Program-made: the position numbers and the translations under genes
Shown here: piece by piece, positions 1 to 64,000 of the stretch
Layout of the letters: every line of letters begins with the position of its first letter
How positions within the stretch are numbered: the first letter of the stretch is position 1
NCBI RefSeq assembly: GCF_001552075.1
Contig: NZ_BCQM01000007.1
Span: 124,001-188,000, forward strand
Length of the DNA stretch: 64,000 nucleotides
Source: Arthrobacter luteolus NBRC 107841
GTDB taxonomy: Bacteria; Actinomycetota; Actinomycetes; Actinomycetales; Micrococcaceae
Direction: 5' to 3'
Notes under the pieces: generated by a model
The model's input: the letters and a program-made list of their open reading frames with translations, nothing else
The model's database searches: none
Told to the model about the DNA's origin: nothing

Positions 1-477
1 CGCGCCCTTTGCCTGCAGCGCGAACACGGCTGGGCGCCGTTTATCACCATGCAGGACCACTACAACCTGATTTACCGCGAAGAGGAACGGGAAATGTACC
101 CGCTCTGCCTGGACCAGGGCATCGGCGTCCTGGCGTATTCACCGCTGGCCCGGGGCCGGCTGGCGCGGAGCTGGGATGAGGTGAGCCGCCGGCGGGTGCA
201 GGACACGCTGGGCGATGCACTGTACGGGGCGCAGGAGGCCACCGACCGCAGGATCACCGAGGCCGTTGGCCAGGTCGCCGAAGCCCACGGTGTCTCGCGG
301 GCGCGGGTGGGCCTCGCCTGGGTGCTGGCGCATCCGGTAGTGTCCGCGCCGCTCATCGGGGCCACCAGCGTGAGTCATCTGGAGGACGACGTCGGCGCCC
401 TGGACCTGGAGCTCACCGCGGAGGATCTGGAGCTGCTGGAGGAGCACTACGTGCCGCACGGCGTCGTCGGTTTCTAG
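1..477 (+). CDS. Aldo/keto reductase, C-terminal part (cut by left edge)
   Basis: The reading frame is open from the first base, so the gene begins outside the window; 158 codons remain. The visible part carries the second half of an AKR TIM barrel: MQDHYNLIYREEER, GIGVLAYSPLARG, and the cofactor-binding stretch APLIGATSVSHLEDD before the C-terminal helix. Family knowledge: NAD(P)H-dependent reduction of aldehydes, ketones or sugars in the cytoplasm. The catalytic tetrad lies outside the window, so activity and substrate cannot be judged. The gene ends 24 bases from the end of the convergent malG-like gene. The family is secure; the role is unknown. Confidence 0.88.
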   Translation, partial: RALCLQREHGWAPFITMQDHYNLIYREEEREMYPLCLDQGIGVLAYSPLARGRLARSWDEVSRRRVQDTLGDALYGAQEATDRRITEAVGQVAEAHGVSRARVGLAWVLAHPVVSAPLIGATSVSHLEDDVGALDLELTAEDLELLEEHYVPHGVVGF

Positions 478-501
478 TCCGGGTCCAGGACCTGAGTAGA
501 A

Positions 502-1437
502 CTAGCCCTTGACTGCTCCCGCGACCAGACCGGAGGCAATGAAGCGCTGCAGGAAGAGGAACAGCGCCATCACCGGCAGCGCCGCCAGCACAGCGCCGGC
601 CGAGAAGACGCCCCAGGTCCGGGACTGGTTATCCCCCACGAAGGAATAGAGCCCGACGGCGAGGGTCTGGGAGTCCGGATCATTCAGCACGATCGAGGCG
701 ATCATAAACTCCCCCGTGGTGGTGATGAAGGTCAGCAGCCCCACGATGGCCAGGATCGGGGTGACCAGGCGCAGGATGATCGTGAAGAAGATCTGGAAAT
801 GCCCGGCACCGTCAATGCGGGCGGCCTCGTCCAGGGTTTTCGGCACGGTGTTGAAGAAGCCGTACATCAGGTAGGTGTTCACGCCGAGAGCGCCGCCGAG
901 GTAGACCATGATCAGGCCCAGCTGGCTGCCCAGTCCCAGCCAGGGCACAACGTCGGAAATCTCCGAGAGCAGCAGGAAGATGGCCACGACACCCAGCATC
1001 TGCGGGAACATCTGCAGCAGGAGCAGACTCAGCAGTCCAACGCGGCGTCCCGTGAACCGCATCCGGGAGAAGCTGTACGCGGCAAGTGCGCCGAGGAACA
1101 CCGTGGCCGCGCTGGTGACCAGTCCGATGACCACCGTGTTGAGGAACCAGCGGCCGAACGGTTTCTGCGGATCGGTGAACAGGGCCTGGAAGTTCTCGAA
1201 GCCAATATCGCGGAATAGTCCGCTGGAGGCGACCAGGGTGCCGGTGGGACTCAGCGCGGCCGAGAGGACATAGGCCAGCGGCAGCAGCGCGAAGGCCGTC
1301 ATGACCAGGCCCACCAGATGCCGCCAGCCGGTGTCCCGGAACCAGGCACCGAAACGTCGGCGCGGCGGGCGGACGGCCGGCCCGGGACGTGGCGCGGGCG
1401 AAGTGGAGCGGGGCGGAACAGTGGTGGTGGTACTCAT
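502..1437 (-). CDS. malG: Maltose-type sugar ABC transporter permease MalG
   Basis: 311-residue inner-membrane permease of a carbohydrate ABC importer (CUT1 type). A basic, Pro-rich cytoplasmic N terminus precedes about six membrane segments. The EAA loop for ATPase docking is visible as LDEAARIDGAGHFQIFFTIIL around residues 200-220. It ends in VKG, as MalG proteins commonly do. The start overlaps the stop of the upstream malF-like gene by four bases, so the two are translationally coupled. No MalK-type ATPase is present locally; many actinobacterial CUT1 systems use a shared ATPase encoded elsewhere. The maltodextrin assignment rests on the neighbouring alpha-glucosidase and LacI gene. Confidence 0.87.
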   Translation of the reverse strand: MSTTTTVPPRSTSPAPRPGPAVRPPRRRFGAWFRDTGWRHLVGLVMTAFALLPLAYVLSAALSPTGTLVASSGLFRDIGFENFQALFTDPQKPFGRWFLNTVVIGLVTSAATVFLGALAAYSFSRMRFTGRRVGLLSLLLLQMFPQMLGVVAIFLLLSEISDVVPWLGLGSQLGLIMVYLGGALGVNTYLMYGFFNTVPKTLDEAARIDGAGHFQIFFTIILRLVTPILAIVGLLTFITTTGEFMIASIVLNDPDSQTLAVGLYSFVGDNQSRTWGVFSAGAVLAALPVMALFLFLQRFIASGLVAGAVKG

Positions 1438-3041
1438 GAATTCACTTCTTCCAGCGACTTGGTCTGCCTGAAGCTGACGGCGGAAATGACTGCCACAATG
1501 ATGAAGATCAGGATGGCCAGGGCACTGGCGAGGCCGTAGTCACGGCCGGTTCCCTGCCCAAAGGCAACCTTGTAGACCACGGTGATCAGCAGGTCCGTGG
1601 CGCCGATGTCCTGGCTGGTGCCGGGGAACCGGGGACCGCCGCCGGTGAGCATAAAGATCACGTTGAAGTTGTTGAAATTGAACGCGAACGTGGAGATCAG
1701 CAGGGGCGCCGTGGAGACCAGCAGCAGCGGAAGCTTGATCGAGCGGAAGATCCGCCAGGCCGTGGCTCCGTCCATCCTGGCCGCCTCGTTGACCTCTTCC
1801 GGCAGTGACTGCAGCGCCCCGGTGCAGACCAGGAACATGTACGGGAACCCAAGCCACGTGTTGACCAGCAGCACGCTCACCTTGGCCAGCCACGGGTCAT
1901 TCAGCCAGGGGATGGACGCACCGCCGAGCAGGGAGTTATTGATGAACCCGAACTCCTGGTTCAGCATGCCGGACCAGACCAGGCCTGCCAGGAAGGCCGG
2001 GAAGGCATAGGGCATGATCATGAGGATCCGGTAGGTCCGCTTGCCCTTGAGGGTCGGGTGGTTGAACGTAATGGCCAGGAACAGTCCCAGTCCGAAGCAG
2101 AGCGCCACCGAGGCGACGGCGAAGGTGAAGGTCCAGCCGATCACGCTGAGCAGCGGTCCGCGCAGTTCAGGGTCGGTGACGGCACGCTGGAAGTTTTCGA
2201 AGCCGACGTCGATCTTCCAGCCCGTGGCCAGGGCTTCTCCGCTGTCGGAGACGAAGGTGCCCTCCCCGCTGTCACGGTAGACCGCACCTGTCTCGGTGTT
2301 GGTAAAGGTATCCGCGGCTTCGTCATAGACCAGCACCGGTTTGTAGACGTACGCGTTGGACCCGTCGGCGGTCTTGAGCGTGCCGTCGTCGAGGTCCTCG
2401 GAGAAGGGAACAGTGAGCTCCAGGATCTCCGACTGACGGTTGAGGAGGTCATTGAAGGCGAGAGTTTCGTAGCCCTCGACGCCGGCCGCCTTGCCGGTGC
2501 TGCCCAGCTGCGCGTCCTGGACTTCTTCGAGGGGCTGTTCGGCGCCGCCGAGCTGGACCCGCCCGTCCGGGTCGGTCACCAGCAGGAAGAGCTCGTTCCC
2601 CTTCTCCAGCACGGACACCTGGTAGGCCGCCGAATCCGGCACCCGCTGCTGGGCTGTCAGCGAGATGGCGGCGACGGCGTCGTCCTTGGTGCTGTTGTGG
2701 CCGTCCCCGTAGTTGGTGAAGGCGACGTATCCGCTGTACACCACCACGAAGACCTGGAAGATCAGCAGGAACAGCACCCCGGGAGCCAGGTACTTGGCCG
2801 GAAGGCCGCCGCGGCGCAGGTAGATCCAGTTGATTGCCAGCGTCACGGCTGCGGCGACAGCCAGGACAACCCATTCCTCCGCCAGGAACAGGACAATCAG
2901 GACGTAGACCGCAAACGCGTCCACGAGCCCGAGCAGCAGGATCTTGGCCAGCGTGCCGGCCAGCGAGTCCGGGCCGCGCTTCGGCTTGCGGACGGGTGCG
3001 GGTTCGGTGGGGCGGACAGCGGTGTCCAGGGATACGACCAT
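1434..3041 (-). CDS. malF: Maltose-type sugar ABC transporter permease MalF
   Basis: 535-residue permease, much longer than the roughly 300 residues of most CUT1 permeases. Several N-terminal membrane segments are followed by a large extracytoplasmic insertion (about residues 100-290), reminiscent of the P2 loop that lets MalF contact the binding protein. The C-terminal half has the usual permease core with an EAA loop reading LPEEVNEAARMDGATAWRIF. I chose the ATG at 3041 because GGAGGAG lies five bases upstream; an in-frame extension to 3164 would run into the malE-like gene. It lies between malE and malG on the minus strand and probably forms a heterodimer with MalG. Confidence 0.87.
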   Translation of the reverse strand: MVVSLDTAVRPTEPAPVRKPKRGPDSLAGTLAKILLLGLVDAFAVYVLIVLFLAEEWVVLAVAAAVTLAINWIYLRRGGLPAKYLAPGVLFLLIFQVFVVVYSGYVAFTNYGDGHNSTKDDAVAAISLTAQQRVPDSAAYQVSVLEKGNELFLLVTDPDGRVQLGGAEQPLEEVQDAQLGSTGKAAGVEGYETLAFNDLLNRQSEILELTVPFSEDLDDGTLKTADGSNAYVYKPVLVYDEAADTFTNTETGAVYRDSGEGTFVSDSGEALATGWKIDVGFENFQRAVTDPELRGPLLSVIGWTFTFAVASVALCFGLGLFLAITFNHPTLKGKRTYRILMIMPYAFPAFLAGLVWSGMLNQEFGFINNSLLGGASIPWLNDPWLAKVSVLLVNTWLGFPYMFLVCTGALQSLPEEVNEAARMDGATAWRIFRSIKLPLLLVSTAPLLISTFAFNFNNFNVIFMLTGGGPRFPGTSQDIGATDLLITVVYKVAFGQGTGRDYGLASALAILIFIIVAVISAVSFRQTKSLEEVNS

Positions 3042-3062
3042 GGGGTTCTCCTCCAGCAGGGT

Positions 3063-3085
3063 CCGGGCGGGATGCACCCGCCCGG
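3063..3085 (-). promoter_or_regulatory. Intercistronic hairpin between malE- and malF-like genes
   Basis: Perfect 9-bp inverted repeat CCGGGCGGG / CCCGCCCGG with a 5-base loop, in the 77-base gap between the binding-protein stop and the malF start. There is no T-run after it. In E. coli mal and similar operons a hairpin here stabilises the upstream message or causes partial termination, giving more binding protein than permease. That role here is inferred. Confidence 0.55.
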
Positions 3086-3118
3086 TCCCTGCTGATGCCT
3101 GCGGCGTGTTGTGCGCCG

Positions 3119-4405
3119 CTACTTGCTGATCTTGGACTGGATGTTGGAGACCATGGCGGCCCACGCTGCAGCGGGATCGCCCTCGCCCTTGATCAGGGCA
3201 AGTTCCGTACCGCCCCAGTCAGCCCAGACAGCTTCCATTTCCGGAATGGCGGGCATCGGCACGCCTTCGGCGCCAATCGCGCCGAAGGCGGCCACGATCG
3301 GATCCGAGGCTGCCTTGTCGAACGAGGCGGTCAGCGCCGGCGGACGTCCGCCGGCTTCGAACATCGCGTCCTGCACGGCCTCGGTGGTGAGGTAGTTCAG
3401 CGCAAACTCGTTCGCGGCCAGGGCATTCTGGCTCTTGGAGCTGATGAAGAAGCCGTTGACGCCGACGAATGGCTGGGCGGGCAGGTCTCCGGCAGTGGGC
3501 AGCGGATCCACCGCAAGGTTAATGCCCGCGGCTTCGGCGTCCGGGACGTTCCACGGCCCGGTGAGGAAGTACGGCGAGGCGCCGGCGTTGAACTTCTCCT
3601 TGGCGATGTCCGGGGTGATGTTGGAGTTCAGGATGCCTTCTCCTGCTTCGCCCCAGGCAAGCAGCTTCGCTGCGAACTCGGCACCGCCGGGGTTGCCCAG
3701 CTCCAGCTTGGATGCGTCGTAGCTGCCGGTCTCATCGGTGCCGAAGACCGGGGCACCCATCGATGTCTGCAGCGGGTAGAGATGGTACGGATCGCCCTGC
3801 TTGGGATCGAGCCCCACAAGGAAGGGGAATTCGGCGCCCGCCGCCACGGCTGCCTTGCCGTTGGCGATGACCTCGTCCATGGTCGCGGCCGGAACAGGTG
3901 CCAGGTCGGTGTTGCGCAGCAGGCCTATGTTCTCGATGGAGTACGGCACGCCGTAGGTATTACCCTCATAGGTCATGGCCTGCACGGCGGCCTCCTGGAA
4001 CTGCCCGGCTTTATCGCCCAGTTCGACGGGTGCGACCACGCCGTTCTGGACGAACTTGCCCAGCCAGTCGTGCGGGCCGACGATCAGGTCCGGGCCCTTG
4101 CCGCTGGGAACCTGGGTGATGAAGTCGTCGGATACCTGCTGGAAGTCCTTGGTGACCAGTTTGACTTCGATGCCGGTGTCTTCCTTGAACTTGGCAGCGA
4201 CGTCGGTCAGTGCGGGCGAGCGTTCGGCATCTACCCACATGGTCAGGGTGGTGGCTCCGCTGGAGGCCTGGTCGCTGGGTTCCGCGGACTCACCGGCGTC
4301 GGAACCGCCGCAGGCGCTGAGGACCAGGGCTGCGGCGACCGACGCGGCACCGAGAGTAAAGGTACGCCGGCCAAACGCCGGCGTACCCGTTGTGCGCACC
4401 TTCAT
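3119..4405 (-). CDS. malE: Sugar ABC transporter substrate-binding lipoprotein MalE
   Basis: 428-residue extracellular binding protein (SBP_1 type). The N terminus has a twin arginine followed by a hydrophobic stretch and a lipobox, LSAC, with the lipid-anchored cysteine at residue 32; the GRRTFTLG motif suggests Tat export. The mature part has family features such as LTMWVDAERSPALTDVAAKF, PDLIVGPHDWLGKFVQNG and NGFFISSKSQNALAANEF. It is the first gene of the minus-strand transport unit and diverges from the alpha-glucosidase across a region with LacI-type operators. A maltose/maltodextrin ligand is inferred from context. Confidence 0.88.
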   Translation of the reverse strand: MKVRTTGTPAFGRRTFTLGAASVAAALVLSACGGSDAGESAEPSDQASSGATTLTMWVDAERSPALTDVAAKFKEDTGIEVKLVTKDFQQVSDDFITQVPSGKGPDLIVGPHDWLGKFVQNGVVAPVELGDKAGQFQEAAVQAMTYEGNTYGVPYSIENIGLLRNTDLAPVPAATMDEVIANGKAAVAAGAEFPFLVGLDPKQGDPYHLYPLQTSMGAPVFGTDETGSYDASKLELGNPGGAEFAAKLLAWGEAGEGILNSNITPDIAKEKFNAGASPYFLTGPWNVPDAEAAGINLAVDPLPTAGDLPAQPFVGVNGFFISSKSQNALAANEFALNYLTTEAVQDAMFEAGGRPPALTASFDKAASDPIVAAFGAIGAEGVPMPAIPEMEAVWADWGGTELALIKGEGDPAAAWAAMVSNIQSKISK

Positions 4406-4506
4406 TGGTGTACCTCTTCTGTGGTTTAGGTCTGGGATGAAAGCCCTTGCGGGCCGGGGAAATGCTGTTTGCCTGCCCGGGGCCCGGACGTCGGCATGGG
4501 AGAAAG

Positions 4507-4522
4507 TGTAAGCGCGTGCACA
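4507..4522. promoter_or_regulatory. Possible LacI-family operator, malE side
   Basis: TGTAAGCGCGTGCACA is an imperfect palindrome with a central CG-rich core, about 100 bases upstream of the malE start. It resembles LacI/MalR sites but is weaker than the site at 4636. The match to the local LacI regulator is inferred. Confidence 0.4.
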
Positions 4523-4635
4523 CTGTGCGTCTAGTCACAGCCCAAATCGATGTTGATGAACCGCTTGCCAGGCGACTCTCGAAGCAACTTTGCAGACAGG
4601 ACCGGAAATGCCGAGTCCCGACACACCACAAAACT

Positions 4636-4653
4636 TTGCGCAAGCGTTTGCAA
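4636..4653. promoter_or_regulatory. LacI-family operator, alpha-glucosidase side
   Basis: TTGCGCAAGCGTTTGCAA contains the near-palindrome GCAAGCGTTTGC around a central CG, the hallmark of LacI/GalR sites. It lies 32 bases before the preferred alpha-glucosidase start and within the divergent malE region. The likely binder is the LacI protein encoded at 6416-7459. Confidence 0.7.
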
Positions 4654-4685
4654 TCTGGCTCGGGGTGTCCCTTAGGATGCAAGGC

Positions 4686-6410
4686 ATGCTTAGCTCCGTC
4701 GCTGCCCCGTCCGCACTGCTGCCGGGAGCCTCCCCTGTTCCGGTCCATGAGGCTTCCGCTGAACGTGACCGCCAATGGTGGCGTTCCTCGGTGATCTACC
4801 AGATCTACCCCCGCTCCTTCCGCGACCTCCGCGGCGACGGCATCGGCGACCTGCCCGGCATCACCGCCGAAATCCCCGCCCTCGCCGAACTGGACATCGA
4901 CGCGATCTGGCTCTCCCCCTTCTACAAATCCCCGCAGAAAGACGCCGGCTACGACGTCGCGGACTACTGCTCCGTGGACCCCATCTTCGGCACCCTCGAA
5001 GACTTCGACGCCCTGGTCGCCACCGCCAAGAACCACGGAATCCGCGTGATCGTTGACCTGGTCCCCAACCACTGCTCCGACCAGCACGCCCTCTTCCAGG
5101 CCGCCCTCGCCGCACCGGAGAACTCCCCCGCCCGCGACATGTTCATCTTCCGCGACGGCACCGGCAAAAACGGCGAAAACCCGCCGAACAACTGGCAGTC
5201 ACACTTCGGCGGCCCCGCCTGGACCCGCATCACCAACCCCGACGGCACCCCCGGCCAGTGGTACCTGCACCTCTTCGACTCCACCCAGCCCGACTTCAAC
5301 TGGGACAACCCCGCCGTCCACGACGAGTTCGAACGCATCCTGCGGTTCTGGCTCGACCGCGGCGTCGGCGGCTTCCGCGTCGACGTCGCACACGCCCTGA
5401 TCAAAAAGTCCGGGCTCCCGGACTGGGGCGGCCGCGCCGACGGCGCCTCGACCGAAGGATTCCCCGGCCACGAGGCACCCATGTTCGGGCAAGCCGGCAT
5501 CCATGACATTTACCGGTCCTGGCGGAAAATCCTGGAGGACTACGACGGCGACCGGGTGCTCTGCGCCGAAGCGACCATCGACCCGCTGGACCGGCTCACC
5601 GACTGGGTCCGGTCCGACGAAATGCACCAGGCCTTCAACTTCGCCTACCTCCACCACCCCTGGGACGCCGCCGACCTGCGCAGCACCATCGAAACCTCCC
5701 TCCAGGCATTCGACAAAGTCGGAGCCCCCACCACCTGGGTACTCTCCAACCACGACGTCGTCCGCCACGTCTCCCGCTTCGGGCTTACCGGCGGCCATGC
5801 CCGCTCCGGCGACGGCCTCGGTCCGGAGGACAACCAGCCCGACCATGTGCTCGGCCAGGCCCGGGCCCGGGCAGCAAGCCTGCTGATGCTCGGCCTGCCC
5901 GGCGGCGTCTACCTCTACCAGGGCGAGGAACTCGGCCTGCCCGACCACACTGCACTGGACCACGGCCACCGGCAGGACCCGACGTTCCACCGGACCAACG
6001 GCGAGCGGTTAGGCCGGGACGGCTGCCGGGTGCCGCTGCCCTGGGTGGCGGATGCGCCGTCGTTCGGGTTCAGCAGCACCGGAAAAGCCTGGCTCCCCCA
6101 GCCCGACGAGTGGCGCGGACTCGCGCGCAACCTGCAGGCCCTGGACCCGGCGTCGACCCTTAGCCTGTACCGGACGGCCCTGCGGCTGCGGCGGGAGCTC
6201 TCCCTCGGTCACGGCTCGCTCGCGTGGTGGCCGGAATACGACGCCGAAGGCGTTGTCGCCTTCCTGAACAACGGGGTGCTGGTGGCGATGAACATGGGTA
6301 CCTCATCCGTGGAACTCCCGTCCGGAGAACTGCTGGTGAGCAGCGCGCCGGAAGCAGGCAGGGATGGTTTCCTGGCTCCGGACACCGCCGTGTGGCTTCG
6401 GTTAGCCTGA
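4686..6410 (+). CDS. GH13 alpha-glucosidase (oligo-1,6-glucosidase/maltase type)
   Basis: 574-residue cytoplasmic glycoside hydrolase that would release glucose from imported malto-oligosaccharides. GH13 landmarks: WWRSSVIYQIYPRSFRD at the start of the barrel, DLVPNHCSDQH, nucleophile Asp233 in GFRVDVAH, acid/base Glu295 in VLCAEATI, and transition-state Asp357 in LSNHDVVRH. The frame is open further upstream, but the LacI-type operator lies in that extension, so I chose the ATG at 4686, with AGG ten bases upstream; the ATG at 4677 is possible. It diverges from malE and precedes the LacI gene. Trehalose or sucrose specificity cannot be excluded. Confidence 0.9.
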   Translation: MLSSVAAPSALLPGASPVPVHEASAERDRQWWRSSVIYQIYPRSFRDLRGDGIGDLPGITAEIPALAELDIDAIWLSPFYKSPQKDAGYDVADYCSVDPIFGTLEDFDALVATAKNHGIRVIVDLVPNHCSDQHALFQAALAAPENSPARDMFIFRDGTGKNGENPPNNWQSHFGGPAWTRITNPDGTPGQWYLHLFDSTQPDFNWDNPAVHDEFERILRFWLDRGVGGFRVDVAHALIKKSGLPDWGGRADGASTEGFPGHEAPMFGQAGIHDIYRSWRKILEDYDGDRVLCAEATIDPLDRLTDWVRSDEMHQAFNFAYLHHPWDAADLRSTIETSLQAFDKVGAPTTWVLSNHDVVRHVSRFGLTGGHARSGDGLGPEDNQPDHVLGQARARAASLLMLGLPGGVYLYQGEELGLPDHTALDHGHRQDPTFHRTNGERLGRDGCRVPLPWVADAPSFGFSSTGKAWLPQPDEWRGLARNLQALDPASTLSLYRTALRLRRELSLGHGSLAWWPEYDAEGVVAFLNNGVLVAMNMGTSSVELPSGELLVSSAPEAGRDGFLAPDTAVWLRLA

Positions 6411-6415
6411 ACAGC

Positions 6416-7459
6416 GTGGAACGGAACGCCCGCGGGGCAGGTATCAAGGAAGTGGCTGCCCTGGCAGGGGTCTCGGCGGCGACTGTTTCGCGGGCGCTCA
6501 GCGGAAACGGGAGGGTTTCGGAGGCCACGCGCCGCAAGGTTCAGGAAGCGGCAGATGAGCTTGGATTTGTCATTTCCTATAACGCTTCTTCCCTCGCGTC
6601 AGGGCGCAGCCGGAACATCGGCATTGTCATCCCCACGGTCGGGCGCTGGTATTTCTCGCAGGTCCTTGAAGGTGCAGCGTCAGCGCTGATCGAGGCCGGC
6701 TATGACCTCACGCTCTACAACACCAGTGACGGACCTGGTCACCGTGAGAGCGTCCTGAAGGAGATGCTGCGCCGCAAACGGCTCGATGCCGTTATTACGG
6801 TGGCCCTGCGCCTGACCGATGAGGAACTTGGGCAGCTGCGGGAGGTCGGCAAACCAATCGTGGCCATCGGCGGGCCGCTGCCAGAGACACCAACCATCCG
6901 GGTCGATGAGTTCAGCATCTCGGCGCTGGCGACACGGCACCTCATTTCACTTGGCCACACCCGGATCGCGCACATTGGCGGCGGCGAAGAACTCGAACGC
7001 GACTTCGGGCTGGGCAGCACCAGGCAGGACGGCTATCTGCAGGCCATGTCCGAAGCCGGGCTGGCAGTGGATCCGCGCTGGCTCAGCAGTTCCGAATTCA
7101 GCGTCGCCGGAGGATTCGCCGCAGCGAAGCGCCTGCTGGCCGATCCTGCCAGCCGGATAACCGGAATCTTCTGTGCCGCAGACGAGATTGCCGTTGGCGC
7201 CATCCTGGCCGCACGCGAGCTTGGCCTTCGGGTTCCGGAAGACGTCTCGGTGATCGGCATCGACGGACATGAACTCTCCGCGGTCTTTGGGCTGACCACC
7301 ATCAGCCAGGATCCGGCCGGCCAGGGCGCCGCCGCCGTCGGCGCTGTCCTGTCCCTGCTGCAGAACCACCCGGTTCCGGAGGATCTGCTGCATGGGTTCT
7401 ACCCCACGGAATTCGTGGTGCGCTCCAGCACCGCGGTGCCTTCAACCCTCCGGGCCTGA
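6416..7459 (+). CDS. LacI-family transcriptional regulator (probable mal repressor)
   Basis: 347 residues. The N-terminal helix-turn-helix and hinge are clear: GIKEVAALAGVSAATVSRAL followed by VSEATRRKVQEAADELGF. A periplasmic-binding-protein-like effector domain follows (NIGIVIPTVGRWYFSQVLEG; FGLTTISQDPAGQGAAAV near the end). I chose the GTG at 6416, five bases after the alpha-glucosidase stop, because the HTH begins a few residues later; a longer in-frame extension would overlap the glucosidase coding region. It is probably cotranscribed with that gene and represses the divergent mal unit by binding the operators at 4507 and 4636. The effector is likely a maltose-type sugar (inference). Confidence 0.9.
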   Translation: MERNARGAGIKEVAALAGVSAATVSRALSGNGRVSEATRRKVQEAADELGFVISYNASSLASGRSRNIGIVIPTVGRWYFSQVLEGAASALIEAGYDLTLYNTSDGPGHRESVLKEMLRRKRLDAVITVALRLTDEELGQLREVGKPIVAIGGPLPETPTIRVDEFSISALATRHLISLGHTRIAHIGGGEELERDFGLGSTRQDGYLQAMSEAGLAVDPRWLSSSEFSVAGGFAAAKRLLADPASRITGIFCAADEIAVGAILAARELGLRVPEDVSVIGIDGHELSAVFGLTTISQDPAGQGAAAVGAVLSLLQNHPVPEDLLHGFYPTEFVVRSSTAVPSTLRA

Positions 7460-7551
7460 AAACCACCAATCGATGTGGAAACCCGGGCCCGGCAGGCGGT
7501 ATGACCGCGAAGCCCGGCCGGAGTGTCTACCCCTCCCGGCACAGAAAGACT

Positions 7552-7586
7552 GGCTGCGGCCCCGCCAGGACGGCAGGGCCGCAGCC
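7552..7586. terminator. Bidirectional hairpin terminator
   Basis: Inverted repeat GGCTGCGGCCCCGCC / GGCAGGGCCGCAGCC with a 5-base loop: a 15-bp stem with one mismatch. It sits between the convergent LacI gene and the large metallophosphatase. There is no clear T-run, as is common in high-GC actinobacteria. Confidence 0.6.
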
Positions 7587-7627
7587 AATCGTTCACATCG
7601 CGGGTTCAGTCCGCTGCGGCGCGGTCG

Positions 7628-10600
7628 CTACAGTCCGGAGGGGAATCCTCTCCGGCGGGCGATGAGGAGCCCCGCCCCGGCGAGCAGGACGACCGCCGCC
7701 GCACCAAGGGCCAGGGCACCGAGATTCAGCCCGCCGGTGCTGTCGGCCCGCTCCTGATCAGCCGGCGCCTCTCCGGAGAGCAAACTGCCGGCACGGGAGT
7801 CCGCGTTGGCCGGGTCCCGGGGCGCTGCGGAAGGCTCCCCTGCGGATGTCTCCTCCTCGGGTTCCCCGGCAGATTCGTCCTCGGTCCCGGTTTCTTCGCC
7901 GCTGTTCCCACCCGCCGGTGCCAAGAGGTTGGGAAGGAGCGTACCGGCCGGCCACACAGGATAGCTGCGCTGGCTCGGCGCCGGCTGGGGCGCAGCGGCG
8001 CCGGGCAGGATCACTCCCGCTCCCGGTCCGGTGGGACCCGGAACCGCGGGAGCGGACGGGGCCGGCGTAGGTTCCGGATCCCGGGTGGGATTCGGGGTCG
8101 GCGTCGGAACCGGGGTCGGCGTCGGAACCGGGGTCGGAGAAGGATCCGGAGTGGGATCCGGGGTCGGAGTAGGTTCCGGGGTCGGCGTGGGATCCGGTTC
8201 CTGACCGGCATCTCCCGTTCCAGTCAGCACCCGGGGAACTGAGCGGACCATGTTGCCGCTCGTGTCGGCAGCCTCAGCAAACCACAGGCGGTCCCCCGCG
8301 GCAGGCTCAAACCTTACCGAGTGCTGCTTGCCGGATTCGACCTGCACTGTTTCCAGCACGGACCCGGCACCCGTGAGCGCCCAGGTTCCGGTGGAAAGGG
8401 TGGTGCTGCGCAGCAGCGACACGGCAGCCACGAACTCGTCGTCCGAAGCGTCGTAGCGGGCGGCATCCCCCCGGAAGGCAGGTTCGTCATACTTCCAGGC
8501 CTCGAAGGAATCCAGCGTCGGTGAGTACGCGTTGACGGCCATCAGCCCGGCGTCGAGGTCGAACTGCAGCAGGCGCTGGAAACCGGTGTCCCGGTCCAGG
8601 AGGTCGCTGCGGGTGGCGGCCGGGTCCTGGAGCAGGGTTGAGCGGTACCCCTGGTAGTCGGCCAGCATCTCCACGACTGTGCGACCTGTGGCACCAACGT
8701 TCGAGATCGCGTAGGTCTGGTTCGCAAGGTCGGTGGCATCCACCTGCCCGCCGGTCACCGGATCGGCGTAGTTGGTCACGGTGCCGTGGAAGTGGCCGCC
8801 GAGCACCAGGAACACGTTGTCGTTGGGGGCAACCACGGTATTCCAGAGTTCCTCTCCGGTAGCTGTATACCGAAGGTCAACGTTGTCCCGGACAGCGCTG
8901 GTGTGGATGTAGGCGTGCGTGGCCAGGATGACGTTGCGGTCCGGATGGGCTGCTGCCTGCTGCGCGGCCCAGGCCATCTGCTCGTCCGAAGAACGGTAGG
9001 GCAGATTGATCACCAGGAAGTCGACGCCGCCGGCCGAGAAGTAGTCTGTGTGGGCAGAGTTGTCTCCCGCCGCCCAGGCCTCGCCGTACCAGTCCTTGCC
9101 CTCATACATACTGACCGGGAAGTACTCGTTGTACTTGTCGTTGTTGTGCCCCCACATATTGTCGTGGTTTCCCGGCAGCACACCGTTGGGCACGTTGGCA
9201 TCGTTGAGCAGGCCCATGATGTCCTGGGCGGACTGGAACTCGCGGTTGGCGCGTTCGGCGGAGTTGTTGCCGTTGATCCAGTTTTCGATGATGTCCCCGG
9301 TGAGCGAGTTGTACTCGATCTTGCGGGCATCGGCGTTGGCTACCACCCAGCTGGTCATCCGGCGGAAAACGTCGCGGAAGCCCTCGGAGTAGAACTGGGT
9401 GTCGGTCATGTGGTTCACGGCGAAGTCATACTGGCTCGGGTCGGCGAAGGCCTGGTCGGTGACCCCGCCTTCATCGAGGAGGCCCCCGTTGGTCCGGGGA
9501 CCGTCGATCACCAGGACGTCCGCCGTTCCGGCGGCCAGGGCCGCAGCCGGCAGCGGGGCGCTCAGGGTGATGTTCCCGTCGGCGCTCGGAACGGCTGCGT
9601 CCAGGGTCTCCCATGCCGTGCCCGTCCAGGCGAGCAGCTGAATTTCGTTACGCGGCTCCGTGGTGCCGCTCCACACGAACTCCGCCGCGGCGTCGTCCAC
9701 TGGGATTTCGAAGCGCTGGAACGGGAAACCCGTTGCCGTGCCGGGGGTTTCCAGCCCACGGGCGTCGGGAACGATCTGTTCGCCGTCGATCTGGAGGGAG
9801 AGCGGAACGGGAAGGCTGCTGATGCCCGCACGGACCACCGCTTTATCAGTGCCGAGGACCGGAGCCACCCGGGTGCTGACGTCCAGCAAGCCCCCGTCGG
9901 CGTCCAAGACGCTGACGTCAGCGGCCAGGCTGTTTCCCTCACCGCCTGAAACCGCGGGGGTGCCTGGGACAGAGTTCGCGGGCAGGGAAACAGGATCCAG
10001 TTCGCCCGGCAGCGGAAGGGCGGGGTCGACGTATACGGCGTCCTGCAGGACACCCGGCGTTCGGGCAGCCATGCCGTAGTCGTTTTCGTTGTCCCCGGTG
10101 TGCCGGGTGCGGGTAACGCTCTCCCCTTCCTCAAATTTTGTGTAGTTGCGCACTTCTTCGCCCTGGCGGCACGGGGTGGAGGCGTTAACCCCCAGATCGT
10201 AGACGGCGACGGCGTCGACCCGTGCCCCGCCGGGATCGGTGAGGTACATGCCGTAGCCCTCGGCCTGGTTCAAGCCGGTGGCGTAGGTTGCCTGGGCCGC
10301 TGCGCGCAGCTCCGCCGGGGCGCTGGCGGGTGCCATCAGATAGGTCTGGCCCGGGTGCAGCACCACGTCGCCGAGATCCGCCACCTGTGCCTCAGCCCCG
10401 AGGCCCGGCTGGCCGGTGCCGTAGCAGCGGTAGGCGGAGAAACCCGAGAGGTTGACCGGAGCTGAACCGTAGTTGGCAATCTCAACGAATTCGTCGTTGC
10501 CGCCCTGCGGACCTGCGGCCGTCAGTTCACTGAACGCCACATCGGTGTACGCCGAGGCCGAGGCCGTCTCCAGCACGGCACCGGAATCATGCGTTCCCGG

Positions 10601-11764
10601 CGTCCGCGTGGTGGTGACGGCAAAGTCCACGGCGTTGTTTCCGGTGTCAGAGACCCGGTGGTAGACCTCGTTGTCGAAGGCATTCAGTTTCTGCTCCAAC
10701 GGCGCACCAGTGGTGCAGGAGCTGTTGCGGTTGTCGTAGGCACCCACACCGTCCACGATCTCGTCGTCGGCGGTCAGCAGCATCACGCCGAAGTCCCGCC
10801 AGTGCATGCCGGTGGAATACGTGGCGTCCGCCTGGTCCCGGTAGGCGCCGGCTGCATGCGCAAAGAGGAAGCTCGCCCCGGGCTGGACAACGGACCTGGA
10901 TGCCACAGCGCCGATCTGCAGGTACTGCGTACCGTTCTCGCCGCAGCGGAATAGCTGGTAGCCGGACATATCCACGGGTGTGCCGCCAAGGTTGGTGACC
11001 TCGACGTACTGGTCAGAAGTGGAGGCGGAGCCGCTGTTGGTCAGCTCCGTGACGCGCAGGCCGTTGCCGGCACTTTTGACCGTGGAGGACGTGGCGTTCG
11101 GAGCGTCCACGGTACGGGTGGCGATGACCCAGTCCTGCTCCAGGTCGCCGGTGTTTGAAACCCGCTGATGGGACTCGTCGAGGCGGTGCTGCAGGGAACG
11201 CTGCAGCCACTTTCCGTCCAGTTCGCAGTCGGTGGCGACGTCGGGGTGGTAAAAACCCACGGCGTCCACGCGCTGGCCGCTGGCGTCCTCCAGGAAGGCG
11301 CCGAATCCGAAGTCGTGCAGGCTGGTGTCGTAGAAGGCGTCGGCGGCGTACCCGGAGGTGTCCCTGGCAGCGGTGAATTGGTCCCCGGGCGAGAGCACGG
11401 TGCCCTCCGGGACCACGGCCTGCGGACCGTAACCGCCGCCGGTCTGCCCGCAGCGGAAGATCTTCCAGCCGGAGATGTCCATCGGGCCGCTGCCGTAGTT
11501 GGTGATCTCAATGAAGTTCCTGGCCGCGGCCCGGTTGGCCTGGGAGTTTGCGCCGGCGCCGCCGTTGGCCACTTCGCTGATCAGCACGTCCGAGCCCGGC
11601 TGGACGTCGAAGCGCAGGGGCAGCGCCGAGTGGGCCGGCAGGACGGATCCGAGGCCGAGCACTGACGCCAGGAGCGCGGCACCCGCAGCGCGTGCGGCTA
11701 ATCGCTGGGAGCGGTGGCGGGATGATCCTGCAGCCCGGGTGCTCGCTTTTCTTTGGGGTAACAC
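7628..11764 (-). CDS. Exported lamin-tail/metallophosphatase surface protein
   Basis: 1378 residues. I chose the GTG at 11764, preceded by GAAAGG, because a signal peptide starts there: basic n-region, hydrophobic core AGAALLASVLGLGSV, likely cleavage after AHS. Three lamin-tail-like domains follow (about residues 50-210, 220-370, 385-550), each beginning like DVLISEVANGG and ending with an RVSNTGDLEQDW-type segment. A linker leads to a calcineurin-like phosphoesterase domain (about 790-1050) with TDTQF, GDIIEN (~823), GNHDN (~865), ATHAY (~947) and GGHFHG (~989). The C terminus has a Pro/Thr repeat stalk, a membrane segment and RRR. No LPXTG sorting signal is visible. Probable extracellular phosphatase or nuclease; substrate unknown. 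Confidence 0.85.
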   Translation of the reverse strand: MLPQRKASTRAAGSSRHRSQRLAARAAGAALLASVLGLGSVLPAHSALPLRFDVQPGSDVLISEVANGGAGANSQANRAAARNFIEITNYGSGPMDISGWKIFRCGQTGGGYGPQAVVPEGTVLSPGDQFTAARDTSGYAADAFYDTSLHDFGFGAFLEDASGQRVDAVGFYHPDVATDCELDGKWLQRSLQHRLDESHQRVSNTGDLEQDWVIATRTVDAPNATSSTVKSAGNGLRVTELTNSGSASTSDQYVEVTNLGGTPVDMSGYQLFRCGENGTQYLQIGAVASRSVVQPGASFLFAHAAGAYRDQADATYSTGMHWRDFGVMLLTADDEIVDGVGAYDNRNSSCTTGAPLEQKLNAFDNEVYHRVSDTGNNAVDFAVTTTRTPGTHDSGAVLETASASAYTDVAFSELTAAGPQGGNDEFVEIANYGSAPVNLSGFSAYRCYGTGQPGLGAEAQVADLGDVVLHPGQTYLMAPASAPAELRAAAQATYATGLNQAEGYGMYLTDPGGARVDAVAVYDLGVNASTPCRQGEEVRNYTKFEEGESVTRTRHTGDNENDYGMAARTPGVLQDAVYVDPALPLPGELDPVSLPANSVPGTPAVSGGEGNSLAADVSVLDADGGLLDVSTRVAPVLGTDKAVVRAGISSLPVPLSLQIDGEQIVPDARGLETPGTATGFPFQRFEIPVDDAAAEFVWSGTTEPRNEIQLLAWTGTAWETLDAAVPSADGNITLSAPLPAAALAAGTADVLVIDGPRTNGGLLDEGGVTDQAFADPSQYDFAVNHMTDTQFYSEGFRDVFRRMTSWVVANADARKIEYNSLTGDIIENWINGNNSAERANREFQSAQDIMGLLNDANVPNGVLPGNHDNMWGHNNDKYNEYFPVSMYEGKDWYGEAWAAGDNSAHTDYFSAGGVDFLVINLPYRSSDEQMAWAAQQAAAHPDRNVILATHAYIHTSAVRDNVDLRYTATGEELWNTVVAPNDNVFLVLGGHFHGTVTNYADPVTGGQVDATDLANQTYAISNVGATGRTVVEMLADYQGYRSTLLQDPAATRSDLLDRDTGFQRLLQFDLDAGLMAVNAYSPTLDSFEAWKYDEPAFRGDAARYDASDDEFVAAVSLLRSTTLSTGTWALTGAGSVLETVQVESGKQHSVRFEPAAGDRLWFAEAADTSGNMVRSVPRVLTGTGDAGQEPDPTPTPEPTPTPDPTPDPSPTPVPTPTPVPTPTPNPTRDPEPTPAPSAPAVPGPTGPGAGVILPGAAAPQPAPSQRSYPVWPAGTLLPNLLAPAGGNSGEETGTEDESAGEPEEETSAGEPSAAPRDPANADSRAGSLLSGEAPADQERADSTGGLNLGALALGAAAVVLLAGAGLLIARRRGFPSGL
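8094..8195 (-). repeat. 18-bp tandem repeat encoding a Pro/Thr stalk
   Basis: About five to six head-to-tail units of the GGGGTCGGCGTCGGAACC type. The first two copies (8094-8111 and 8112-8129) are identical; later ones diverge and one is shortened. On the coding strand it gives a PTPVPT-type stalk between the metallophosphatase domain and the membrane anchor. The unit is a multiple of three, so copy-number change would keep the frame. Confidence 0.8.
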
Positions 11765-11954
11765 GTTGTGTGGCCTTTCGCTGGAGCCCGGCGCGGCGCC
11801 TCGGCGTGCCCGGCTGGGGAGGTAGACAGGCCGAGTGTCCCCATCCCAAATGGACGCCGGGTGAACGGAGCGGAAAGTGTTACGCACGTCAGCCCGGCTG
11901 GATAGGATGGCGGTGCCGGGCTTCCGGCAACTCAGGGGGGATGAAGGATCATCG

Positions 11955-12326
11955 ATGCTGGTGTTTCTATGGGTGGCAGAGATCGTTATGGCGCTGCTCT
12001 ACTTTGGCCTGGGGGTGATGCGCCTGGTCCAGCCGTATCCGAAGCTCGTCCGGGTGCTGCGCTGGCCCGCCGATTTTCCGGCCTGGGCAGTCAAGCTCAT
12101 CGGCGTCGCTGAAATTCTCGGAGCCGTAGGTCTCCTGCTCCCGGCCGCCACCGATGTTGCGCCTGTCCTCACACCGATCGCGGCATCCGCCCTGGCAGTC
12201 ATGATGGCCTTGGCCGTCGCTGTCCACCTGCGCCGCGGCGAACGTCACCGGGTCGCACTGCCGGCCATCCTGGGCCTGGTGAACGTCTTCGTGGCCATCG
12301 GTCGGTTCGGCCCTTATCCGGCATGA
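11955..12326 (+). CDS. DoxX-like small membrane protein
   Basis: 123 residues with four predicted membrane segments: FLWVAEIVMALLYFGLGVMR, a WAVKLIGVAEILGAVGLLLP segment, SALAVMMALAVAVH, and a C-terminal LGLVNVFVAIG. The layout and the KLIGVAEILGA signature match the DoxX-like family. I chose the ATG at 11955, with AAGGA six bases upstream; an in-frame ATG at 11877 lacks support. It diverges from the metallophosphatase, and its stop overlaps the next gene by four bases. The biochemical role of such proteins is poorly defined. Confidence 0.8.
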   Translation: MLVFLWVAEIVMALLYFGLGVMRLVQPYPKLVRVLRWPADFPAWAVKLIGVAEILGAVGLLLPAATDVAPVLTPIAASALAVMMALAVAVHLRRGERHRVALPAILGLVNVFVAIGRFGPYPA

Positions 12327-13267
12327 GCGCAGCCAGGAGTTCTTCCGGAAACGGTGCGGCAGAGACCGTGACCGGGCTCTATGGCCTGCTGCCCGCCGGA
12401 TTCACTGCGGCCCGCAACGCCGCCTCGGCGGAGGCTGCCCGCGGCGGGGACAAGGACCTGGGCCAACGGCTGAAGGGCCTGCCGAAACCATCGGCCGCTG
12501 CTTGGCTGGCAAACCTGCTGGTCAGGAAGCGGGACCGTGCCATCGCGGATGTCCTGGGCCTGGGTGCTTCACTGCGGGAGGCCCAGCAGGACCTTGACCG
12601 TGAGGAACTGCGCCGGCTCAATGCCGAACGGCACCGGATGCTCCGCACCCTGGTCCGCGAGGCGCAGGATCTGGCCAGGGAAGCAGGGAACCCGGTCAGC
12701 CCGGCGGTGGCCGCTGAGCTGGAGCAGACGCTGTGGGCCGCGATGACCGATGCGGAAGCAGCCGAGGCGCTGGCCACCGGGAGACTGGTCCGCAGCTTGG
12801 AAGCCAACGGCTGGGAACCGGTGGACCTCGACGGCGCGGTGGCGGACCCGGATACGGCCTCCCCGCTGGTGGCTGCGGGCAACAGTAAAAAACGGCAGCC
12901 CCGCGGGCCGGCGGAACCGGCCGAAGCCGGGGACGGCCAACCAGCCCGTCAGCAGAAGGCTGACCGGGCCAAGGCCCGGGACGCCGCCGAACAGGAGCTG
13001 GCAGCGGCGCGGGACTCAGCCGGCCAGGCAGAATCCCGGCTCACTGCCATCCTGGCGGACCTGGAAGAACAGACCGCTGCCCGTGACCGGCTGACGGATG
13101 AGATCGACGAACTCCGGGAACGCATCCGCGAGCTTGAACACCGGGTCACGGCTGTCGACCGGCAGCGGGGAACCCTGGAGCGGTCCCGCGATTCCGCCCG
13201 CCGGGAAGCCCGGTCCGCGCGGCGGGCCGTGGAAAAGTCCGAAACCAAACTGGATCAGCTGCGCTGA
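12323..13267 (+). CDS. Coiled-coil protein of unknown function
   Basis: 314 residues, no signal or membrane segment. The N-terminal part (about 15-170) is helical, with LYGLLPAGFTAARNAASAEA and LPKPSAAAWLANLLVRKRD. A Pro/Gly-rich linker follows, then a long highly charged coiled coil (about 205-314) rich in Glu, Arg and Ala. I recognise the general pattern from actinobacterial hypothetical proteins but know no function. It starts within the DoxX-like gene's stop (ATGA), so the two are probably coupled. It ends 14 bases from the convergent GntR gene. Confidence 0.75.
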   Translation: MSAARSSSGNGAAETVTGLYGLLPAGFTAARNAASAEAARGGDKDLGQRLKGLPKPSAAAWLANLLVRKRDRAIADVLGLGASLREAQQDLDREELRRLNAERHRMLRTLVREAQDLAREAGNPVSPAVAAELEQTLWAAMTDAEAAEALATGRLVRSLEANGWEPVDLDGAVADPDTASPLVAAGNSKKRQPRGPAEPAEAGDGQPARQQKADRAKARDAAEQELAAARDSAGQAESRLTAILADLEEQTAARDRLTDEIDELRERIRELEHRVTAVDRQRGTLERSRDSARREARSARRAVEKSETKLDQLR

Positions 13268-13280
13268 CTCCGTGGTGCCG

Positions 13281-13979
13281 TTAGGGCTGATAGCTGCGCC
13301 GCTGTTCCTGCAGCGCCCCTTCGCGGAGAAGCTGCAGCCTTAGCGTGCGGGCAGTCTCCATATGGGCCCGGGCAATCTGCCTGGCCGCCTCGGCGTCCTG
13401 CCTGTCGATCGCTGCCACGAGCCCGGCGTGTTCTTCCAATGCGTCTTCCCATCGCTGCCCGATCGACAGGGTGGACCGTGGCGCGTGGATCAGATGTGTT
13501 GAGAGCCGTTCCAGCAGGTCCTGGAGCACGGGATTGTGGGCACAGGCCCAAACGGCCGCATGAAACTCCAGATTCGTGTTAATCCGGGTCTGGTCATCAG
13601 GGCTGCTCAGGCCGCGGTCCCTTTCGAGGAGCGCTTCAAGCCGCATCTGGTCCGTGAACTGCCGCGCCCGGGCTGCTTGGCCGGCAGCTTCCTCCTCCAG
13701 CAGAATCCGCATGTCATAAACCTGGATCACCTGCTGCGGGTCCACTTTGGGCACATGCAGTCCGCGCGCAACCCGCTCCAGCAGGCGTTCCTGCTGCAGG
13801 CGGGAGAGCGCCTCTCGGACCGGGGTCCGCGAGACGCCAAACCGTTCAGCCAGCGTCACTTCGCGCATGGGGGTTCCGGGCTGATGCACGCCGGAGAGAA
13901 TTTCCGTCCGCAGGGTCAGGAAGATCGACTCGCCGTCCATACGGGAGGATGCCGGTTGCGCCACTGGATTTCCTTGCAA
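13281..13979 (-). CDS. GntR-family (FCD) regulator of the tct/tcu module
   Basis: 232 residues. The N-terminal winged helix is typical (MREVTLAERFGVSRTPVREA followed by LSRLQQERLLE). The C-terminal helical FCD effector domain carries INTNLEFHAAVW and a late EEHAGLVAAIDRQDAEAAR segment, with His and Asp residues of the kind that bind metal in this family. FCD regulators usually sense carboxylic acids. The gene follows the TcuA-like gene by 39 bases on the same strand, so it probably shares that transcript. Two related boxes at 15526 and 15678 are likely its binding sites, which would give both autoregulation and control of tctCBA. Confidence 0.88.
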   Translation of the reverse strand: MQGNPVAQPASSRMDGESIFLTLRTEILSGVHQPGTPMREVTLAERFGVSRTPVREALSRLQQERLLERVARGLHVPKVDPQQVIQVYDMRILLEEEAAGQAARARQFTDQMRLEALLERDRGLSSPDDQTRINTNLEFHAAVWACAHNPVLQDLLERLSTHLIHAPRSTLSIGQRWEDALEEHAGLVAAIDRQDAEAARQIARAHMETARTLRLQLLREGALQEQRRSYQP

Positions 13980-14018
13980 GAGAGCCGTTGGTGGAAGTGT
14001 CTTCGTTCCACGGCAACT

Positions 14019-15494
14019 TTACGCGAGCATCCCTGCCCGGCGGCCGAAGACGCAGCCGGCTGCCAGCCCGGAGCCGCCGGGGTAGTTCACGCTGAACAGG
14101 CCCCCGAGCATTTCCCCGGCCGCATACAACCCGGGGATATGGTTGCCGGCTGCATCAAGCACCCGCCCATGGGTGTCCCCCTTGACTCCCCCGAACGTGA
14201 AGGTAATCCCGCAGGTGACGCCGAAGGCATAGTACGGACCTGTTTCCAGCGGACTGGCCCAGTTGCTCTTGGCCGGCTCGGTGCGTGCCGAACGTCCGTC
14301 CAGTACATTCGGATCCAGCGGCACCGAACGGTCTATGGAGTTGTTGAACTCCGTCACCGTCTTGTCCAGGGCTTTCGGGTCGATGCCGATTTTGGCGGCC
14401 AGCTCCGGGAGGGTCTGGGCTGATTCGACCGAAACTCCGGGCATGTCATATTCCTCCGGCCGCAGCAGCGGGCGGAGCCCGGCGTCGAAGATCTGGTAGG
14501 CGACGGAACCGGGCTGCCGCAGGATTTCACGGCCGTATTTGGCGTACGTGTAGTTGCGGAAGTCGGCGCCCTCGTCGAGGAAGCGTTCGCCGTCGCGGTT
14601 GACGATGATGCCCAGCGGATAGCTCTGCCGGGTCAGCCGGTTGGTCAGTTCCCGGTTGGATTCGTTGAGCGCGGTGAACGCGTCCCACTGAACGCTGTGG
14701 CAGGTGTTCCAATCCCCGCCCCGGGCCGCCCCGATGTCCAGCGCCGCCATGATCATCTCCCCGGTGTTGCAGGGGGTTCCCCGGACCTTGGCGTTTTCCC
14801 AGCCCTCGCCCAGGAACTCGCGCCGTTTGGCTGGATCCGATTCGAAGCCCCCTGCGGTCAGGATGACTGACCCGGCGGAGAAGGTGCGGACCCCGTCCGG
14901 GGTCTCGGCACGCACGCCCACGACGGCGCCCTGCTCGACGAGCAGTTCGGTGGCAGCATGCCCGTAGCGGACGTCGACGCCCAGTTCGGCGGCGACCCGG
15001 GCATGGTCGGCCATCATGCCCTCCCCGCCACCGACGTTCCCGACATGCAGGCCGCCCCAGAAGAGGTAGCTTCCGTCCGGGCGCTCGTAGGCCTGGCGTT
15101 CGTACATCAGGCGGTACCTGAGCCCCAGCCCCTGCAGCCAGCGGAGCGTCGACTGGCTTTCGGCGATCAGCACCTCGGTCATGGCTGGGTCGTTCCGCCC
15201 CTCGGTGACCTTGGCCAGGTCCGAGGCGTAGTTCTCCGCAGTGTAGGCCGGTACCTCGGTCACCGGGTGGCGGTCGTCTTCCTCAATCAGTCCCTGCAGG
15301 TCCCCGAGTCCGCCATGGACGATCCTGGTGGCCCCGGCGGTGTAAAAGCTGTTTCCCCCGGATAGCTCCGGGGTGCCCTTCTCCAGCAGCAGGACTGACC
15401 TGCCGCGCTGTGCGGCGGCGTGGGCTGCGGAAAAGCCTGCGTTACCCCCGCCGACAACCACAACGTCCGCGTCCACCAGATGTTCCTGTGCCAT
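14019..15494 (-). CDS. tcuA: FAD-dependent tricarballylate dehydrogenase-like flavoprotein
   Basis: 491 residues. The N-terminal dinucleotide fold reads DVVVVGGGNAGFSAAHAAAQ; SGGNSFYTAGATRIVHGG follows, and the C-terminal FAD site ends in AAGEMLGGLFSVNYPGGSG. It belongs to the fumarate reductase/succinate dehydrogenase flavoprotein group and resembles TcuA, which oxidises tricarballylate to cis-aconitate. The ATG at 15494 is preceded by GAAAGAG; an upstream extension would cross the probable operator. It diverges from tctCBA and is followed by the GntR gene. No TcuB-type iron-sulfur partner is adjacent, so the electron acceptor is unclear. A different di- or tricarboxylate is possible. Confidence 0.82.
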   Translation of the reverse strand: MAQEHLVDADVVVVGGGNAGFSAAHAAAQRGRSVLLLEKGTPELSGGNSFYTAGATRIVHGGLGDLQGLIEEDDRHPVTEVPAYTAENYASDLAKVTEGRNDPAMTEVLIAESQSTLRWLQGLGLRYRLMYERQAYERPDGSYLFWGGLHVGNVGGGEGMMADHARVAAELGVDVRYGHAATELLVEQGAVVGVRAETPDGVRTFSAGSVILTAGGFESDPAKRREFLGEGWENAKVRGTPCNTGEMIMAALDIGAARGGDWNTCHSVQWDAFTALNESNRELTNRLTRQSYPLGIIVNRDGERFLDEGADFRNYTYAKYGREILRQPGSVAYQIFDAGLRPLLRPEEYDMPGVSVESAQTLPELAAKIGIDPKALDKTVTEFNNSIDRSVPLDPNVLDGRSARTEPAKSNWASPLETGPYYAFGVTCGITFTFGGVKGDTHGRVLDAAGNHIPGLYAAGEMLGGLFSVNYPGGSGLAAGCVFGRRAGMLA

Positions 15495-15525
15495 GTTCAC
15501 TCTTTCTCGCGACCTTGTATTCGAC

Positions 15526-15541
15526 TGTATACAAGCTACCG
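15526..15541. promoter_or_regulatory. GntR-type operator, tcuA side
   Basis: TGTATACAAGCTACCG, with GTATAC at its core and an extra inverted CTTGTAT arm at 15514-15520. It differs at only two positions from the box at 15678. It lies 32 bases upstream of the tcuA-like start; a candidate -35 TTGACA for that gene is at 15567-15572 on the minus strand. Confidence 0.6.
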
Positions 15542-15638
15542 CAAAAAAATCCACAGATTGCACGGCTGTCAATTTTCGTTCATGGAACACCGCTCCATAA
15601 CAGCCCATGACCCATATGGCTAGGGGGTGTTGGCAAGT

Positions 15639-15667
15639 TTGCAGTGACCTGGATCACGGTATATACA
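15639..15667 (+). promoter_or_regulatory. Candidate promoter of tctCBA
   Basis: TTGCAG (15639-15644) and TATACA (15662-15667) are separated by 17 bases, a plausible sigma-70-type pair. The predicted start site falls just before the GntR-type box at 15678, so a bound regulator could block transcription. Confidence 0.45.
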
Positions 15668-15677
15668 GGTACTTCAT

Positions 15678-15693
15678 TGTGTACAAGCTGCCG
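15678..15693. promoter_or_regulatory. GntR-type operator, tctC side
   Basis: TGTGTACAAGCTGCCG repeats the box at 15526 with two substitutions, in the same orientation, 152 bases away. It contains the near-palindrome TTGTGTACAA, similar to known FCD-type GntR sites. It lies 51 bases upstream of the tctC start. Confidence 0.6.
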
Positions 15694-15744
15694 GGAAACG
15701 GTGCCGGCGGCCCGGAAACAACAACGGCATTTGGAACAGGAACC

Positions 15745-16725
15745 ATGAAGCTAACCTTCCGCTCCGGCGCATTCACCCTGATTGCAGTCCTGGTCACGGT
15801 GCTCGCGTTCGTCAACGCTGCTTCCTCAGGAGGGACAGCCACCGCGCGCAGCAAGCTCACACTGATCGCCCCAGCCGCCCCCGGAGGCGGCTGGGATGGT
15901 TTTGCCCGGGAATCCCAGCAGGCCCTGCGCGGCAACGGCATCGTCAACAATCCCCAGGTGGTCAACGTCCCCGGCGCCGGCGGCACCATCGGCCTGAGCC
16001 AGTTCGTCCAGACCCCCGGGCGGGAAGATGCGCTGCTGGTCACCGGCGGCGTGATGGTCGGCGCGATCGAGCTTGCGGACAACCCGGAATCCATGGCGGA
16101 TGTGGTCCCCATCGCCAGGCTGGCCGACGACTACGCGGCCCTGGTGGTGCCGGCCGACAGCGAGTTCCAGACCCTGGACGATTTCCTGGCCGCCTGGATC
16201 CAGAACCCCGGCGGCACCTCGATCGGCGGCGGCTCCCTCGGATCCATCGACCATCTGCTCAGCGGTCTGCTGGCCAAAGAGGTGGGCCTGGACCCGAAAC
16301 TTGTGAATTATGTGGCCTACTCCGGCGGCGGCGAGGCACTGACTTCCCTGCTTTCGCACACAACAGCGGCAGGTATGTCCGGCTACAACGAGGTAGCGGA
16401 CCAGATTGAAGCCGGCTCCCTGCGCGCCCTGGCCATCTCTTCCGACGAACGCCTTGACGGTGTGGACGTCCCCACCTTCAGGGAACAGGGGGTGGACGTC
16501 GCCATGTCCAACTGGCGGGGCGTGGTCGCCGCGCCGGGCATCTCCGACGCTGCCCGGGAGGAGTTCGTCGCCATCATCACGCAGATGCGGGAGTCAGAGG
16601 ACTGGCAGGACACTCTGGCACGCAACAGCTGGACCGACAGTTTTGCCACCGGTGAGGAGTTCGAAGCCTTCATCGCCGAGGAAGTCTCCACTGCACGCGG
16701 GATCGTAAAGGACCTTGGACTATGA
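15745..16725 (+). CDS. tctC: Tripartite tricarboxylate transporter binding protein TctC
   Basis: 326 residues. A signal peptide (basic start, [17 protein letters not shown] core) leads into a Bug/TctC-type binding protein: [35 protein letters not shown] and [20 protein letters not shown]. Such proteins capture citrate, tricarballylate or other carboxylates and deliver them to the TctAB channel. I chose the ATG at 15745, preceded by GGAACAGG, because the signal peptide starts there; the open frame upstream covers the promoter. No lipobox is seen. It overlaps tctB by four bases. Confidence 0.9.
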
Positions 16726-17351
16726 GCATCACTGGAAGCAAACCTGCCGCCGACGAACGCGGAAACACCGGGCGGCCGGAGGATAAACCCTCGTTCGGCA
16801 CCGGACGCGGCGAGCTGCTCGTCGCCGTCGTGCTCTATGCGCTTGCCGTGTTCCTCACCGTGGGCACCGTCAGCATGAATGTCCAGGGCACTGCGGCTCC
16901 GGGCCCGCAGTTCTTCCCGGTCCTTGTGTGTGTGCTGCTCTACGGTGTGGCCACGGCTCTGACCATCCAGGTCCTGCGCTCGCGGAGCATTCCCGATACC
17001 CGGAAGCACCCCGGACGCGGCAACTTCTCCCCGGACATGCTCCGGGACCTGGCCAGGCTCCCCGAAGAGAGGGCCAAGGCCGGCTCACCGGAATCCTGGC
17101 GGACCTACTCGGACTGGAAGACCGTGGGAATGGTGGTGGGCGGTGTGGTGGTGTTCACCGCCGCCCTGAACATCCTGGGCTGGATCCTCAGCGCCGCGTT
17201 CCTCTTCTGGATCATCTGCCGGGCGCTGGGCAGCAAGCGTCCCGGTTTCGACGCCGGTGTCTCCCTGCTGTTTGCCTCCGCCATCCAACTCGCCTTTAAC
17301 GCCGGCCTCGGGCTGAATCTGCCCGCCGGTTTCCTGGGAGGACTTCTCTGA
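16722..17351 (+). CDS. tctB: Tripartite tricarboxylate transporter small subunit TctB
   Basis: 209 residues; small membrane subunit of the TTT system. A charged N-terminal tail precedes about four membrane segments, including LLVAVVLYALAVFLTVGTV, APGPQFFPVLVCVLLYGVAT, TVGMVVGGVVVFTAALNILG and AAFLFWIICRALG. The PGPQFFP motif is typical of TctB. A hydrophilic loop of about 40 residues, longer than in many TctB proteins, separates the second and third segments. Start and stop overlap tctC and tctA by four bases and one base, so the three genes form a tightly coupled operon. Confidence 0.88.
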   Translation: MSITGSKPAADERGNTGRPEDKPSFGTGRGELLVAVVLYALAVFLTVGTVSMNVQGTAAPGPQFFPVLVCVLLYGVATALTIQVLRSRSIPDTRKHPGRGNFSPDMLRDLARLPEERAKAGSPESWRTYSDWKTVGMVVGGVVVFTAALNILGWILSAAFLFWIICRALGSKRPGFDAGVSLLFASAIQLAFNAGLGLNLPAGFLGGLL

Positions 17352-18892
17352 TGGACCAGCTATCCCTTCTCCTGGACGGCTTCGGAGCCGCCCTGACCCC
17401 CATCAACCTGCTCTGGGTCCTGATCGGCGCTATCCTCGGCACCGCCGTCGGGGTCCTGCCCGGCCTGGGCTCCGCCATGGCCGTTGCGCTGCTGCTGCCC
17501 GTGACCTTCTCACTGGAGCCGACGGCGGCATTCATTATGTTTGCCGGAATTTACTTCGGCGGGCTCTTCGGCGACTCAACGGCAGGAATCCTGCTCAACA
17601 CTCCCGGCAACTCCTCGGCCATTGCCTCAACGTTCGAGGGCCACCGGATGGCAAAAAACGGCCACGCTGCCAAGGCACTGGCGACGGCGGCGATCGGGGC
17701 CTTCATCGGCGGTCTCATAGCCACCACGTTGGTGGTCTTCTTCGCGCCCACTCTGGTCAAGCTGGCCACCGTTTTCGGTCCGGCGGAGTATTTCGCGCTG
17801 GCGGTCTTCGCCTTCCTCGCCATCTCCGCCGTCGTCTCCGAATCCGTGGTCCGCGGCCTCGCGGCGCTGGGCATCGGCTTGGCCCTGGCCCTGGTGGGCA
17901 TTGACGGCCCCTCCGGCACGGCACGCTTCACGCTGGATCTGCCGCAGCTGTTCGACGGTATCTCCATCATCGTGATCACTGTGGGACTCCTGGCCCTCGG
18001 CGAAGTATTCCATGTGGCCTCCCGCATCCACCGGGATCCGGCAGCGACGCAGATCAAAACCAGCGGCAAGGCGCGCATCAATCTGCGGGATATCCGCCGG
18101 GCCCTGCCGGCCTGGCTGCGCGGCACCGCGTTCGGTGCACCCTTTGGCCTGATTCCCGCCGGCGGCGCCGAGGTTCCCACCTTCCTGGCCTACGGCACCG
18201 AAAAGAAACTCGCTGCCCGCCGGAAGGACCCGGAGTTCGGCACCACCGGCTCCATCAAGGGCCTCGCGGCACCCGAGGCAGCCGCGAATGCGACGGCGGG
18301 AACCGCCATGGGCGCGCTGCTGGCGCTCGGCCTGCCGACGTCGGCCACCGCTGCCATCATGCTGGCAGCCTTCCAGCAATACGGCATGCAGCCCGGGCCG
18401 CTGCTTTTCGACCGCAGCGGGGACCTGGTGTGGGCCCTGCTGGCCTCCCTGTTTATCGGCCTGGTGATCCTGCTGATCATCAATCTGCCGTTCGCTTCGG
18501 TGTGGGCGAAGCTGCTGAACATTCCCCGGCACTACCTGTATGCCGGCATCACGGTGTTTTCCATGCTTGGTGTGTACGCCGTCAGTTCCTCGGTCCTTGA
18601 CCTGTGGCTGCTGATCGCCATCGGGCTGCTGGGCTTCCTGATGCGCCGGTACAGCATCCCGCTGGCACCGGTCCTGATCGCCGTCATCCTCGGGCCCATG
18701 GCCGAAACCGAACTCCGCCGGGCGCTGGCAGTCTCGGAGGGGAACCTGGGGATCCTGGTCGGCAGCCCGATCACCGTCACGCTCTACCTGGTCCTTGCCG
18801 GTGCCCTGCTAGTTTCCGGCATCCAGCACCTGCGCCACCGCCGGTCACGGAAGGCAGGCAGCCAGGAGCCGCAGGAACTGGTCCGCACCTAG
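17351..18892 (+). CDS. tctA: Tripartite tricarboxylate transporter large subunit TctA
   Basis: 513-residue polytopic membrane protein with about 12 segments; the channel that takes up carboxylates, driven by the ion gradient. Signatures include LGTAVGVLPGLGSAMAVALL near residue 35, SGTARFTLDLPQLFDGISII in the middle and the second repeat ALLALGLPTSATAAIMLAAF near residue 325. LLNTPGNSSAIASTFEGH is also characteristic. The start overlaps the tctB stop as TGATG. It is the last gene of the operon and ends 20 bases before the convergent zapE-like gene. Confidence 0.92.
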   Translation: MDQLSLLLDGFGAALTPINLLWVLIGAILGTAVGVLPGLGSAMAVALLLPVTFSLEPTAAFIMFAGIYFGGLFGDSTAGILLNTPGNSSAIASTFEGHRMAKNGHAAKALATAAIGAFIGGLIATTLVVFFAPTLVKLATVFGPAEYFALAVFAFLAISAVVSESVVRGLAALGIGLALALVGIDGPSGTARFTLDLPQLFDGISIIVITVGLLALGEVFHVASRIHRDPAATQIKTSGKARINLRDIRRALPAWLRGTAFGAPFGLIPAGGAEVPTFLAYGTEKKLAARRKDPEFGTTGSIKGLAAPEAAANATAGTAMGALLALGLPTSATAAIMLAAFQQYGMQPGPLLFDRSGDLVWALLASLFIGLVILLIINLPFASVWAKLLNIPRHYLYAGITVFSMLGVYAVSSSVLDLWLLIAIGLLGFLMRRYSIPLAPVLIAVILGPMAETELRRALAVSEGNLGILVGSPITVTLYLVLAGALLVSGIQHLRHRRSRKAGSQEPQELVRT

Positions 18893-18911
18893 CGGCAGGT
18901 GGCGGCGGGAG

Positions 18912-19976
18912 CTACTCCAGGACTGCCAGCACGCCAAAGCGGCTGCGGACGCGCGCCAGGTCAACCTCGTGTGCCAGGCCGGGGAACGCGCCGTCGTAGT
19001 CACTGAAGCCGATCACATCGAGGCGGCAGCCGGAGTCATACAGAACGTCCACCAGGTTGCCGAAACGCTGCCAGGCGTTCGGGCCCGGACCTGCCGTTCC
19101 GGGAACCTCGGATATGACCCAGTGCCGGTATTCACCGGCGAGCGCAAGATAATCGGAGGCCGCGGACCGGGATTCGCACAGCTCGGCGAACCGGAACCAG
19201 ATCTCGCCGTTAGCGGCCCGGTCCGCGGTGAGGGGTACGCTCCCGGGTTTCAGGACCCGGGATTCTTCCGGTGCCGGAGGGTGCAGGCCGGCAGCTGCCA
19301 GCAGGCCCGCCCCGGCGTGGCGCAGGTGGTATCCGGCGGCGAACCCGGACCGGAGCCGGCGCGCACCGGGCAGGGAACGGTAGTCCACCGAGCCATCCAG
19401 GGCGGCCACGTGCAGGTTGCTGCGGATGAGTTCGATGCCGGGCTCGAAGAGATGGTGGAACATCGGGTCCGGAAGCAGCTCCTGAGGCGCGTAGTTGGAG
19501 GTTGCCACCAGGACGATCCCGCGGTCCAGGACCTGCTCCAGGAAGCGGGTGACAAAAGCAGCGTCTGCCGGCCCGTTCACATGGAACTCGTCAAAGCAGA
19601 GCAGCCGGGCATCCCCCAGGAGCGAGTCCAGGCCGTCGGCGAAGGCCGATTGCTGGCGGAAACCCTTCGTGCCGTACCCCGCGAAGGTCCGGGCGTGGAG
19701 TTCGCGGAAGAAATCGTGGAAGTGCAGGCGGCGTTTCTGCCGGATCGGCACCGCCCGGAAAAATGTGTCCAGGAGCCAGGTCTTTCCGCGTCCCGGCGGA
19801 CCCCACAGATACATCGAACCGCTGCCTGCAGATCCCGCCGGCGGCTGGAGCGCGGCCTCCGCCGCGCGCGCGAGCGCCGGCAGCACGGCCAGCTGCCCCG
19901 CGTCGAGTTCCAACCCCTGTGCCGCTGCCTCCCGGACCAGCTCCGCTGTGGTGTGGTCCTGCTGCACAAAGGTCAT
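18912..19976 (-). CDS. zapE: ZapE/AFG1-type cell division ATPase
   Basis: 354 residues; AAA-like ATPase of the AFG1/ZapE family. The Walker A loop is GPPGRGKTWLLD (about residues 59-70), followed by FFRELHAR; the Walker B motif is LLCFDEFHV and sensor I is LVATSN in a VLVATSNYAPQELLPDPM segment. In Proteobacteria ZapE acts on the FtsZ ring during constriction; an actinobacterial role is inferred from homology only. Length fits the family (about 340-380). It is transcribed alone, facing tctA at its 3' end. Confidence 0.9.
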   Translation of the reverse strand: MTFVQQDHTTAELVREAAAQGLELDAGQLAVLPALARAAEAALQPPAGSAGSGSMYLWGPPGRGKTWLLDTFFRAVPIRQKRRLHFHDFFRELHARTFAGYGTKGFRQQSAFADGLDSLLGDARLLCFDEFHVNGPADAAFVTRFLEQVLDRGIVLVATSNYAPQELLPDPMFHHLFEPGIELIRSNLHVAALDGSVDYRSLPGARRLRSGFAAGYHLRHAGAGLLAAAGLHPPAPEESRVLKPGSVPLTADRAANGEIWFRFAELCESRSAASDYLALAGEYRHWVISEVPGTAGPGPNAWQRFGNLVDVLYDSGCRLDVIGFSDYDGAFPGLAHEVDLARVRSRFGVLAVLE

Positions 19977-20064
19977 ATACCGGTTATACCCAGCCGCCGG
20001 GGCGGGTCCAAATGCGCCCCTGTGGCAAGATTTCCAGCGAACGTACTACGAGCTTGGGGGCAGG

Positions 20065-20922
20065 GTGCCTGCGTTATTCGAAGGCCTGGATTTTTGGACA
20101 GTTGCCCAGGCAACGGCTCTGGTGTCCGCCGTTTTTGGCGTGTTCACGGTAGCCAGGGCCTGCTGGGACAACACGGGGCTGCCGGCACTGCAGGACCGCT
20201 ACCTTGAACTGGTCTCTGCACGCGCCGCGGAACTGCGCAGCGGGGATCCCGCCGGCCGGCAGGGCGCCGCCGCCTATACCCGGCAGATGGTCCGCTCGGT
20301 GGCCGATCCACGGCTGATTCTGCGGCGAACGGACAGCAGCGGCTGGCTCCGCCGGGTTGAGCAGTCACGGCAGTCACGACCCGGCGCCGGGCAGCGCCGC
20401 CAGGCCGCCGAGTCCCTTGCGGCACTGCTCAAACGCCCCGATCTGCTTCCCGGGCAGGAGGCACTGGTCAGCCGGGCCCTGGCGGACCTGGAATCCGCGG
20501 TCCGGGAGGCGGACACCCTCGCTGACCTGGCCGCCGTGCGGCCGCTGCGCTCCACGGCAGCCGCTACCCTGCTGCGCGGTCCCGCAGCCCGCCGGTTCCT
20601 GGGAGTCTTCCTCCCGGCCATGGGCCGCTACCTGGACTTCGTGGGCCGGGGCAGCGCCCTCGGCCTGGCAGTGGGGGTGCTGGTCTCCGGCGGCCTGAGC
20701 GCCGAAAGCCAGCTGGTGGGCATGCTGACCACGGTCTGCGGGGTTGGCGGTGCCATCATCTTTACCATCACGGTGATCCGCTGCGACGCCCGCTCCTGGC
20801 CGGCCCGCAACGGACGGCTGCCAGCCATGCTGCGGCCAGGTTTCCCGGAAGCCTCGTTCCTGCTGCGCCTGGTGCTCACCGTCATGGTGGTGCTGGCCAC
20901 GGTGTCACTCCTGCGCCGGTAA
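20065..20922 (+). CDS. Membrane protein of unknown function
   Basis: 285 residues from the GTG at 20065, which follows a G-rich stretch; the start is uncertain because the frame is open far upstream through the zapE-like gene. A hydrophobic N-terminal stretch (FWTVAQATALVSAVFGVFTVA) precedes a long soluble helical region (about 40-195) rich in Arg, Leu and Ala. Two to three membrane segments follow: LGLAVGVLVSGGL, GGAIIFTITVI and LRLVLTVMVVLATVSLL. I recognise no family. It diverges from zapE with about 90 bases between starts. Confidence 0.6.
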   Translation: MPALFEGLDFWTVAQATALVSAVFGVFTVARACWDNTGLPALQDRYLELVSARAAELRSGDPAGRQGAAAYTRQMVRSVADPRLILRRTDSSGWLRRVEQSRQSRPGAGQRRQAAESLAALLKRPDLLPGQEALVSRALADLESAVREADTLADLAAVRPLRSTAAATLLRGPAARRFLGVFLPAMGRYLDFVGRGSALGLAVGVLVSGGLSAESQLVGMLTTVCGVGGAIIFTITVIRCDARSWPARNGRLPAMLRPGFPEASFLLRLVLTVMVVLATVSLLRR

Positions 20923-21039
20923 TTCACCGGGGTCCGGCCTGAATTAGGGCCCGAAAATTCGTGCTAATTATTCGCTGCCAACGGTGGTACGTTCGGACTT
21001 CAGGCAAGAAGCACTCCGGCATCCCGCACAGGAGGAACC

Positions 21040-21330
21040 ATGACTGACCACGTTGCACCCGTTTCCGACTGCTCTGTCCACAACTGCGACTTCAACCACG
21101 ACGGCTGCACGGCATTCGCGATTACCGTCGGCGGAGCCCCGGAACACGCCAGCTGCGCGACGTTCATCGATACTTCCGCCACCGGCGGGCTTCCCAAGGT
21201 CCTTGCGACCGTCGGTGCCTGCCAGCGGGGCGAATGCCGTTTCAATGACCATCTGATGTGCGATGCGCATGACGTGCGCGTCGGCCCGGGGGCTGAGCTC
21301 GCTGACTGTCTCACCTACCAGCCGCGTTGA
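21040..21330 (+). CDS. DUF1540 cysteine-rich small protein
   Basis: 96 residues with two similar halves. Each has a paired-Cys signature: VSDCSVHNCDFNHDGCTAFA with a downstream ASCATF, and GACQRGECRFNDHLMCDA with a downstream ADCLTY. Spacing and Asn/Asp placement match DUF1540, whose eight cysteines suggest metal binding. The ATG follows AGGAGG by five bases, so the start is secure. It stands alone after a 117-base gap, with no obvious operon partner. Function unknown. Confidence 0.85.
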   Translation: MTDHVAPVSDCSVHNCDFNHDGCTAFAITVGGAPEHASCATFIDTSATGGLPKVLATVGACQRGECRFNDHLMCDAHDVRVGPGAELADCLTYQPR

Positions 21331-21377
21331 GACGGCACTGAGACACCCTTGAGACCACACTCTTCCCGGAACTGCCG

Positions 21378-22268
21378 GTGACCGCTGTTCTGCTGGGCTG
21401 GGATCCAGTATGGCCGGAAGCCTGGCAGCCGGATTATTCCGAGGCGGCCGGCGGCGCTGAGGACGCCGGTTTTTTCCGGGCTGTCTGGGACATTTCGGGA
21501 AACCCCGGAGTTGAACCCGGCTCTGACGCCTGGTTCGTGCTCCCCGGTGAGATAGCCGCCGTGGCGGGCCACGGCGTCGTCGTCTCCTATCCGTACCAGC
21601 TCGCTGACCCGGACGAAGGCACCCTCTTCACCGTGGCTGACGTTGATATTGACCTGCTGCTGCCGCTTGGAGAGCAGGTGCCCCTGGCCGAGCTGGTACC
21701 CGGCTTGACCACGGCGGACTTCGGTAACGACGCCGGCGTCACCGTGCTGGACCGCGGCGCAGGGAGTGCGCTGCGCGCCGCGTGGGCCCGGCAGGTGGCC
21801 GGCGTTCCAGGGCCGGCCATCTCCCCTGTGCCGGGAACACTGCCCCAGCAGGCACTGCGCTGGTCCCTGGCGAGCCGCTACGAGAACGACCCCGACGCTG
21901 TCCGGATCTGCCTGGTCCACCATGGTCCGGTGTGTTCGGCCTGCGGCTTCGATTTTGCTGCCGCTTTTGGCTGTGAGGGTGCGGACCTCATGCAGGTCCA
22001 TCACATTGTGCCGCCGCAGCTGGTGCTGGAGGACTACGAACTGGATCCGGCAACCGACCTCGTACCCCTGTGCCCCAACTGCCATGCCATGGCGCATGCC
22101 GGCACCCCCAATCCCTACACTCCCGCGGAGCTCCGCCGGCTGATCGAAGCGCAGCACCATCAGGTTCCCTCAGCGGCTGTGAACGGCATGATCCTCTCCC
22201 CGGAGGCAATGCAGGCCCAGAAGGACGCGGCCCGGCTGCTCGGAGTCCGGACGCCGCGCCCGGACTAA
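21378..22268 (+). CDS. HNH endonuclease-domain protein
   Basis: 296 residues, GTG start. The N-terminal 170 residues are an acidic, uncharacterised region, possibly substrate- or partner-binding. The C-terminal part carries an HNH module with a zinc-type Cys framework: CSAC (186-189), then VHHIVPP with His208-His209, then DLVPLCPNCHAMAH with Cys232, Cys235 and His236. That pattern (Cys pair, HH, CxxCH) is typical of McrA-like HNH nucleases. There is no restriction methylase nearby. The target is unknown and it may act in defence or repair. Confidence 0.8.
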   Translation: MTAVLLGWDPVWPEAWQPDYSEAAGGAEDAGFFRAVWDISGNPGVEPGSDAWFVLPGEIAAVAGHGVVVSYPYQLADPDEGTLFTVADVDIDLLLPLGEQVPLAELVPGLTTADFGNDAGVTVLDRGAGSALRAAWARQVAGVPGPAISPVPGTLPQQALRWSLASRYENDPDAVRICLVHHGPVCSACGFDFAAAFGCEGADLMQVHHIVPPQLVLEDYELDPATDLVPLCPNCHAMAHAGTPNPYTPAELRRLIEAQHHQVPSAAVNGMILSPEAMQAQKDAARLLGVRTPRPD

Positions 22269-22281
22269 ACTCGGGACCATC

Positions 22282-22665
22282 ATGAGCATTCCAATGAGCA
22301 CCCCGAAAAGCGTGCGGATCGACGCCTGGCTGTGGGCCATCCGCGCCTACAAAACCCGTTCCGCCGCTACTGCCGCGTGCCGTGCCGGGCATGTCAAACT
22401 CAATGGCCACGCGGCGAAAGCCGCGCAGCCGGTACAGCCCGGGGACAGCATCCGTGTCCGGCAGCCCGGGTTCGAACGGATCCTGGAGGTCCGGGCCCTG
22501 ATCTCCAAGCGTGTTGGTGCCGAAGCCGCCTCCCACTGCTTCACCGACCACACCCCGGAGCGTCCCCCGGCCCCGGCTCTTGGCCTGCCGCAGCGGGACC
22601 GCGGCACCGGGCGCCCGACCAAGAAAGACCGCAGGGAGATGGAACGCCTCCGGCGTGAGCGCTAG
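22282..22665 (+). CDS. S4-domain RNA-binding protein (Hsp15/HslR type)
   Basis: 127 residues. The S4 domain fills the N-terminal half: VRIDAWLWAIRAYKTRSAAT, AGHVKLNGHAAKAAQPVQPG and DSIRVRQPG. A basic tail ending KKDRREMERLRRER probably adds RNA affinity. In E. coli, Hsp15 binds stalled 50S subunits carrying peptidyl-tRNA. The ATG at 22282 has no strong ribosome binding site; the ATG at 22294 is an alternative that keeps the whole domain. It follows the HNH gene by 13 bases. Confidence 0.85.
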   Translation: MSIPMSTPKSVRIDAWLWAIRAYKTRSAATAACRAGHVKLNGHAAKAAQPVQPGDSIRVRQPGFERILEVRALISKRVGAEAASHCFTDHTPERPPAPALGLPQRDRGTGRPTKKDRREMERLRRER

Positions 22666-22704
22666 TCTCTGACGCAGGATCCGGCCCGGAGGAAGGACCA
22701 GCCC

Positions 22705-24531
22705 ATGCCAAGCAGCCAAGGCGCTTCCGGGCTGCTCAGCCGATTGGGTGCCTTGGGCCAGGAAAAACGGGCTGCGTCCCTGCTCCTGCTCTTTACCGTG
22801 CTGGCGCTGCTCTGGGCCAATTCCGCCGTGTCCCTCAGTTACGCAGAGTTCTGGGAAACCACGGTCGAGCTGCGGATCGGCAGCTGGGACCTGGAGCTGA
22901 CCCTGCAGGAGGTTGTAAATGACCTCCTGATGGCGGTCTTTTTCTTTACCGTCGGTCTGGAGGTGCGGCGCGAGTTTGCCCTCGGGGAGCTGACCAACCG
23001 CTCCCGTGCCGTTGTGCCGGTGGCCGGCGCCGCAGCGGGAATCGCCCTGCCCGCCCTGGTTTTCCTGCTGATTGCCGGGCGGACGGAGTACGCCCACGCC
23101 TGGGGTGTTGTGATCTCCACGGACACCGCCTTCCTGCTCGGAGCGCTGGCAATCGTGGGACCGAAGTTTCCCGGACGGCTGCGGATCTTCCTGCTGACCC
23201 TTGCCGTGGTGGATGACGTCGCTGCGCTGAGCATTATTGCCCTGGTCTACACCGATCACCTGCAGCTTATGCCGCTCCTGGCGGGGTTCGCCGGGCTGGC
23301 CGCGGTGGCTGCCTCCCGGTACCTGCCCCGCGGCCGGGGTGCCGCCTACGCCGTGCTCGCCGCCGCGACGTGGCTGGCGTTCTACTACGCCGGGGTCCAC
23401 CCCACCCTGGCGGGTGTCGCCGTCGCCCTCTTTGTTCCCGTTTTCGCTCCGCGCCGGCACGAGGTGGAGCGGGCGCTGGAACTGGCGCAGACGTTCCGGC
23501 AATCGCCCAACTCGGAGTACGCGCGGGCAGCGGCCGGCAGCCTGCGGGAATCCATTTCCATCAACGACCGGCTCCAGAGCGCCCTCAGCCCCTGGGTTTC
23601 CTACCTGATCCTGCCGCTGTTCGCACTGGCCAACGCCGGCGTGGAGCTCGACGGCGCCACCCTGTCAGCGGCAGCCAGGTCCCCGCTCACGTGGGGTGTG
23701 GCAGTCGGCCTGGCCCTGGGCAAGTTCACCGGCATCTTCGGTGTATCCGCGCTGCTGCGGCGGCTGGGGCTGGGCGAGTTCGGGCCCGGCCTGACGCTCG
23801 GCCGGATCGCCGGCGGCGCCGCCCTGTCCGGCATCGGGTTCACCATCTCACTGTTCATCATCAGTCTGGCCATCAACGACGACGCCGCCCAGAACGAGGC
23901 ACGCGTCGGCGTACTGACCGGGTCGGTGCTGGCCTTTGGGCTGGGCACGGTGATCTTCAAGGTGCTGGAGGCACGGGCTCCGCTCGAGCCGGTCGGCAAG
24001 CACCTGGCCAGGCCGGTGGACCCCGGCCGGGATCACGTTTTCGGCAATCCCGAAGCGCCGCTGACTCTGGTGGAGTACGGAGACTTCGAGTGCCCGTTCT
24101 GCAGCCGGGCCACCGGCGTCGTTGACGAGGTCCGTGAGCACTTCGGCGCGGAGCTTCGCTGGGTGTGGCGGCATCTGCCCCTCACCCGGGTCCACCCCCA
24201 TGCCGTGCAGGCCGCGGAGGCGGCGGAAGCCGCCTCCCTGCAGGGCCGCTTCGGACCGTATGCGTCCAGGCTCTTCGAGGACCAGGACCATCTGGAGCCG
24301 GCGGACCTGCTGTCCCTGGCGGAGAACCTTGGGCTGGATCCGGACCGGTTCGAGTCGGATCTGCGGTCAGCCGACGTCGTAAACCGGGTGCGGGACGATG
24401 CCCTGGACGCCGAGGCCATGGATCTGCATTCGACCCCCACGTTCTTCGTGAACGGCGTCCGGCACCGCGGCCCTTACGACGCCGCCGCGCTCATCCGCGC
24501 ACTCAACGCGACCCGCACGGACACTGCCTGA
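22705..24531 (+). CDS. nhaA: Na+/H+ antiporter NhaA fused to a DsbA-like thioredoxin domain
   Basis: 608 residues, about 220 longer than stand-alone NhaA. Residues 1-420 are a complete NhaA: MAVFFFTVGLEVRREFALGE, STDTAF with Asp140, and LAVVDDVAALSI with the ion-binding pair Asp170-Asp171. After a linker, residues about 440-605 form a DsbA-like thioredoxin domain with active site CPFC (Cys463, Cys466) in EYGDFECPFCSRATG and the cis-Pro loop STPTFFVNG. NhaA-thioredoxin fusions are known in actinobacteria; why the two are joined is unclear. An AGGAAGG ribosome binding site lies 8-9 bases before the ATG. Confidence 0.92.
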   Translation: MPSSQGASGLLSRLGALGQEKRAASLLLLFTVLALLWANSAVSLSYAEFWETTVELRIGSWDLELTLQEVVNDLLMAVFFFTVGLEVRREFALGELTNRSRAVVPVAGAAAGIALPALVFLLIAGRTEYAHAWGVVISTDTAFLLGALAIVGPKFPGRLRIFLLTLAVVDDVAALSIIALVYTDHLQLMPLLAGFAGLAAVAASRYLPRGRGAAYAVLAAATWLAFYYAGVHPTLAGVAVALFVPVFAPRRHEVERALELAQTFRQSPNSEYARAAAGSLRESISINDRLQSALSPWVSYLILPLFALANAGVELDGATLSAAARSPLTWGVAVGLALGKFTGIFGVSALLRRLGLGEFGPGLTLGRIAGGAALSGIGFTISLFIISLAINDDAAQNEARVGVLTGSVLAFGLGTVIFKVLEARAPLEPVGKHLARPVDPGRDHVFGNPEAPLTLVEYGDFECPFCSRATGVVDEVREHFGAELRWVWRHLPLTRVHPHAVQAAEAAEAASLQGRFGPYASRLFEDQDHLEPADLLSLAENLGLDPDRFESDLRSADVVNRVRDDALDAEAMDLHSTPTFFVNGVRHRGPYDAAALIRALNATRTDTA

Positions 24532-24551
24532 GTTCCCGCCCTGCCCCCGGT

Positions 24552-24860
24552 TCAGGGCTGCTTCGAGTCTCCCTCGCAGGACCTGCACAGCCGCCGGCCG
24601 CCGACGTCCCTGCCGGCGCAGATCTGCAGGGCGGGCTTGTTGAATTCCCAGGTCCGCTGCACCACCTGGCACCAGCCGGGGTGGTACGCGGTGCCCCGCC
24701 GGGTGATGTACACCTGTCCCGGTTCAAGCCGCGGCAGCACCGGCCGCGGCTGCGGTTCGCAGGCCGGCAGCCACCGGCTTCCGGAGGTGACCATCCCGGA
24801 CGGTGAAACGAGAGAGTCCACTGTCCGGGTCTTCCGTGAAAGTACGTTATATGTCCCCAT
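24552..24860 (-). CDS. Small hypothetical protein with C-terminal Cys pair
   Basis: 100 residues from the ATG at 24860 (AGG five bases upstream); a start at 24872 or 24920 is possible. The C-terminal part looks like real protein: RLEPGQVYITRRGTAYHPGW, CQVVQRTWEF and LCRSCEGDSKQP. A CxxC pair sits near the end. No family is recognised. It is convergent with the NhaA fusion, 20 bases apart. Codon pattern and composition match its neighbours, which supports a real gene, but evidence is limited. Confidence 0.5.
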   Translation of the reverse strand: MGTYNVLSRKTRTVDSLVSPSGMVTSGSRWLPACEPQPRPVLPRLEPGQVYITRRGTAYHPGWCQVVQRTWEFNKPALQICAGRDVGGRRLCRSCEGDSKQP

Positions 24861-25048
24861 GCACCTGACCATAGCTACGCGCTGCTCAAGGTTCGCTGTG
24901 GAAATCCGCAATCTTGGCACAAATCGCGGCGTGTCCTTTTCTGGAATCCCCGAAACTTCCGGGACGGAACAGTATGCTCCCCGCCATTGGCCCCGCCGGG
25001 ACAGGAAACTCCCTGCCGTGATCCAGCTTGGGCGGCTATCCTGTGGTG

Positions 25049-25801
25049 ATGCTGAAGAGAATTGCCCGGAAAGTGGCTGCCGCCGCGCTGGTTCTTTTCG
25101 CGTTTACGGCGGGGATGGTGGTCCTGGGGGTCTATGCACTGATCAGTTTCGCAGCCTGGGCCATCTGGGGCGCAGTGCCGCCGGCATATACGTTCGCCCT
25201 CGCGTTCGCTGTGCCCCCGCTGGGGATCGGTGCGCTCACCGGATTGCTGATTGCGGCCCAAAAAACGTCCAAGGCCCTCGGGCGCCGGCGCAGAACCCGC
25301 GTTGAGGCCCAGGCCCGGACCGGTTCCTGGGACGCGGCCTGCCGCCGGCGGGATGCCTCACTGGTGGCTTGGTCCCGGTATGAAACCGATGTTGCCCTGC
25401 TGATCGATTATCCGGTGATGACCGACTACTCCGATCCCGTGATCCGGGAGGTCCTCGTGGCCATGCAGGGTATCCGCGAAGCCGAGCGCGGTTCCGATCC
25501 GGCCCGCCTGCACCTGGCCGTGGACCGCTTCGACGTAGCGCTGCGGACGGCGGAGAACTATGCCCGCCGCTGCGGCCAGTCCAAGCTGACGGACCAGGAA
25601 CGGAGCCGGCTCGCGACCGCCCGGACGGCCCTGAACCTTATCCTCGACGGTGCGGCTTCGCCGTCGGAGGTCGACGGCGCCTACCGCAGCCTGCGCGGAT
25701 CGCTGCGCGGGATCATCGACCTGCCCGCCCCGGCAGCAGCGGACCTGGACGCCCGTGCGCGCAACGCCCGGATGCTGGGCACTGCTCCCGTCCGCTCCTG
25801 A
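25049..25801 (+). CDS. Membrane-anchored hypothetical protein
   Basis: 250 residues from the ATG at 25049; the start seven codons upstream is an alternative. Two N-terminal membrane segments (AAAALVLFAFTAGMVVLGVY and ALAFAVPPLGIGALTGLLIA) are followed by a strongly basic patch (LGRRRRTRVEAQAR). A soluble helical domain of about 150 residues faces the cytoplasm by the positive-inside rule. It contains SRYETDVALLIDYPVMTDYS and RTAENYARRCGQSKL. This resembles actinobacterial hypothetical proteins, but I know no function. Confidence 0.7.
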   Translation: MLKRIARKVAAAALVLFAFTAGMVVLGVYALISFAAWAIWGAVPPAYTFALAFAVPPLGIGALTGLLIAAQKTSKALGRRRRTRVEAQARTGSWDAACRRRDASLVAWSRYETDVALLIDYPVMTDYSDPVIREVLVAMQGIREAERGSDPARLHLAVDRFDVALRTAENYARRCGQSKLTDQERSRLATARTALNLILDGAASPSEVDGAYRSLRGSLRGIIDLPAPAAADLDARARNARMLGTAPVRS

Positions 25802-25829
25802 ACCAGCCGCGGCCGGAAACCCCGCGCGG

Positions 25830-25876
25830 CCGGTTCTCAGGCGGTGCCGGTTCTCAGGCGGCCGGTTCTCCGGCGG
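25830..25876. repeat. Triple 15-bp direct repeat at the end of an amidohydrolase gene
   Basis: Three copies of CCGGTTCTCMGGCGG at 25830-25844, 25847-25861 and 25862-25876; the first two are identical and the third has one change. The array spans the 3' end and stop codon (25854-25856) of the minus-strand amidohydrolase and runs into the non-coding gap. It looks like a slippage-type duplication that may have moved the stop. Confidence 0.7.
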
Positions 25877-27542
25877 GCTGCCTCGCTGTCTGTGCTGCCG
25901 TGTCGAAGACGAGGCTGCCGGCGAACCAGGTTTGTTGCGCCGTGATGTTCCGGACCTCGTCGATGGGGATGGTGTACGGATCCGCGGACAGCAGGACGAA
26001 GTCTGCCGATTTACCCGGCGCCAGCGATCCAGCCACGTCCTCAATTCCCATCGCCTCGGCGCAGGCGGTGGTGTAGACGCGGATGGCTTCTTCGAGCGTG
26101 ATCGCCTGTTCGGGCCACAAGGCACCGGGGAACCCGCCCAGGGGATTCTGCCGGGTCACCAGCCCGTAGACGCCCTCCCAAACGTTCGGGGAAACACTCA
26201 CCGGCCAGTCGGATCCGCCGGCGATCCGGGCGCCGGCGTCCAGCAGCGAACGGTTGGGTTGCATCCGCGAAGCCCGTTCGGCTGGCAGCACCGTGGCGAT
26301 GGCTTCGGAAATCACCCCGGGGAACCACAACGACGGCGAGATATCGGCCGTGACGTTGAGCTCGGCAAAGCGGGCGATATCCTCCGGATGCACGAACTGG
26401 CCGTGCGCAATGTGGTACTTCGGCTTGTCCCAGCCTGCGGCCCGGACCTTCGCGACGGTATCCAGCACCAACCGCACGGAGGCATCTCCGGTGCAGTGGA
26501 TTTTCGCTGATATGCCGCGCGCAGCGGTTCCCAGCAGCCAGATTTCAAGGGCGTCCGCGTCGAGTGTGGTTTCCCCGCAGTGGCAGGCGGGGAAACCAGC
26601 GGACGGCAGGTAGGGCTCGATGAAGGCAGCTGTTCCGGCCGGCGGAACACCGTCAAGGAAGATCTTGATGAAATCCGGCCGGTGGTGGAGGCTGCGCAGG
26701 TCCCCGCGGTGAGCAATGATCCCCTCTCCCAGGGGCTCTGTTCCGAAGATGAAATCGTTCGCCTGCATGGACGTCACCACCCAGGCCTGCAGGGTGCCGG
26801 CGTCATCAAGTTCCTTGAGCGCCTGCATCAGCTGCAGGGAGGTGGCCGCGTCCTGGAATCCGGTGATGCCGTAGGAATGCAGGATCTCAATGCCGCGGGC
26901 CGCTGCCCGGGCCAGGTCCCCGGTGGAGACGGGCTGCAGCCGCGCCAGGGTCTTTTCCGCCAGTACGCCGGCAGCTTCGACCAGCACCCCGGTGGCCCGT
27001 CCGTCCGCGCTGCGCAGGATCTGCCCGCCGTCCGGGTCCGGTGTGTGGGCATCAATTCCGGCCAGCTTCAGTGCCGGCGAGTTGGCCCACCGGTTGTGTT
27101 TGCTGTCATCCTTCAGCAGCGCCGGGCGTCCGCCCGTTGCCGCATCAAAACGGGCAAGGGCCTCGGGGGTGCTGATGGCCTGCATCAGCCCGGCACCCCA
27201 GCTGCCGCCAAGCAGCCACTCGTCCGGTCCCAAACCGGCCGCGTACTCCGCGACGGCAGCCAGCAGTGAGTCGAGATCGAGTGTCGGAGGAACATCGAGC
27301 TCGAAAAGGTCCATCTGGCCGGCCAGCAGGTGGTGGTTGTGCACGTCCAGGAGACCCGGCATCACATATCCGCCTGCCAGGTCCAGCACCGCGGTGGACG
27401 GCCCCCGGGAGTCCAGGGCCTCCTCCCCCGCCGCCAGGACCTTCCCCCCGCTGACCGCCAGGGCATGTGTCCGTGGCATGCGGGCGTCAAGGGTGTCGAT
27501 GACGCCGTTGACCAAGAGCAGATCAGCCTGCTGTGAAACCAT
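25854..27542 (-). CDS. YtcJ-type metal-dependent amidohydrolase (first paralogue)
   Basis: 562 residues, amidohydrolase family 3 (N-substituted formamide deformylase/YtcJ type). The metal-binding HxH is His68/His70 in GLLDVHNH; further ligands sit in IHCTGDASV and IAHGQFVHPEDIARF, and a catalytic Asp in AGGSDWPVS near the end. The family hydrolyses C-N bonds in amides or cyclic amides. The ATG at 27542 has AAGGGGAAG upstream; an ATG at 27560 lacks one. It is the last of three minus-strand genes starting at 29695, and a distant paralogue of the gene at 29788. Substrate unknown. Confidence 0.87.
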   Translation of the reverse strand: MVSQQADLLLVNGVIDTLDARMPRTHALAVSGGKVLAAGEEALDSRGPSTAVLDLAGGYVMPGLLDVHNHHLLAGQMDLFELDVPPTLDLDSLLAAVAEYAAGLGPDEWLLGGSWGAGLMQAISTPEALARFDAATGGRPALLKDDSKHNRWANSPALKLAGIDAHTPDPDGGQILRSADGRATGVLVEAAGVLAEKTLARLQPVSTGDLARAAARGIEILHSYGITGFQDAATSLQLMQALKELDDAGTLQAWVVTSMQANDFIFGTEPLGEGIIAHRGDLRSLHHRPDFIKIFLDGVPPAGTAAFIEPYLPSAGFPACHCGETTLDADALEIWLLGTAARGISAKIHCTGDASVRLVLDTVAKVRAAGWDKPKYHIAHGQFVHPEDIARFAELNVTADISPSLWFPGVISEAIATVLPAERASRMQPNRSLLDAGARIAGGSDWPVSVSPNVWEGVYGLVTRQNPLGGFPGALWPEQAITLEEAIRVYTTACAEAMGIEDVAGSLAPGKSADFVLLSADPYTIPIDEVRNITAQQTWFAGSLVFDTAAQTARQPAGEPAA

Positions 27543-27590
27543 GTGTCTTCCCCTTTGCATTCCTCAACGGTTCGGGTTTCGCCGTCCGGG

Positions 27591-28568
27591 TCAGGGACCT
27601 TCGGGCGAAACCACGCCTTTGTCTGCCCAGAACGGCTCGGCGAGGCGGCGCAGTTCATCTGAACCTACCCGCTCCACCAGCTCTACTGCGGCAAGGTTGG
27701 AGCGCAGCTGTTCAACGCTGCTCGCACCGAACAGGGTGGTGGCGTTGGCGGGGTGGGTCAGGGTGAAGGCGATGCACAGCTGGGCCGGGGTGGTGCCGAG
27801 GTCACTGCTGAGCGCCTTGATGCCGGGAAAGCTGTCAATAATCCGATCCCGGATGCTGCCCGGGTCCCTGCCGACTTCCCGCCCCGGGTTCAGCTTGCCC
27901 GCCAGGATGCCGCCTTCCATCACATCGGATGCCTGCATGGTCAGGCCCTGCCGGAAGAGCGCCGCAAACGGTTCACCGTCGGCGATGGAACGGCGGGAGA
28001 GGCTGTACTTCAGCTGCGCCATCTGGGGACCGTTGACACCTTCCTCCGCTGCGATGTCCAAAAGCGCCTGGATGTTGCCGGCGGACCAGTTGTTAACCCC
28101 CCAGCACCCCAGCAGGCCGGATTCCTCGAGCTCCGCGAGATCCAGGACCAGCCGGCGCAGGTCGATGCCGTCCTTCCGCAGGTCCCCCAGCACGGCGATG
28201 TCCGCATGGTCCGTGCCGGCACGGAACAGGGCATTCTCCAGCTGCGCCCGCAGGCTCTGCTCCGGGTATCCCTCCAGCCAAAGCTTGGAGGAGAGCAGAT
28301 ACTGGTCCCGCTCCACACCTGCCGCCCGGATGATGGCTGAAAAGAGGACGTCGGTAAAGACCGGCGGCTGGTGTCCCGGAAAGCCGTAGACACCGACGTC
28401 GAACATGTTCAGGCCGTGGTCTGCGGCTTCACGGACCATGGCGACCGAATCGGAAAAATCCATGCGGTCGTAAATATGCCAGGAGCCCAGTGAAAGCACT
28501 GAGGCCATCGGCCCCTTAGTGCCGATCCGGCGTTTTGGCAGGAGGGTTGTTGAAGATGAAATGGTCAT
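27591..28568 (-). CDS. Aldo/keto reductase homologue lacking the tetrad His (first paralogue)
   Basis: 325 residues with an AKR barrel. Of the Asp-Tyr-Lys-His tetrad, Asp57 (NMFDVGVYG), Tyr61 and Lys95 (SSKLW) are present. The position of the catalytic His, in the strand that normally reads DLYxxH, is Gly128 (ADIAVLGDL). It shares unusual motifs with the gene at 31244: WGVNNW, QLKYS, and MQASDVMEGGILAGKLNP. The loss of His suggests altered chemistry or a binding role, as in AKR6 channel beta subunits; that is an inference. It sits between the alcohol dehydrogenase and an amidohydrolase, with gaps of 17 and 48 bases. Confidence 0.82.
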   Translation of the reverse strand: MTISSSTTLLPKRRIGTKGPMASVLSLGSWHIYDRMDFSDSVAMVREAADHGLNMFDVGVYGFPGHQPPVFTDVLFSAIIRAAGVERDQYLLSSKLWLEGYPEQSLRAQLENALFRAGTDHADIAVLGDLRKDGIDLRRLVLDLAELEESGLLGCWGVNNWSAGNIQALLDIAAEEGVNGPQMAQLKYSLSRRSIADGEPFAALFRQGLTMQASDVMEGGILAGKLNPGREVGRDPGSIRDRIIDSFPGIKALSSDLGTTPAQLCIAFTLTHPANATTLFGASSVEQLRSNLAAVELVERVGSDELRRLAEPFWADKGVVSPEGP

Positions 28569-28585
28569 TGTTGTTTCCTCACTCG

Positions 28586-29695
28586 CTAGGGCAGCCGCGG
28601 ATCGACGACGGCCTTGATCTGGTTGAGTTCCGACATGGCTGCCAGGGCTGCCGAGGCGCCCTGCAGGCCCACCGGTTCGCTGAAAAGCTCGTCCCAGGGC
28701 ATACGGCCGGCGAAGGTGGAGAAGAACTGGATGGCCCGGTAGTAGTCGGAAATATCGCCGTTCAGCGAACCAACCACGCTCAGTTCCTTCCCCATCACCA
28801 TGCCCAGCGGCACCTCGTTGTCCGCCGGTCCGGTGCTGCCCACCACCGCAACCGTGCCGCGCTGGGCTGCCATGGCGACAGCTTCCTTGCCAACGGAGGG
28901 TGCACCGGCGAAATCGAAGACATGATCTGCTCCCTTCCCGTCTGTCAGCTGCAGGACTTCCTGGACACAGGCGTCAGAGCCGAGGGCAACACTCACAGTG
29001 GCGTCGGCTCCAAACCGCCCGGCCATCCGCAGCCGCTCATCGGGGGCTCCAACGGTGATGACCTTTCCTGCGCCGGCAATCCGGGCGACTGCCGTGGCGA
29101 AGATCCCGAGCGCTCCGGCACCCTGCACCACTACCGTTGAGGCGGGCCGGATCCCGCCGACCCGGTCAAAGGACCGCAGCACCGTCTTGGCGGCGCAGCC
29201 GGCCATCGCCGCCCAGGTGTCCTTGACGTCGCCGGGCAGGAGAAGCTTGGCCGCGCCGGGCGTGACATAGCAGTGCTCAACCAGGCCGCCGGTAGCGTAC
29301 GGCCAGGTATCTGCCCGCTGGCGAAAGCCATAACCGCGGTCGCTGCAGGCAACCGGCTCGCGCAGTACCGTGCAACCAAAGCAGTTCCCGCAGGTGGACT
29401 CCGACCAGCCAATGCGGTCGCCGGCGGACAATGGACGACCCAGGGTATCCGCTGCGCCGTCACCCACAGCCACGATGGTTCCGACCATCTCGTGTCCCAG
29501 GACCATGGGCAGCATGCCTGGAAAAGTCATTCCCCCGGCCCAAAGATGGACGTCCGTGCCGCACAGCGTGGTGCACGTAATTTCAACCAGCGCGGCGCCT
29601 GGTTCCAGTTTGTCCGGCAGCGGAATGTCCTGAACCGCCAAGGCGGAACCGTGAGCCGTCAGGACGGCAGCACGGGTTGTTGCGGGAAGCGACAT
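28586..29695 (-). CDS. Zinc-dependent alcohol dehydrogenase (MDR superfamily)
   Basis: 369 residues. The catalytic-zinc region shows Cys45 in TLCGTDVH and GHE (67-69) in MVLGHEMVGTIVAVGDG. Four structural-zinc cysteines appear around residues 102-117 (CGNCFGC and VACSDRGYG). The nucleotide-binding fold is VVQGAGALGIFATAVA. It oxidises an alcohol or reduces a carbonyl with NAD(P)H. It is the first gene of a minus-strand unit; 48 bases upstream lies the operator at 29743, whose left half forms its probable -10. The gene is likely repressed by the TetR protein at 46980. Confidence 0.9.
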   Translation of the reverse strand: MSLPATTRAAVLTAHGSALAVQDIPLPDKLEPGAALVEITCTTLCGTDVHLWAGGMTFPGMLPMVLGHEMVGTIVAVGDGAADTLGRPLSAGDRIGWSESTCGNCFGCTVLREPVACSDRGYGFRQRADTWPYATGGLVEHCYVTPGAAKLLLPGDVKDTWAAMAGCAAKTVLRSFDRVGGIRPASTVVVQGAGALGIFATAVARIAGAGKVITVGAPDERLRMAGRFGADATVSVALGSDACVQEVLQLTDGKGADHVFDFAGAPSVGKEAVAMAAQRGTVAVVGSTGPADNEVPLGMVMGKELSVVGSLNGDISDYYRAIQFFSTFAGRMPWDELFSEPVGLQGASAALAAMSELNQIKAVVDPRLP

Positions 29696-29742
29696 GGTCC
29701 TTTTTCCTCCAAGGTATGGCGTGGGTCACGTAATTTGAAGTT

Positions 29743-29760
29743 AGTCTACATACGTTGACT
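29743..29760. promoter_or_regulatory. TetR-type operator A (adh/amidohydrolase divergent region)
   Basis: AGTCTACATACGTTGACT, an inverted repeat of the AGTCTAC-N4-GTAGACT type with one mismatch. On the minus strand its left half gives TAGACT as a -10 for the alcohol dehydrogenase unit. It also lies 27 bases before the plus-strand amidohydrolase start, so one site could control both directions. Confidence 0.75.
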
Positions 29761-29787
29761 GAAATCACCAGTGCCTTGGAGGCAAAA

Positions 29788-31194
29788 ATGGGCCAGACCC
29801 CGGCCGGACCCGGAATCCCTGCGGACCTCATCCTTCGCGGTGGATCCGTCATCACGATGGACGGCAGGAATTCCGAAGCCGAAGCCATAGCCGTGAGCGC
29901 CAACGAGATCGTCTTCGTCGGCTCCAGCCAGGACGCGATGCGTTTTGCGGGGAACAATACCCAGGTCATTGAACTGAACGGGAGGGCCGTTATCCCGGGC
30001 ATTAACGATTCGCACCTGCACGGGGCCTGGCTCGGTGCCCTCTGGCCGGACACCATCATCGGCGGGGCCGGCTTCCAGAGTCCGGCCGCCAGGCTCGAAA
30101 CCGGCGAAGACCGCCGGAATGCCATCCTGCGCACCGGCAGGCTGCTGGCCTCCCTGGGTATCACCAGCTACACCGAACCGGGGCTCGGCCCCGGCGAGGA
30201 CAACGGACCCACCGGCTGCTTCGGCAGCGGCGTCCTCGACGCCTACCGGGAACTGGCCGACGCCGGCGATCTGACCGCACGGGTCACGGTCCTGAACCTC
30301 TTCGGCGAGCTGGACGGAGCAAGCGACATTGAGTCATTCGAGCGCGGACTTCGCGGCTTCCGGCCCTACAAGGGGGACCAGAAATGGCTGCATCTCGCCG
30401 GGGTCAAGATTTTTGCGGACGGAATTCCTCCGATGCACAACGCCTGGACGCACCACTGCTATCCGGACGGGTCCTCCGGGGATCTCCTGGTCGATGGAAC
30501 CGACACCGCTGCCCGGGAGGGCAATCTTCGCCGGATGATCCTCAGTGCCCACGCCGCCGGTCACCAGATCGGTGTGCACGCCACGGGCGACCGGTCCATT
30601 GAAACCTTCCTGGAGGCGGTCGAATCCGCCGGCCCGGAAAGCGCCCGGGCAGCCAGGCACTATGTCATCCACGGAGACCTGATCAGCGGGGCGGCACTGG
30701 CACGGCTGGGCTCGCTCGGCATGGGCATCAACATCCAGCCCGGCATCGCCGTGGCCACCGCCCCAATGCTGGCCGGAGTTCTATCCGACCAGATTGCTGC
30801 CTCCTCCTGGCCCATCCTGTCCGCCATGGGCGGGCCGGCGAAACTCTGCCTGAGTTCGGACGCACCCGTCCTGTCCCCTGACTGGCGGCAGGGAATCGCC
30901 GCGGCGGGGGAATGGATCGGAACCGGCCACGGAATGGGGAACCGGGAACTGATGACCGGACTCCTGAAGTCCTACACCTCCCATGCGGCCTGGCAGGACA
31001 AAGCCGAGGCTTGGAAGGGCACCCTGGAGCCCGGCAAGGCCGCAGACCTCTGCGTCCTGGAGCATAACCCGCTGGAAGTCTCCCCCGGCGACCTTCCCGG
31101 GGTCCGGGTTGACCTGACCGTGGTCGACGGCCGCATTGTCTATGACCGGGAGTCCGCGGCCGGAGAGCCGGATTCAACCGTTGCGCATTTTTAG
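29788..31194 (+). CDS. YtcJ-type metal-dependent amidohydrolase (second paralogue)
   Basis: 468 residues, about 90 shorter than the paralogue at 25854. The N-terminal strand domain (LILRGGSVITMDGRN) leads to the metal-binding HxH, His76/His78 in PGINDSHLHG. Other family positions are HATGDRSIETFLEAVES, HGDLISGAALARLGSLGMGI and Asp in LCLSSDAPVLSP; ALEPGKAADL-type text (TLEPGKAADLCVLEHNP) near the end is typical. The ATG at 29788 has GGAGG five bases away; a TTG at 29755 is less likely because it lies inside the operator. It is followed by the second aldo/keto reductase homologue. Confidence 0.87.
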   Translation: MGQTPAGPGIPADLILRGGSVITMDGRNSEAEAIAVSANEIVFVGSSQDAMRFAGNNTQVIELNGRAVIPGINDSHLHGAWLGALWPDTIIGGAGFQSPAARLETGEDRRNAILRTGRLLASLGITSYTEPGLGPGEDNGPTGCFGSGVLDAYRELADAGDLTARVTVLNLFGELDGASDIESFERGLRGFRPYKGDQKWLHLAGVKIFADGIPPMHNAWTHHCYPDGSSGDLLVDGTDTAAREGNLRRMILSAHAAGHQIGVHATGDRSIETFLEAVESAGPESARAARHYVIHGDLISGAALARLGSLGMGINIQPGIAVATAPMLAGVLSDQIAASSWPILSAMGGPAKLCLSSDAPVLSPDWRQGIAAAGEWIGTGHGMGNRELMTGLLKSYTSHAAWQDKAEAWKGTLEPGKAADLCVLEHNPLEVSPGDLPGVRVDLTVVDGRIVYDRESAAGEPDSTVAHF

Positions 31195-31210
31195 TATACG
31201 GCCGTAGACT
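31193..31210. promoter_or_regulatory. TetR-type operator B (before the second AKR unit)
   Basis: AGTATACGGCCGTAGACT, same 18-bp pattern. It begins inside the stop codon of the amidohydrolase. Its right half TAGACT (31205-31210) is a plausible -10, with TTGCGC (31181-31186) as -35 at an 18-base spacing, for an internal promoter driving the AKR, MoaF-like and phosphotriesterase-like genes. Confidence 0.75.
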
Positions 31211-31243
31211 CAAAATTCACCGGTAGCCCAAGGAGGAACTATC

Positions 31244-32215
31244 TTGTCCGCAGAAACGAAAATGCCGCAAAGGAAACTTGGAGCGGATGGTCCGCTGGTC
31301 CCGGTCTATGGCCTGGGCTCCTGGAATACCTGGGACCGGATGGAGTTTGACGACGCCGTCGGAATCCTGCGGCGCTCCGTGGACGCAGGCGTCAATTTCT
31401 TCGACGTCGCCCACTACAACATGGGGCCGCACGCGGAACAGTCCACAACCGATCTGATCTTCGGTAAGGCCATCCGGGAAGCCGCCATTGCCCGGGAGGA
31501 CTACCTGCTCTGCGGCAAGCTCTGGCTCTGGGAATACCCCGCCGCGGGGTTCGCGGCCCAGCTCAACGAGTCGCTGGACCGGGTCGGCGTTGATAAGGCG
31601 GACCTCGTCGTCGTCGGCGACTATATGGAACGGCCAGACGTCCGGGCCATTGTCACCGAGGTTGCCGAGCAGGTCCGGGCCGGCCGGTTTGACGCCTGGG
31701 GGGTCAACAATTGGATTGCCGCCGACCTCCACCAGGCGATTGACTTCGCCCGTGCGGAAGGCCTGCCGGCACCCTGCTTCGCGCAGCTCAAATACAGCGT
31801 GGTCCGCCGAACGATGGCCGAGGGGCCCTTTTACCAGGAGCTCTTCGACTCCGGCAGCTTCGCTATGCAGGCCTCGGACATCCTCGAAGGCGGGATTCTG
31901 GCCGGAAAGCTGCACCCCGAGCGGAAGATCGGCGCCGACCCGGGTGGTATCCGCGGCGAAATCAGGGAGGCAGCAGCAGAGCTGGCGGAGATAGCCGGCA
32001 GCTTCAACACCTCGGCCCCGCAGCTGGCACTCGCTTTTTGCCTCGCCAACCCCGCCGTTGCCAATGTGCTGTTCGGGGTAAGCCGCCGCGAACAGCTGGA
32101 GGACAATCTGGCCGCGCTCGAGCTCTACCACCGGCACGGCAGCGCCCTCCGAGAGGCCGTTCAGCATCTGTGGGTTGATCGGGACAAAGTACAGGCAGAC
32201 GGCAGCTGGCTCTAG
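31244..32215 (+). CDS. Aldo/keto reductase homologue lacking the tetrad His (second paralogue)
   Basis: 323 residues. TTG start, strongly supported by AAGGAGG seven bases upstream. Asp54 and Tyr58 (NFFDVAHYN) and Lys92 (GKLW) of the AKR tetrad are present; the His position is Gly125 (ADLVVVGDYM). Motifs shared with the gene at 27591 (WGVNNW, QLKYS, MQASDILEGGILAGKLHP) show that the two form a subgroup of their own. It may still reduce a carbonyl with a changed proton relay, or bind NADP(H) without reducing. First gene of a tight four-gene unit under operator B. Confidence 0.82.
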   Translation: MSAETKMPQRKLGADGPLVPVYGLGSWNTWDRMEFDDAVGILRRSVDAGVNFFDVAHYNMGPHAEQSTTDLIFGKAIREAAIAREDYLLCGKLWLWEYPAAGFAAQLNESLDRVGVDKADLVVVGDYMERPDVRAIVTEVAEQVRAGRFDAWGVNNWIAADLHQAIDFARAEGLPAPCFAQLKYSVVRRTMAEGPFYQELFDSGSFAMQASDILEGGILAGKLHPERKIGADPGGIRGEIREAAAELAEIAGSFNTSAPQLALAFCLANPAVANVLFGVSRREQLEDNLAALELYHRHGSALREAVQHLWVDRDKVQADGSWL

Positions 32216-32239
32216 GCCGGCACTAAGGAGATCTTCAGC

Positions 32240-33064
32240 ATGCGAACAACCCAGAACCCCGCAGATACCTCGACCTGGCTGCCCCTGGACGGCCTGGCCC
32301 CGGGATTCGATGCGAACAAGGCGCCGCTGTCCGGTACCCTCGCCGGACGCTGGATCAACCTGACCATGGCCGACGGAACCCGGATCGCGCACAAATTCGG
32401 CACGGAGTCCGTCGCCTGGAGCTTCCAGCCTCCCGGGCATGCCGTGCAGGAAGGCGAAGATCCCTATGAGGCCTTCGAGGTTGCCCCTGGGCTCTTTTAC
32501 GCACAGTTCCAGCATGTCTCGTCGCCCGGGGAAGCGGTTTCACTCTTCCTGGACCTGGACAGCGGCCGTGCTCTCTCTGTCATCTCGACCATCGGCACAG
32601 CTTCCCCGGCCCAAACGGCCGTGGGCCAGCAGTTCATCACCGGAACCATCGACGGCGCTGAGGTGGAAGGCAGCGAACCGGCTCCTTCCACGGCTCTGGT
32701 CGGAGGCCGCGTCCTGTGGGAGTACAGCACTGAACATGCCTACGAACATCTCTATCTGAGCCCGCGCTGGTACACCTGGCAGTGCCTGTCCGGGCCGGAG
32801 CGCGGCCTCGCGGACACCGATCAGCAAACCACCTATCAGCTGCGCCCAGGCATCTTCGTCTTCGCGTGGCGGGAGAAAGTGGTGCCGTGTGCGGCAGTCA
32901 CGGTGGCGGACCACCGGGACGCCGCGGCGCTCCGCTCCCACGGCAGCCTGTTCGGGCTTCACCAGGACGGCAGCCAACCGGTGCATTTCACCTTTGGTGC
33001 CCACGGGCGGCTGCTCAGCCGGACAACCCACCCGGCAGCCTTCGATCCCGCGCGTAGCTGGTAG
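32240..33064 (+). CDS. MoaF-like (calycin-fold) protein
   Basis: 274 residues. Two halves match the MoaF family: GRWINLTMADGTRIAHKFGT in the N-terminal part, and VLWEYSTEHAYEHLYLSPRW, TWQCLSGPERGLADTDQQ and IFVFAWREKVVPCAAVTVAD in the C-terminal part. MoaF was named from a molybdenum/monoamine context, but no biochemical role is firmly known; its fold is related to lipocalins and phenolic acid decarboxylases. The ATG follows AAGGAG. It lies 24 bases after the AKR gene and 3 bases before the phosphotriesterase-like pair, so it probably belongs to the same degradative route. No molybdenum cofactor genes are nearby. Confidence 0.8.
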   Translation: MRTTQNPADTSTWLPLDGLAPGFDANKAPLSGTLAGRWINLTMADGTRIAHKFGTESVAWSFQPPGHAVQEGEDPYEAFEVAPGLFYAQFQHVSSPGEAVSLFLDLDSGRALSVISTIGTASPAQTAVGQQFITGTIDGAEVEGSEPAPSTALVGGRVLWEYSTEHAYEHLYLSPRWYTWQCLSGPERGLADTDQQTTYQLRPGIFVFAWREKVVPCAAVTVADHRDAAALRSHGSLFGLHQDGSQPVHFTFGAHGRLLSRTTHPAAFDPARSW

Positions 33065-33067
33065 CCC

Positions 33068-34138
33068 GTGGCGCTGATCCACAGCGGTTCGGCCGTCACC
33101 GTCCTGGGTCCGGTCGAGCCCGGGACGCTCGGCCAGACGCTGGTCCGCGAACACCTCGCCGCCAGCTTCGCACCGCCGTCTGACACTCCCGCCGGCTGGC
33201 AGGCTGCCGGCCGGCGGCAGCCTGTTGCCGCGGCGGACCGCAGGTTCTACGAGACCCCGCTGTGCATCGGCATGCTCGGCGCCGCCGCGCTTGGGGCCGC
33301 GAACCGGGACAACGAGTCCCTCGGCGACATGGGGGTGGCGGAAGCTGAGCTGCTTGGTTTCACCAGGGCAGGGGGCCGCAGCATCGTGGACGCCACCACG
33401 CGCTCCCACCGGCGGAACGCCTCTGCACTGGCGCAGCTGTCCCGGAGCACTGGCGTGAACATCGTGATGGCCGCCGGCTGGCACCATCCGGATTGGAGCC
33501 CGGAAATCTCCGGCCGCAGTGCCGGGAGCCTGGCTGCGGAAATTATCAGGGAGCTCAGCGACGGAGTTGACGGCGTCCAGGCGGGACTGATCGGGCCGCT
33601 GGGTCCGCTGGATCCTGCTGTGCCTGAAGAACGGGTTCTCCTCCTCGCCGCGGCTGCCGCAGCCTGTGAGACCGGCGCACCCCTGGTCCTGGACCGGTCG
33701 GCAGATCCCGCGAAACGGAATGCAGCGCTGAAGCTGCTGGTCGCTGAGGGCGTGCCTCCGTGGCGCATGGGCCTCGGCCGCTGCGGAGGGTTGGCACTGG
33801 ACATCAACGACGCCGAGCAGGTTCTTGGCTACGGTGTCTGCCTTCAGTTTGACGAGCTGGGCAGGATCCCCTCGGTCCAGACCCGGACCGCGGATCACGA
33901 CGTAGCTGCCGCCATCCTTGAACTGGCACGCCGCGGGTATGCCGAACGACTCCTGGTATCCCATTCCATCTCACGCAACACCGGGCTTAAGGCGTATGGC
34001 GGTAACGGGTACGGCTTTCTCCTGGAGCAGTTCACGGGCTACCTTGCCGGGCTCGGTGCCGGCGAGGCGGAGCTGCGGCTCCTGACCACCGGGAACCCGC
34101 AGCGGTTCCTTACCTTCTCTTCCCAGGAGCCGGCATGA
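33068..34138 (+). CDS. Phosphotriesterase-family pseudoenzyme
   Basis: 356 residues, GTG start. Length, the opening TVLGPVEPGTLGQTLVREHL and the ending LTTGNPQRFLTF place it in the phosphotriesterase-like family beside the next gene. Aligned by eye with that gene, almost every metal ligand is gone: HxH is Arg27-Glu-His29, the bridging residue is Pro177, and the later His, His and Asp are Asp209, Arg238 and Ser300. It should not hold a binuclear metal site. The reading frame is clean, so it is probably a structural or regulatory partner of the next gene, whose start overlaps its stop by four bases. Confidence 0.82.
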   Translation: MALIHSGSAVTVLGPVEPGTLGQTLVREHLAASFAPPSDTPAGWQAAGRRQPVAAADRRFYETPLCIGMLGAAALGAANRDNESLGDMGVAEAELLGFTRAGGRSIVDATTRSHRRNASALAQLSRSTGVNIVMAAGWHHPDWSPEISGRSAGSLAAEIIRELSDGVDGVQAGLIGPLGPLDPAVPEERVLLLAAAAAACETGAPLVLDRSADPAKRNAALKLLVAEGVPPWRMGLGRCGGLALDINDAEQVLGYGVCLQFDELGRIPSVQTRTADHDVAAAILELARRGYAERLLVSHSISRNTGLKAYGGNGYGFLLEQFTGYLAGLGAGEAELRLLTTGNPQRFLTFSSQEPA

Positions 34139-35208
34139 GCCTCCATGACCTGAGCATTCCGAACCTGGCCGGCAGGGCCCTGACCGTCGCCGGTCCGGTC
34201 GATCCCGCTGTCCTGGGCGAAACGCTGATGCATGAACACATCTTCCTCAACATCCGCCGGCCGGGGCATGCCCTGCGCCCCGGCGAAGACTCCGCCGGGG
34301 CAGCGCGGCCCCTGACCCTGGCCAACCTTGCTGAAACCCGGCGGGGCGCCGTCAACAACGACAATGACCTCCTGGGCGACTTCGATGAGATGCTGGAGGA
34401 AATCCTTGCGTTCAAGTACGCCGGAGGCGGGAGCATGGTGGAGGTGTCCAACCTCGGCCTGGGCCGGGACCCCAAATCCCTGCTGCGGGTTTCGCGCGCC
34501 AGCGGCCTGCACATCGTGATGGGGGCGGGCTGGTACACGGAAGCCTTCCACCCGGTGGACATGGATTCCCGCAGCGTCGAGGACCTCACCGAAGTCATCG
34601 TGCGGGACATCGTGTGCGGGGCCGGCGGCACGGGCATCCGGGCAGGAATCATCGGCGAGGTGGGAGTGGAAGGCAACCCGCTCTCCCCCAATGAACTCAA
34701 AAGCATCAGGGCCAGCGGGCGGGCCAGCCGGCTGACGGGCGCACCCATTACCTTCCATTTCGGAGGTTTCGGGGAAGAGAAATTCCAGGTCCTGGACATC
34801 CTGGAAGACGAAGGAGCGGACCTCTCCCAGGTTGTGATGGGCCACAGCGGAGCCCTGGGGGAAGATCTGCCGTTTGCGCGGCGGCTCCTGAGCCGGGGTG
34901 TGTTCGCGGAGTTCGATTTCCTCGGAACCACCGGAAGCCCCTGGGGCACGCTGTGGCCGACCACCGACTACAAGGTGGGGCAGGGCATCGCGGCGCTCGT
35001 CGAGGATGGATACGCCGGGCAGATCGTGCTCGGCCAGGACGTCTGCACCAAGATCCAGCTCAAGCGCTACGGGGGCCACGGGTACAGCTACATCTCCGAG
35101 CATTTCCTTCCGGCCCTCGGCGCCCTGGGCATCGACGACGCCGTTCTGCGGGCTTTTATGGTCGACAATCCACGGCGGGCGCTGACGTTCGCCGAACCGC
35201 GCCCCTGA
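34135..35208 (+). CDS. Phosphotriesterase-family hydrolase (lactonase-like)
   Basis: 357 residues. All binuclear-site positions are visible: His33 and His35 (TLMHEHIF), Glu175 as the bridging acid (GIIGEVG), His208 (PITFHFGG), His237 (VVMGHSGA) and Asp302 (VLGQDVCTK). Having Glu where classical phosphotriesterase has a carboxylated Lys is typical of the phosphotriesterase homology proteins. Family members hydrolyse lactones, phosphotriesters or related esters. AGGAG precedes the ATG, and ATGA overlap couples it to the pseudoenzyme at 33068. It ends the plus-strand unit, facing an alpha/beta hydrolase gene. Substrate unknown. Confidence 0.87.
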   Translation: MSLHDLSIPNLAGRALTVAGPVDPAVLGETLMHEHIFLNIRRPGHALRPGEDSAGAARPLTLANLAETRRGAVNNDNDLLGDFDEMLEEILAFKYAGGGSMVEVSNLGLGRDPKSLLRVSRASGLHIVMGAGWYTEAFHPVDMDSRSVEDLTEVIVRDIVCGAGGTGIRAGIIGEVGVEGNPLSPNELKSIRASGRASRLTGAPITFHFGGFGEEKFQVLDILEDEGADLSQVVMGHSGALGEDLPFARRLLSRGVFAEFDFLGTTGSPWGTLWPTTDYKVGQGIAALVEDGYAGQIVLGQDVCTKIQLKRYGGHGYSYISEHFLPALGALGIDDAVLRAFMVDNPRRALTFAEPRP

Positions 35209-35235
35209 CAGAGGGAACGGTCCGGCGAACGGACA

Positions 35236-36009
35236 TCAGCTGTTGATGAAGTCCAGGGCCGCCTGTTGGAACGCACTGCCGTGGAGCACCTGCAGATGGT
35301 CGCCGGGCACGGTCAGCATGCGGGCACCCTTGACTGCCTCAGCCAGAGTTTCCATACCCGCAGCGATCTGGTCCCCGCTGCCCCGAACGAACAGCACGGG
35401 GGCCTCCGGAGCCCCGGCGTCCGGCTGGAACGGCTCGGCCCGGAGCCCTTCGATCACAGCCAGCAGCGATTCGGGGTCGCGTCCCGGCGCAGTGATCATC
35501 CCGCCGATCATCGCGGTCAGGGGATCCTGCGGCGCGGCACCGTCACGGACCAGTGCCGTCAGGCTGCCCATGTCCAGGGCACCGAAAGGCTCGAACGGGC
35601 TGAGGCCGCCGAGCACCAGGTGCCCCACGCGCCGCGGGCTGATCCGGGCCAGGCTCCACGCGAGCCGTGCGCCCAGCGAATAGCCCACGATGTCCACACT
35701 GTCGCCGGGCATACCGGCGATCACAGCTGCCAGGGCCGCGCTCTGGCTGCTGGTGCTGAGCGAGTCCGCCGTCCCGGGCCGCGCGCTTGCGCCGTGCCCG
35801 GGCAGGTCCGGGATATAGACCGGCCGGCCGGCAGCGGTCAGCGCCGCCGGAAGCCCGGCATCCGGCCAGTCGTCCGCACCGTTGGAGGAAAAGGTGTGCA
35901 GCAGCAGCACCGGAACCCCGCCGGCTCCGTTTTCCGGGGTAAGCACCCGGCAGGGCAGGGAAGCCACGGGGGAATCAGCAGTCACGGCCTGGCCTTTCGC
36001 TGAGAACAT
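35236..36009 (-). CDS. Alpha/beta hydrolase
   Basis: 257 residues, cytoplasmic. Fold markers: PVLLLHTFSSNGADDW (oxyanion region), YIPDLPGHGAS, nucleophile Ser111 in VDIVGYSLGAR, APVLFVRGSGDQI as the acid strand, and His238 in VPGDHLQVLH. It resembles MhpC/BphD-like carbon-carbon or ester hydrolases of aromatic and terpenoid catabolism, but the exact class cannot be fixed. It follows the methyltransferase-like gene by nine bases on the minus strand, so it is probably expressed from the same operator-controlled promoter. Confidence 0.85.
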   Translation of the reverse strand: MFSAKGQAVTADSPVASLPCRVLTPENGAGGVPVLLLHTFSSNGADDWPDAGLPAALTAAGRPVYIPDLPGHGASARPGTADSLSTSSQSAALAAVIAGMPGDSVDIVGYSLGARLAWSLARISPRRVGHLVLGGLSPFEPFGALDMGSLTALVRDGAAPQDPLTAMIGGMITAPGRDPESLLAVIEGLRAEPFQPDAGAPEAPVLFVRGSGDQIAAGMETLAEAVKGARMLTVPGDHLQVLHGSAFQQAALDFINS

Positions 36010-36018
36010 CCGCCGGCG

Positions 36019-37023
36019 TCAAACTGCATCAGCCACAATCACCCGGGGGCTGCCGGGAAGGGAAATCATCTCCCGGAAGGCCCAGCCGGCTGCTTCCAGC
36101 CATTCCCGGACCACTGATTCGGGATACACCACGGTCCCGTCGATGTTGTAGTACTCCCCGGCGTGCAGTGCATCGATCCGGCGCTGGACCGGGTCATCGT
36201 CAAGGTAGAAATCGAGCATCAGCAGGGTTGCGCCGGGGGCGGCTGCCGCCCGTGCATTTGCCAGGATGCGCGCGTTCTCCGCGGCACCGAAGCGGTGGGC
36301 AACATGGTTGACCATCACGAGGTCATGCGCGCCGCCGGGCTGGGCATCCTCGGTCTCCGCGCCTTCAACAACGGCACGTCCGCTCAGGCCGGCTGCTTCG
36401 ACTGCCTGGCGGACACCGTCGGCGAAGTCCGGTGCCACCACAAAGCGGGTCTTGAGGTCGGGGTTGGCCTGCATCGCCTTGATGGCGAAGTCCGGGCTCA
36501 GACCGCCCAGGTCGAGGGCCGATCCAAAACCGGTGAAGTCGAAGTGGCGCGCCAGCATCTCTGCGTGCAGGGCGTTGTAGGTCATCACACCCTGCATGAA
36601 GTCAGCCCAGCCGGCCTCGTCGAGTTCCAGGGTTCCGGCAGCATCCGTGTCAACAGTCTTGTCGTAGCCCCGCCACTGGTCGTAGCTGGTGGAACCCAGG
36701 AACGCGAGGAACGGTGCCAGGTCCAGCTCGGCGTGTCCGCCGGTGAGGTAGGCGGCGGCGTCGGGGGTCAGGCTGTAGTGGCCCCCGGCGCGCCCGAGCA
36801 GGCCCTGCGCAGCCATGCTGTCGGCCAGGACGCGTACCTGGCGGTGAGGCACGCCTGTTGTGCTGGCGAGTTCCTCGACCGTTGACGCGCCGTCGGCAAT
36901 GGCGGTGAAGAGACCAATGCGGCTGGCGGCGAAGAGCTGTTTCGCTCCCATAAAGCCGATGGCGATGTCCACGATTGCTTCCGGGGTGGCCGTCCGTGCG
37001 GCCGGGTGGGTTGCAGATGTCAC
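36019..37023 (-). CDS. O-methyltransferase-like protein with degenerate SAM motif
   Basis: 334 residues. An N-terminal winged-helix dimerisation domain (AIGFMGAKQLFAASRIGLFT; TTGVPHRQVRVLADSM) precedes a class I methyltransferase fold, as in hydroxyneurosporene/caffeate-type O-methyltransferases. The SAM-binding loop, normally D(V/L)GGGxG, reads DLGGLSPD at 171-178, losing two glycines. The later HDLVMVNHVAHRFG segment and a C-terminal EWLEAAGW helix are kept. It may use SAM poorly or bind another ligand. It is the first gene of a minus-strand pair with a near-perfect operator 73 bases upstream. Confidence 0.78.
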   Translation of the reverse strand: MTSATHPAARTATPEAIVDIAIGFMGAKQLFAASRIGLFTAIADGASTVEELASTTGVPHRQVRVLADSMAAQGLLGRAGGHYSLTPDAAAYLTGGHAELDLAPFLAFLGSTSYDQWRGYDKTVDTDAAGTLELDEAGWADFMQGVMTYNALHAEMLARHFDFTGFGSALDLGGLSPDFAIKAMQANPDLKTRFVVAPDFADGVRQAVEAAGLSGRAVVEGAETEDAQPGGAHDLVMVNHVAHRFGAAENARILANARAAAAPGATLLMLDFYLDDDPVQRRIDALHAGEYYNIDGTVVYPESVVREWLEAAGWAFREMISLPGSPRVIVADAV

Positions 37024-37095
37024 GGGTCCTAGACCTTTCGTTAATGCGGTGCCGCCTGGTTCTGAAGGCCCGGAAACGGGCGCGGCCGTGGCAGG

Positions 37096-37113
37096 AGTCT
37101 ACGGTCGTAGACT
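37096..37113. promoter_or_regulatory. TetR-type operator C (before the methyltransferase-like gene)
   Basis: AGTCTACGGTCGTAGACT, the most symmetrical copy. The palindrome extends to 37092-37117 with 12-base arms (CAGGAGTCTACG). On the minus strand TAGACT (37096-37101) and TGGACA (37119-37124) form a -10/-35 pair at 17 bases, so a bound repressor would cover the promoter. Confidence 0.85.
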
Positions 37114-37159
37114 CCTGATGTCCAGAGATCCAGCCGGGAAGTGAGGGTGCTGGTTTTTG

Positions 37160-37177
37160 CGTCTACGTGCGTATACT
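37160..37177. promoter_or_regulatory. TetR-type operator D (before the SDR gene)
   Basis: CGTCTACGTGCGTATACT, the same pattern with one outer base changed. Its right half TATACT (37172-37177) is a good -10 for the plus-strand SDR gene, 51 bases before the start codon. Operators C and D, 64 bases apart, serve the two divergent units. Confidence 0.75.
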
Positions 37178-37228
37178 CTAAACCCCATGCGCTGCACGCG
37201 GCCGCGCTGGAAGGGGGAATAACCGCAG

Positions 37229-37963
37229 ATGAGCAAGGCCCGAAATATCCTCGTGACAGGCGGGGCAGGCGGCATCGGCCGCACGGTTTCCGAAGCATTC
37301 GCAGCCCTGGGCGACCATGTTGTCATCGCCGACCGGGATGGGGAGGCAGCAGCCGAAGCGGCGCGGTCCCTCGGCGGCACCGCCCTCGCCGTCGACATCA
37401 CGGATACCGCTTCTGCCCCGGCCGCGCTCGATGAAGCGGCCCGTGCCTGCGGCGGCTTCGATGTCCTCGTCAACAACGCCGGCCTGCTGTCTGTCCACGG
37501 GGCCCTGACTGAACTCAGTGTCACGGACTACGAGTCGATCCTGCGGGTCAACGTCCTGGGGACCTACCTGGTGACGCAGACGGTCGCCCGGCAGATGATA
37601 GCCGCGGGACGGCAGGGCAGCATCGTCAACATTTCCTCCATCGGCGCCCGCCAGCCAACACCCGGCATGGGCGGATATGAGTCCAGCAAGGCCGCCGTGG
37701 ATTCGCTGACCCGCTGGGCGGCAATCGAACTGGCCGCCCACGGAATCCGGGTCAATGCGGTGGCTCCGGGCCCGGTCCTCACCCCGATGCTGAGCGCCGG
37801 CCTGCCGGAAGGATCCGAGGCGCGCCGCGCCTGGGAATCCCGGATCCCCCTGAACGCACTGGCATCCACCTCCGACGTCGCTGCCGCGGTCCTGTTCCTG
37901 GCCGGCGCCGGGCACATCACCGGGATCAGCCTGCCTGTCGACGGCGGCCAGCTGCTCACCTGA
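37229..37963 (+). CDS. Short-chain dehydrogenase/reductase
   Basis: 244 residues. Classical SDR: cofactor motif VTGGAGGIG (9-17), Asp36 in VVIADRDG suggesting NAD(H) preference, NNAG (82-85), catalytic Ser136/137 in NISS, Tyr150 and Lys154 in GGYESSKAAV, and a C-terminal GISLPVDGGQLL. It oxidises or reduces a hydroxyl/keto group. It is the first gene of the plus-strand unit that continues with two HSL-type esterases and the exporter, under operator D. Closest general type is 3-oxoacyl-ACP reductase-like/secondary alcohol dehydrogenase; substrate unknown. Confidence 0.9.
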   Translation: MSKARNILVTGGAGGIGRTVSEAFAALGDHVVIADRDGEAAAEAARSLGGTALAVDITDTASAPAALDEAARACGGFDVLVNNAGLLSVHGALTELSVTDYESILRVNVLGTYLVTQTVARQMIAAGRQGSIVNISSIGARQPTPGMGGYESSKAAVDSLTRWAAIELAAHGIRVNAVAPGPVLTPMLSAGLPEGSEARRAWESRIPLNALASTSDVAAAVLFLAGAGHITGISLPVDGGQLLT

Positions 37964-38027
37964 GCCACCACCGTCCACAGCCAGCCGTCCTCCGAAAAAA
38001 CAAAGACGTAGAGAAAGGCAAGATCCG

Positions 38028-39035
38028 ATGCCGCAGGCCCCTGCCGTTGGAATCACCCCGGTCCCGTTCGCACCCGAACTCGCACCGGTTATCCAAGCCA
38101 TGGCTGCCAGCCCGCAGCCGCCCATGTCCAGGGAAACCATCGCAGCATCCCGCGGCGGCAGCCAGGGAATGTTCCCCAGTCCCACAGAAGTCATCGGCAG
38201 CCGCCCGGTCGAAGCCATTGAACGCATCATCCCGGGCCCCTCCGGTGCTCCCGACCTCGAGATCACGGTCCTGCGCCCCAGCACTCCAGCACCCGGCGGG
38301 CAGGCTGTTCCCGGCCTGTTCAACATCCATGGCGGCGGAATGGTCGTAGGACACCGGGACTGGGAGACCGGCCGTCTGGTGGAGCTCGTGGAGAAGCACG
38401 GTGTGGTCGCAGTCAACGTTGAGTACCGTCTGGCCCCGGAGGACCCCTACCCCGCCGGCGTCGAAGACTGCTATGCCGGACTCGTCTGGATGTCCGAAAA
38501 CGCGGCGGAACTCGGCATCGACCCGGACCGGATCGTTGTGATGGGAGGCAGCGCCGGCGGCGGGTTCTCGGCTGCATTGACCCTGATGGCCCGCGACCGC
38601 CGCGGCCCGGCCATCGCCGGCCAGCTGCTGCTCTGCCCCATGATCGATAACACCAACACCAGCATCTCAAGCCGGCAGTACGCCGGATTGGGAACCTGGA
38701 CGCGGGAAGCCAACCTGCTCGCCTGGGAGTGCGTCCTCGGCCCGGACCTGGCGTTCAGCCCCGAGGCACCCGCTTTTGCCGCCCCCACCCGCGCCGCCGA
38801 TCTGGCCGGACTGCCCCCGGCATTCATCGAAGTCGGCTCCGCAGAACCCTTCCGCGACGAGGACGTCGAATACGCCACCCGCATCTGGGCCACCGGAGGG
38901 GAAGCTGAGCTGCATGTCTGGTCAGGCGGATTCCACGGCTTCGATATCTACGCGCCGGAGAGTGAACTGACCCGGGCGGCACTGGCTTCCCGTGATTCCT
39001 GGCTCCAGCGGCTCCTCTTTCCCCAGCCCGAATAG
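38028..39035 (+). CDS. HSL-type alpha/beta hydrolase/esterase (first paralogue)
   Basis: 335 residues, hormone-sensitive-lipase family. Oxyanion motif HGGG (101-104), VEYRLAPEDPYPAGVEDCYA, nucleophile Ser175 in GGSAGG, acid position in VGSAEPFRDED (Glu273, where Asp is more usual) and His303 in GGFHGF. It hydrolyses carboxyl esters or lactones of small acids. It is closely related to the next gene, with matching DLAGLPPAFIEVG-type stretches, so the pair arose by duplication. It lies 64 bases after the SDR gene. Confidence 0.88.
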   Translation: MPQAPAVGITPVPFAPELAPVIQAMAASPQPPMSRETIAASRGGSQGMFPSPTEVIGSRPVEAIERIIPGPSGAPDLEITVLRPSTPAPGGQAVPGLFNIHGGGMVVGHRDWETGRLVELVEKHGVVAVNVEYRLAPEDPYPAGVEDCYAGLVWMSENAAELGIDPDRIVVMGGSAGGGFSAALTLMARDRRGPAIAGQLLLCPMIDNTNTSISSRQYAGLGTWTREANLLAWECVLGPDLAFSPEAPAFAAPTRAADLAGLPPAFIEVGSAEPFRDEDVEYATRIWATGGEAELHVWSGGFHGFDIYAPESELTRAALASRDSWLQRLLFPQPE

Positions 39036-39073
39036 CGGACCCGGACAACCGGCCCACGTTCAAGGAGGCAGCA

Positions 39074-40060
39074 GTGTCTACAACCCCGGTCCCGTACGAT
39101 CCGGAGCTGGTGGCCGGTCTGGCCGCCTTCCAGTCCCTGTTCGAGCCCTATCCCCTGCGGGCAGACACCATCCTCCCCAGCCGCCGGCACGTCGCCGGTC
39201 TGATCCCGCCGCTGGCAGAGCAGATTGGCTCCCTGCCCGTGACCGGGACGGACCTGCTGATACCCGGACCGGCCGGGGCGCCGGACATTGAGGTGACAGT
39301 CATCCGCCCGGCGGCCGCCCGAAGCGGGCCGGCACCGGCGGTCCTGGGTATCCATGGCGGCGGGATGGTGCTGGGCACCAGGTTCTTCGGCACCGGCGAA
39401 CTCATTGACCTGGCCCACCGGCACGGTGTTGTCGGCGTGGCGGTGGAATACCGGCTGGCGCCGGAGCATCCCGGCCCGGCCGCGGCTGAGGACTGCTACG
39501 CGGCGTTGGCCTGGCTGGCTGCCCATGCCCCCGGACTGGGGGTCGATCCGGAACGGATTATTGTCTCGGGTGCCAGCGCGGGCGGCGGGCTCAGTGCCTC
39601 GGTGGCGCTGATGGCCCGTGACCGGGGCGGTCCGCGGCTGGCCGGGCAGCTGCTGAACACCCCAATGCTCGACGACCGCAACGGAACAGTCTCCAGCCGG
39701 CAGTACAGCGGGGTGGGCATCTGGGACCGCGGCAACAACGAAGCTGCCTGGACCGCTGTTCTCGGCCAGGCGCGGGGCACTGCGGACGTACATCCGTACA
39801 GCGCCGCGGCGCGGGCGGAGGACCTGTCGGGCCTGCCTCCGGCGTTTATCGAGGTCGGAGCCGCTGAGGTCTTCCGCGACGAAGCGACGGCGTACGCCAC
39901 CCGGCTCTGGGCAGCCGGCGGCACGGCCGAGCTGCACGTCTGGTCCGGTGCCTATCACGGTTTCTCCGGCTCATCCCCGGCAGCGAGAGTGTCCCTCGCG
40001 GCTCAGGAGGCGCGGGAGAGCTGGCTTTGCCGGACCCTGCGCCTCGGCCCGTCCGCTTAG
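39074..40060 (+). CDS. HSL-type alpha/beta hydrolase/esterase (second paralogue)
   Basis: 328 residues, GTG start with GGAGG eight bases before. HGGG (94-97), VEYRLAPEHPGPAAAEDCYA, nucleophile Ser168 in GASAGG, Glu265 in VGAAEVFRDEA and His295 in GAYHGF. Compared with the paralogue at 38028 it has a different N terminus and cap, which usually determine substrate choice, and again Glu instead of Asp as likely acid. The two genes are 38 bases apart. The pair suggests hydrolysis of two ester types or isomers in the same pathway. Confidence 0.88.
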   Translation: MSTTPVPYDPELVAGLAAFQSLFEPYPLRADTILPSRRHVAGLIPPLAEQIGSLPVTGTDLLIPGPAGAPDIEVTVIRPAAARSGPAPAVLGIHGGGMVLGTRFFGTGELIDLAHRHGVVGVAVEYRLAPEHPGPAAAEDCYAALAWLAAHAPGLGVDPERIIVSGASAGGGLSASVALMARDRGGPRLAGQLLNTPMLDDRNGTVSSRQYSGVGIWDRGNNEAAWTAVLGQARGTADVHPYSAAARAEDLSGLPPAFIEVGAAEVFRDEATAYATRLWAAGGTAELHVWSGAYHGFSGSSPAARVSLAAQEARESWLCRTLRLGPSA

Positions 40061-40118
40061 CCTCCCCCTTTCCGCCGCCCGTCCGGGTCCTCGGCCAGGC
40101 CGTCAGAAACAGGAACCC

Positions 40119-41345
40119 ATGTCTTCCCCTTCCGTCACTACTGTCCCGGCCCACGGCATGAGCAAACGCCGAATCGTCCTGGTCCTGGGCGCCCTTGAAG
40201 CTTTCGGCCCGCTCTCCATGGACCTGTACATGCCGGCGCTGCCCCATCTGGCTGAGTCACTGCAGACGACCGACACCCTGGCCCAAACCACCATGTCCGT
40301 ATGCATGATCGGGCTGGGTGCCGGCCAGCTCATCGCCGGACCGCTGAGTGACCGGTTGGGGCGCCGGCGTCCGCTTCTGGCGGGCATCGCGCTGTTTACC
40401 GTCTTCTCGCTTGCCTGCGCCTTTGCACCAACCATCGAGCTGCTCCTGCTGGCACGGTTCCTGCAGGGCCTCGCCGGGGCCGCCGGCGTCGTCATCGCCC
40501 TGGCCGTGGCCCGCGACCTGTTCAGCGGCATTGAACTGTCCCGGATGCTGTCGCTGCTCGCCCTCGTCGGCTCCTCCGCCCCGATCATCGCTCCCGTCCT
40601 CGGCGGCCAGCTGGCCCGGGTGATGGACTGGCGCGGAATGTTCGGGATCCTGGCGCTGATCGGAGCCCTCATTCTGCTCCTGGCTGCCGTCTCGCTGCAG
40701 GAGACACACCCCGCACACCGGCGCACCACAGAGGGCATCCGGGTGACCGTGCGGCAGTTCGGCCTGCTGTTCCATGACCGGTTGTTTGTCCTGCTGCTTG
40801 TGACGTCGGCCGCTGGCGGCGTCGGCTTCTTCACCTACCTGTCGATGTCCAGCTTTGTGCTGCAGAACGAATTCGGGCTGACTCCACAGCTGTTCAGCTT
40901 CGTGTTTGCCGCAAATGCGCTGTCCAGCATGGCCGGCGCGCAGATCAGCAGGTTCCTGGTGGCGCGGCTCGGTCCGGCCAGAATGTATCTGCTGGGGTAC
41001 GGGCTCACCCTGCTGGCAGCCGCCGCCCTGTTCACCGGCGCGGTGCTCGCCGCGCCTCCGGGTCTCCTGCTGATATTCCTTGCCGGCTACCTCATGACCA
41101 GTGGCATGGTTTCGCCGAATACGACCACACTGGCGATGGACCGCCACCGCGAGCGGGCCGGTACGGCCGCTGCGCTCTTTGGGACGGCATCCTTTGTGGT
41201 GGGTCCGGTCATAGCGCCGCTTGCCGCGCTCAGCGGTGCGACGGCGGCGGCCATGGGTGCGATGATTGCCGGCGCCGTCGCCTGCGCGGCTCTGCTGGCG
41301 TTCCTGTGGGTTCGTCCCCTCCTGCGGAGCTCCGTCTCCGGGTAG
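40119..41345 (+). CDS. Bcr/CflA-type MFS exporter
   Basis: 408 residues with 12 predicted membrane segments. Family markers: FGPLSMDLYMPALPHLAESL at the first segment, IGLGAGQLIAGPLSDRLGRR with the MFS loop 2-3 motif, and FLQGLAGAAGVVIALAVARD in segments 4-5. Proton-driven drug or metabolite efflux is the family role. I chose the ATG at 40119, with AGGAA just upstream. It is the last gene of the SDR-esterase unit, followed by a strong terminator; it may export the compound or a toxic intermediate. Confidence 0.88.
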   Translation: MSSPSVTTVPAHGMSKRRIVLVLGALEAFGPLSMDLYMPALPHLAESLQTTDTLAQTTMSVCMIGLGAGQLIAGPLSDRLGRRRPLLAGIALFTVFSLACAFAPTIELLLLARFLQGLAGAAGVVIALAVARDLFSGIELSRMLSLLALVGSSAPIIAPVLGGQLARVMDWRGMFGILALIGALILLLAAVSLQETHPAHRRTTEGIRVTVRQFGLLFHDRLFVLLLVTSAAGGVGFFTYLSMSSFVLQNEFGLTPQLFSFVFAANALSSMAGAQISRFLVARLGPARMYLLGYGLTLLAAAALFTGAVLAAPPGLLLIFLAGYLMTSGMVSPNTTTLAMDRHRERAGTAAALFGTASFVVGPVIAPLAALSGATAAAMGAMIAGAVACAALLAFLWVRPLLRSSVSG

Positions 41346-41395
41346 GCCCCGGGCAGGACCCGCCGCCGCCCCAGCCGACGATGGTCTGAGCGGAC

Positions 41396-41427
41396 GTTTG
41401 TCTGAGGGAATGTTTGTCTGAGGGAAT
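41396..41427. repeat. Tandem 16-bp duplication
   Basis: Two exact copies of GTTTGTCTGAGGGAAT, head to tail, between the exporter stop and the terminator. No coding role is evident. It may be a slippage duplication. Confidence 0.8.
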
Positions 41428-41436
41428 GTTAAACCG

Positions 41437-41471
41437 AAAAGCACCGGGAACCTGAGGTTCCCGGTGCTTTT
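41437..41471. terminator. Bidirectional intrinsic terminator
   Basis: Perfect 16-bp stem AAAAGCACCGGGAACC / GGTTCCCGGTGCTTTT with a 3-base TGA loop. A-tract and T-tract on the two sides make it a rho-independent terminator in both directions, separating the exporter unit from the convergent ABC transporter unit. Confidence 0.93.
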
Positions 41472-41492
41472 CCTTCCGCTGACTGGTGGCTT

Positions 41493-42371
41493 TCAGTTTC
41501 CGGCCACAGCCAGCGCCTCCGGCTCCTTCCGGAGCGCAAGCCACTCCTGCCGGCGTCGTCGCTGGGCCTCCGGGTTGGCGATGGGCGAGGCCATCAGCAG
41601 CCGCCGCGTATAGGGATGCTGCGGATCCGTGGTGACCTGGTGTCCGCTGCCGGTCTCAACCAGCTTGCCCCGGTACATCACCGCGACCCGGTGGCAGACG
41701 CGGCGCACAACACCGAGGTCATGGGTGATGAACAGGTAGGAAACACCGGTATCGCGCTGCAGTTCAATGAACAGGTCAAGTATGGACGCCTGGGTGGTCA
41801 GGTCCAGCGCGCTGACCGGTTCATCACAAATAATCAGGCGCGGTTTCCGGACCAGTGCGCGCGCGATCGCAATGCGCTGGCGCTGCCCGCCGGAAAACTC
41901 GCGCGGATACCGGTCGACCACGCCGGCGGGCAGTTTGACCCGGTCCAGCATCTCCTTCACCGCGGCATCCGCGCCGCGGCGCTCCAACCCGGAACTCGTG
42001 AGCGGCTCAGCCAGGATCTGCCCGATCGTCATGCTCGGGTCGAGGGATCCGTACGGGTCCTGGAACACCACCTGGATGCTTGAGGACAGCTTGCGCCGTT
42101 CCGGCCTCCGAAGGTGCGTGATGTCGCGTCCGTCGAAGGAGATCCGGCCGTCCGTGACCGGGACCAGCCCCAGGACCGCCTTGCCCAGCGTGGATTTTCC
42201 GGACCCGGATTCACCCACCAGGCCAAGGCATTCACCGGGCTTGATCTCCAGTGAAACGTCATCCAGCGCACGGAAGTTTCTGCGCCCGGACAGGGAATAG
42301 TCGATGGCCAGGTTGTCGACGGACAGCAGCGGGCCGGCTGCGTCCGCCGCTGGGTCGGGCTTCGGGGTCAT
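41493..42371 (-). CDS. Oligopeptide-type ABC transporter ATPase (DppF/OppF class)
   Basis: 292 residues. Walker A GESGSGKST (about 53-61), signature FSGGQRQRIAIARAL, Walker B LIICDEPVSALD and the H-loop FITHDLGVV. The C terminus carries the family-specific tail DPQHPYTRRLLMASP, which distinguishes OppF/DppF ATPases. It energises uptake through the permeases encoded upstream. Its start overlaps the stop of the permease-ATPase fusion by four bases. It is the last gene of the minus-strand transport unit. Confidence 0.92.
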   Translation of the reverse strand: MTPKPDPAADAAGPLLSVDNLAIDYSLSGRRNFRALDDVSLEIKPGECLGLVGESGSGKSTLGKAVLGLVPVTDGRISFDGRDITHLRRPERRKLSSSIQVVFQDPYGSLDPSMTIGQILAEPLTSSGLERRGADAAVKEMLDRVKLPAGVVDRYPREFSGGQRQRIAIARALVRKPRLIICDEPVSALDLTTQASILDLFIELQRDTGVSYLFITHDLGVVRRVCHRVAVMYRGKLVETGSGHQVTTDPQHPYTRRLLMASPIANPEAQRRRRQEWLALRKEPEALAVAGN

Positions 42372-44194
42372 GCGCGTGCCGCCTTTCGCTGGTCAGGGGT
42401 GCCGTCCGGATCCAGTCTGGTTGCCGGGTCCGTCAGGCGGTAGTCATCGTCGAGCTCGCTGCGGGTGGCCGCATCGTCCAGGGAGGCGGCGATGAGTTCG
42501 CGGGTGTAGTCACTTTCCGGGGCACTGAAGATTGTCGAAACGTCTCCCGCTTCCACGATCCGGCCGTCTTTCATCACCACAACGCGGTCGCAGATGTCCG
42601 CAACAACCCCAAAGTTGTGCGTCACGATGATCAGTGCCATCCCGTACTCCTGCTGCAGTTCACGCAGCAGTTCCAGCACTTCGGCCTGGACGGTGACGTC
42701 CAACGCCGTCGTCGGCTCGTCCGCCACCAGCACCGAGGGCTTGGCCGCGATGGCGCCGGCGATCAGGACCCGCTGGGCCATACCGCCGGAGAGCTGGTGG
42801 GGGTAGGACCGCATAACCCGCGCAGGATCCGCGATGCCGACCTTTTCCAGCATCAGCACCGCCCGCTGCCGGGCGTCCGCCCGGCTGAGCCTGTGCACGG
42901 TGCGCAGCGGTTCCATCAGCTGATAACCAATGGTGTAGGACGGGTCCAGGTTGGTCATGGGTTCCTGCGGAATATAGCCCAGCACACCGCCCAGCAGCCT
43001 GTGCCGTTCCTTGCGGCTCTTGGAACTGATGTCCGCTCCGCCGATCCACAGCGCGTCCATGGTGGCGGCGCCGCCGGCCGGCAGCAGGTCCAGGATGGAG
43101 AAGACCGTCTGGGACTTTCCGGAACCGGATTCCCCGACAATACCGAGGACCTCCCCGGGCGCTACCTGCACGGAAATCCCGTGGACTACTTCAATGTCGG
43201 TTTCCGCACCCGGGTAGCTCACCCTGAGGTTCTCCAGGGACACTGCGGCTGCGGCCGACGCCGGTGACGGCGCTGCTTCCGCAGCGGGTGCGTTGGCGCG
43301 GCGCGGACGCCGGACGCGCTTTGCCACCGGAGTGCGCACGCTCACGACGTCGCCAAGGGTCGAGCCCATAACCGCCAGCGCGGCAATGGAAATACCCAGG
43401 GCGAGTGAGGGCCACAGCAGCAGCAGCGGATCGGTCAGCATTACACGGAAGCCCTCGTTCATCATGGCGCCCCAGCCCGGGTCCTTGGCTCCCCCGATGC
43501 CCAGGAACTGCAGGCCGGCCTGCATCCCCATCGCCATCCCGGCCGTCAGGGCCGTCTGGATGATGATCGGTGCGTACACGGCCTGGACCACGTGCCGGGC
43601 AATGATCCGGCCGTTGGACAGCCCGGCAACCAGGGCGGCGTCGATATACGGTTCGTTCCGGACCGTCATCGTGGTGGACCTGGTGAGCCGGAAATAGCCC
43701 GGCGCCATAAATACGCCCACCGTAACCATGATGAGGTTGAAGTCGTTCCGGGTGGCGGCGGCGACGATGAGCAGGATGATCATGCCGGGCACTGCCTGCA
43801 GCGCGTCACTGATCCAGGTGGCAATCCGGTCGAAGGTCCCGCCGAAGTAGCCCGCAGCCAGTCCGGCCGGAACACCGATGCCCAGGGACACCAGGATCGA
43901 GATCGCGGCTCCGATCAGCGTGAGCCGGGCTCCGTAGATCAGCCGGCTGAGAATGTCGCGGCCGTTGGCGTCACCGCCCAGCCAGTGTTCCGGACCCGGC
44001 GGCGCCTTGGCGATCGACAGGTCTACGAAGTTGGGATCATGCGGCGCCAGCCAGGGGGCAAAAACCGCGACCAGGACAATGACGGCGAAGACGGCGGCGG
44101 AGGCCGCGCCCGACGGACGGCGGATGAACCGGGCGAACAGGGAGCCCCGGCGGGGTCCGCGGGCATCCAGCGGGTTAACGATGGGAGCTGTCAT
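42368..44194 (-). CDS. ABC transporter permease (DppC-like) fused to ATPase (DppD-like)
   Basis: 608 residues. Residues 1 to about 295 are a DppC-type permease: RRPSGAASAAVFAVIVLVAV, GTDANGRD-like WLGGDANGRDILSRLIYG and an EAA region with ALVAGLSNGRIIARHV. Residues about 320-608 are a DppD-type ATPase with Walker A VGESGSGKSQT (about 353), signature LSGGMAQRVLIAGAI and Walker B VLVADEPTTALD. Such fusions are known in actinobacteria. The ATG at 44194 overlaps the stop of the upstream permease gene; an open extension upstream is a shadow of that gene. Together with the next genes it forms the importer of the regulon. Confidence 0.9.
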   Translation of the reverse strand: MTAPIVNPLDARGPRRGSLFARFIRRPSGAASAAVFAVIVLVAVFAPWLAPHDPNFVDLSIAKAPPGPEHWLGGDANGRDILSRLIYGARLTLIGAAISILVSLGIGVPAGLAAGYFGGTFDRIATWISDALQAVPGMIILLIVAAATRNDFNLIMVTVGVFMAPGYFRLTRSTTMTVRNEPYIDAALVAGLSNGRIIARHVVQAVYAPIIIQTALTAGMAMGMQAGLQFLGIGGAKDPGWGAMMNEGFRVMLTDPLLLLWPSLALGISIAALAVMGSTLGDVVSVRTPVAKRVRRPRRANAPAAEAAPSPASAAAAVSLENLRVSYPGAETDIEVVHGISVQVAPGEVLGIVGESGSGKSQTVFSILDLLPAGGAATMDALWIGGADISSKSRKERHRLLGGVLGYIPQEPMTNLDPSYTIGYQLMEPLRTVHRLSRADARQRAVLMLEKVGIADPARVMRSYPHQLSGGMAQRVLIAGAIAAKPSVLVADEPTTALDVTVQAEVLELLRELQQEYGMALIIVTHNFGVVADICDRVVVMKDGRIVEAGDVSTIFSAPESDYTRELIAASLDDAATRSELDDDYRLTDPATRLDPDGTPDQRKAARA

Positions 44195-45132
44195 TTCACG
44201 CGCGCTTTCGGGTTGATCCAGCCGAGGACGACGTCGAGCAGGAAGTTGACGATCACCACGAAGGCCACGGAGATAACGGTGATGCCAAGCAGGATGGGAA
44301 TGTCGCCGTTCTGGGAGGAACCATTGGTCATGGCCCCGATGCCGGGCAGGGCAAAGACCTGCTCGACGACGATGGCTCCGCTGAGCAGTGCAACGAACAT
44401 CAGGGCCAGGATGGTGATCGACGCCGGCGCAGCGTTGCGCAGCAGGTGGACCACCACGCGTGTCTGGGAGAGCCCCCGGCTGCGCAGGGTTCGGACGAAG
44501 TCCTGTCCGTTGACCGAGATAAAGGCGTTGCGCAGCTGCTCCGCAATCATCACGACCGCGCCGAGGGCCAGGGACACCGCGGGCAGCGTGATCGACCGCA
44601 GCCAGCCCTCGATGGACATCGTGGGCTGGACGTAGCCGACGGCGGGGAACCACTTCAGGTTCACTCCGAACCAGATCACCAGCACCAGGCTGACCCAGAA
44701 GCCGGGCAGTGCGAACAGGACAACCGCTGCCGCTTTGACCAGCTTGTCGATGATGGTTCCGGGGTTGAGTCCCGCCAGGACCCCCAGCAGGCCGCCGAAA
44801 ACTGCTGAAAGCAGAATCGCGGCGGCAACCACGGACAGGGTCACCGGCAGTTTCGTGGCGATCTGGGCCGTCACCGGCTGGAAGTTGCGCCAGGAGTCGC
44901 CGAAGTCTCCGAGGACGGCGTGCCGGGCCCAGTCGGCGAACTGCACCAGCACCGGGCGGTCGATGCCGATCTTCTCGGCCAGTGCGGCCTGCTGGGCGGG
45001 GGTGGCCGAGTTGCCGAGCAGCCCGGCCGTCGGGTCGCCGATGGCGAGGTGGGCCAGGAAGAAGGTTCCGGTAGCCACCACCACGAGCAGGATGATGCCC
45101 GAGGCAAGCCGCTTGAGTGTAAATCTGAGCAT
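44191..45132 (-). CDS. Oligopeptide-type ABC transporter permease (DppB class)
   Basis: 313 residues with six membrane segments. Typical N terminus LKRLASGIILLVVVATGTFF followed by the extracytoplasmic loop with the DPTAGLLGNSATPAQQAALA segment; the EAA loop includes RTLRSRGLSQTRVVVHLLRN. It pairs with the permease half of the next gene to form the channel. It lies 65 bases after the binding-protein gene, with a strong hairpin between, and overlaps the next gene by four bases. Confidence 0.92.
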   Translation of the reverse strand: MLRFTLKRLASGIILLVVVATGTFFLAHLAIGDPTAGLLGNSATPAQQAALAEKIGIDRPVLVQFADWARHAVLGDFGDSWRNFQPVTAQIATKLPVTLSVVAAAILLSAVFGGLLGVLAGLNPGTIIDKLVKAAAVVLFALPGFWVSLVLVIWFGVNLKWFPAVGYVQPTMSIEGWLRSITLPAVSLALGAVVMIAEQLRNAFISVNGQDFVRTLRSRGLSQTRVVVHLLRNAAPASITILALMFVALLSGAIVVEQVFALPGIGAMTNGSSQNGDIPILLGITVISVAFVVIVNFLLDVVLGWINPKARVK

Positions 45133-45154
45133 GTAGTGTCCTTCAAAGTACGGC

Positions 45155-45186
45155 GGCGGGAGGGCGGCCGCAGCGGCCCTCCCGCC
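45155..45186 (-). promoter_or_regulatory. Intercistronic hairpin after the binding-protein gene
   Basis: Inverted repeat GGCGGGAGGG / CCCTCCCGCC (extended by one C-G pair) around a 10-base loop, in the 65-base gap between the binding protein and permease genes. No T-run follows. Like the hairpin at 3063, it probably stabilises the binding-protein message or reduces read-through (inference). Confidence 0.6.
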
Positions 45187-45197
45187 ACCAAGGGGTT

Positions 45198-46721
45198 CTA
45201 GCCCTTGACGCTGATCTGGCGCAGCGTCGGGAACATCATTCCGGTAACCGGGGTCACCTCAATGTTTTCCGCACTGACATAGCTGTTGTTTGCCTGGTAG
45301 AAGACGGAGAACCAGGCCTTGTCGGTCACCAGCCGGTTGAGCGTCTCGACCTCTGCCAGCTGGTCCGCCGGCGCCGCCGTCAGGACCTTCTCCACCTGGG
45401 CCTGAACCTCGGGGAACTTGTCCATCTGCGGGTTCGGGTTGTACCACTGCGGGGTGGAGATCTGGCGAAGGACGTTGGCCACGGGGTGGGAATCCATCGA
45501 CAGGAAGGAGACGAACATCGGGTAGGTGGCGGCCTTGGTCTGGTAGTCCATGTACTGCATGTCTTCCCAAGTCACCTTGATACCCAGCTCTCCGAAGACC
45601 TGGTCGACCGAGGGCTGCCAGACCTGGAAGACCTGCGACATCGGCATGGTGATGTCGAAGCCGTCCGCGTAGCCGGCGTCGGCCAGCAGTTTTTTGGCCT
45701 TGTCCAGGTTCACGGCGTACTGCTCATCGATCTCCGCGACGTGGCCGGGCATACCGAACGGGAAGACCTGGTTGGTCGGTTCGCCGGCGCCACTGCCAAG
45801 GGTGCCGAGGATTTCAGCGCCGTTGAACGCGTAGTTCAGGGCCTGGCGGACCCGCTCGTCACCCAGCGGTTCGAAGGAGTCTCCGGCCCGGTCGGTGAAC
45901 TGCAGGCCCACCCATCCGGAGACCTTCTTGGCTACGTTCCAGCTGTTCGCTTCTGCCTGGTCGAGGGCGGCCTGGTCGGCGTAATTGAGATTAACCTGCC
46001 CGGAAAGCATGGCGTTATTGCGTGCCGTGGCATCCTGGATCGGATAAATCGCCAGCGGTTCGAACTTGAACTGATCGGCAGCCCAGTGATCGGCGACCTT
46101 GTCGAAGTGGTATTCGGCGCCGGCGACACTGGACGATGCCATGGTGTAAGGGCCGGATCCGACGGGTGCCTCGGCAAGTGTGCCGGATTCAATGGCCTTG
46201 GGAGACATCATGTAGCTGCGGCCGAGTCCCATGAAGTACAGCAGGGTGTCATCCCGCTCGGCGAGGTTGATTTCGATGGTGTCTTCATCGACAGCTTCGA
46301 AAGAATCAACCGACAGGTAGGCCTCCTGGGAGCGCGCACCTTCTTTGAGGTATTCAAGGCTCGCCACTGCAGCGTCTGCATTGAAGGGCTCCCCGTCGCT
46401 GAAGACCGCATCCGTTCGCAGCTCCATTGTGACGGTCAGGAAATCCTCGGAGACCTCCCATTCAGTGGCGAGGGCGGGGGTGGGGTTTCCGTCCGTGTCC
46501 ACGCCCAGCAGGGGATCATAGACAGCGGACAGGTACGGGCCGTCGAAGCCGATGTCGGCGAGGGACGGGTCCCAGGACGTGACGTCGGCAAACTCGCCGA
46601 TATTCAGGGGTACGTTGCCGCCAGCCGCTTCGGCATTGCCGTTGTTGTCGCCACCGCTGGAGCAAGCGGACAGCGCGAGTGCTGAGACAGTCAGGAGTGC
46701 TGCTGTCGTTGCCTTTTTCAT
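45198..46721 (-). CDS. SBP_5-type ABC transporter substrate-binding lipoprotein
   Basis: 507 residues. Signal peptide with lipobox LSAC, lipid-anchored Cys20. The mature part is an SBP_5 (oligopeptide/nickel/glycoside-type) protein: SWDPSLADIGFDGPYLSAVYD, GDPTPALATEW-like PTPALATEWEVSEDFLTVTM, FSDGEPFNADAAVASLEYL and NYAFNGAEI. Family members bind peptides but also opines, sugars and plant compounds, so the ligand is open. I chose the ATG at 46721, preceded by GAGAAG. First gene of the importer unit; operator E lies 138 bases upstream over its probable promoter. Confidence 0.9.
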   Translation of the reverse strand: MKKATTAALLTVSALALSACSSGGDNNGNAEAAGGNVPLNIGEFADVTSWDPSLADIGFDGPYLSAVYDPLLGVDTDGNPTPALATEWEVSEDFLTVTMELRTDAVFSDGEPFNADAAVASLEYLKEGARSQEAYLSVDSFEAVDEDTIEINLAERDDTLLYFMGLGRSYMMSPKAIESGTLAEAPVGSGPYTMASSSVAGAEYHFDKVADHWAADQFKFEPLAIYPIQDATARNNAMLSGQVNLNYADQAALDQAEANSWNVAKKVSGWVGLQFTDRAGDSFEPLGDERVRQALNYAFNGAEILGTLGSGAGEPTNQVFPFGMPGHVAEIDEQYAVNLDKAKKLLADAGYADGFDITMPMSQVFQVWQPSVDQVFGELGIKVTWEDMQYMDYQTKAATYPMFVSFLSMDSHPVANVLRQISTPQWYNPNPQMDKFPEVQAQVEKVLTAAPADQLAEVETLNRLVTDKAWFSVFYQANNSYVSAENIEVTPVTGMMFPTLRQISVKG

Positions 46722-46859
46722 GCGTTCTTCTCTCATTGCCAGTGGAGTGACGCCTGCAGGCCGGCCCGTCGACCAGCCCGCATGGTCCATTGTCCGAACG
46801 GGGCCCCACGGCCGCAGTGTCCGTGTGCTGTGGATCACTTTGCGACTCGTTGTGGGGTA

Positions 46860-46877
46860 AGTCTACAGTTGTTGACT
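46860..46877. promoter_or_regulatory. TetR-type operator E (before the ABC importer unit)
   Basis: AGTCTACAGTTGTTGACT. On the minus strand TAGACT (46860-46865) is a -10 and TTGATT (46882-46887) a -35, 16 bases apart. The rest of the 258-base gap between the binding-protein start and the TetR stop holds no gene that I can see. Confidence 0.8.
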
Positions 46878-46979
46878 AGAAAATCAAGCACTGTTTTCGG
46901 GGTGCTGGCAGGGGCTAAACGGGCAGCAGAAAACCGCCCTCAGCCGGGGTGAAAGGCGGGCTGTGCGGGCCTTGGGAGG

Positions 46980-47582
46980 CTAGGCGGCCGGGGACCGCGT
47001 GATGCGGTCAAAGAAGGAATCAAGGTGCCGGTGCTGCAGTTCAACCGTGGAAAAGTCCGGCCCCACAAGGCTCATGATGTTTGCACCAGCGTTGAGCAGA
47101 ACCAGTTCGTCAACCAGCTGTTCGTCGGATTCGGGGGACACAATGTCGCCGTCCTCGCGGCCCTGGCGGATGTACTCACGCAGGGAATTCCGCCACCGCA
47201 TCAGGTGCGCCTGGTACACCTCGAACAGCGCTTCCTTCGACAGGGACAGTTCCCAGAACGCCAGCAGGACCCGGCCGGCGGTAATCCGCTCCTCATCCAG
47301 GGGCATGGCTGCCAGCGTGAACTGCCGCAGCGCGTCCAGCCCGGTCTTGTCGCCGAGCGCCGCAGCCACATGGGACTCCATGATCTTCAGGGCCCGCTGG
47401 TAGGTGGCCTCCACAATCACGTCTTTGCTGTCGAAATACCGCTTGAGAGCTCCGTTGGCGAAGCCTGCCTCCTTGGCAATTTCCCGCATGGTGGCTGCTT
47501 CCAGTCCGCCCTTGACGATGAGGTTCCAGGTGACATCGAGAATGTCCTGGCGGCGCTGATCGCGGTCAATCACCTTGGGCAT
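46980..47582 (-). CDS. TetR-family regulator (probable master regulator of the island)
   Basis: 200 residues. N-terminal TetR helix-turn-helix: RRQDILDVTWNLIVKGGLEA, TMREIAKEAGFANGALKRYF, with the DSK-VIVEATY continuation into helix 4. The C-terminal ligand domain is variable and resembles BetI/AcrR-type regulators. It lies at the end of the island, just upstream of the importer unit on the same strand. The five 18-bp inverted repeats at 29743, 31193, 37096, 37160 and 46860 have size and symmetry expected of TetR sites, and a half-site copy lies 55 bases before its own start. Its control of the regulon is inferred, not shown. Confidence 0.88.
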   Translation of the reverse strand: MPKVIDRDQRRQDILDVTWNLIVKGGLEAATMREIAKEAGFANGALKRYFDSKDVIVEATYQRALKIMESHVAAALGDKTGLDALRQFTLAAMPLDEERITAGRVLLAFWELSLSKEALFEVYQAHLMRWRNSLREYIRQGREDGDIVSPESDEQLVDELVLLNAGANIMSLVGPDFSTVELQHRHLDSFFDRITRSPAA

Positions 47583-47636
47583 GAGGGACTTCCTTACCTG
47601 GTCTCCGGAGGCTGGTGCCCCTCAGTTTATGCCACG

Positions 47637-47654
47637 CGTCTACAGACAAAGACG
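47637..47654. promoter_or_regulatory. Possible degenerate TetR-type operator F (autoregulation)
   Basis: CGTCTACAGACAAAGACG. The left half matches the operator consensus; the right half matches only in part (AAAGACG versus GTAGACT). It is 55 bases upstream of the TetR gene, in the gap before the divergent gene at 47722. Confidence 0.4.
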
Positions 47655-47721
47655 ATCCCGGATGCGGTGATCTCCGCTCCGGGTCTGCCCTCTCCGCGGC
47701 CGGGCGCGTACGGTAACCCCC

Positions 47722-48171
47722 ATGACTGCACAGGGACCGAAAAAACCCCGTCCCCGCGGAGGACGCCAGCTCCCCGCGGATGACCGGTGGCGGTCTATTG
47801 GCCGGGAGTTCGGCCTCTACACGATCAGTGAACTCGCTGACCGGCTGCGGTTCGGTGCACCGGAAAACCTCCGGGCCAAGCAGCTCACCGGCAAGACCCG
47901 GGTGCTGGCCGTGGCGGACCGCGGGACGTTCCTGTACCCGGGATTCCAATTCGATGAAGCCGGTGCCCGCATGTTGCCGGTGGTCGAGGATATTGTCCGG
48001 CAGGGCAGGCTGTCCGGTTGGACGGATGAGGAGCTGGTGCTGTGGTTCTGCCGGCCCAACAGGGCACTCAAGGGGAAGCGGCCGGCGGACGTCCTCGGTG
48101 ACGAGCAGCTGATCCGCCAGGCAGCAGATACGGACTTCCCCGCCAGCGGCGCCGTCTCCCAGGACGGCTAG
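47722..48171 (+). CDS. MbcA/ParS/Xre-type antitoxin-like protein (orphan)
   Basis: 149 residues. The C-terminal part, DEELVLWFCRPNRALKGKRP followed by ADVLGD, resembles the toxin-binding domain of MbcA/ParS/Xre antitoxins (consensus pattern around PN-aL-GkrP-dvL). A central part (SIGREFGLYTISELADRLRF) could form a small helix-turn-helix. No RES-type toxin gene is adjacent: the next gene is a peptidyl-tRNA hydrolase. It may be a free-standing regulator. Its stop shares the palindrome CTAG with the stop of the convergent gene. Confidence 0.6.
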   Translation: MTAQGPKKPRPRGGRQLPADDRWRSIGREFGLYTISELADRLRFGAPENLRAKQLTGKTRVLAVADRGTFLYPGFQFDEAGARMLPVVEDIVRQGRLSGWTDEELVLWFCRPNRALKGKRPADVLGDEQLIRQAADTDFPASGAVSQDG

Positions 48172-48806
48172 CGGCCGGGCGCGGCCACGAACGCCGTGGG
48201 AGTGCCCGGATCGATTTCGGTCAGGCCGGCGTCGACAATCAGCGGCCCGGCCCCCGGCTTCCTGGACAGGGCCTGGAAGCTGCGCTTCGGAACCTCCTGT
48301 GCTGCCGCTCCGGGGCGGGCAGCCCACGCCTGCTGCTGGCCGGCGTCCAGTTCCAGGAACCACGCCAGCAGTGCATGCGCAGCCTGCGCGGCGGCTTTTC
48401 CGGTGGACATGGACAGATCCCGGTTCAGGATGATCACCGGCGTTCCCGGGACAGCCGCTGCCGGTTCCGTGTCCGGCAGGTGTGTTCCGGATACCTGCAG
48501 AGCGCGCAGTACCCGCGGCATGTCCTCATAGCGCTGCGGCTCGAACGCGGCTGCCTCCGCTGTGCCGATCTGCACGACGCCGGAGGGAGCCTGGGCGCTG
48601 AGCTTGGCAAAGGGCTTGGGTCCCGCACGCCGTACGGTTTTCGTGAAACGGCCGGTTACCCAGTCCTCCCAGGCCTCATCCCCGGTCCGGTTCGCATAGG
48701 CCAGCACGCCGGCGGTGGCGGCCGCCGCCACTGCGTCGCAGTGGGCGGCCGGATCCTCCTTGTCGACGCGCAGGATGATTGGCTGGACGGTATCGCTGGG
48801 CTGCAC
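48168..48806 (-). CDS. Pth2-type peptidyl-tRNA hydrolase domain protein
   Basis: 212 residues. The C-terminal half has Pth2 features: VIILNRDLSMSTGKAAAQAA (the lysine-containing helix start), HALLAWFLELDAGQQQ, and the closing LIVDAGLTEIDPGTPTAFVA. The N-terminal half (VQPIILRVDKEDPAAHCDAV ... ATAGVLAYANRTGDEAWEDW) looks like an additional degenerate copy of the same fold. Pth2 enzymes cleave peptidyl-tRNA to recycle tRNA. Pth2-type proteins occur in some actinobacteria beside the bacterial Pth; whether this one is active is not known. Confidence 0.8.
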   Translation of the reverse strand: MQPSDTVQPIILRVDKEDPAAHCDAVAAAATAGVLAYANRTGDEAWEDWVTGRFTKTVRRAGPKPFAKLSAQAPSGVVQIGTAEAAAFEPQRYEDMPRVLRALQVSGTHLPDTEPAAAVPGTPVIILNRDLSMSTGKAAAQAAHALLAWFLELDAGQQQAWAARPGAAAQEVPKRSFQALSRKPGAGPLIVDAGLTEIDPGTPTAFVAAPGR

Positions 48807-48893
48807 CCCTCCAGCTTGCCATGGCTGCGCCTGTCAGCGAGGCGCAGGGGATCCCGCGGTGGCCAAAAGCCGGGGTGCCGATAGAATTTCCGC

Positions 48894-49532
48894 GTGACCA
48901 TCGAACAGGCCCTGCTGGGTTTCACTGCCGTTGCCGTACTCCTGACGATCATGCCGGGGCTGGACTCGGCCATGGTGCTCCGCTCGGCGATCAGCCAAGG
49001 CCCGCGGCACGCCGTCGCGACCGGCCTGGGCATCAACACCGGCGCTTTTCTGTGGGGTGCCGCAGCCGCCGTGGGGATCTCGGCGCTTCTGACGGCGTCG
49101 GAAACTGCCTATACAGCCTTGAAACTCGCGGGAGCCGCCTACATGCTGTGGCTCGGCGGGTCGCTGCTGTGGAAGTCGTTCCGCCGGCGCCAGGCGCCGG
49201 TGGAAGTCGATGGTGTGCTTCCGGCCAGCGGCGAACGGCTGGTGACGGCGTGGGCCAAAGGCCTGGGGACGAACCTGCTCAATCCCAAGGTCGGCGTCTT
49301 CTACATCGCCATGATTCCGCAGTTCATCCCCGAGGGTGTCTCTCCCCTGCTGATGGGGCTGGTTTTGGCGGGAATCCATGTCCTGCTCAGTGTGGTGTGG
49401 TTTGGACTGATTCTCACCGCGGCCCATTTGGCGCGCAAATCCCTCCAGAGCCCGCGGTCGGTGAAGCTGACCGACCGGCTGACCGGCGTGGCGCTGCTGG
49501 GCTTCGGCACGTCCCTCGCGGTACGGCACTAG
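48894..49532 (+). CDS. LysE/RhtB-family amino-acid exporter
   Basis: 212 residues, GTG start. Six membrane segments with family markers: LTIMPGLDSAMVLRSAISQG near the N terminus, ATGLGINTGAFLWGAAAAVG, and KLAGAAYMLWLGGSLLWKSF; then GLGTNLLNPKVGVFYIAMIP in the second half. These proteins export amino acids or related metabolites by proton exchange. It stands alone, divergent from the Pth2-type gene by 87 bases. Substrate unknown. Confidence 0.9.
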   Translation: MTIEQALLGFTAVAVLLTIMPGLDSAMVLRSAISQGPRHAVATGLGINTGAFLWGAAAAVGISALLTASETAYTALKLAGAAYMLWLGGSLLWKSFRRRQAPVEVDGVLPASGERLVTAWAKGLGTNLLNPKVGVFYIAMIPQFIPEGVSPLLMGLVLAGIHVLLSVVWFGLILTAAHLARKSLQSPRSVKLTDRLTGVALLGFGTSLAVRH

Positions 49533-49618
49533 GCCCGGCGCTCCGCTGGAGACCTGCCGCCGGCAGAGGTCCAGCCGGCACAACCTCCCGCTGGTAACGT
49601 TTCAGCATCACGCCTCCA

Positions 49619-49688
49619 CTGCCCTCTGACTAGGGCAGACGCCGTCAACTGCGGCTGTTAGGACTGAGGGAACGGAGATTCACTCCGT
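49619..49688. promoter_or_regulatory. Two inverted repeats upstream of the solute-binding lipoprotein gene
   Basis: CTGCCCT / AGGGCAG (49619-49625, 49632-49638) and ACGGAG / CTCCGT (49672-49677, 49683-49688) lie in the 181-base gap before the gene at 49714. The second is only 12 bases before the AGGAG ribosome binding site, so it could affect translation. No known riboswitch pattern is recognised. Confidence 0.35.
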
Positions 49689-49713
49689 ACCCCACCGCCT
49701 AGGAGATTCAGCT

Positions 49714-50556
49714 GTGCCGTCCAAATCCCTGTTGCCCGTTCTCGCCCTGACCGCCGTGACCGCCCTGCTGGCCACCGGCTGCACCGCGTCCACCGCCGGT
49801 GATGTAAACGCCGATGCAAGCGGCGATGCCGCCGCCTCCGGCGCCCCGGCGGAATCGCGGCTGGACCTGATCGAGTCCCGCGGCTCCCTGACGGTCTGCA
49901 CCACCGGCGATTACCGCCCTTTCACCTACAAGGACCCGGAGACCGGCGGGTTCTCCGGAATCGACATCGCCATGGTCCAGGACCTGGCGTCCCGGCTGGA
50001 GGTGGAGGTCGAGTACGTGCAGACCTCGTGGAAGGACCTGATGCCGGACTTCCTCGCCGGCTGCGATATTGGGGTGGGCGGGGTCTCCATTTCCCTGGCC
50101 CGGGCCGAGCAGGCTTTCTTCAGCGATCCTGTCCTTGACGATGGCAAAACCCCCATCACCCTGTGCGGCAAGGAAGAGCTCTACGACACCGTGGAAGAGA
50201 TCAACGCGCCGGGAGTCCGGTCGATCACCCCGATCGGCGGCACCAATGAGATCTTCGCGGACAAGAACTATCCCAACGGTGAGATCATCCGTTTCGAAGA
50301 TAACAACACCATCTTCGACGAGATCGTCGCCGGCCGGGCGGACGTCATGACCACCGACGCAGCCGAGGTGAAGTGGGTGGCCAACGAATACCCGGAACTC
50401 TGCGCCGTGGATCCGGACCACCCGTTCAACTTCTCCCAGAAGGCGTATCTGCTTCCGCTTGGGGACACGGTTTTCCAGGAGTACGTCAACCAGTGGCTGA
50501 ACCTGGCCGCCAATGACGGCACATACGACGCCGCCAAGCAGCCGTGGTGGGGCTAG
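49714..50556 (+). CDS. Amino-acid-type solute-binding lipoprotein (PheC/SBP_3 family)
   Basis: 280 residues, GTG start, AGGAG eight bases upstream. Signal with lipobox LATGC, Cys23. Mature domain of SBP_3 type: SRLDLIESRGSLTVCTTGDY, RPFTYKDPETGGFSGIDIAM, LAGCDIGVGGVSISLARAEQ and DNNTIFDEIVAGRADVMTTD. The opening is close to cyclohexadienyl dehydratase (PheC)-like proteins, so it could be an enzyme rather than a transporter component. No permease or ATPase gene is next to it. Its stop shares CTAG with the convergent amidase gene. Confidence 0.82.
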   Translation: MPSKSLLPVLALTAVTALLATGCTASTAGDVNADASGDAAASGAPAESRLDLIESRGSLTVCTTGDYRPFTYKDPETGGFSGIDIAMVQDLASRLEVEVEYVQTSWKDLMPDFLAGCDIGVGGVSISLARAEQAFFSDPVLDDGKTPITLCGKEELYDTVEEINAPGVRSITPIGGTNEIFADKNYPNGEIIRFEDNNTIFDEIVAGRADVMTTDAAEVKWVANEYPELCAVDPDHPFNFSQKAYLLPLGDTVFQEYVNQWLNLAANDGTYDAAKQPWWG

Positions 50557-51173
50557 GGCCGGGCCAGATCCCCGCGGAAGTACTCCATCACGTCGGCGCT
50601 GTCCCAGATCTCCGCGTACTTTGCCTGCAGGTCATAGAGTGAGCCGCCGTGCACCGCTGCGTCCCGGTCCCCCACCGCGTTGCCCACCACGATCGGGATA
50701 AAACCATGCTGCATTGCGTCCACGGCCGTGGCCCGGATACAGCCGCTGGTGCTGGTGCCAACGATCACCAAGGTGTCCACGCCCCGGGCATGCAGGAGCT
50801 GGGCCAGGTCTGTGCCGAAGAAGGCGCTGGCGAACTGCTTCACCAGCACCGTCTCCCCCTCCACGGGTGAGACTTCGGGCATCAGCTGGCCCAGCTCCGT
50901 TTCTCCGATCAGCAGCCGCAGGGCCGGAACCTTGCGGATAAAGACACCGCCGTCCGCCCCCCCGGGCCCGAAGCGGACCCGGGTGTGCAGAACCGGCACC
51001 CCGTTGCCCCGCGCCGAGCCCAGCACCTCGGCCGCGGCGTCCAGGAACTCCTTGTCCGGCAGGCACAGCGGGCTCTGCGGATCGAAGTAGGCGCGCATCA
51101 GATCCACGGACACCACGGCGGGCCGGATGCCCGGCGCCAGGGTGCCGTCGAATCCCGCGTCGAACGTCCTCAA
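50553..51173 (-). CDS. Isochorismatase-fold amidohydrolase, N-carbamoylsarcosine amidase-like
   Basis: 206 residues. The catalytic triad is visible: Asp24 (VVSVDLMRAY), Lys112 (VLVKQFASAFFGT) and Cys145 (VGTSTSGCIRAT). The text around it (RAYFDPQSPL, VDAMQHGFIPIVVGNAVGDR, YDLQAKYAE) closely resembles Arthrobacter N-carbamoylsarcosine amidohydrolase as I recall it. The reaction would release ammonia and CO2 from an N-carbamoyl amino acid. TTG start overlaps the hyuB stop (TTGA); a longer upstream start would lie inside hyuB. It is the last gene of the hyuAB unit. Confidence 0.85.
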   Translation of the reverse strand: MRTFDAGFDGTLAPGIRPAVVSVDLMRAYFDPQSPLCLPDKEFLDAAAEVLGSARGNGVPVLHTRVRFGPGGADGGVFIRKVPALRLLIGETELGQLMPEVSPVEGETVLVKQFASAFFGTDLAQLLHARGVDTLVIVGTSTSGCIRATAVDAMQHGFIPIVVGNAVGDRDAAVHGGSLYDLQAKYAEIWDSADVMEYFRGDLARP

Positions 51174-53044
51174 AGCAGCGCCACCGGCGGGGCCGGGGCC
51201 GGCAGCCCCGTCTCGGCCAGGGCGTTGGCCAGCAGATCCGCCATCTCCCCGCCGCGGTTGAACAGCGGCAGCGGCTCTTCCCGGCCCGCCCGCAGCCGGT
51301 CCCGAAGCTCCGCGGTGGCAGCGGCGTCGAGCACCCCGTCCGCTGAACATTCCACGCCGTACCCAAGCGCCCCCTGCGCCGTGACCAGGCCGCGGCGGAC
51401 CTCCTTGCAGACGAGTTCGGGATCCCGCTCCAGCGGATCTCCCCAGCCTCCGCCTCCCCAGGTCACAAAGTGCAGGACATCACCGGGGTACACCGCCACG
51501 TCGTGGACCTTGGAGGGCAGGACAACGGTGGTGCCGTCCGCCTTCTCGATCCATTTCTTCCCGCGGGCACCCGGTTCCCCGCCGCGCACACCCCAGGGGT
51601 AGGTGAGCCAGCGGTCGTCGTGGATGGCGATGGTTCCCGGTTCCAGGAAGCGGTACGCGACGTCGACGCCGTTGCCGCCGCGGTGCAGGCCCGCACCGCC
51701 GGTGTCCGCGATGGTCTCCCACCTCTCGATCACCAGCGGATAGTAGGACTCCAGGTATTCGCACGGGATGTTGGTGAAGGAGGGCCACAGTGAGTGTCCG
51801 TCCGGACCGTCACCCACCGGGCGTCCCGGAATCCCGCCGAAGCCGATCGAGTAGAGCTGGAACCACTCCCCCTTACGGTCCCCGGAACTGTAGTTCCCCG
51901 AGTACATAAAGTGCGGCGACGAGGAGAATCCGGCGCCGTTGAGCAGGTCCGGGTTGGCCTGGCCCAGCAGCCCGCCGAAGAGGTCGAACAGCCGCCCGAT
52001 CCCGTGGTTCCGTCCGTTCAGTGCCGCCGGGTAACGGGGTTTCCAGAAGGTATCCTCCGGTATCTCGACGTCGACCAGCGGGTAGAACCCGTCGTTCCAG
52101 AGGATCTGCGGGTCCGCCACGGTGATCATGTAGATCCCGAAGAACATCCGGATCAGGTTTTCGTTGATGTAGTAGTTGATCGGTCCCTGCGCCTGCGGGC
52201 TGCTGCCGGTGAGGTCGATCAGCACCTTGTCCCCGGTGCGGGTGATGGTCATCTTCAGCTCGTACGGGCCGAAACCGCGGCCGTCGTCGTCGATGAAGTC
52301 GGTGAAGGAGAGCGGTTTGCCTTCCTCGAACACCATGGACAGCAGCGTTTTCATGGCCCGGTAGTTACGGTCCAGCAGGGCATTCAGCGCCGAGGTGTAG
52401 GTGTCCACGCCGAAGCGAGCGCACATTTCCTGGACCCGGCGGGAGGCGGTGCTGCACGCAGCGACCAGTCCGTTGAGATCCGCCCGGTTCCAGTCCGGCT
52501 TGCGCACCTGGTTCAGGATGATGCCCAGCGAGGTATCGTCGCGTTCCCCGCGGCGGTAGAGCTTGAACGGCGGGATCACCACGCCTTCCTCGAAGATGGT
52601 GCGCGCGTCGGTGGGCATCGAGGCGGGGGTTTTGCCGCCGACGTCGGTCATGTGGCCGAACTGCGAGGCCCAGCCCACGATCCGCCCCTCGTAGAAGATC
52701 GGCATCACCACCAGCCAGTCGTTGGCATGGCTGATCGCCGCACCGCAGGAATACGGGTCGGAGGTCATCAGGACGTCGCCCTCTTCAATGGTCCCGTGGA
52801 AGTTCGCCAGGAAGTCCGGGATGGAGAGCCCGAACTGCCCCACGATCATTTTTCCCTCGGGGTCCGCGATCAGCGGGAACTCGTCGTGCTGTTCCCGGAT
52901 GCCCGGGCTCAGCGCGGTGCGGAACAGGGTTTCGTCCATTTCATAGCGGGCGCTTCGCAGCGCGTTTTCGATCAGGTCGAGGGTGACGACGTCGACGTCC
53001 ACCGAGCGCAGCGGCTCGGTGGCGGTCTCCACTAGCTGGGCCAT
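51170..53044 (-). CDS. hyuB: Hydantoinase/oxoprolinase subunit B (HyuB)
   Basis: 624 residues. HyuB signatures: VDVVTLDLIENALRSARYEM, ALSPGIREQHDEFPLIADPE, GDVLMTSDPYSCGAAISHAN and MPTDARTIFEEGVVIPPFKL; a C-terminal GRNHGIG-type region and YPGDVLHFVTWGGGGWGDPL are also kept. With HyuA it forms an ATP-dependent enzyme opening hydantoin-like rings (N-methylhydantoinase, 5-oxoprolinase) or carboxylating ketones in some relatives. The ATG at 53044 follows GGAG and is five bases from the hyuA stop; the open extension upstream is a hyuA shadow. Confidence 0.92.
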   Translation of the reverse strand: MAQLVETATEPLRSVDVDVVTLDLIENALRSARYEMDETLFRTALSPGIREQHDEFPLIADPEGKMIVGQFGLSIPDFLANFHGTIEEGDVLMTSDPYSCGAAISHANDWLVVMPIFYEGRIVGWASQFGHMTDVGGKTPASMPTDARTIFEEGVVIPPFKLYRRGERDDTSLGIILNQVRKPDWNRADLNGLVAACSTASRRVQEMCARFGVDTYTSALNALLDRNYRAMKTLLSMVFEEGKPLSFTDFIDDDGRGFGPYELKMTITRTGDKVLIDLTGSSPQAQGPINYYINENLIRMFFGIYMITVADPQILWNDGFYPLVDVEIPEDTFWKPRYPAALNGRNHGIGRLFDLFGGLLGQANPDLLNGAGFSSSPHFMYSGNYSSGDRKGEWFQLYSIGFGGIPGRPVGDGPDGHSLWPSFTNIPCEYLESYYPLVIERWETIADTGGAGLHRGGNGVDVAYRFLEPGTIAIHDDRWLTYPWGVRGGEPGARGKKWIEKADGTTVVLPSKVHDVAVYPGDVLHFVTWGGGGWGDPLERDPELVCKEVRRGLVTAQGALGYGVECSADGVLDAAATAELRDRLRAGREEPLPLFNRGGEMADLLANALAETGLPAPAPPVALL

Positions 53045-53048
53045 GGGG

Positions 53049-55124
53049 CTACTCCTTCGGGTCTGCGGCAGGGCGGATGAGCAGGCTGCCGTGCGCGTGC
53101 ACGGTGGCGGTATGTCCGGGAAGGACAAGGGTGGTGGAGTCCATCTCGGCGATGACGGCCGGCCCCTGCACCACGTTTCCGGCGAGCAGGAGGTCCCGGT
53201 CATATACGCCGGCATCAACCGTGGCTCCGTCCACGAAGATGCTGGTCCGGGTCCGTTCGGCGGCGGAGGGGTCCGTTCCTCCCGCCTCCAGGGTGATCGA
53301 GGTGACCTCGGGGTGCGGGCCGTTGACAGTCGACCGGACCGTCACCAGTTCGTGTTCGTTGTCCAGCAGGAAGGAGAAGAGCCGCTCATGTTCCTTGTCG
53401 AAGGCGGCCCGCAGCCCGGTGAACCCGCCGCCGTCGCCGGCAGCAAACGCGGCGTAGTCCAGCGGCACCGGGATTTCGAAGCCCTGGCCGTGGTAGCGGA
53501 CGTCTGCTGAGTAGCTGACTGTAAGGTCTTCCTCGCCCAGCCCAGCGGCCAGCAGGGTGTCCCGGGCGGTCGAAGCAAGTTCGTCCAGCAGCCCGGCCAG
53601 TTCGGTGTCCGTGAAGTCACCGAACGGCCGCACCAGCGTGCGGGCCGCTTCATTGCGGAGGCTGGTGGTGGCGTCTCCATAGGCGGAGAGCACGCCGGGC
53701 GAGGGCGGGATGATGACCGGCCAGGCCCCGGTCAGTTTCCCCAGGGCGTTGGCGTGCAGGGGCCCGGCGCCGCCGAAGGCCACCAGGGCGAAGTCCCGCG
53801 GATCGAATCCCTGCTGGGTGGATACCAGCTTCAGCGCGCCGAACATGTTCTCGTTGACGATGTCCACGATCCCGGCGGCGGCCCGTTCGACGTCGTTCAG
53901 GCCCGTCGCGTCCGCGATGGTTTTCACTGCGGCAGTGGCGGCTTCGGCGTCGAGCCCGATTTCACCGCCGGCGAGCTGGGAGGGCAGGTACCCCAGGACC
54001 ACGTTGGCGTCGGTGACGGTGGGGTCGGTGCCTCCGCGGCCGTACGACGCCGGTCCGGGGACCGCACCGGCGGACTGCGGCCCCACGCGCAGGGCCTGGG
54101 TCAGCGGCGGAACATGGGCGATGGATCCGCCGCCGGCGCCAACCGTCCGCACGTCCACGGACGTGGCGCGGACGGTCAGGTGCCCCACCGTCGTTTCGCG
54201 TCCGATCCGGGGCTGAAGGTTCTGGACCAGGGCCACATCCGTGGAGGTTCCGCCCATATCGAAGGTCAGGAAGTCAGTGAAGCCGGCCTGTTCGGCGGCC
54301 CAGGCGGCCCCCGTAACGCCGCCGGCCGGGCCGGAGAGCAGCAGCGAGACCGGGTTGTCGGCGGCGACCGCACCGGAGACGAGGCCGCCGTCGCTGCGCA
54401 GGATGGAGAGCTGGGCGTCCATACCGGCACCGGTCAGCTGGGCGTCGAGCTTGCGGACGTAACCGGAAACCTGGCCCTGCACGTAGGCGTTGGCAACCGT
54501 GGTGATCGCCCGTTCATATTCCCTGAGCTCGGGGAGCACCACGGAGGAGCGGGAGACTGGAATACCGGGCAGCTCCTCCGCTGCGATCTCAGCGATCCGG
54601 GCTTCGTGGGCGCCGTTAGCGTAGGCGTTGATGAGGCAGATGCTCAGCGCTTCCACTCCGTTCGTCCGCAGCTTGGCCAGCTGCCGGCGGACATCTTCCT
54701 CGTCCAGCGGGGTCAGCACCGCCCCGGTGGTGGAGACCCGTTCGGTCACTTCCACGGTGTCTTCCAGGTCCGCCAGCGGTTCCGGTTTGGGCCAGATGAT
54801 CCAGCCGGCCAGGCCGCCGGGCACAAAGGACCGGGCTATCTGCAGGACCTGGCGGAAGCCCCTGGTCGTGACGAGCCCAACCCGCGCCCCTTTCTGTTCC
54901 AGGATGGCGTTGGTGGCCACCGTGGTTCCGTGCAGCACCTCGCTCACCTCGGCCGGCTCGATGCCGGCCGCCGCACAGACCTGGGCGATCCCGTGCAGCA
55001 CGCCGACCGATTGGTCCTCGGGCGTGGACGATGTCTTATACCGGTGGGTCTGGCCGGTGTCCTCGTTGACCAGCAGAATGTCCGTGAATGTGCCGCCGAC
55101 ATCCACGCCTAACCGAAACGCCAT
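53049..55124 (-). CDS. hyuA: Hydantoinase/oxoprolinase subunit A (HyuA)
   Basis: 691 residues; ATPase-fold subunit. N-terminal phosphate-binding motif FRLGVDVGGTFTDILLVNED, then the HyuA text LHGTTVATNAILEQKGARVG and TTRGFRQVLQIAR. The middle contains the ATP-binding DFLTFDMGGTSTDVALVQ and TVGAGGGSIA, and near the end HGQGFEIPVPL. I chose the ATG at 55124, with AAGGAGA upstream. It is the first gene of a minus-strand unit that ends with the N-carbamoylsarcosine amidase-like gene, which favours a hydantoin/imide substrate over acetophenone. Confidence 0.92.
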   Translation of the reverse strand: MAFRLGVDVGGTFTDILLVNEDTGQTHRYKTSSTPEDQSVGVLHGIAQVCAAAGIEPAEVSEVLHGTTVATNAILEQKGARVGLVTTRGFRQVLQIARSFVPGGLAGWIIWPKPEPLADLEDTVEVTERVSTTGAVLTPLDEEDVRRQLAKLRTNGVEALSICLINAYANGAHEARIAEIAAEELPGIPVSRSSVVLPELREYERAITTVANAYVQGQVSGYVRKLDAQLTGAGMDAQLSILRSDGGLVSGAVAADNPVSLLLSGPAGGVTGAAWAAEQAGFTDFLTFDMGGTSTDVALVQNLQPRIGRETTVGHLTVRATSVDVRTVGAGGGSIAHVPPLTQALRVGPQSAGAVPGPASYGRGGTDPTVTDANVVLGYLPSQLAGGEIGLDAEAATAAVKTIADATGLNDVERAAAGIVDIVNENMFGALKLVSTQQGFDPRDFALVAFGGAGPLHANALGKLTGAWPVIIPPSPGVLSAYGDATTSLRNEAARTLVRPFGDFTDTELAGLLDELASTARDTLLAAGLGEEDLTVSYSADVRYHGQGFEIPVPLDYAAFAAGDGGGFTGLRAAFDKEHERLFSFLLDNEHELVTVRSTVNGPHPEVTSITLEAGGTDPSAAERTRTSIFVDGATVDAGVYDRDLLLAGNVVQGPAVIAEMDSTTLVLPGHTATVHAHGSLLIRPAADPKE

Positions 55125-55308
55125 CAGTTCTCCTTGGGGTGGTGCTGCTCTGCGCCTGCGCGCCGGGCAGCGAAGGATCCGTGCCGGGAATGCGCCGTTC
55201 TTGATCAGCGTCCTGACCGGCCTCAGGGCCGGCGCTTTAGCCGTAAATGTTGTCTGCGTCACATTCGTGGCATCAGGCTAGGTGTGCAGCGGCAGTGTGT
55301 CAAGAGAT

Positions 55309-55318
55309 TGCATACAAC
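55309..55318. promoter_or_regulatory. GntR-type operator, hyuA side
   Basis: TGCATACAAC within ATTGCATACAACC, six bases upstream of the hyuA -35. It is the exact inverted copy of the box at 55371. It fits the TTGTATRCAA-type sites of FCD GntR regulators; the likely binder is encoded at 57618. Confidence 0.6.
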
Positions 55319-55370
55319 CACGCGTTTTCGATGCTTCCGCTCCCTTGACAGTGCCGGATGTGCCTGCCAA

Positions 55371-55380
55371 GTTGTATGCA
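55371..55380. promoter_or_regulatory. GntR-type operator, CoA-transferase side
   Basis: GTTGTATGCA, exact reverse complement of the box at 55309 and 52 bases away from it, in the probable -10 region of the plus-strand promoter. Binding would be expected to block the CoA-transferase unit. Confidence 0.6.
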
Positions 55381-55430
55381 GAATGCCAAATAGAGGTACA
55401 GCCAGGCGCACAGCTCAGGGAGGAGCAGCC

Positions 55431-56639
55431 ATGACACCTGCCGGACAGGCAACCGGTCCGCTGGAGGGAGTGCGGGTCGTGGAGATGGGCCAGCTGCTGG
55501 CCGGGCCCTTTTGCGGGCAGCTCCTTGGCGATCTGGGGGCGGACGTCGTGAAGATCGAGGACCCCGCACACGGAGACCCGCTTCGCCAGTGGGGGCGGCA
55601 GCTGCCGCAGGGAGTCTCGCTCTGGTGGTCCGTCGTGGGGCGCAACAAGCGCTCCGTCACCCTGAACCTGCGCGAACCCGAGGGTCAGGAACTGGCGCGC
55701 CAGCTGATCCGGGAGGCGGACATTGTGGTGGAGAATTTCCGCCCCGGAACCATGGAACGCTGGGGGCTGGGCTTCGAGGATCTGCGCCGGGACAATCCCG
55801 GACTGGTGATGGTGCGGGTTTCCGGCTTCGGCCAGGACGGGCCCTATTCGCAGCGCGCCGGATACGGAGCGATCGGTGAAGCGATGGGCGGACTCCGCTA
55901 CGTCGTCGGTGATCCCGCCAGTCCGCCGTCCCGGGTGGGTATTTCCATCGGCGACACCCTGGCGGCGCTGTTCGCGGCCATCGGAGCCCTGGCGGCTCTG
56001 CAGGAACGCCGCTCCAGCGGGCAGGGTCAGGTGGTGGACTCCGCCATATACGAAGCTGTGCTGGGGGTGATGGAATCATTGGTCCCCGAATGGCAGCTCA
56101 CCGGATACCAGCGCGAACGCACCGGCGCGGTCCTTCCCAACGTGGCACCCAGCAACGTCTACCCCACCAGGGACGGACAGTGGCTGCTGATTGCAGCCAA
56201 CCAGGATACGGTTTTCGCCCGGCTGGCCAAGGCCATGGATGCTCCCGAGCTCGCGTCCGATCCGCGCTATGCAACCCACGGAGCCCGCGGCGGGCGCCAG
56301 GCGGAACTCGATGACCTCATCGCTGCTTTCACCTCCGGCCTGGACGCGAAGGTGCTTGAGGCCCGGCTGGAAGAGCACGGCGTGCCGTCCGGGAAAATCT
56401 TCCGGCCGGTGGATATGTTCACGGATCCGCAGTTCCAGGCCAGGGAGTCGATCACGGAAGTGGAGCATCCGGTCCTCGGTCCGGTGGCGATGCAGAACGT
56501 TTTCCCCCGCCTGAGCCGCACCGGCGGGACCGTGCGCTGGCCGGGTCCTGAACTGGGCGCCCACACCGCAGAGGTGCTGGCGCGGATCGGCGTGGATGAA
56601 CCGGCGCTGCAGGACCTCCGTGCCCGGGGCGTGGCATGA
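55431..56639 (+). CDS. Class III CoA-transferase (CaiB/BaiF family)
   Basis: 402 residues. N-terminal GVRVVEMGQLLAGPFCGQLL and LGDLGADVVKIEDPAHGDP; NKRSVTLNLREPEG and VVENFRPGTMERWGLGFEDL; catalytic Asp175 in VGISIGDTLAAL; VVDSAIYEAVLGVMES after it. It moves CoA from a donor to a carboxylic acid. AGGAG precedes the ATG at 55431. Its stop overlaps the next gene by four bases. With the lyase-like gene it could activate and then cleave a branched hydroxy acid, as in HMG or citramalate metabolism (inference). Confidence 0.92.
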   Translation: MTPAGQATGPLEGVRVVEMGQLLAGPFCGQLLGDLGADVVKIEDPAHGDPLRQWGRQLPQGVSLWWSVVGRNKRSVTLNLREPEGQELARQLIREADIVVENFRPGTMERWGLGFEDLRRDNPGLVMVRVSGFGQDGPYSQRAGYGAIGEAMGGLRYVVGDPASPPSRVGISIGDTLAALFAAIGALAALQERRSSGQGQVVDSAIYEAVLGVMESLVPEWQLTGYQRERTGAVLPNVAPSNVYPTRDGQWLLIAANQDTVFARLAKAMDAPELASDPRYATHGARGGRQAELDDLIAAFTSGLDAKVLEARLEEHGVPSGKIFRPVDMFTDPQFQARESITEVEHPVLGPVAMQNVFPRLSRTGGTVRWPGPELGAHTAEVLARIGVDEPALQDLRARGVA

Positions 56640-57607
56640 GCCTGCCCGGGCTTCCGGCCTCGGTCCGGCTGGTGGAGGTGGGGCTCCGGGACGGGCTGCA
56701 GTCCGTCCCGGAGCCGTTGCCCACCGCACGGAAGCTGGAGCTGGTCCAGCTCCTGATCGATGCCGGCGTCCGCGAAATTGAGGCCGTGTCCTTCGCGCAT
56801 CCCAAGGTGCTTCCGCAGCTGGCCGACGCCGCGGAGGTGATGGCCGGGGTACCGCGGGTGCCCGGAGTCCGCTACCGGGGTTTGGCCCCCAACTTCCGTG
56901 GCGCGGAACGGGCCGTCGACTGCGGGCTGGATGAACTGGTGGTGGTGGTTTCCGCTGACGAGGAAGTCAGCCGGCGCAACCAGCACCTCACGGTCAGCGA
57001 GGCGCTCTCGGATCTGGCCAGGATCGGCGATCTCGCGGAGGCCTCCGGCCTGCGGCTGGTAACCGCCGTGGCCTGCGCTTTTTTTGCCCCTGCCCGCGGC
57101 CCGGTGCCCGCAGCGGAGCGGCACCGGGTCCTGGAGGCAGCGGCAGCCGCCGGATCTGCCGGGGTGTATCTGGCCGGCACCTCCGGGCAGGAGGAACCGG
57201 GGGAAATCTACGACGGCGTTGCGGAGGTCCGCAGCGGCTACCCGGGCCTGGAGGTGGGGGTGCATCTGCACAACCGCAACGGCTTCGCCCCGGCGAATGC
57301 GCTGGCAGCGCTGCAGGCCGGCGTGGACTGGCTTGAAGGGTCCTTCGCGGGGCTCGGCGGGGACCTGTGGTTCCCCGGAGATCCGGCGGTCCTGGGCAAT
57401 GCACCGTTCGAAGACCTGGTGCATCTCTGCGGCGGGCTTGGCATCAAGACCGGAATCGATCTACCGGCGTACATGCTGGCCTCGGAGCGGATCGCGGCAC
57501 TCACGGGGCGCGCCTCGGCGTCGTTCGTTTCCCGTGGCGGCACCCGCACGGAACTGGCCGCTGCCAGCTGGCCTGCCGCCGCCGGTTCAGCCGCTGGCAA
57601 GGGATAA
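56636..57607 (+). CDS. HMG-CoA lyase-like DRE-TIM protein lacking the catalytic Cys
   Basis: 323 residues. DRE-TIM barrel markers: LVEVGLRDGLQSVPEPLPT with Arg18-Asp19, IEAVSFAHPKVLPQ, and the metal-binding HLHNRNG (His210, His212). In HMG-CoA lyase a loop with GGCP(Y/F) carries the catalytic Cys; here the matching place reads GLGGDLWFPGDP, without Cys. DTxG also changes to GTSG. So it is probably not a genuine HMG-CoA lyase but a related lyase or aldolase. It starts in the stop of the CoA-transferase gene, so the two are coupled. Confidence 0.83.
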   Translation: MSLPGLPASVRLVEVGLRDGLQSVPEPLPTARKLELVQLLIDAGVREIEAVSFAHPKVLPQLADAAEVMAGVPRVPGVRYRGLAPNFRGAERAVDCGLDELVVVVSADEEVSRRNQHLTVSEALSDLARIGDLAEASGLRLVTAVACAFFAPARGPVPAAERHRVLEAAAAAGSAGVYLAGTSGQEEPGEIYDGVAEVRSGYPGLEVGVHLHNRNGFAPANALAALQAGVDWLEGSFAGLGGDLWFPGDPAVLGNAPFEDLVHLCGGLGIKTGIDLPAYMLASERIAALTGRASASFVSRGGTRTELAAASWPAAAGSAAGKG

Positions 57608-57617
57608 CGTAGTGGGC

Positions 57618-58277
57618 ATGGAGCTCTCCCCCGCAACCATGGAGCCGTCGGATGACAGTGCCTACGCCCGGCTGCGCACCCTGATTACCTCCGGGGACAT
57701 CGCCCCGGGGGCACGGCTGCGCGAAGCGGCACTCGCTGCCCGGCTAGGCGTCAGCCGCACCCCGGTCCGGGAGGCGCTGAACCGGCTCGCGGCGGAGGGA
57801 ATCGTGGAGATCAGCCGCAACAAGGGCGCGCAGGTGGTGTCCTTCACGCCCGAGGACGTAGCCGGCCTCTACGACGTCCGCGCCGGCTTTGAACCGCACG
57901 CCGCCCTGCTGGCCGTTCCCCGGCTGACCGACGACGACGTCGAACACCTGGCGGAGCTGAATTCCCGCATGGAAGCTGCAGCCGCCGCCGGTGACCTCGC
58001 GGCGCTGGGAGCCCTGAACAACGAGTTCCACGGCATCTTCGTTGACCGCTGCGGCAACCGGCACTTCGCCATCGCCCTGCAGACACTGATGCGCCCCGCC
58101 GTCGTCGCCCATACATTCGGCAAGTACAGCCCCGAGGCGCTGCGGCGCAGCATGCTCCACCATGCGGAGCTGGTGGCTGCCGCCCGGGCGCGCGACGGCG
58201 AATGGGCCGAGGCAGTGATGCGCACCCACATTCTGGCGGCACGAAACGCCGCCGGCGCGCGTCCCCCCGGCGCGTAG
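57618..58277 (+). CDS. GntR-family (FCD) regulator of the hyu module
   Basis: 219 residues from the ATG at 57618; a GTG at 57612 is in frame too. N-terminal winged helix LREAALAARLGVSRTPVREA followed by LNRLAAEGIVEIS. C-terminal FCD domain: Asp/His ligands are suggested by LYDVRAGFEPHAALLAV, LNNEFHGIFVDRCGNRH and MLHHAELVAAARARDGEW. The gene follows the lyase-like gene by 10 bases. The paired TGCATACAAC boxes in the divergent promoter region are its probable targets, giving control of both halves of the module. Confidence 0.9.
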   Translation: MELSPATMEPSDDSAYARLRTLITSGDIAPGARLREAALAARLGVSRTPVREALNRLAAEGIVEISRNKGAQVVSFTPEDVAGLYDVRAGFEPHAALLAVPRLTDDDVEHLAELNSRMEAAAAAGDLAALGALNNEFHGIFVDRCGNRHFAIALQTLMRPAVVAHTFGKYSPEALRRSMLHHAELVAAARARDGEWAEAVMRTHILAARNAAGARPPGA

Positions 58278-58297
58278 ATCCGGGGGTGCCCCCAGGC

Positions 58298-59296
58298 CTA
58301 ATGCCCGGCGCCGCTGCCGCCGGCAGGGGTGAAGCGCAGCCGCTCGAACATAGCTTGGTGAGCCGGTTGTGTGGCTTCGCTGCCGGCCGTGCGCCGGTTG
58401 ACGTAGCGGGCGAGCTTGTCTTGGAGCAGGCGCGCCTCCTGCTCGTTGAAAATGCCGCCGGCCAGGGATCCGGCCCGCTCCTCCAGCTCCGGCAGCCGCG
58501 CCATCCCGGCGTCGTCGGGGGCCATGGCGATGCCGAAAGCGGCGTCCAGGACTGCGCCGGCGCGCTGCGCGCCGCTCGCCCCGGGATTGGCGTCGGCGGC
58601 CTGCAGCGCACGTTCCGCTACTTCCCGCGCCGGATCATAGGCCTGCTGGTCCAAGAGGAAACTGAACAGGGCGGCGCTCGGTTCGAAATCACTGATTGGG
58701 CCGGAGAACCATTCCTGCAGGGCAGACTGCCACCGCTCATCGCCGGCAGAAAACAGCAGAGCCGTGGCATAACCGGCAACCTCGCTGCGCAGCCGGCGTT
58801 CCTCCGGAGCGGCTCCGGGCTGGAACCCGTGCAGGCCTGATTCGGCCACCTGGCTCACCTGCGCCGCCAGACCGGGATCCTGGAGGGAACCGAAACCACA
58901 CCATCCGCCCTGGTCCTGGACGTACCCATGAAGCTCCCGCATCAGGTGCGGCACCCAGCCGCTGGCAGGACCGAATTCCTCGAGGGCAAGGAAGAACGCC
59001 CCGGTCAGGTAGTTCAGATCCCGCGGACGGCGGTGGTCCCATCCCGCGTCATACACATGGACCGCCACCTCGCGGTCATGGTTCAGGGCGGGCACCGATT
59101 CGGTGAATTCCCAGGCCCGCTCGCACAGGGCTGCCCCCTGCTTCGTATCACCGGCCGCCAGCAGCGTCTTTGCTGCCTGCAGCACCGTCATGACATAAAC
59201 CTTCGGATGCGGTATTCCGGCCGCTTCCATGCCCTGGATTGCTTGGATCAGATCTGCGGCGGCATGCGCCGCTCCCCCACGTTGTTCATTCCGCAT
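58298..59296 (-). CDS. Hypothetical protein with helical-repeat character
   Basis: 332 residues from the ATG at 59296; an in-frame ATG at 59359 would add 21 residues of doubtful quality. The whole protein looks helical and soluble, with TPR-like text (VYVMTVLQAAKTLLAAGDTK; GAALCERAWEFTES; AREVAERALQAADANPGA). Conserved-looking patches with Trp and Asp (YDAGWDHRRPRDLNYLTGAF; DQGGWCGFGS) do not match a family I can name. It is convergent with the GntR gene (20 bases) and cotranscription with the oxidoreductase upstream is unlikely because of the hairpin at 59325. Confidence 0.7.
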   Translation of the reverse strand: MRNEQRGGAAHAAADLIQAIQGMEAAGIPHPKVYVMTVLQAAKTLLAAGDTKQGAALCERAWEFTESVPALNHDREVAVHVYDAGWDHRRPRDLNYLTGAFFLALEEFGPASGWVPHLMRELHGYVQDQGGWCGFGSLQDPGLAAQVSQVAESGLHGFQPGAAPEERRLRSEVAGYATALLFSAGDERWQSALQEWFSGPISDFEPSAALFSFLLDQQAYDPAREVAERALQAADANPGASGAQRAGAVLDAAFGIAMAPDDAGMARLPELEERAGSLAGGIFNEQEARLLQDKLARYVNRRTAGSEATQPAHQAMFERLRFTPAGGSGAGH

Positions 59297-59324
59297 GTGC
59301 AACAGATTAGCTGTTCCCAGCCGG

Positions 59325-59354
59325 TGGCTGCGGCGGGATTGCCCGCCACAGCCA
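59325..59354 (-). terminator. Hairpin terminator after the FAD oxidoreductase gene
   Basis: Stem TGGCTG-C-GGCGGG / CCCGCC-A-CAGCCA: 12 pairs with one internal mismatch, loop of four, starting 20 bases after the oxidoreductase stop. There is no T-run, so termination is probable rather than certain. Confidence 0.5.
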
Positions 59355-59373
59355 CGCAAACGACTCTGGATTG

Positions 59374-60792
59374 CTAGGAATCGAACCCCAGCCCCACGGC
59401 GTCGAGCGTCTTGAGGATGATGTTCCGCTTGCCGTTATTGTGATCGGCCCGGTCCATCGACCACCTGGTGAGGTTGATGCCCACCGAGGCCAGCGGTTCG
59501 GGCGGGAACGGAAGCGGGCGCCTGCGCACCATCTCCACCCGGGTCCGCTCGGTGTCCTGGCCGGACAACAGGTCCAGGAGGACATCGGCGGCAAAGGCGG
59601 TGGCCCCGACGCCCAGCCCGGTGAAGCCGGAGGCATAAGCCACCTTCCCCTTGCGCGCCGTGCCGAAAAAGGCGCAGAACTGCGTGCTGGAATCGATGGG
59701 ACCTGCCCATTTGTGGCTGAATTTCAGCCCTTCAAGCTGCGGGAACGTGGTGAAGAAATGGGAAGCGAGTTTTTCCCAGGTCTCCGGCCGGTCCTCATGC
59801 CGGGGATTCACCCGTCCGCCGGCGAAGTACACCGCGTCGTAGCCGCCGAACAGGATCCGGTTGTCCTTGCTGAGCCGGTAGTAGTGGAACTGGTTCGCCA
59901 GGTCTGCGAGTCCCTGCCGGCTGTTCCAGCCGATCGCCTCGAGCTGCACGGGAGTGAGGGGCTCCGTCATCAGCGCGTAGTCGTACACGGTCACCGTCAT
60001 CAGCTTGTTGCGCTTCAGCAGCGACGGATAGGCATTCGTTCCCAGCACCACCTGGCCCGCCCGCACCTCGCCGTGTTCAGTCACCACCGTGACGCCGCCG
60101 TCGTGCTCCGTCAGCTCCGTGACCCGGGTTTTTTCGTGGATCTGGACGCCAAGGCCGGCAACCGTCCTCGCCAGCTCCAGCCCCAGCTTGTAGGGATGAA
60201 CCATGGCCACGGAATCCTTGTACCAGCGCCCGGCCAGATAGGTGGGTGAGTTCACCTCTGCCCGGACCGCGTCCTGGTCCAGGAAAACGCCGCCTTCCGA
60301 TCCGTCCTCCTGGAGCCAGGGCACCTGGTGCGGTTCAACAGCCACGCTGAGTGATCCGGTGCGTTCCCAGTCGCAGTCCATGCCGTATTTCTGCACCGCC
60401 TCCTGCATGCGGTCCAGGTTCTCCAGGCCCAGGCGCTCCAGCGTACCGATTTCCTCCGGCCAGCGGCTCCGCCCGTTCTCGTACCCGTGGGTCAGGCTGG
60501 CTTCGCAGAATCCGCCGTTGCGCCCGGAGGCCGCCCACGCCACCCGTTCGGCCTCAAGCAGGATCACGGTGCGCTCCGGATTCCGTTCCTTGGCACGCAG
60601 CGCCGTCCAGAGCCCGGTGTACCCGCCGCCCACAATCACCAGGTCGGCGCTGGTGCTGCCCTCAAGCCGGGGATGGCTGGGTGCGTTCTCCTGAAGTCCG
60701 TCGATCCAGAACGGCCGGTGCACGGCACCTTCCAGCGACTTGGCGACGACGGCGGACTGGGGGACGTTCCGTTCGAAAACGGTGGTATTCAC
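59374..60792 (-). CDS. FAD-dependent amine/amino-acid oxidoreductase (DAO family, PuuB-like)
   Basis: 472 residues. GTG start with AGGAG upstream. Dinucleotide motif ADLVIVGGGYTGLWTAL (GGGYTG at 55-60), then VILLEAERVAWAASGRNGGF, the usual flavin-binding stretch of gamma-glutamylputrescine oxidase-like enzymes. Near the C terminus, KVAYASGFTGLGVGATAFAA closes the FAD site. Such enzymes oxidise secondary or primary amines and N-methyl amino acids to imines or aldehydes. It lies 100 bases downstream of an oligopeptide-type ABC transporter, which may supply its substrate. Sarcosine-type activity would link it to the hyu module, but that is a guess. Confidence 0.88.
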   Translation of the reverse strand: MNTTVFERNVPQSAVVAKSLEGAVHRPFWIDGLQENAPSHPRLEGSTSADLVIVGGGYTGLWTALRAKERNPERTVILLEAERVAWAASGRNGGFCEASLTHGYENGRSRWPEEIGTLERLGLENLDRMQEAVQKYGMDCDWERTGSLSVAVEPHQVPWLQEDGSEGGVFLDQDAVRAEVNSPTYLAGRWYKDSVAMVHPYKLGLELARTVAGLGVQIHEKTRVTELTEHDGGVTVVTEHGEVRAGQVVLGTNAYPSLLKRNKLMTVTVYDYALMTEPLTPVQLEAIGWNSRQGLADLANQFHYYRLSKDNRILFGGYDAVYFAGGRVNPRHEDRPETWEKLASHFFTTFPQLEGLKFSHKWAGPIDSSTQFCAFFGTARKGKVAYASGFTGLGVGATAFAADVLLDLLSGQDTERTRVEMVRRRPLPFPPEPLASVGINLTRWSMDRADHNNGKRNIILKTLDAVGLGFDS

Positions 60793-60841
60793 GGGTGTTC
60801 TCCTGTTTCGGGGTGCGGCGGGAACCGCGCCCGGATGGTTC

Positions 60842-60897
60842 GGCGGCAGGGGCTGCCGCCGTTTGTGGCACACTGCCTGATCCTCGCTGGATCAGGC
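60842..60897 (-). promoter_or_regulatory. Two hairpins between transporter and oxidoreductase genes
   Basis: GCCTGATCC / GGATCAGGC (60875-60883, 60889-60897; 9 bp, 5-base loop) overlaps the stop codon of the ABC ATPase. GGCGGCAG / CTGCCGCC (60842-60849, 60853-60860; 8 bp) follows it in the 99-base gap. No T-run is present. They could cause partial termination or RNA processing before the oxidoreductase gene. Confidence 0.5.
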
Positions 60898-62499
60898 CGT
60901 GGCCGGCTCCTCGTCCCACAGCGGGCGGGGACGCGAGCCGATGAGGTTCCGGGTGTATTCTTCGCCGGGATCCTCAAGAATGCGGGCGGTTGGCCCCTGT
61001 TCAACGATCCGGCCCTGGTGCATCACCAGGACGTTGTCGCAGAGCCGGGAAACGACTGCCAGGTCGTGGGTGACAAACAGAATGGTCAGGCCGAACTGGC
61101 CGCGGAGTTCCTCCACCAGATCAAGCACCTGGGCCTGGACCGAAACGTCCAGTGCGCTGGTTGCCTCGTCAAGGACCAGCAGCCGGGGACGGGCGGCGAG
61201 CGCTTTGGCGAGGGCAACCCGCTGGCGCTGACCGCCGGAGAGTGCGCGCGGCAATGCGTCACAGCGTTCTTCGGCGATTCCCACCCGCCCCAGCAGTTCC
61301 CGCGCACTGGCCAGGGCCTCGTGGCGGCCTTGCTGCTGGTGCAGGCGGAAGACATCCGCGACGGCCTTGCCGACCGGAATGCGTGGGTCCAGGGAAAGGT
61401 ACGGGTCCTGGAAGACAATCTGGACGTCCTTGGCGAGGACTTTCCGTTCCGCGGCCGCCAGCCGGCGCTGCGGCCGCAGGTTCCCGCCAAGCGTGAGGTC
61501 ACCTTCGGTGGCTGTTTCCAGCGCTACAACCAGCCGGGCGAGCGTTGACTTCCCGGAGCCCGACTCCCCCACCACGCCGAGCGAGCCGCCCTCCGGCAGG
61601 CTGAAAGCGGCATCGTCCAGTGCGGTGAGGATTTCGCCGCGTGCCAGTTCGTAGCGCTTGGAAAGCCCCTTGGCCTCAAGCAGCGGCTGGACGCCAATCA
61701 CGGCGGCCGGTGCGGGGATCTCGTCCAGGTCGATGACGGGTGTGGCGTTGACCAGCTGCCGCGTGTAGTCCTGCTGCGGGGCCAGGAAGACTTCCTGGGT
61801 GGCACCCTGTTCCACGACCCGGCCGTTCCGCAGCACGTAGACGCGTTCGCAGAGGCTGGCGGCGAGGTTCAGGTCGTGGGTGATAAAAAGCATGCCCATG
61901 CCCCGGGCCTGCTGCTGTTCGCGCAGCAGGCTCACAATGCCGGCCTGGGTGGTAACGTCCAGCGCCGTGGTGGGTTCATCGCAGAGCAGCAGCTTCGGGG
62001 AGTTCAGCAGCGCGGCAGCAATCATCACGCGCTGGAGCATGCCGCCGGAGAGCTGGTGCGGGTGCTGGCCGGTGAGTTCCTTGGCCCGGCGCAGCCCGAC
62101 CTGTTCGAGGGCGGCGACCGAGCGCTGCGCTGCTTCAGCGCGGGAGAGTCCCTGGAAACGCAGTGTCTCGCCCAGGAAATCCCCCACGGTGCGGACCGGG
62201 TTGATCCCGGCCCGGGGGTCCTGGAAGATCATGGACGCGTCTTTGCGGCGCAGGTCCATCAGGCGCTGCCTGCCGGCGGTCAGCGTGTCCAGCCCGCGGA
62301 CGGAAACCGTACCGGATACCTGGGCCCGCTCCGGGAGGAGTCCCAGCGCTGCCCTGATGGTCAGCGACTTGCCGGATCCGGACTCTCCCACCAGGGCGAC
62401 GGCCTCGCCGTCGTCCACATGAAGCGAGACCCGGTCCAGCAGCGGTGCCTTGTCCGGGAAGCCGAGGGTGAGGTCCTGGATCTCCAAAAGCCTGCTCAT
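60892..62499 (-). CDS. Duplicated ABC ATPase (DppD-DppF fusion)
   Basis: 535 residues with two complete ATPase modules. First (about 1-260): Walker A VGESGSGKSLT near residue 37, signature LSGGMLQRVMIAAAL, Walker B LLLCDEPTTALD. Second (about 275-535): Walker A VGESGSGKSTL near 308, signature LSGGQRQRVALAKAL, Walker B LLVLDEATSALD. Oligopeptide tails (PQQDYTRQLVNATP; PGEEYTRNLIGSRP) close each module. One chain thus supplies both sites of the ABC dimer. It overlaps the DppC-type permease gene by four bases. Confidence 0.93.
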   Translation of the reverse strand: MSRLLEIQDLTLGFPDKAPLLDRVSLHVDDGEAVALVGESGSGKSLTIRAALGLLPERAQVSGTVSVRGLDTLTAGRQRLMDLRRKDASMIFQDPRAGINPVRTVGDFLGETLRFQGLSRAEAAQRSVAALEQVGLRRAKELTGQHPHQLSGGMLQRVMIAAALLNSPKLLLCDEPTTALDVTTQAGIVSLLREQQQARGMGMLFITHDLNLAASLCERVYVLRNGRVVEQGATQEVFLAPQQDYTRQLVNATPVIDLDEIPAPAAVIGVQPLLEAKGLSKRYELARGEILTALDDAAFSLPEGGSLGVVGESGSGKSTLARLVVALETATEGDLTLGGNLRPQRRLAAAERKVLAKDVQIVFQDPYLSLDPRIPVGKAVADVFRLHQQQGRHEALASARELLGRVGIAEERCDALPRALSGGQRQRVALAKALAARPRLLVLDEATSALDVSVQAQVLDLVEELRGQFGLTILFVTHDLAVVSRLCDNVLVMHQGRIVEQGPTARILEDPGEEYTRNLIGSRPRPLWDEEPATA

Positions 62500-63356
62500 G
62501 CGAGTTTTCCTCCGATTCGGTCTGAAAGTTCCTCGCCGATGATGTTTACGGCCACCACCACCAGGACGATCACCAGGGCAGGCCAGAAGGCCGGCAGCAG
62601 ATGTCCGCCCAACAGTGCGCCCCGGGATTCCTCGATCATGGCGCCCCAGTCACTGGTGGGCGGCTGGATGCCCAGCCCAATGAAGGAGAGTGCTGCGAGG
62701 TCGGCCAGCACGTAGCCGAAGTTGAGCGTGGATTGGGCGCCGACGGTGGGAATGAGGTTGGGCAGGACCCTGCCCAGGACCACCCACGGTGTCCGGAACC
62801 CGAGCACCTGGTACGCCTGGACATAGGGGCGGCTGCGTTCGGCAGTCACGAGCGACTGGGTCAGGCGGGCCACGTAGGGAACGTAGGCGATGGTCATCGC
62901 GATAATCGGCGCGGTGAGTCCCTTGCCGAACAGGGCGATTGCCAGCATGGCCAGCAGCAGCGCGGGGAAGGCAAAAAGCAGGTCGAAAACCCGGCTGAGC
63001 AGCTTGCCCAGCCATCCCCGGGACCAGCCGGCGGCCAGTCCCAGGAGCAGGCCCAGGACGGTGGATGCCACCATCACGATTGCCGGTCCCAGCAGGGAGG
63101 TCCGGCCGCCGTGCATGAGGCGGCTCAGGAGGTCACGGCCCAGCGCGTCGGTGCCGAGCAGGTGCCCGGCTCCCGGACCGGCGAGCACGTTGTTCAGGTC
63201 GACGTAGTCCGGGTCATAGGGTGCCAGGACGGGAGCGAATACCGCCAGGAGAACCACCAGGGCGGAGAAAACCGCCGCGGCCCAGCCCAGGGGTGAGAGG
63301 TACTGCCCATAGCGGCCTAGGCCTGCCTGCTGAGGCAGGCGGAGCGTCAGGGTCAT
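62496..63356 (-). CDS. Oligopeptide-type ABC transporter permease (DppC class)
   Basis: 286 residues. N-terminal membrane segment (WAAAVFSALVVLLAVFAPVL) followed by APYDPDYVDLNNVLAGPGAG and LLGTDALGRDLLSRLMHGGR, both hallmarks of DppC permeases. The EAA loop appears as YVQAYQVLGFRTPWVVLGRV, and a late PPTSDWGAMIEESRG segment is characteristic. Overlaps the genes on both sides by four bases, so it is coupled with the ATPase and the DppB-type permease. The ligand cannot be inferred from the permease. Confidence 0.93.
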   Translation of the reverse strand: MTLTLRLPQQAGLGRYGQYLSPLGWAAAVFSALVVLLAVFAPVLAPYDPDYVDLNNVLAGPGAGHLLGTDALGRDLLSRLMHGGRTSLLGPAIVMVASTVLGLLLGLAAGWSRGWLGKLLSRVFDLLFAFPALLLAMLAIALFGKGLTAPIIAMTIAYVPYVARLTQSLVTAERSRPYVQAYQVLGFRTPWVVLGRVLPNLIPTVGAQSTLNFGYVLADLAALSFIGLGIQPPTSDWGAMIEESRGALLGGHLLPAFWPALVIVLVVVAVNIIGEELSDRIGGKLA

Positions 63357-64000
63357 CGGGTCTCCGTTCCGGCCGCGATACGCGGATCGATAAGGGGCTG
63401 GATGAGGTCCACCAGGGTGTTGACCAGGACAAAGGCCGCCACAACAACCATCACGATGGCCTGGACGACGGAGAAGTCCAGACGGTCAATCGACTGCACG
63501 AGCAGCTGACCGATCCCGGCGAGTCCGAAGGTCCGCTCAATGATGGCGCTGGACACCAGCAGGCCGGCCACCAGCACACCGCTGACGGTCAGGATGGGGC
63601 CCAGGGCGTTGCGCAGCACGTGCCGTCCCACGACTGCCCCGCGGCTGAGGCCGCGGCTGGTAGCCACTTCCACGTGCTCACGGACCAGCTGCTCATTCAT
63701 GGAGGAGCGGGTCACCCGCGCCACCATGGCAATATAGGTGATCCCCAGCGCCAGCGCGGGCAGGGTCAGATGCCATATTCGGTCCCAGCCGGCGTCGCCG
63801 CTCCCGAAGGAGGGGAACCAGCCCAGTCCGACGGAAAACAGGGCGACCAGGGCGATGGCTGCCACAAACGGCGGTACGGCGCCGGCGGCGGTCAGCGTGA
63901 TGAGGATAAAGCGGTCGCCGAAGCCCTTGTTCAGGCTGGCCACAATTCCGGCCAGCAGCCCAAGCACGGTGATGAACACGGCTGCCAGCGCCACCAGCTG
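63353..64000 (-). CDS. Oligopeptide-type ABC transporter permease (DppB class), cut by right edge
   Basis: The frame runs to the last base, so the N terminus and probably the binding-protein gene lie outside the window. The 215 visible residues include ALAAVFITVLGLLAGIVASL, GDRFILITLTAAGAVPPFVA, the EAA-type segment EHVEVATSRGLSRGAVVGRH and a C-terminal VVVAAFVLVNTLVDLIQPLI followed by DPR. That matches the C-terminal two thirds of DppB permeases. It is the most upstream visible gene of this transporter unit. Confidence 0.9.
   Translation of the reverse strand, partial: QLVALAAVFITVLGLLAGIVASLNKGFGDRFILITLTAAGAVPPFVAAIALVALFSVGLGWFPSFGSGDAGWDRIWHLTLPALALGITYIAMVARVTRSSMNEQLVREHVEVATSRGLSRGAVVGRHVLRNALGPILTVSGVLVAGLLVSSAIIERTFGLAGIGQLLVQSIDRLDFSVVQAIVMVVVAAFVLVNTLVDLIQPLIDPRIAAGTETR

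Follow-up and report, generated by a model that had tools for sequence, protein, structure and literature searches.

In a soil-type bacterium, about 18 genes for uptake and breakdown form an island, and copies of one 18-bp inverted repeat, AGTCTAC-N4-GTAGACT, lie ahead of its transcription units, which raises the question of whether these copies form the operator of a common regulator, which protein reads them and which compound the genes handle. The whole stretch of DNA that was analysed (64,000 nucleotides) is referred to here as the window.

The island includes, on the minus strand, amh1 (25854..27560), an Amidohydro_3 hydrolase with 32.7% identity to a plasmid protein annotated as nfdA (formamide deformylase), the aldo/keto reductase akr1 (27591..28568) and the zinc-type alcohol dehydrogenase adh (28586..29695). 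On the plus strand follow another Amidohydro_3 hydrolase, amh2 (29789..31194; its ATG was picked for the upstream GGAGG), the aldo/keto reductase akr2 (31244..32215; nearest solved relative AKR6D1), a MoaF-family protein (moaF, 32240..33064), and the phosphotriesterase-family hydrolases pte1 (33068..34138) and pte2 (34135..35208; nearest 3k2g, then 9efa, 'phosphotriesterase-related protein'). As the plus-strand frames of this part match AKR, MoaF, and two PTE families, the minus-strand frames 31217-32515, 32540-33964, and 34039-35103, which had no Pfam or NCBIfam match, were dropped as genes. The alpha/beta hydrolase abh (35236..36009) and omt (36019..37023), an O-methyltransferase-fold protein with Dimerisation and Methyltransf_2 domains, lie on the minus strand, followed on the plus strand by the short-chain dehydrogenase sdr (37229..37963), the hormone-sensitive-lipase-type esterases hsl1 (38028..39035) and hsl2 (39074..40060), and the Bcr/CflA-type MFS transporter mfs (39948..41345). 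An ABC importer is encoded on the minus strand by the ATPase oppF (41493..42371), the fused permease and ATPase oppCD (42368..44653), the permease oppB (44191..45132), and the SBP_bac_5 solute-binding protein sbp (45198..46838). The true starts of mfs and oppCD are probably further inside their frames, and the oppCD fusion appears as a single continuous match also in G485, L014, G165, and G459. The original prediction of about 17 controlled genes came close, as we count six units with 18 genes in total, to which tetR would be added in the case of self-regulation.

All five predicted repeats (29743, 31193, 37096, 37160, and 46860) are present, and they are the only matches in the window when up to three mismatches are allowed (0, 1, 1, 1, and 2 mismatches); 100 dinucleotide shuffles of the window gave a mean of 0.48 matches, a maximum of three and never five. 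Each putative operator lies ahead of a unit as had been proposed, but AGTCTACATACGTTGACT (29743..29760, no strand assigned) sits between two divergent ones, adh-akr1-amh1 on the minus and amh2 on the plus strand. The site AGTATACGGCCGTAGACT (31193..31210, plus strand) precedes akr2-moaF-pte1-pte2 and, other than described before, overlaps the amh2 stop codon, while AGTCTACGGTCGTAGACT (37096..37113, minus strand) precedes omt-abh, CGTCTACGTGCGTATACT (37160..37177, plus strand) precedes sdr-hsl1-hsl2-mfs, and AGTCTACAGTTGTTGACT (46860..46877, minus strand) is located 21 bp ahead of sbp, the first gene of the importer operon. A degenerate copy, CGTCTACAGACAAAGACG (47637..47654, minus strand), does exist 54 bp ahead of tetR, but it is a weak candidate: scored by the window matrix it ranks only sixth among the matches of the window (11.5 bits), and seventh by a matrix from other genomes, with which a site at 15516 outscores it (11.7 vs. 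7.3 bits). The latter matrix derives from 28 sites that had been picked up by the window matrix itself, and the order in which it places the window sites is therefore no independent test. The copy would serve autoregulation of tetR.

Whole-genome scans were performed with consensus patterns. With up to three mismatches the own genome (3.92 Mb) contained 28 sites. All four that deviate at no more than one position, and five of the six that deviate at no more than two, are on the island, as expected for a local regulon with a common operator limited to linked target genes. The sixth of these, C3:125879, is off-island and falls within reading frames of either strand. The 22 sites with three mismatches are all off-island and are background (47 hits for the reversed-pattern control). 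The motif is thus not common elsewhere in this genome, whereas its being common had been named beforehand as an outcome that would speak against the regulon; the best sites are confined to the island. In viral contigs, 68 stretches came up in an exact scan.

The presumed repressor of the island, tetR (46980..47582, minus strand), encodes 200 amino acids and belongs to the TetR family by its TetR_N helix-turn-helix (PF00440, 52.6 bits, cut-off 24) and its C-terminal ligand/dimer domain TetR_C_6 (PF13977, 50.9 bits, cut-off 27), with residues 1-191 matching 2nx4 (E 7.2e-35). It reached no curated cut-off in the NCBIfam list, including those of the BetI (55.9 of 118 bits for NF001978, 53.1 of 201.3 for TIGR03384) and KstR equivalogs (43 of 280 bits, NF033703). 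The recognition helix AGFANGALK was found in 18/18 island-type rows aligned. Relatives of this TetR were seen in a handful of actinobacterial genomes, in most cases next to the same set of enzyme genes, and the 28 other genus genomes searched contained neither a TetR match above 37% identity nor a site with fewer than two mismatches. A second TetR in Agromyces, whose recognition helix is different, faces AGTCACC-N4-GGTGACT, which shares the layout and differs in the inner bases.

When 11 other loci, selected without regard to the motif, were searched for dyads with no input from the window's motif, TCTAC-N4-GTAGA ranked first. With head and inner genes assigned by the window's own unit structure, this dyad was found upstream of 27/35 operon-head genes and 0/39 internal genes, i.e., the operator is kept at orthologous promoters, as in a local regulon; the eight head regions without it belong to G459 (four), G485 (three), and G324 (one). 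A larger search gave 30/38 head and 2/44 inner regions, but it included the motif-found contig G460 and akr1 rows that are in fact akr2, both absent from the 27/35 version; 20 shuffled sets, which belong to the larger version, peaked at 13. L012 and L013 (near-copies of L011), L016, L018, G112, and G067 were omitted from both searches. In the upstream 200 bp of genes in 17 other loci, 57/128 regions had a site at p ≤ 0.01, of which four were set aside (hsl1 and hsl2 of L014, which are an indexing artefact, and akr1 of L017 and L019, which is akr2 counted again). Such sites precede omt in 9/13, akr2 in 9/10, sdr in 8/9, adh in 9/9, amh2 in 8/10, and tetR in 7/17 cases, and none was found in these 200 bp for moaF (0/6), amh1 (0/8), mfs (0/4), or oppF (0/5), counts in which neighbouring genes share sites and three loci are near-identical Agromyces. 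All loci were retrieved by similarity to proteins of the window and are hence not a random sample.

Site positions follow the genes as well. The adh/amh2 site (29743 in the window) is in the same place in G165, G090, G925, G773, L011-L013, L017, L019, and G460. The 31193 site faces akr2 in the same orientation as the common akr2/sdr site of G165 and G090, and where akr2 and sdr are apart (the window and G925) each has its own copy, oriented as in the shared site. Sites near the sbp start also occur in G165, G090, and G459, the last of which was found via omt and then checked as a prediction (41% TetR; sites near amh2, sbp, and akr2/sdr). Off the main cluster, G090 has sites preceding a second sbp and a pte, and sites on other contigs of G112 precede sbp, pte1, and amh2/adh homologs that may or may not be linked to the cluster. 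Across nine relatives, 21/33 sites with at most two mismatches were in the cluster or ahead of homologs of its genes and 12 elsewhere (reversed-pattern control, 34). Not every locus conforms: G485 has the cluster and the TetR (44%), yet 0/6 regions reached p ≤ 0.01 and only 3-mismatch sites were seen near amh2 and sbp, the omt site is missing in the Agromyces loci, and L016 and L018 carry the TetR (60% and 46%) with no nearby site above 7 bits. Overall, TetR, enzyme cluster, and motif co-occur across Actinobacteria, with the motif ahead of the first genes of operons but not of internal ones, which supports the proposed TetR regulon. Since the same site precedes the same genes in distant relatives, the 18-bp dyad is very probably bound by the TetR repressor that the island itself encodes, and the island is very probably a local catabolic regulon; as a type of control this is ordinary.

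By analogy with the TetR family, a TetR dimer would bind the dyad (core TCTAC-N4-GTAGA) ahead of the six units, with tetR itself possibly a seventh target. The gene-facing arm often has the sequence of a -10 box (TAGACT, TAGAAT, TATACT, or TATAAT). A bound dimer would therefore shut out RNA polymerase until TetR is freed from the site by an inducer, which would be either the compound taken up or something formed in its breakdown. The original prediction of -10 and -35 elements at several sites is convincing at omt only, where a half-site of the 37096 repeat forms the -10 box of TGGACA-N17-TAGACT on the minus strand (9/12 promoter match; chance expectation of such promoters 1.2 in a scan of 29000-48000). 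The other sites reach just 7-8/12, and among 400 random anchors at least 7/12 was attained by 160, at least 8 by 20 and 9 by one. Across loci, 7/9 omt promoters have a -35 of at least 4/6, a match reached by 12/49 site-gene pairs in general (null 7.1%), -35 boxes being mostly poor.

This promoter overlap could mean that the repeats are not operators but conserved elements of the promoters, or palindromes that arose by chance, given that one half fits a -10 box at many sites and that omt promoters mostly retain a -35 at N17. We regard this as hardly credible, because promoters do not show dyad symmetry with a fixed N4, conservation extends to both arms, the dyad is absent from internal genes, and an Embleya cluster that shares seven of the enzymes contains, over 41 kb, neither a TetR match nor a site above 9 bits. 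Another regulator might instead read the sites, by itself or jointly with that of the island, e.g., the paralogous TetR at C8:10930-11520. Its recognition helix is nearly identical (AGFANGALKPYF vs. AGFANGALKRYF), and an imperfect related dyad, TTTCTATGACTGTAGAGA (5/7 arm positions paired; 13.6 bits with the other-genome matrix, 2.9 with the window matrix), lies between it and a copper amine oxidase gene, the only one found in the own genome. However, the paralog is just 32-33% identical to the island TetR overall, sites with fewer than two mismatches are absent from three genus relatives whose TetRs are 35-37% identical, and the island-type site accompanies the TetR of the island type together with the genes next to it, which makes this reading quite improbable.

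The direction of control is not readable from sequence, and the weak -35 boxes would fit activator-dependent promoters or another sigma factor, so TetR could also be an activator, or extra regulators could act on the units with the sites being only part of the control. We consider this unlikely, as the sites overlap the presumed -10 box, the usual repressor position, and TetR proteins are often repressors (PMC4482099). Repression by the island TetR through the shared dyad is the reading we retain.

The targets presumably serve one compound class, as originally proposed. The search for a substrate via PDB relatives, plasmid matches, and literature gave no identification. Deoxynivalenol-type toxins were considered from the AKR6D1/DepB relatives of akr2 and not adopted, nor was chloramphenicol, the hsl resemblance being far below the curated score. 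Amine or amide hints are slight, and our guess would be an amide- or amine-bearing, esterified natural product. In four relatives, copper amine oxidase genes adjoin moaF-amh1 or amh1, with no site upstream (best -1.5 bits); with oxidase, moaF, and amh1 all lacking upstream sites there, this module is not shown to be in the regulon outside the window. For this reason we hold it somewhat more doubtful than before that an actinobacterial pathway, so far undescribed, for an amide/amine-bearing natural product is governed by a TetR subfamily defined by a single recognition helix (AG[FY]ANGALK) and a single operator layout (7-N4-7, TCTAy core), the operator arms being tuned as -10 boxes and travelling with the genes on shuffling, and that the oxidase/paralog locus and the island may be one split pathway; we offer it as a tentative possibility. 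A limited literature search, which covered few subscription journals, found no description of motif or cluster, and within it the pathway seems undescribed. A TetR of unassigned function is given a precise candidate operator, along with a list of targets and a set of conserved enzymes, by which the substrate becomes searchable: a compound lifting TetR binding at 37096 would name the pathway. In addition, sites staying with separated genes would clearly illustrate how a regulon is maintained when its genes are rearranged.

KstR, KstR2, and BetI are examples of TetR-family local catabolic regulators, and the island TetR has in common with this type a length of ~200 amino acids, an N-terminal HTH, a short palindromic candidate operator, and predicted targets that are neighbouring uptake and breakdown genes, whereas their operators and target genes differ from TCTAC-N4-GTAGA and the island's genes. 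On plasmid pTC2 of Paenarthrobacter aurescens TC1 a TetR (35% identity) adjoins a copper amine oxidase, an amidohydrolase (40% to amh1), and a MoaF-like protein (29%), with an imperfect dyad, TTTCTATACTTGTAGATA, upstream of its TetR; the 12.6 kb compared gave no further island protein matches at E ≤ 1e-10, and function there is likewise predicted. McbR of Corynebacterium glutamicum, also of TetR type, has related half-site letters (TAGAC / GTCTA), but with the arms in opposite order, an N6 spacer, and a role in sulfur metabolism.

Re-annotation of the island (window positions 25854–47582) gave 18 genes in six units followed by tetR (46980–47582, minus strand), slightly more than the roughly 17 genes of the original prediction. 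The units are amh1-akr1-adh (−), amh2 (+), akr2-moaF-pte1-pte2 (+), abh-omt (−), sdr-hsl1-hsl2-mfs (+) and oppF-oppCD-oppB-sbp (−), with intergenic gaps of at most 65 bp. The five AGTCTAC-N4-GTAGACT repeats were confirmed, as a window scan allowing up to three mismatches returned exactly five matches (0.48 expected; 0 of 100 shuffles reached five), all at the predicted positions: 29743 between adh and amh2, 31193 before akr2 and overlapping the amh2 stop codon, 37096 before omt, 37160 before sdr, and 46860 before sbp. Start codons lie 21 to 72 bp downstream of the sites, and a weak candidate is found at 47637 before tetR. Positions 42368–44653 encode a single protein, an OppC-type permease fused with an OppD-type ATPase, and this match is also unbroken in three other genomes (G459, G485, G165) and in Prescottella. 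Outside the island, a Na+/H+ antiporter (Na_H_antiport_1) with a fused thioredoxin/DsbA-like domain is encoded at 22705–24531.

The expected confinement of the motif to the island was largely borne out in the whole genome (3.92 Mb; the window is C7:124001–188000), where the island holds all four sites with at most one mismatch and five of the six with at most two, the sole off-island two-mismatch site being located within open frames. At up to three mismatches 28 sites were found in total; all 22 three-mismatch sites are off the island and were considered background, since the reversed pattern yielded 47. The core consensus of the relatives (TMWAC-N4-GTWKA) occurred 14 times, at all five island sites and at nine places elsewhere (reversed control: 9). 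With a matrix built from 28 sites of other genomes, the island sites scored 20.4–27.8 bits and the best of the nine off-island sites scored (contig 2, C2:241372) reached 16.7 bits within a called open frame, while random 3.9-Mb sequence contained two sites of at least 15 bits. With this matrix, the top non-island match of the window was TGTATTCGACTGTATACA (15516–15533, 11.7 bits). Isochorismatase-like and hydantoinase B genes past the island (50553–53218) had no site at up to three mismatches.

Conservation was assessed at 17 other loci by running a matrix from the five window sites on 200 bp upstream of genes against their own dinucleotide shuffles. Sites preceded most unit-head genes (omt 9/13, akr2 9/10, sdr 8/9, adh 9/9, amh2 8/10), tetR in 7/17 and abh, which shares its gap with omt, in 3/9; these counts are not independent, because one site counts for both divergent neighbours and three Agromyces loci hardly differ from one another. 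In the same test no site was found upstream of sbp (0/2) or of the window-internal genes moaF (0/6), amh1 (0/8), mfs (0/4) and oppF (0/5). Sites close to the sbp start were present in genomes G165 and G090. A motif-free search, in which all 5-mer dyads with gaps of 0–12 were enumerated and the window's motif was unused, ranked TCTAC-N4-GTAGA at the top (27/35 head regions of 11 loci vs. 0/39 inner regions); an earlier run that included the motif-found contig of G460 gave 30/38 and 2/44, with 20 shuffled sets peaking at 8–13.

All nine adh sites listed, read towards adh, have TCAAC as the distal and GTAGA as the proximal arm. In G165 and G090, akr2 and sdr have one common site, whose sequence is AGTATAC...GTAGAC in the direction of akr2 and GTCTAC...GTATACT in that of sdr. 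The two genes are apart in the window, and there 31193 is oriented as for akr2 and 37160 as for sdr; in G925, where a GH1-family gene lies between them, there are again two sites. The predicted operator thus appears to stay with its gene through rearrangement.

Independent predictions were examined in further genomes. G459 was found via omt, with no TetR match at E ≤ 1e−45; the locus, looked at afterwards, encodes a 41% TetR and has sites of 15–21 bits near the amh2 start, near the sbp start (two) and in the gap separating akr2 from sdr, and a 9-bit site at omt. In G460 no further island gene is on the TetR contig and a cluster with three sites is on a different one. Outside the main cluster, G090 has sites upstream of a further sbp and a pte, and G112 before sbp, pte1 and amh2/adh, on other short contigs that may or may not be linked. 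Two further island-type sites of G112 (L053:3678–3695, L054:5827–5844) lie by an MFS transporter gene and before AsnC-type regulator, polysaccharide-deacetylase and AAT-family genes, possibly further regulon members. At up to two mismatches, 21 of 33 sites in nine relatives were in the cluster or upstream of genes homologous to its members; so loose a pattern is not specific on its own, because 12 were elsewhere and the reversed pattern gave 34. An Embleya cluster (amh2, adh, akr1, akr2, omt, sdr, abh; no TetR match in 41 kb) had no site above 9 bits, and its plasmid record had no TetR match at E ≤ 1e−25.

The recognition helix AGFANGALK was present in all 18 island-type rows aligned. It was found too in the contig-8 paralog of the own genome (C8:10930–11520), which may engage in cross-talk with the island sites. 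This paralog is divergent from the only copper amine oxidase gene found in the genome, and the imperfect dyad between them, TTTCTATGACTGTAGAGA (TTTCTAT-N4-GTAGAGA; C8:10815–10832, L049:1816–1833), scored 13.6 bits against the other-genome matrix and 2.9 against the window matrix; TTTCTATACTTGTAGATA, adjoining the TetR of plasmid pTC2 of Paenarthrobacter aurescens, scored 15.1 and 0.9. A second Agromyces TetR (34–36% identical) with an altered helix (AGYAHGAIA) lies opposite a perfect AGTCACC-N4-GGTGACT (L012:9020–9037, L013:9169–9186); the island TetR and this one may be a natural pair with changed specificity. That TetR proteins read such dyads directly is supported, because paralogs in Agromyces, on contig 8 and on pTC2 have dyads alongside; three further paralog loci (L002–L004) had no such dyad. 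Judged from sequence, the island TetR very probably acts through its predicted operators.

In 28 of 49 site-gene pairs the arm next to the gene is TAGACT, TAGAAT, TATACT or TATAAT, consistent with a −10 box, and a −35 box (at least 4/6) occurs 16–18 bp away in 12/49 pairs vs. 7.1% of 1960 null places. Because a −35 was found for omt in 7/9 cases (six being TNGAC(A/T) with N17) and 37096 is the sole standout in the window, the promoter overlap originally proposed for several sites holds well for omt and is no more than plausible elsewhere.

By domain content the regulator is a TetR, scoring under the cut-off of all 18 NCBIfam models listed. Among 29 genomes of the genus it occurs in its own only, three others having 35–37% matches at E ≤ 1e−20; at E ≤ 1e−45 it was found in 6/395 family, 3/396 order and 4/394 class genomes (own genome included each time). 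A scan of named genomes recovered 12 TetR loci, nine at 46–64% identity (Agromyces, Prescottella, Specibacter, Amycolatopsis, Leucobacter); omt adjoins TetR in seven of these nine, and six also have most other enzymes. At L016 only moaF and amh1 are beside TetR. At L018, in Leucobacter, no island gene, cluster or island-type site is nearby, and a perfect 20-bp inverted repeat with a 3-base loop (L018:9740–9782) lies upstream of the TetR relative. We infer that the island is probably a sparse, horizontally moved system.

The gene content (importer, esterases, amidohydrolases, PTE-type hydrolases, reductases and dehydrogenases) is consistent with a pathway that takes up an esterified or amidated compound and degrades it step by step. 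In G925, Agromyces (L011) and G773 a copper amine oxidase gene adjoins moaF-amh1, and in Leucobacter (L019) one adjoins amh1, with no site upstream of the oxidase gene in these four; in Prescottella (L014) one is near a second TetR. A solved relative of pte2, 9efa, is named 'phosphotriesterase-related protein' and is presumably PTER. The reported role of PTER is that of an N-acetyltaurine hydrolase (PMC11374699). Together with the 32.7% identity of amh1 to a plasmid protein annotated nfdA (N-substituted formamide deformylase), the PTER likeness and the copper amine oxidases weakly suggest amide/amine chemistry. As a kind of system, the island is ordinary.
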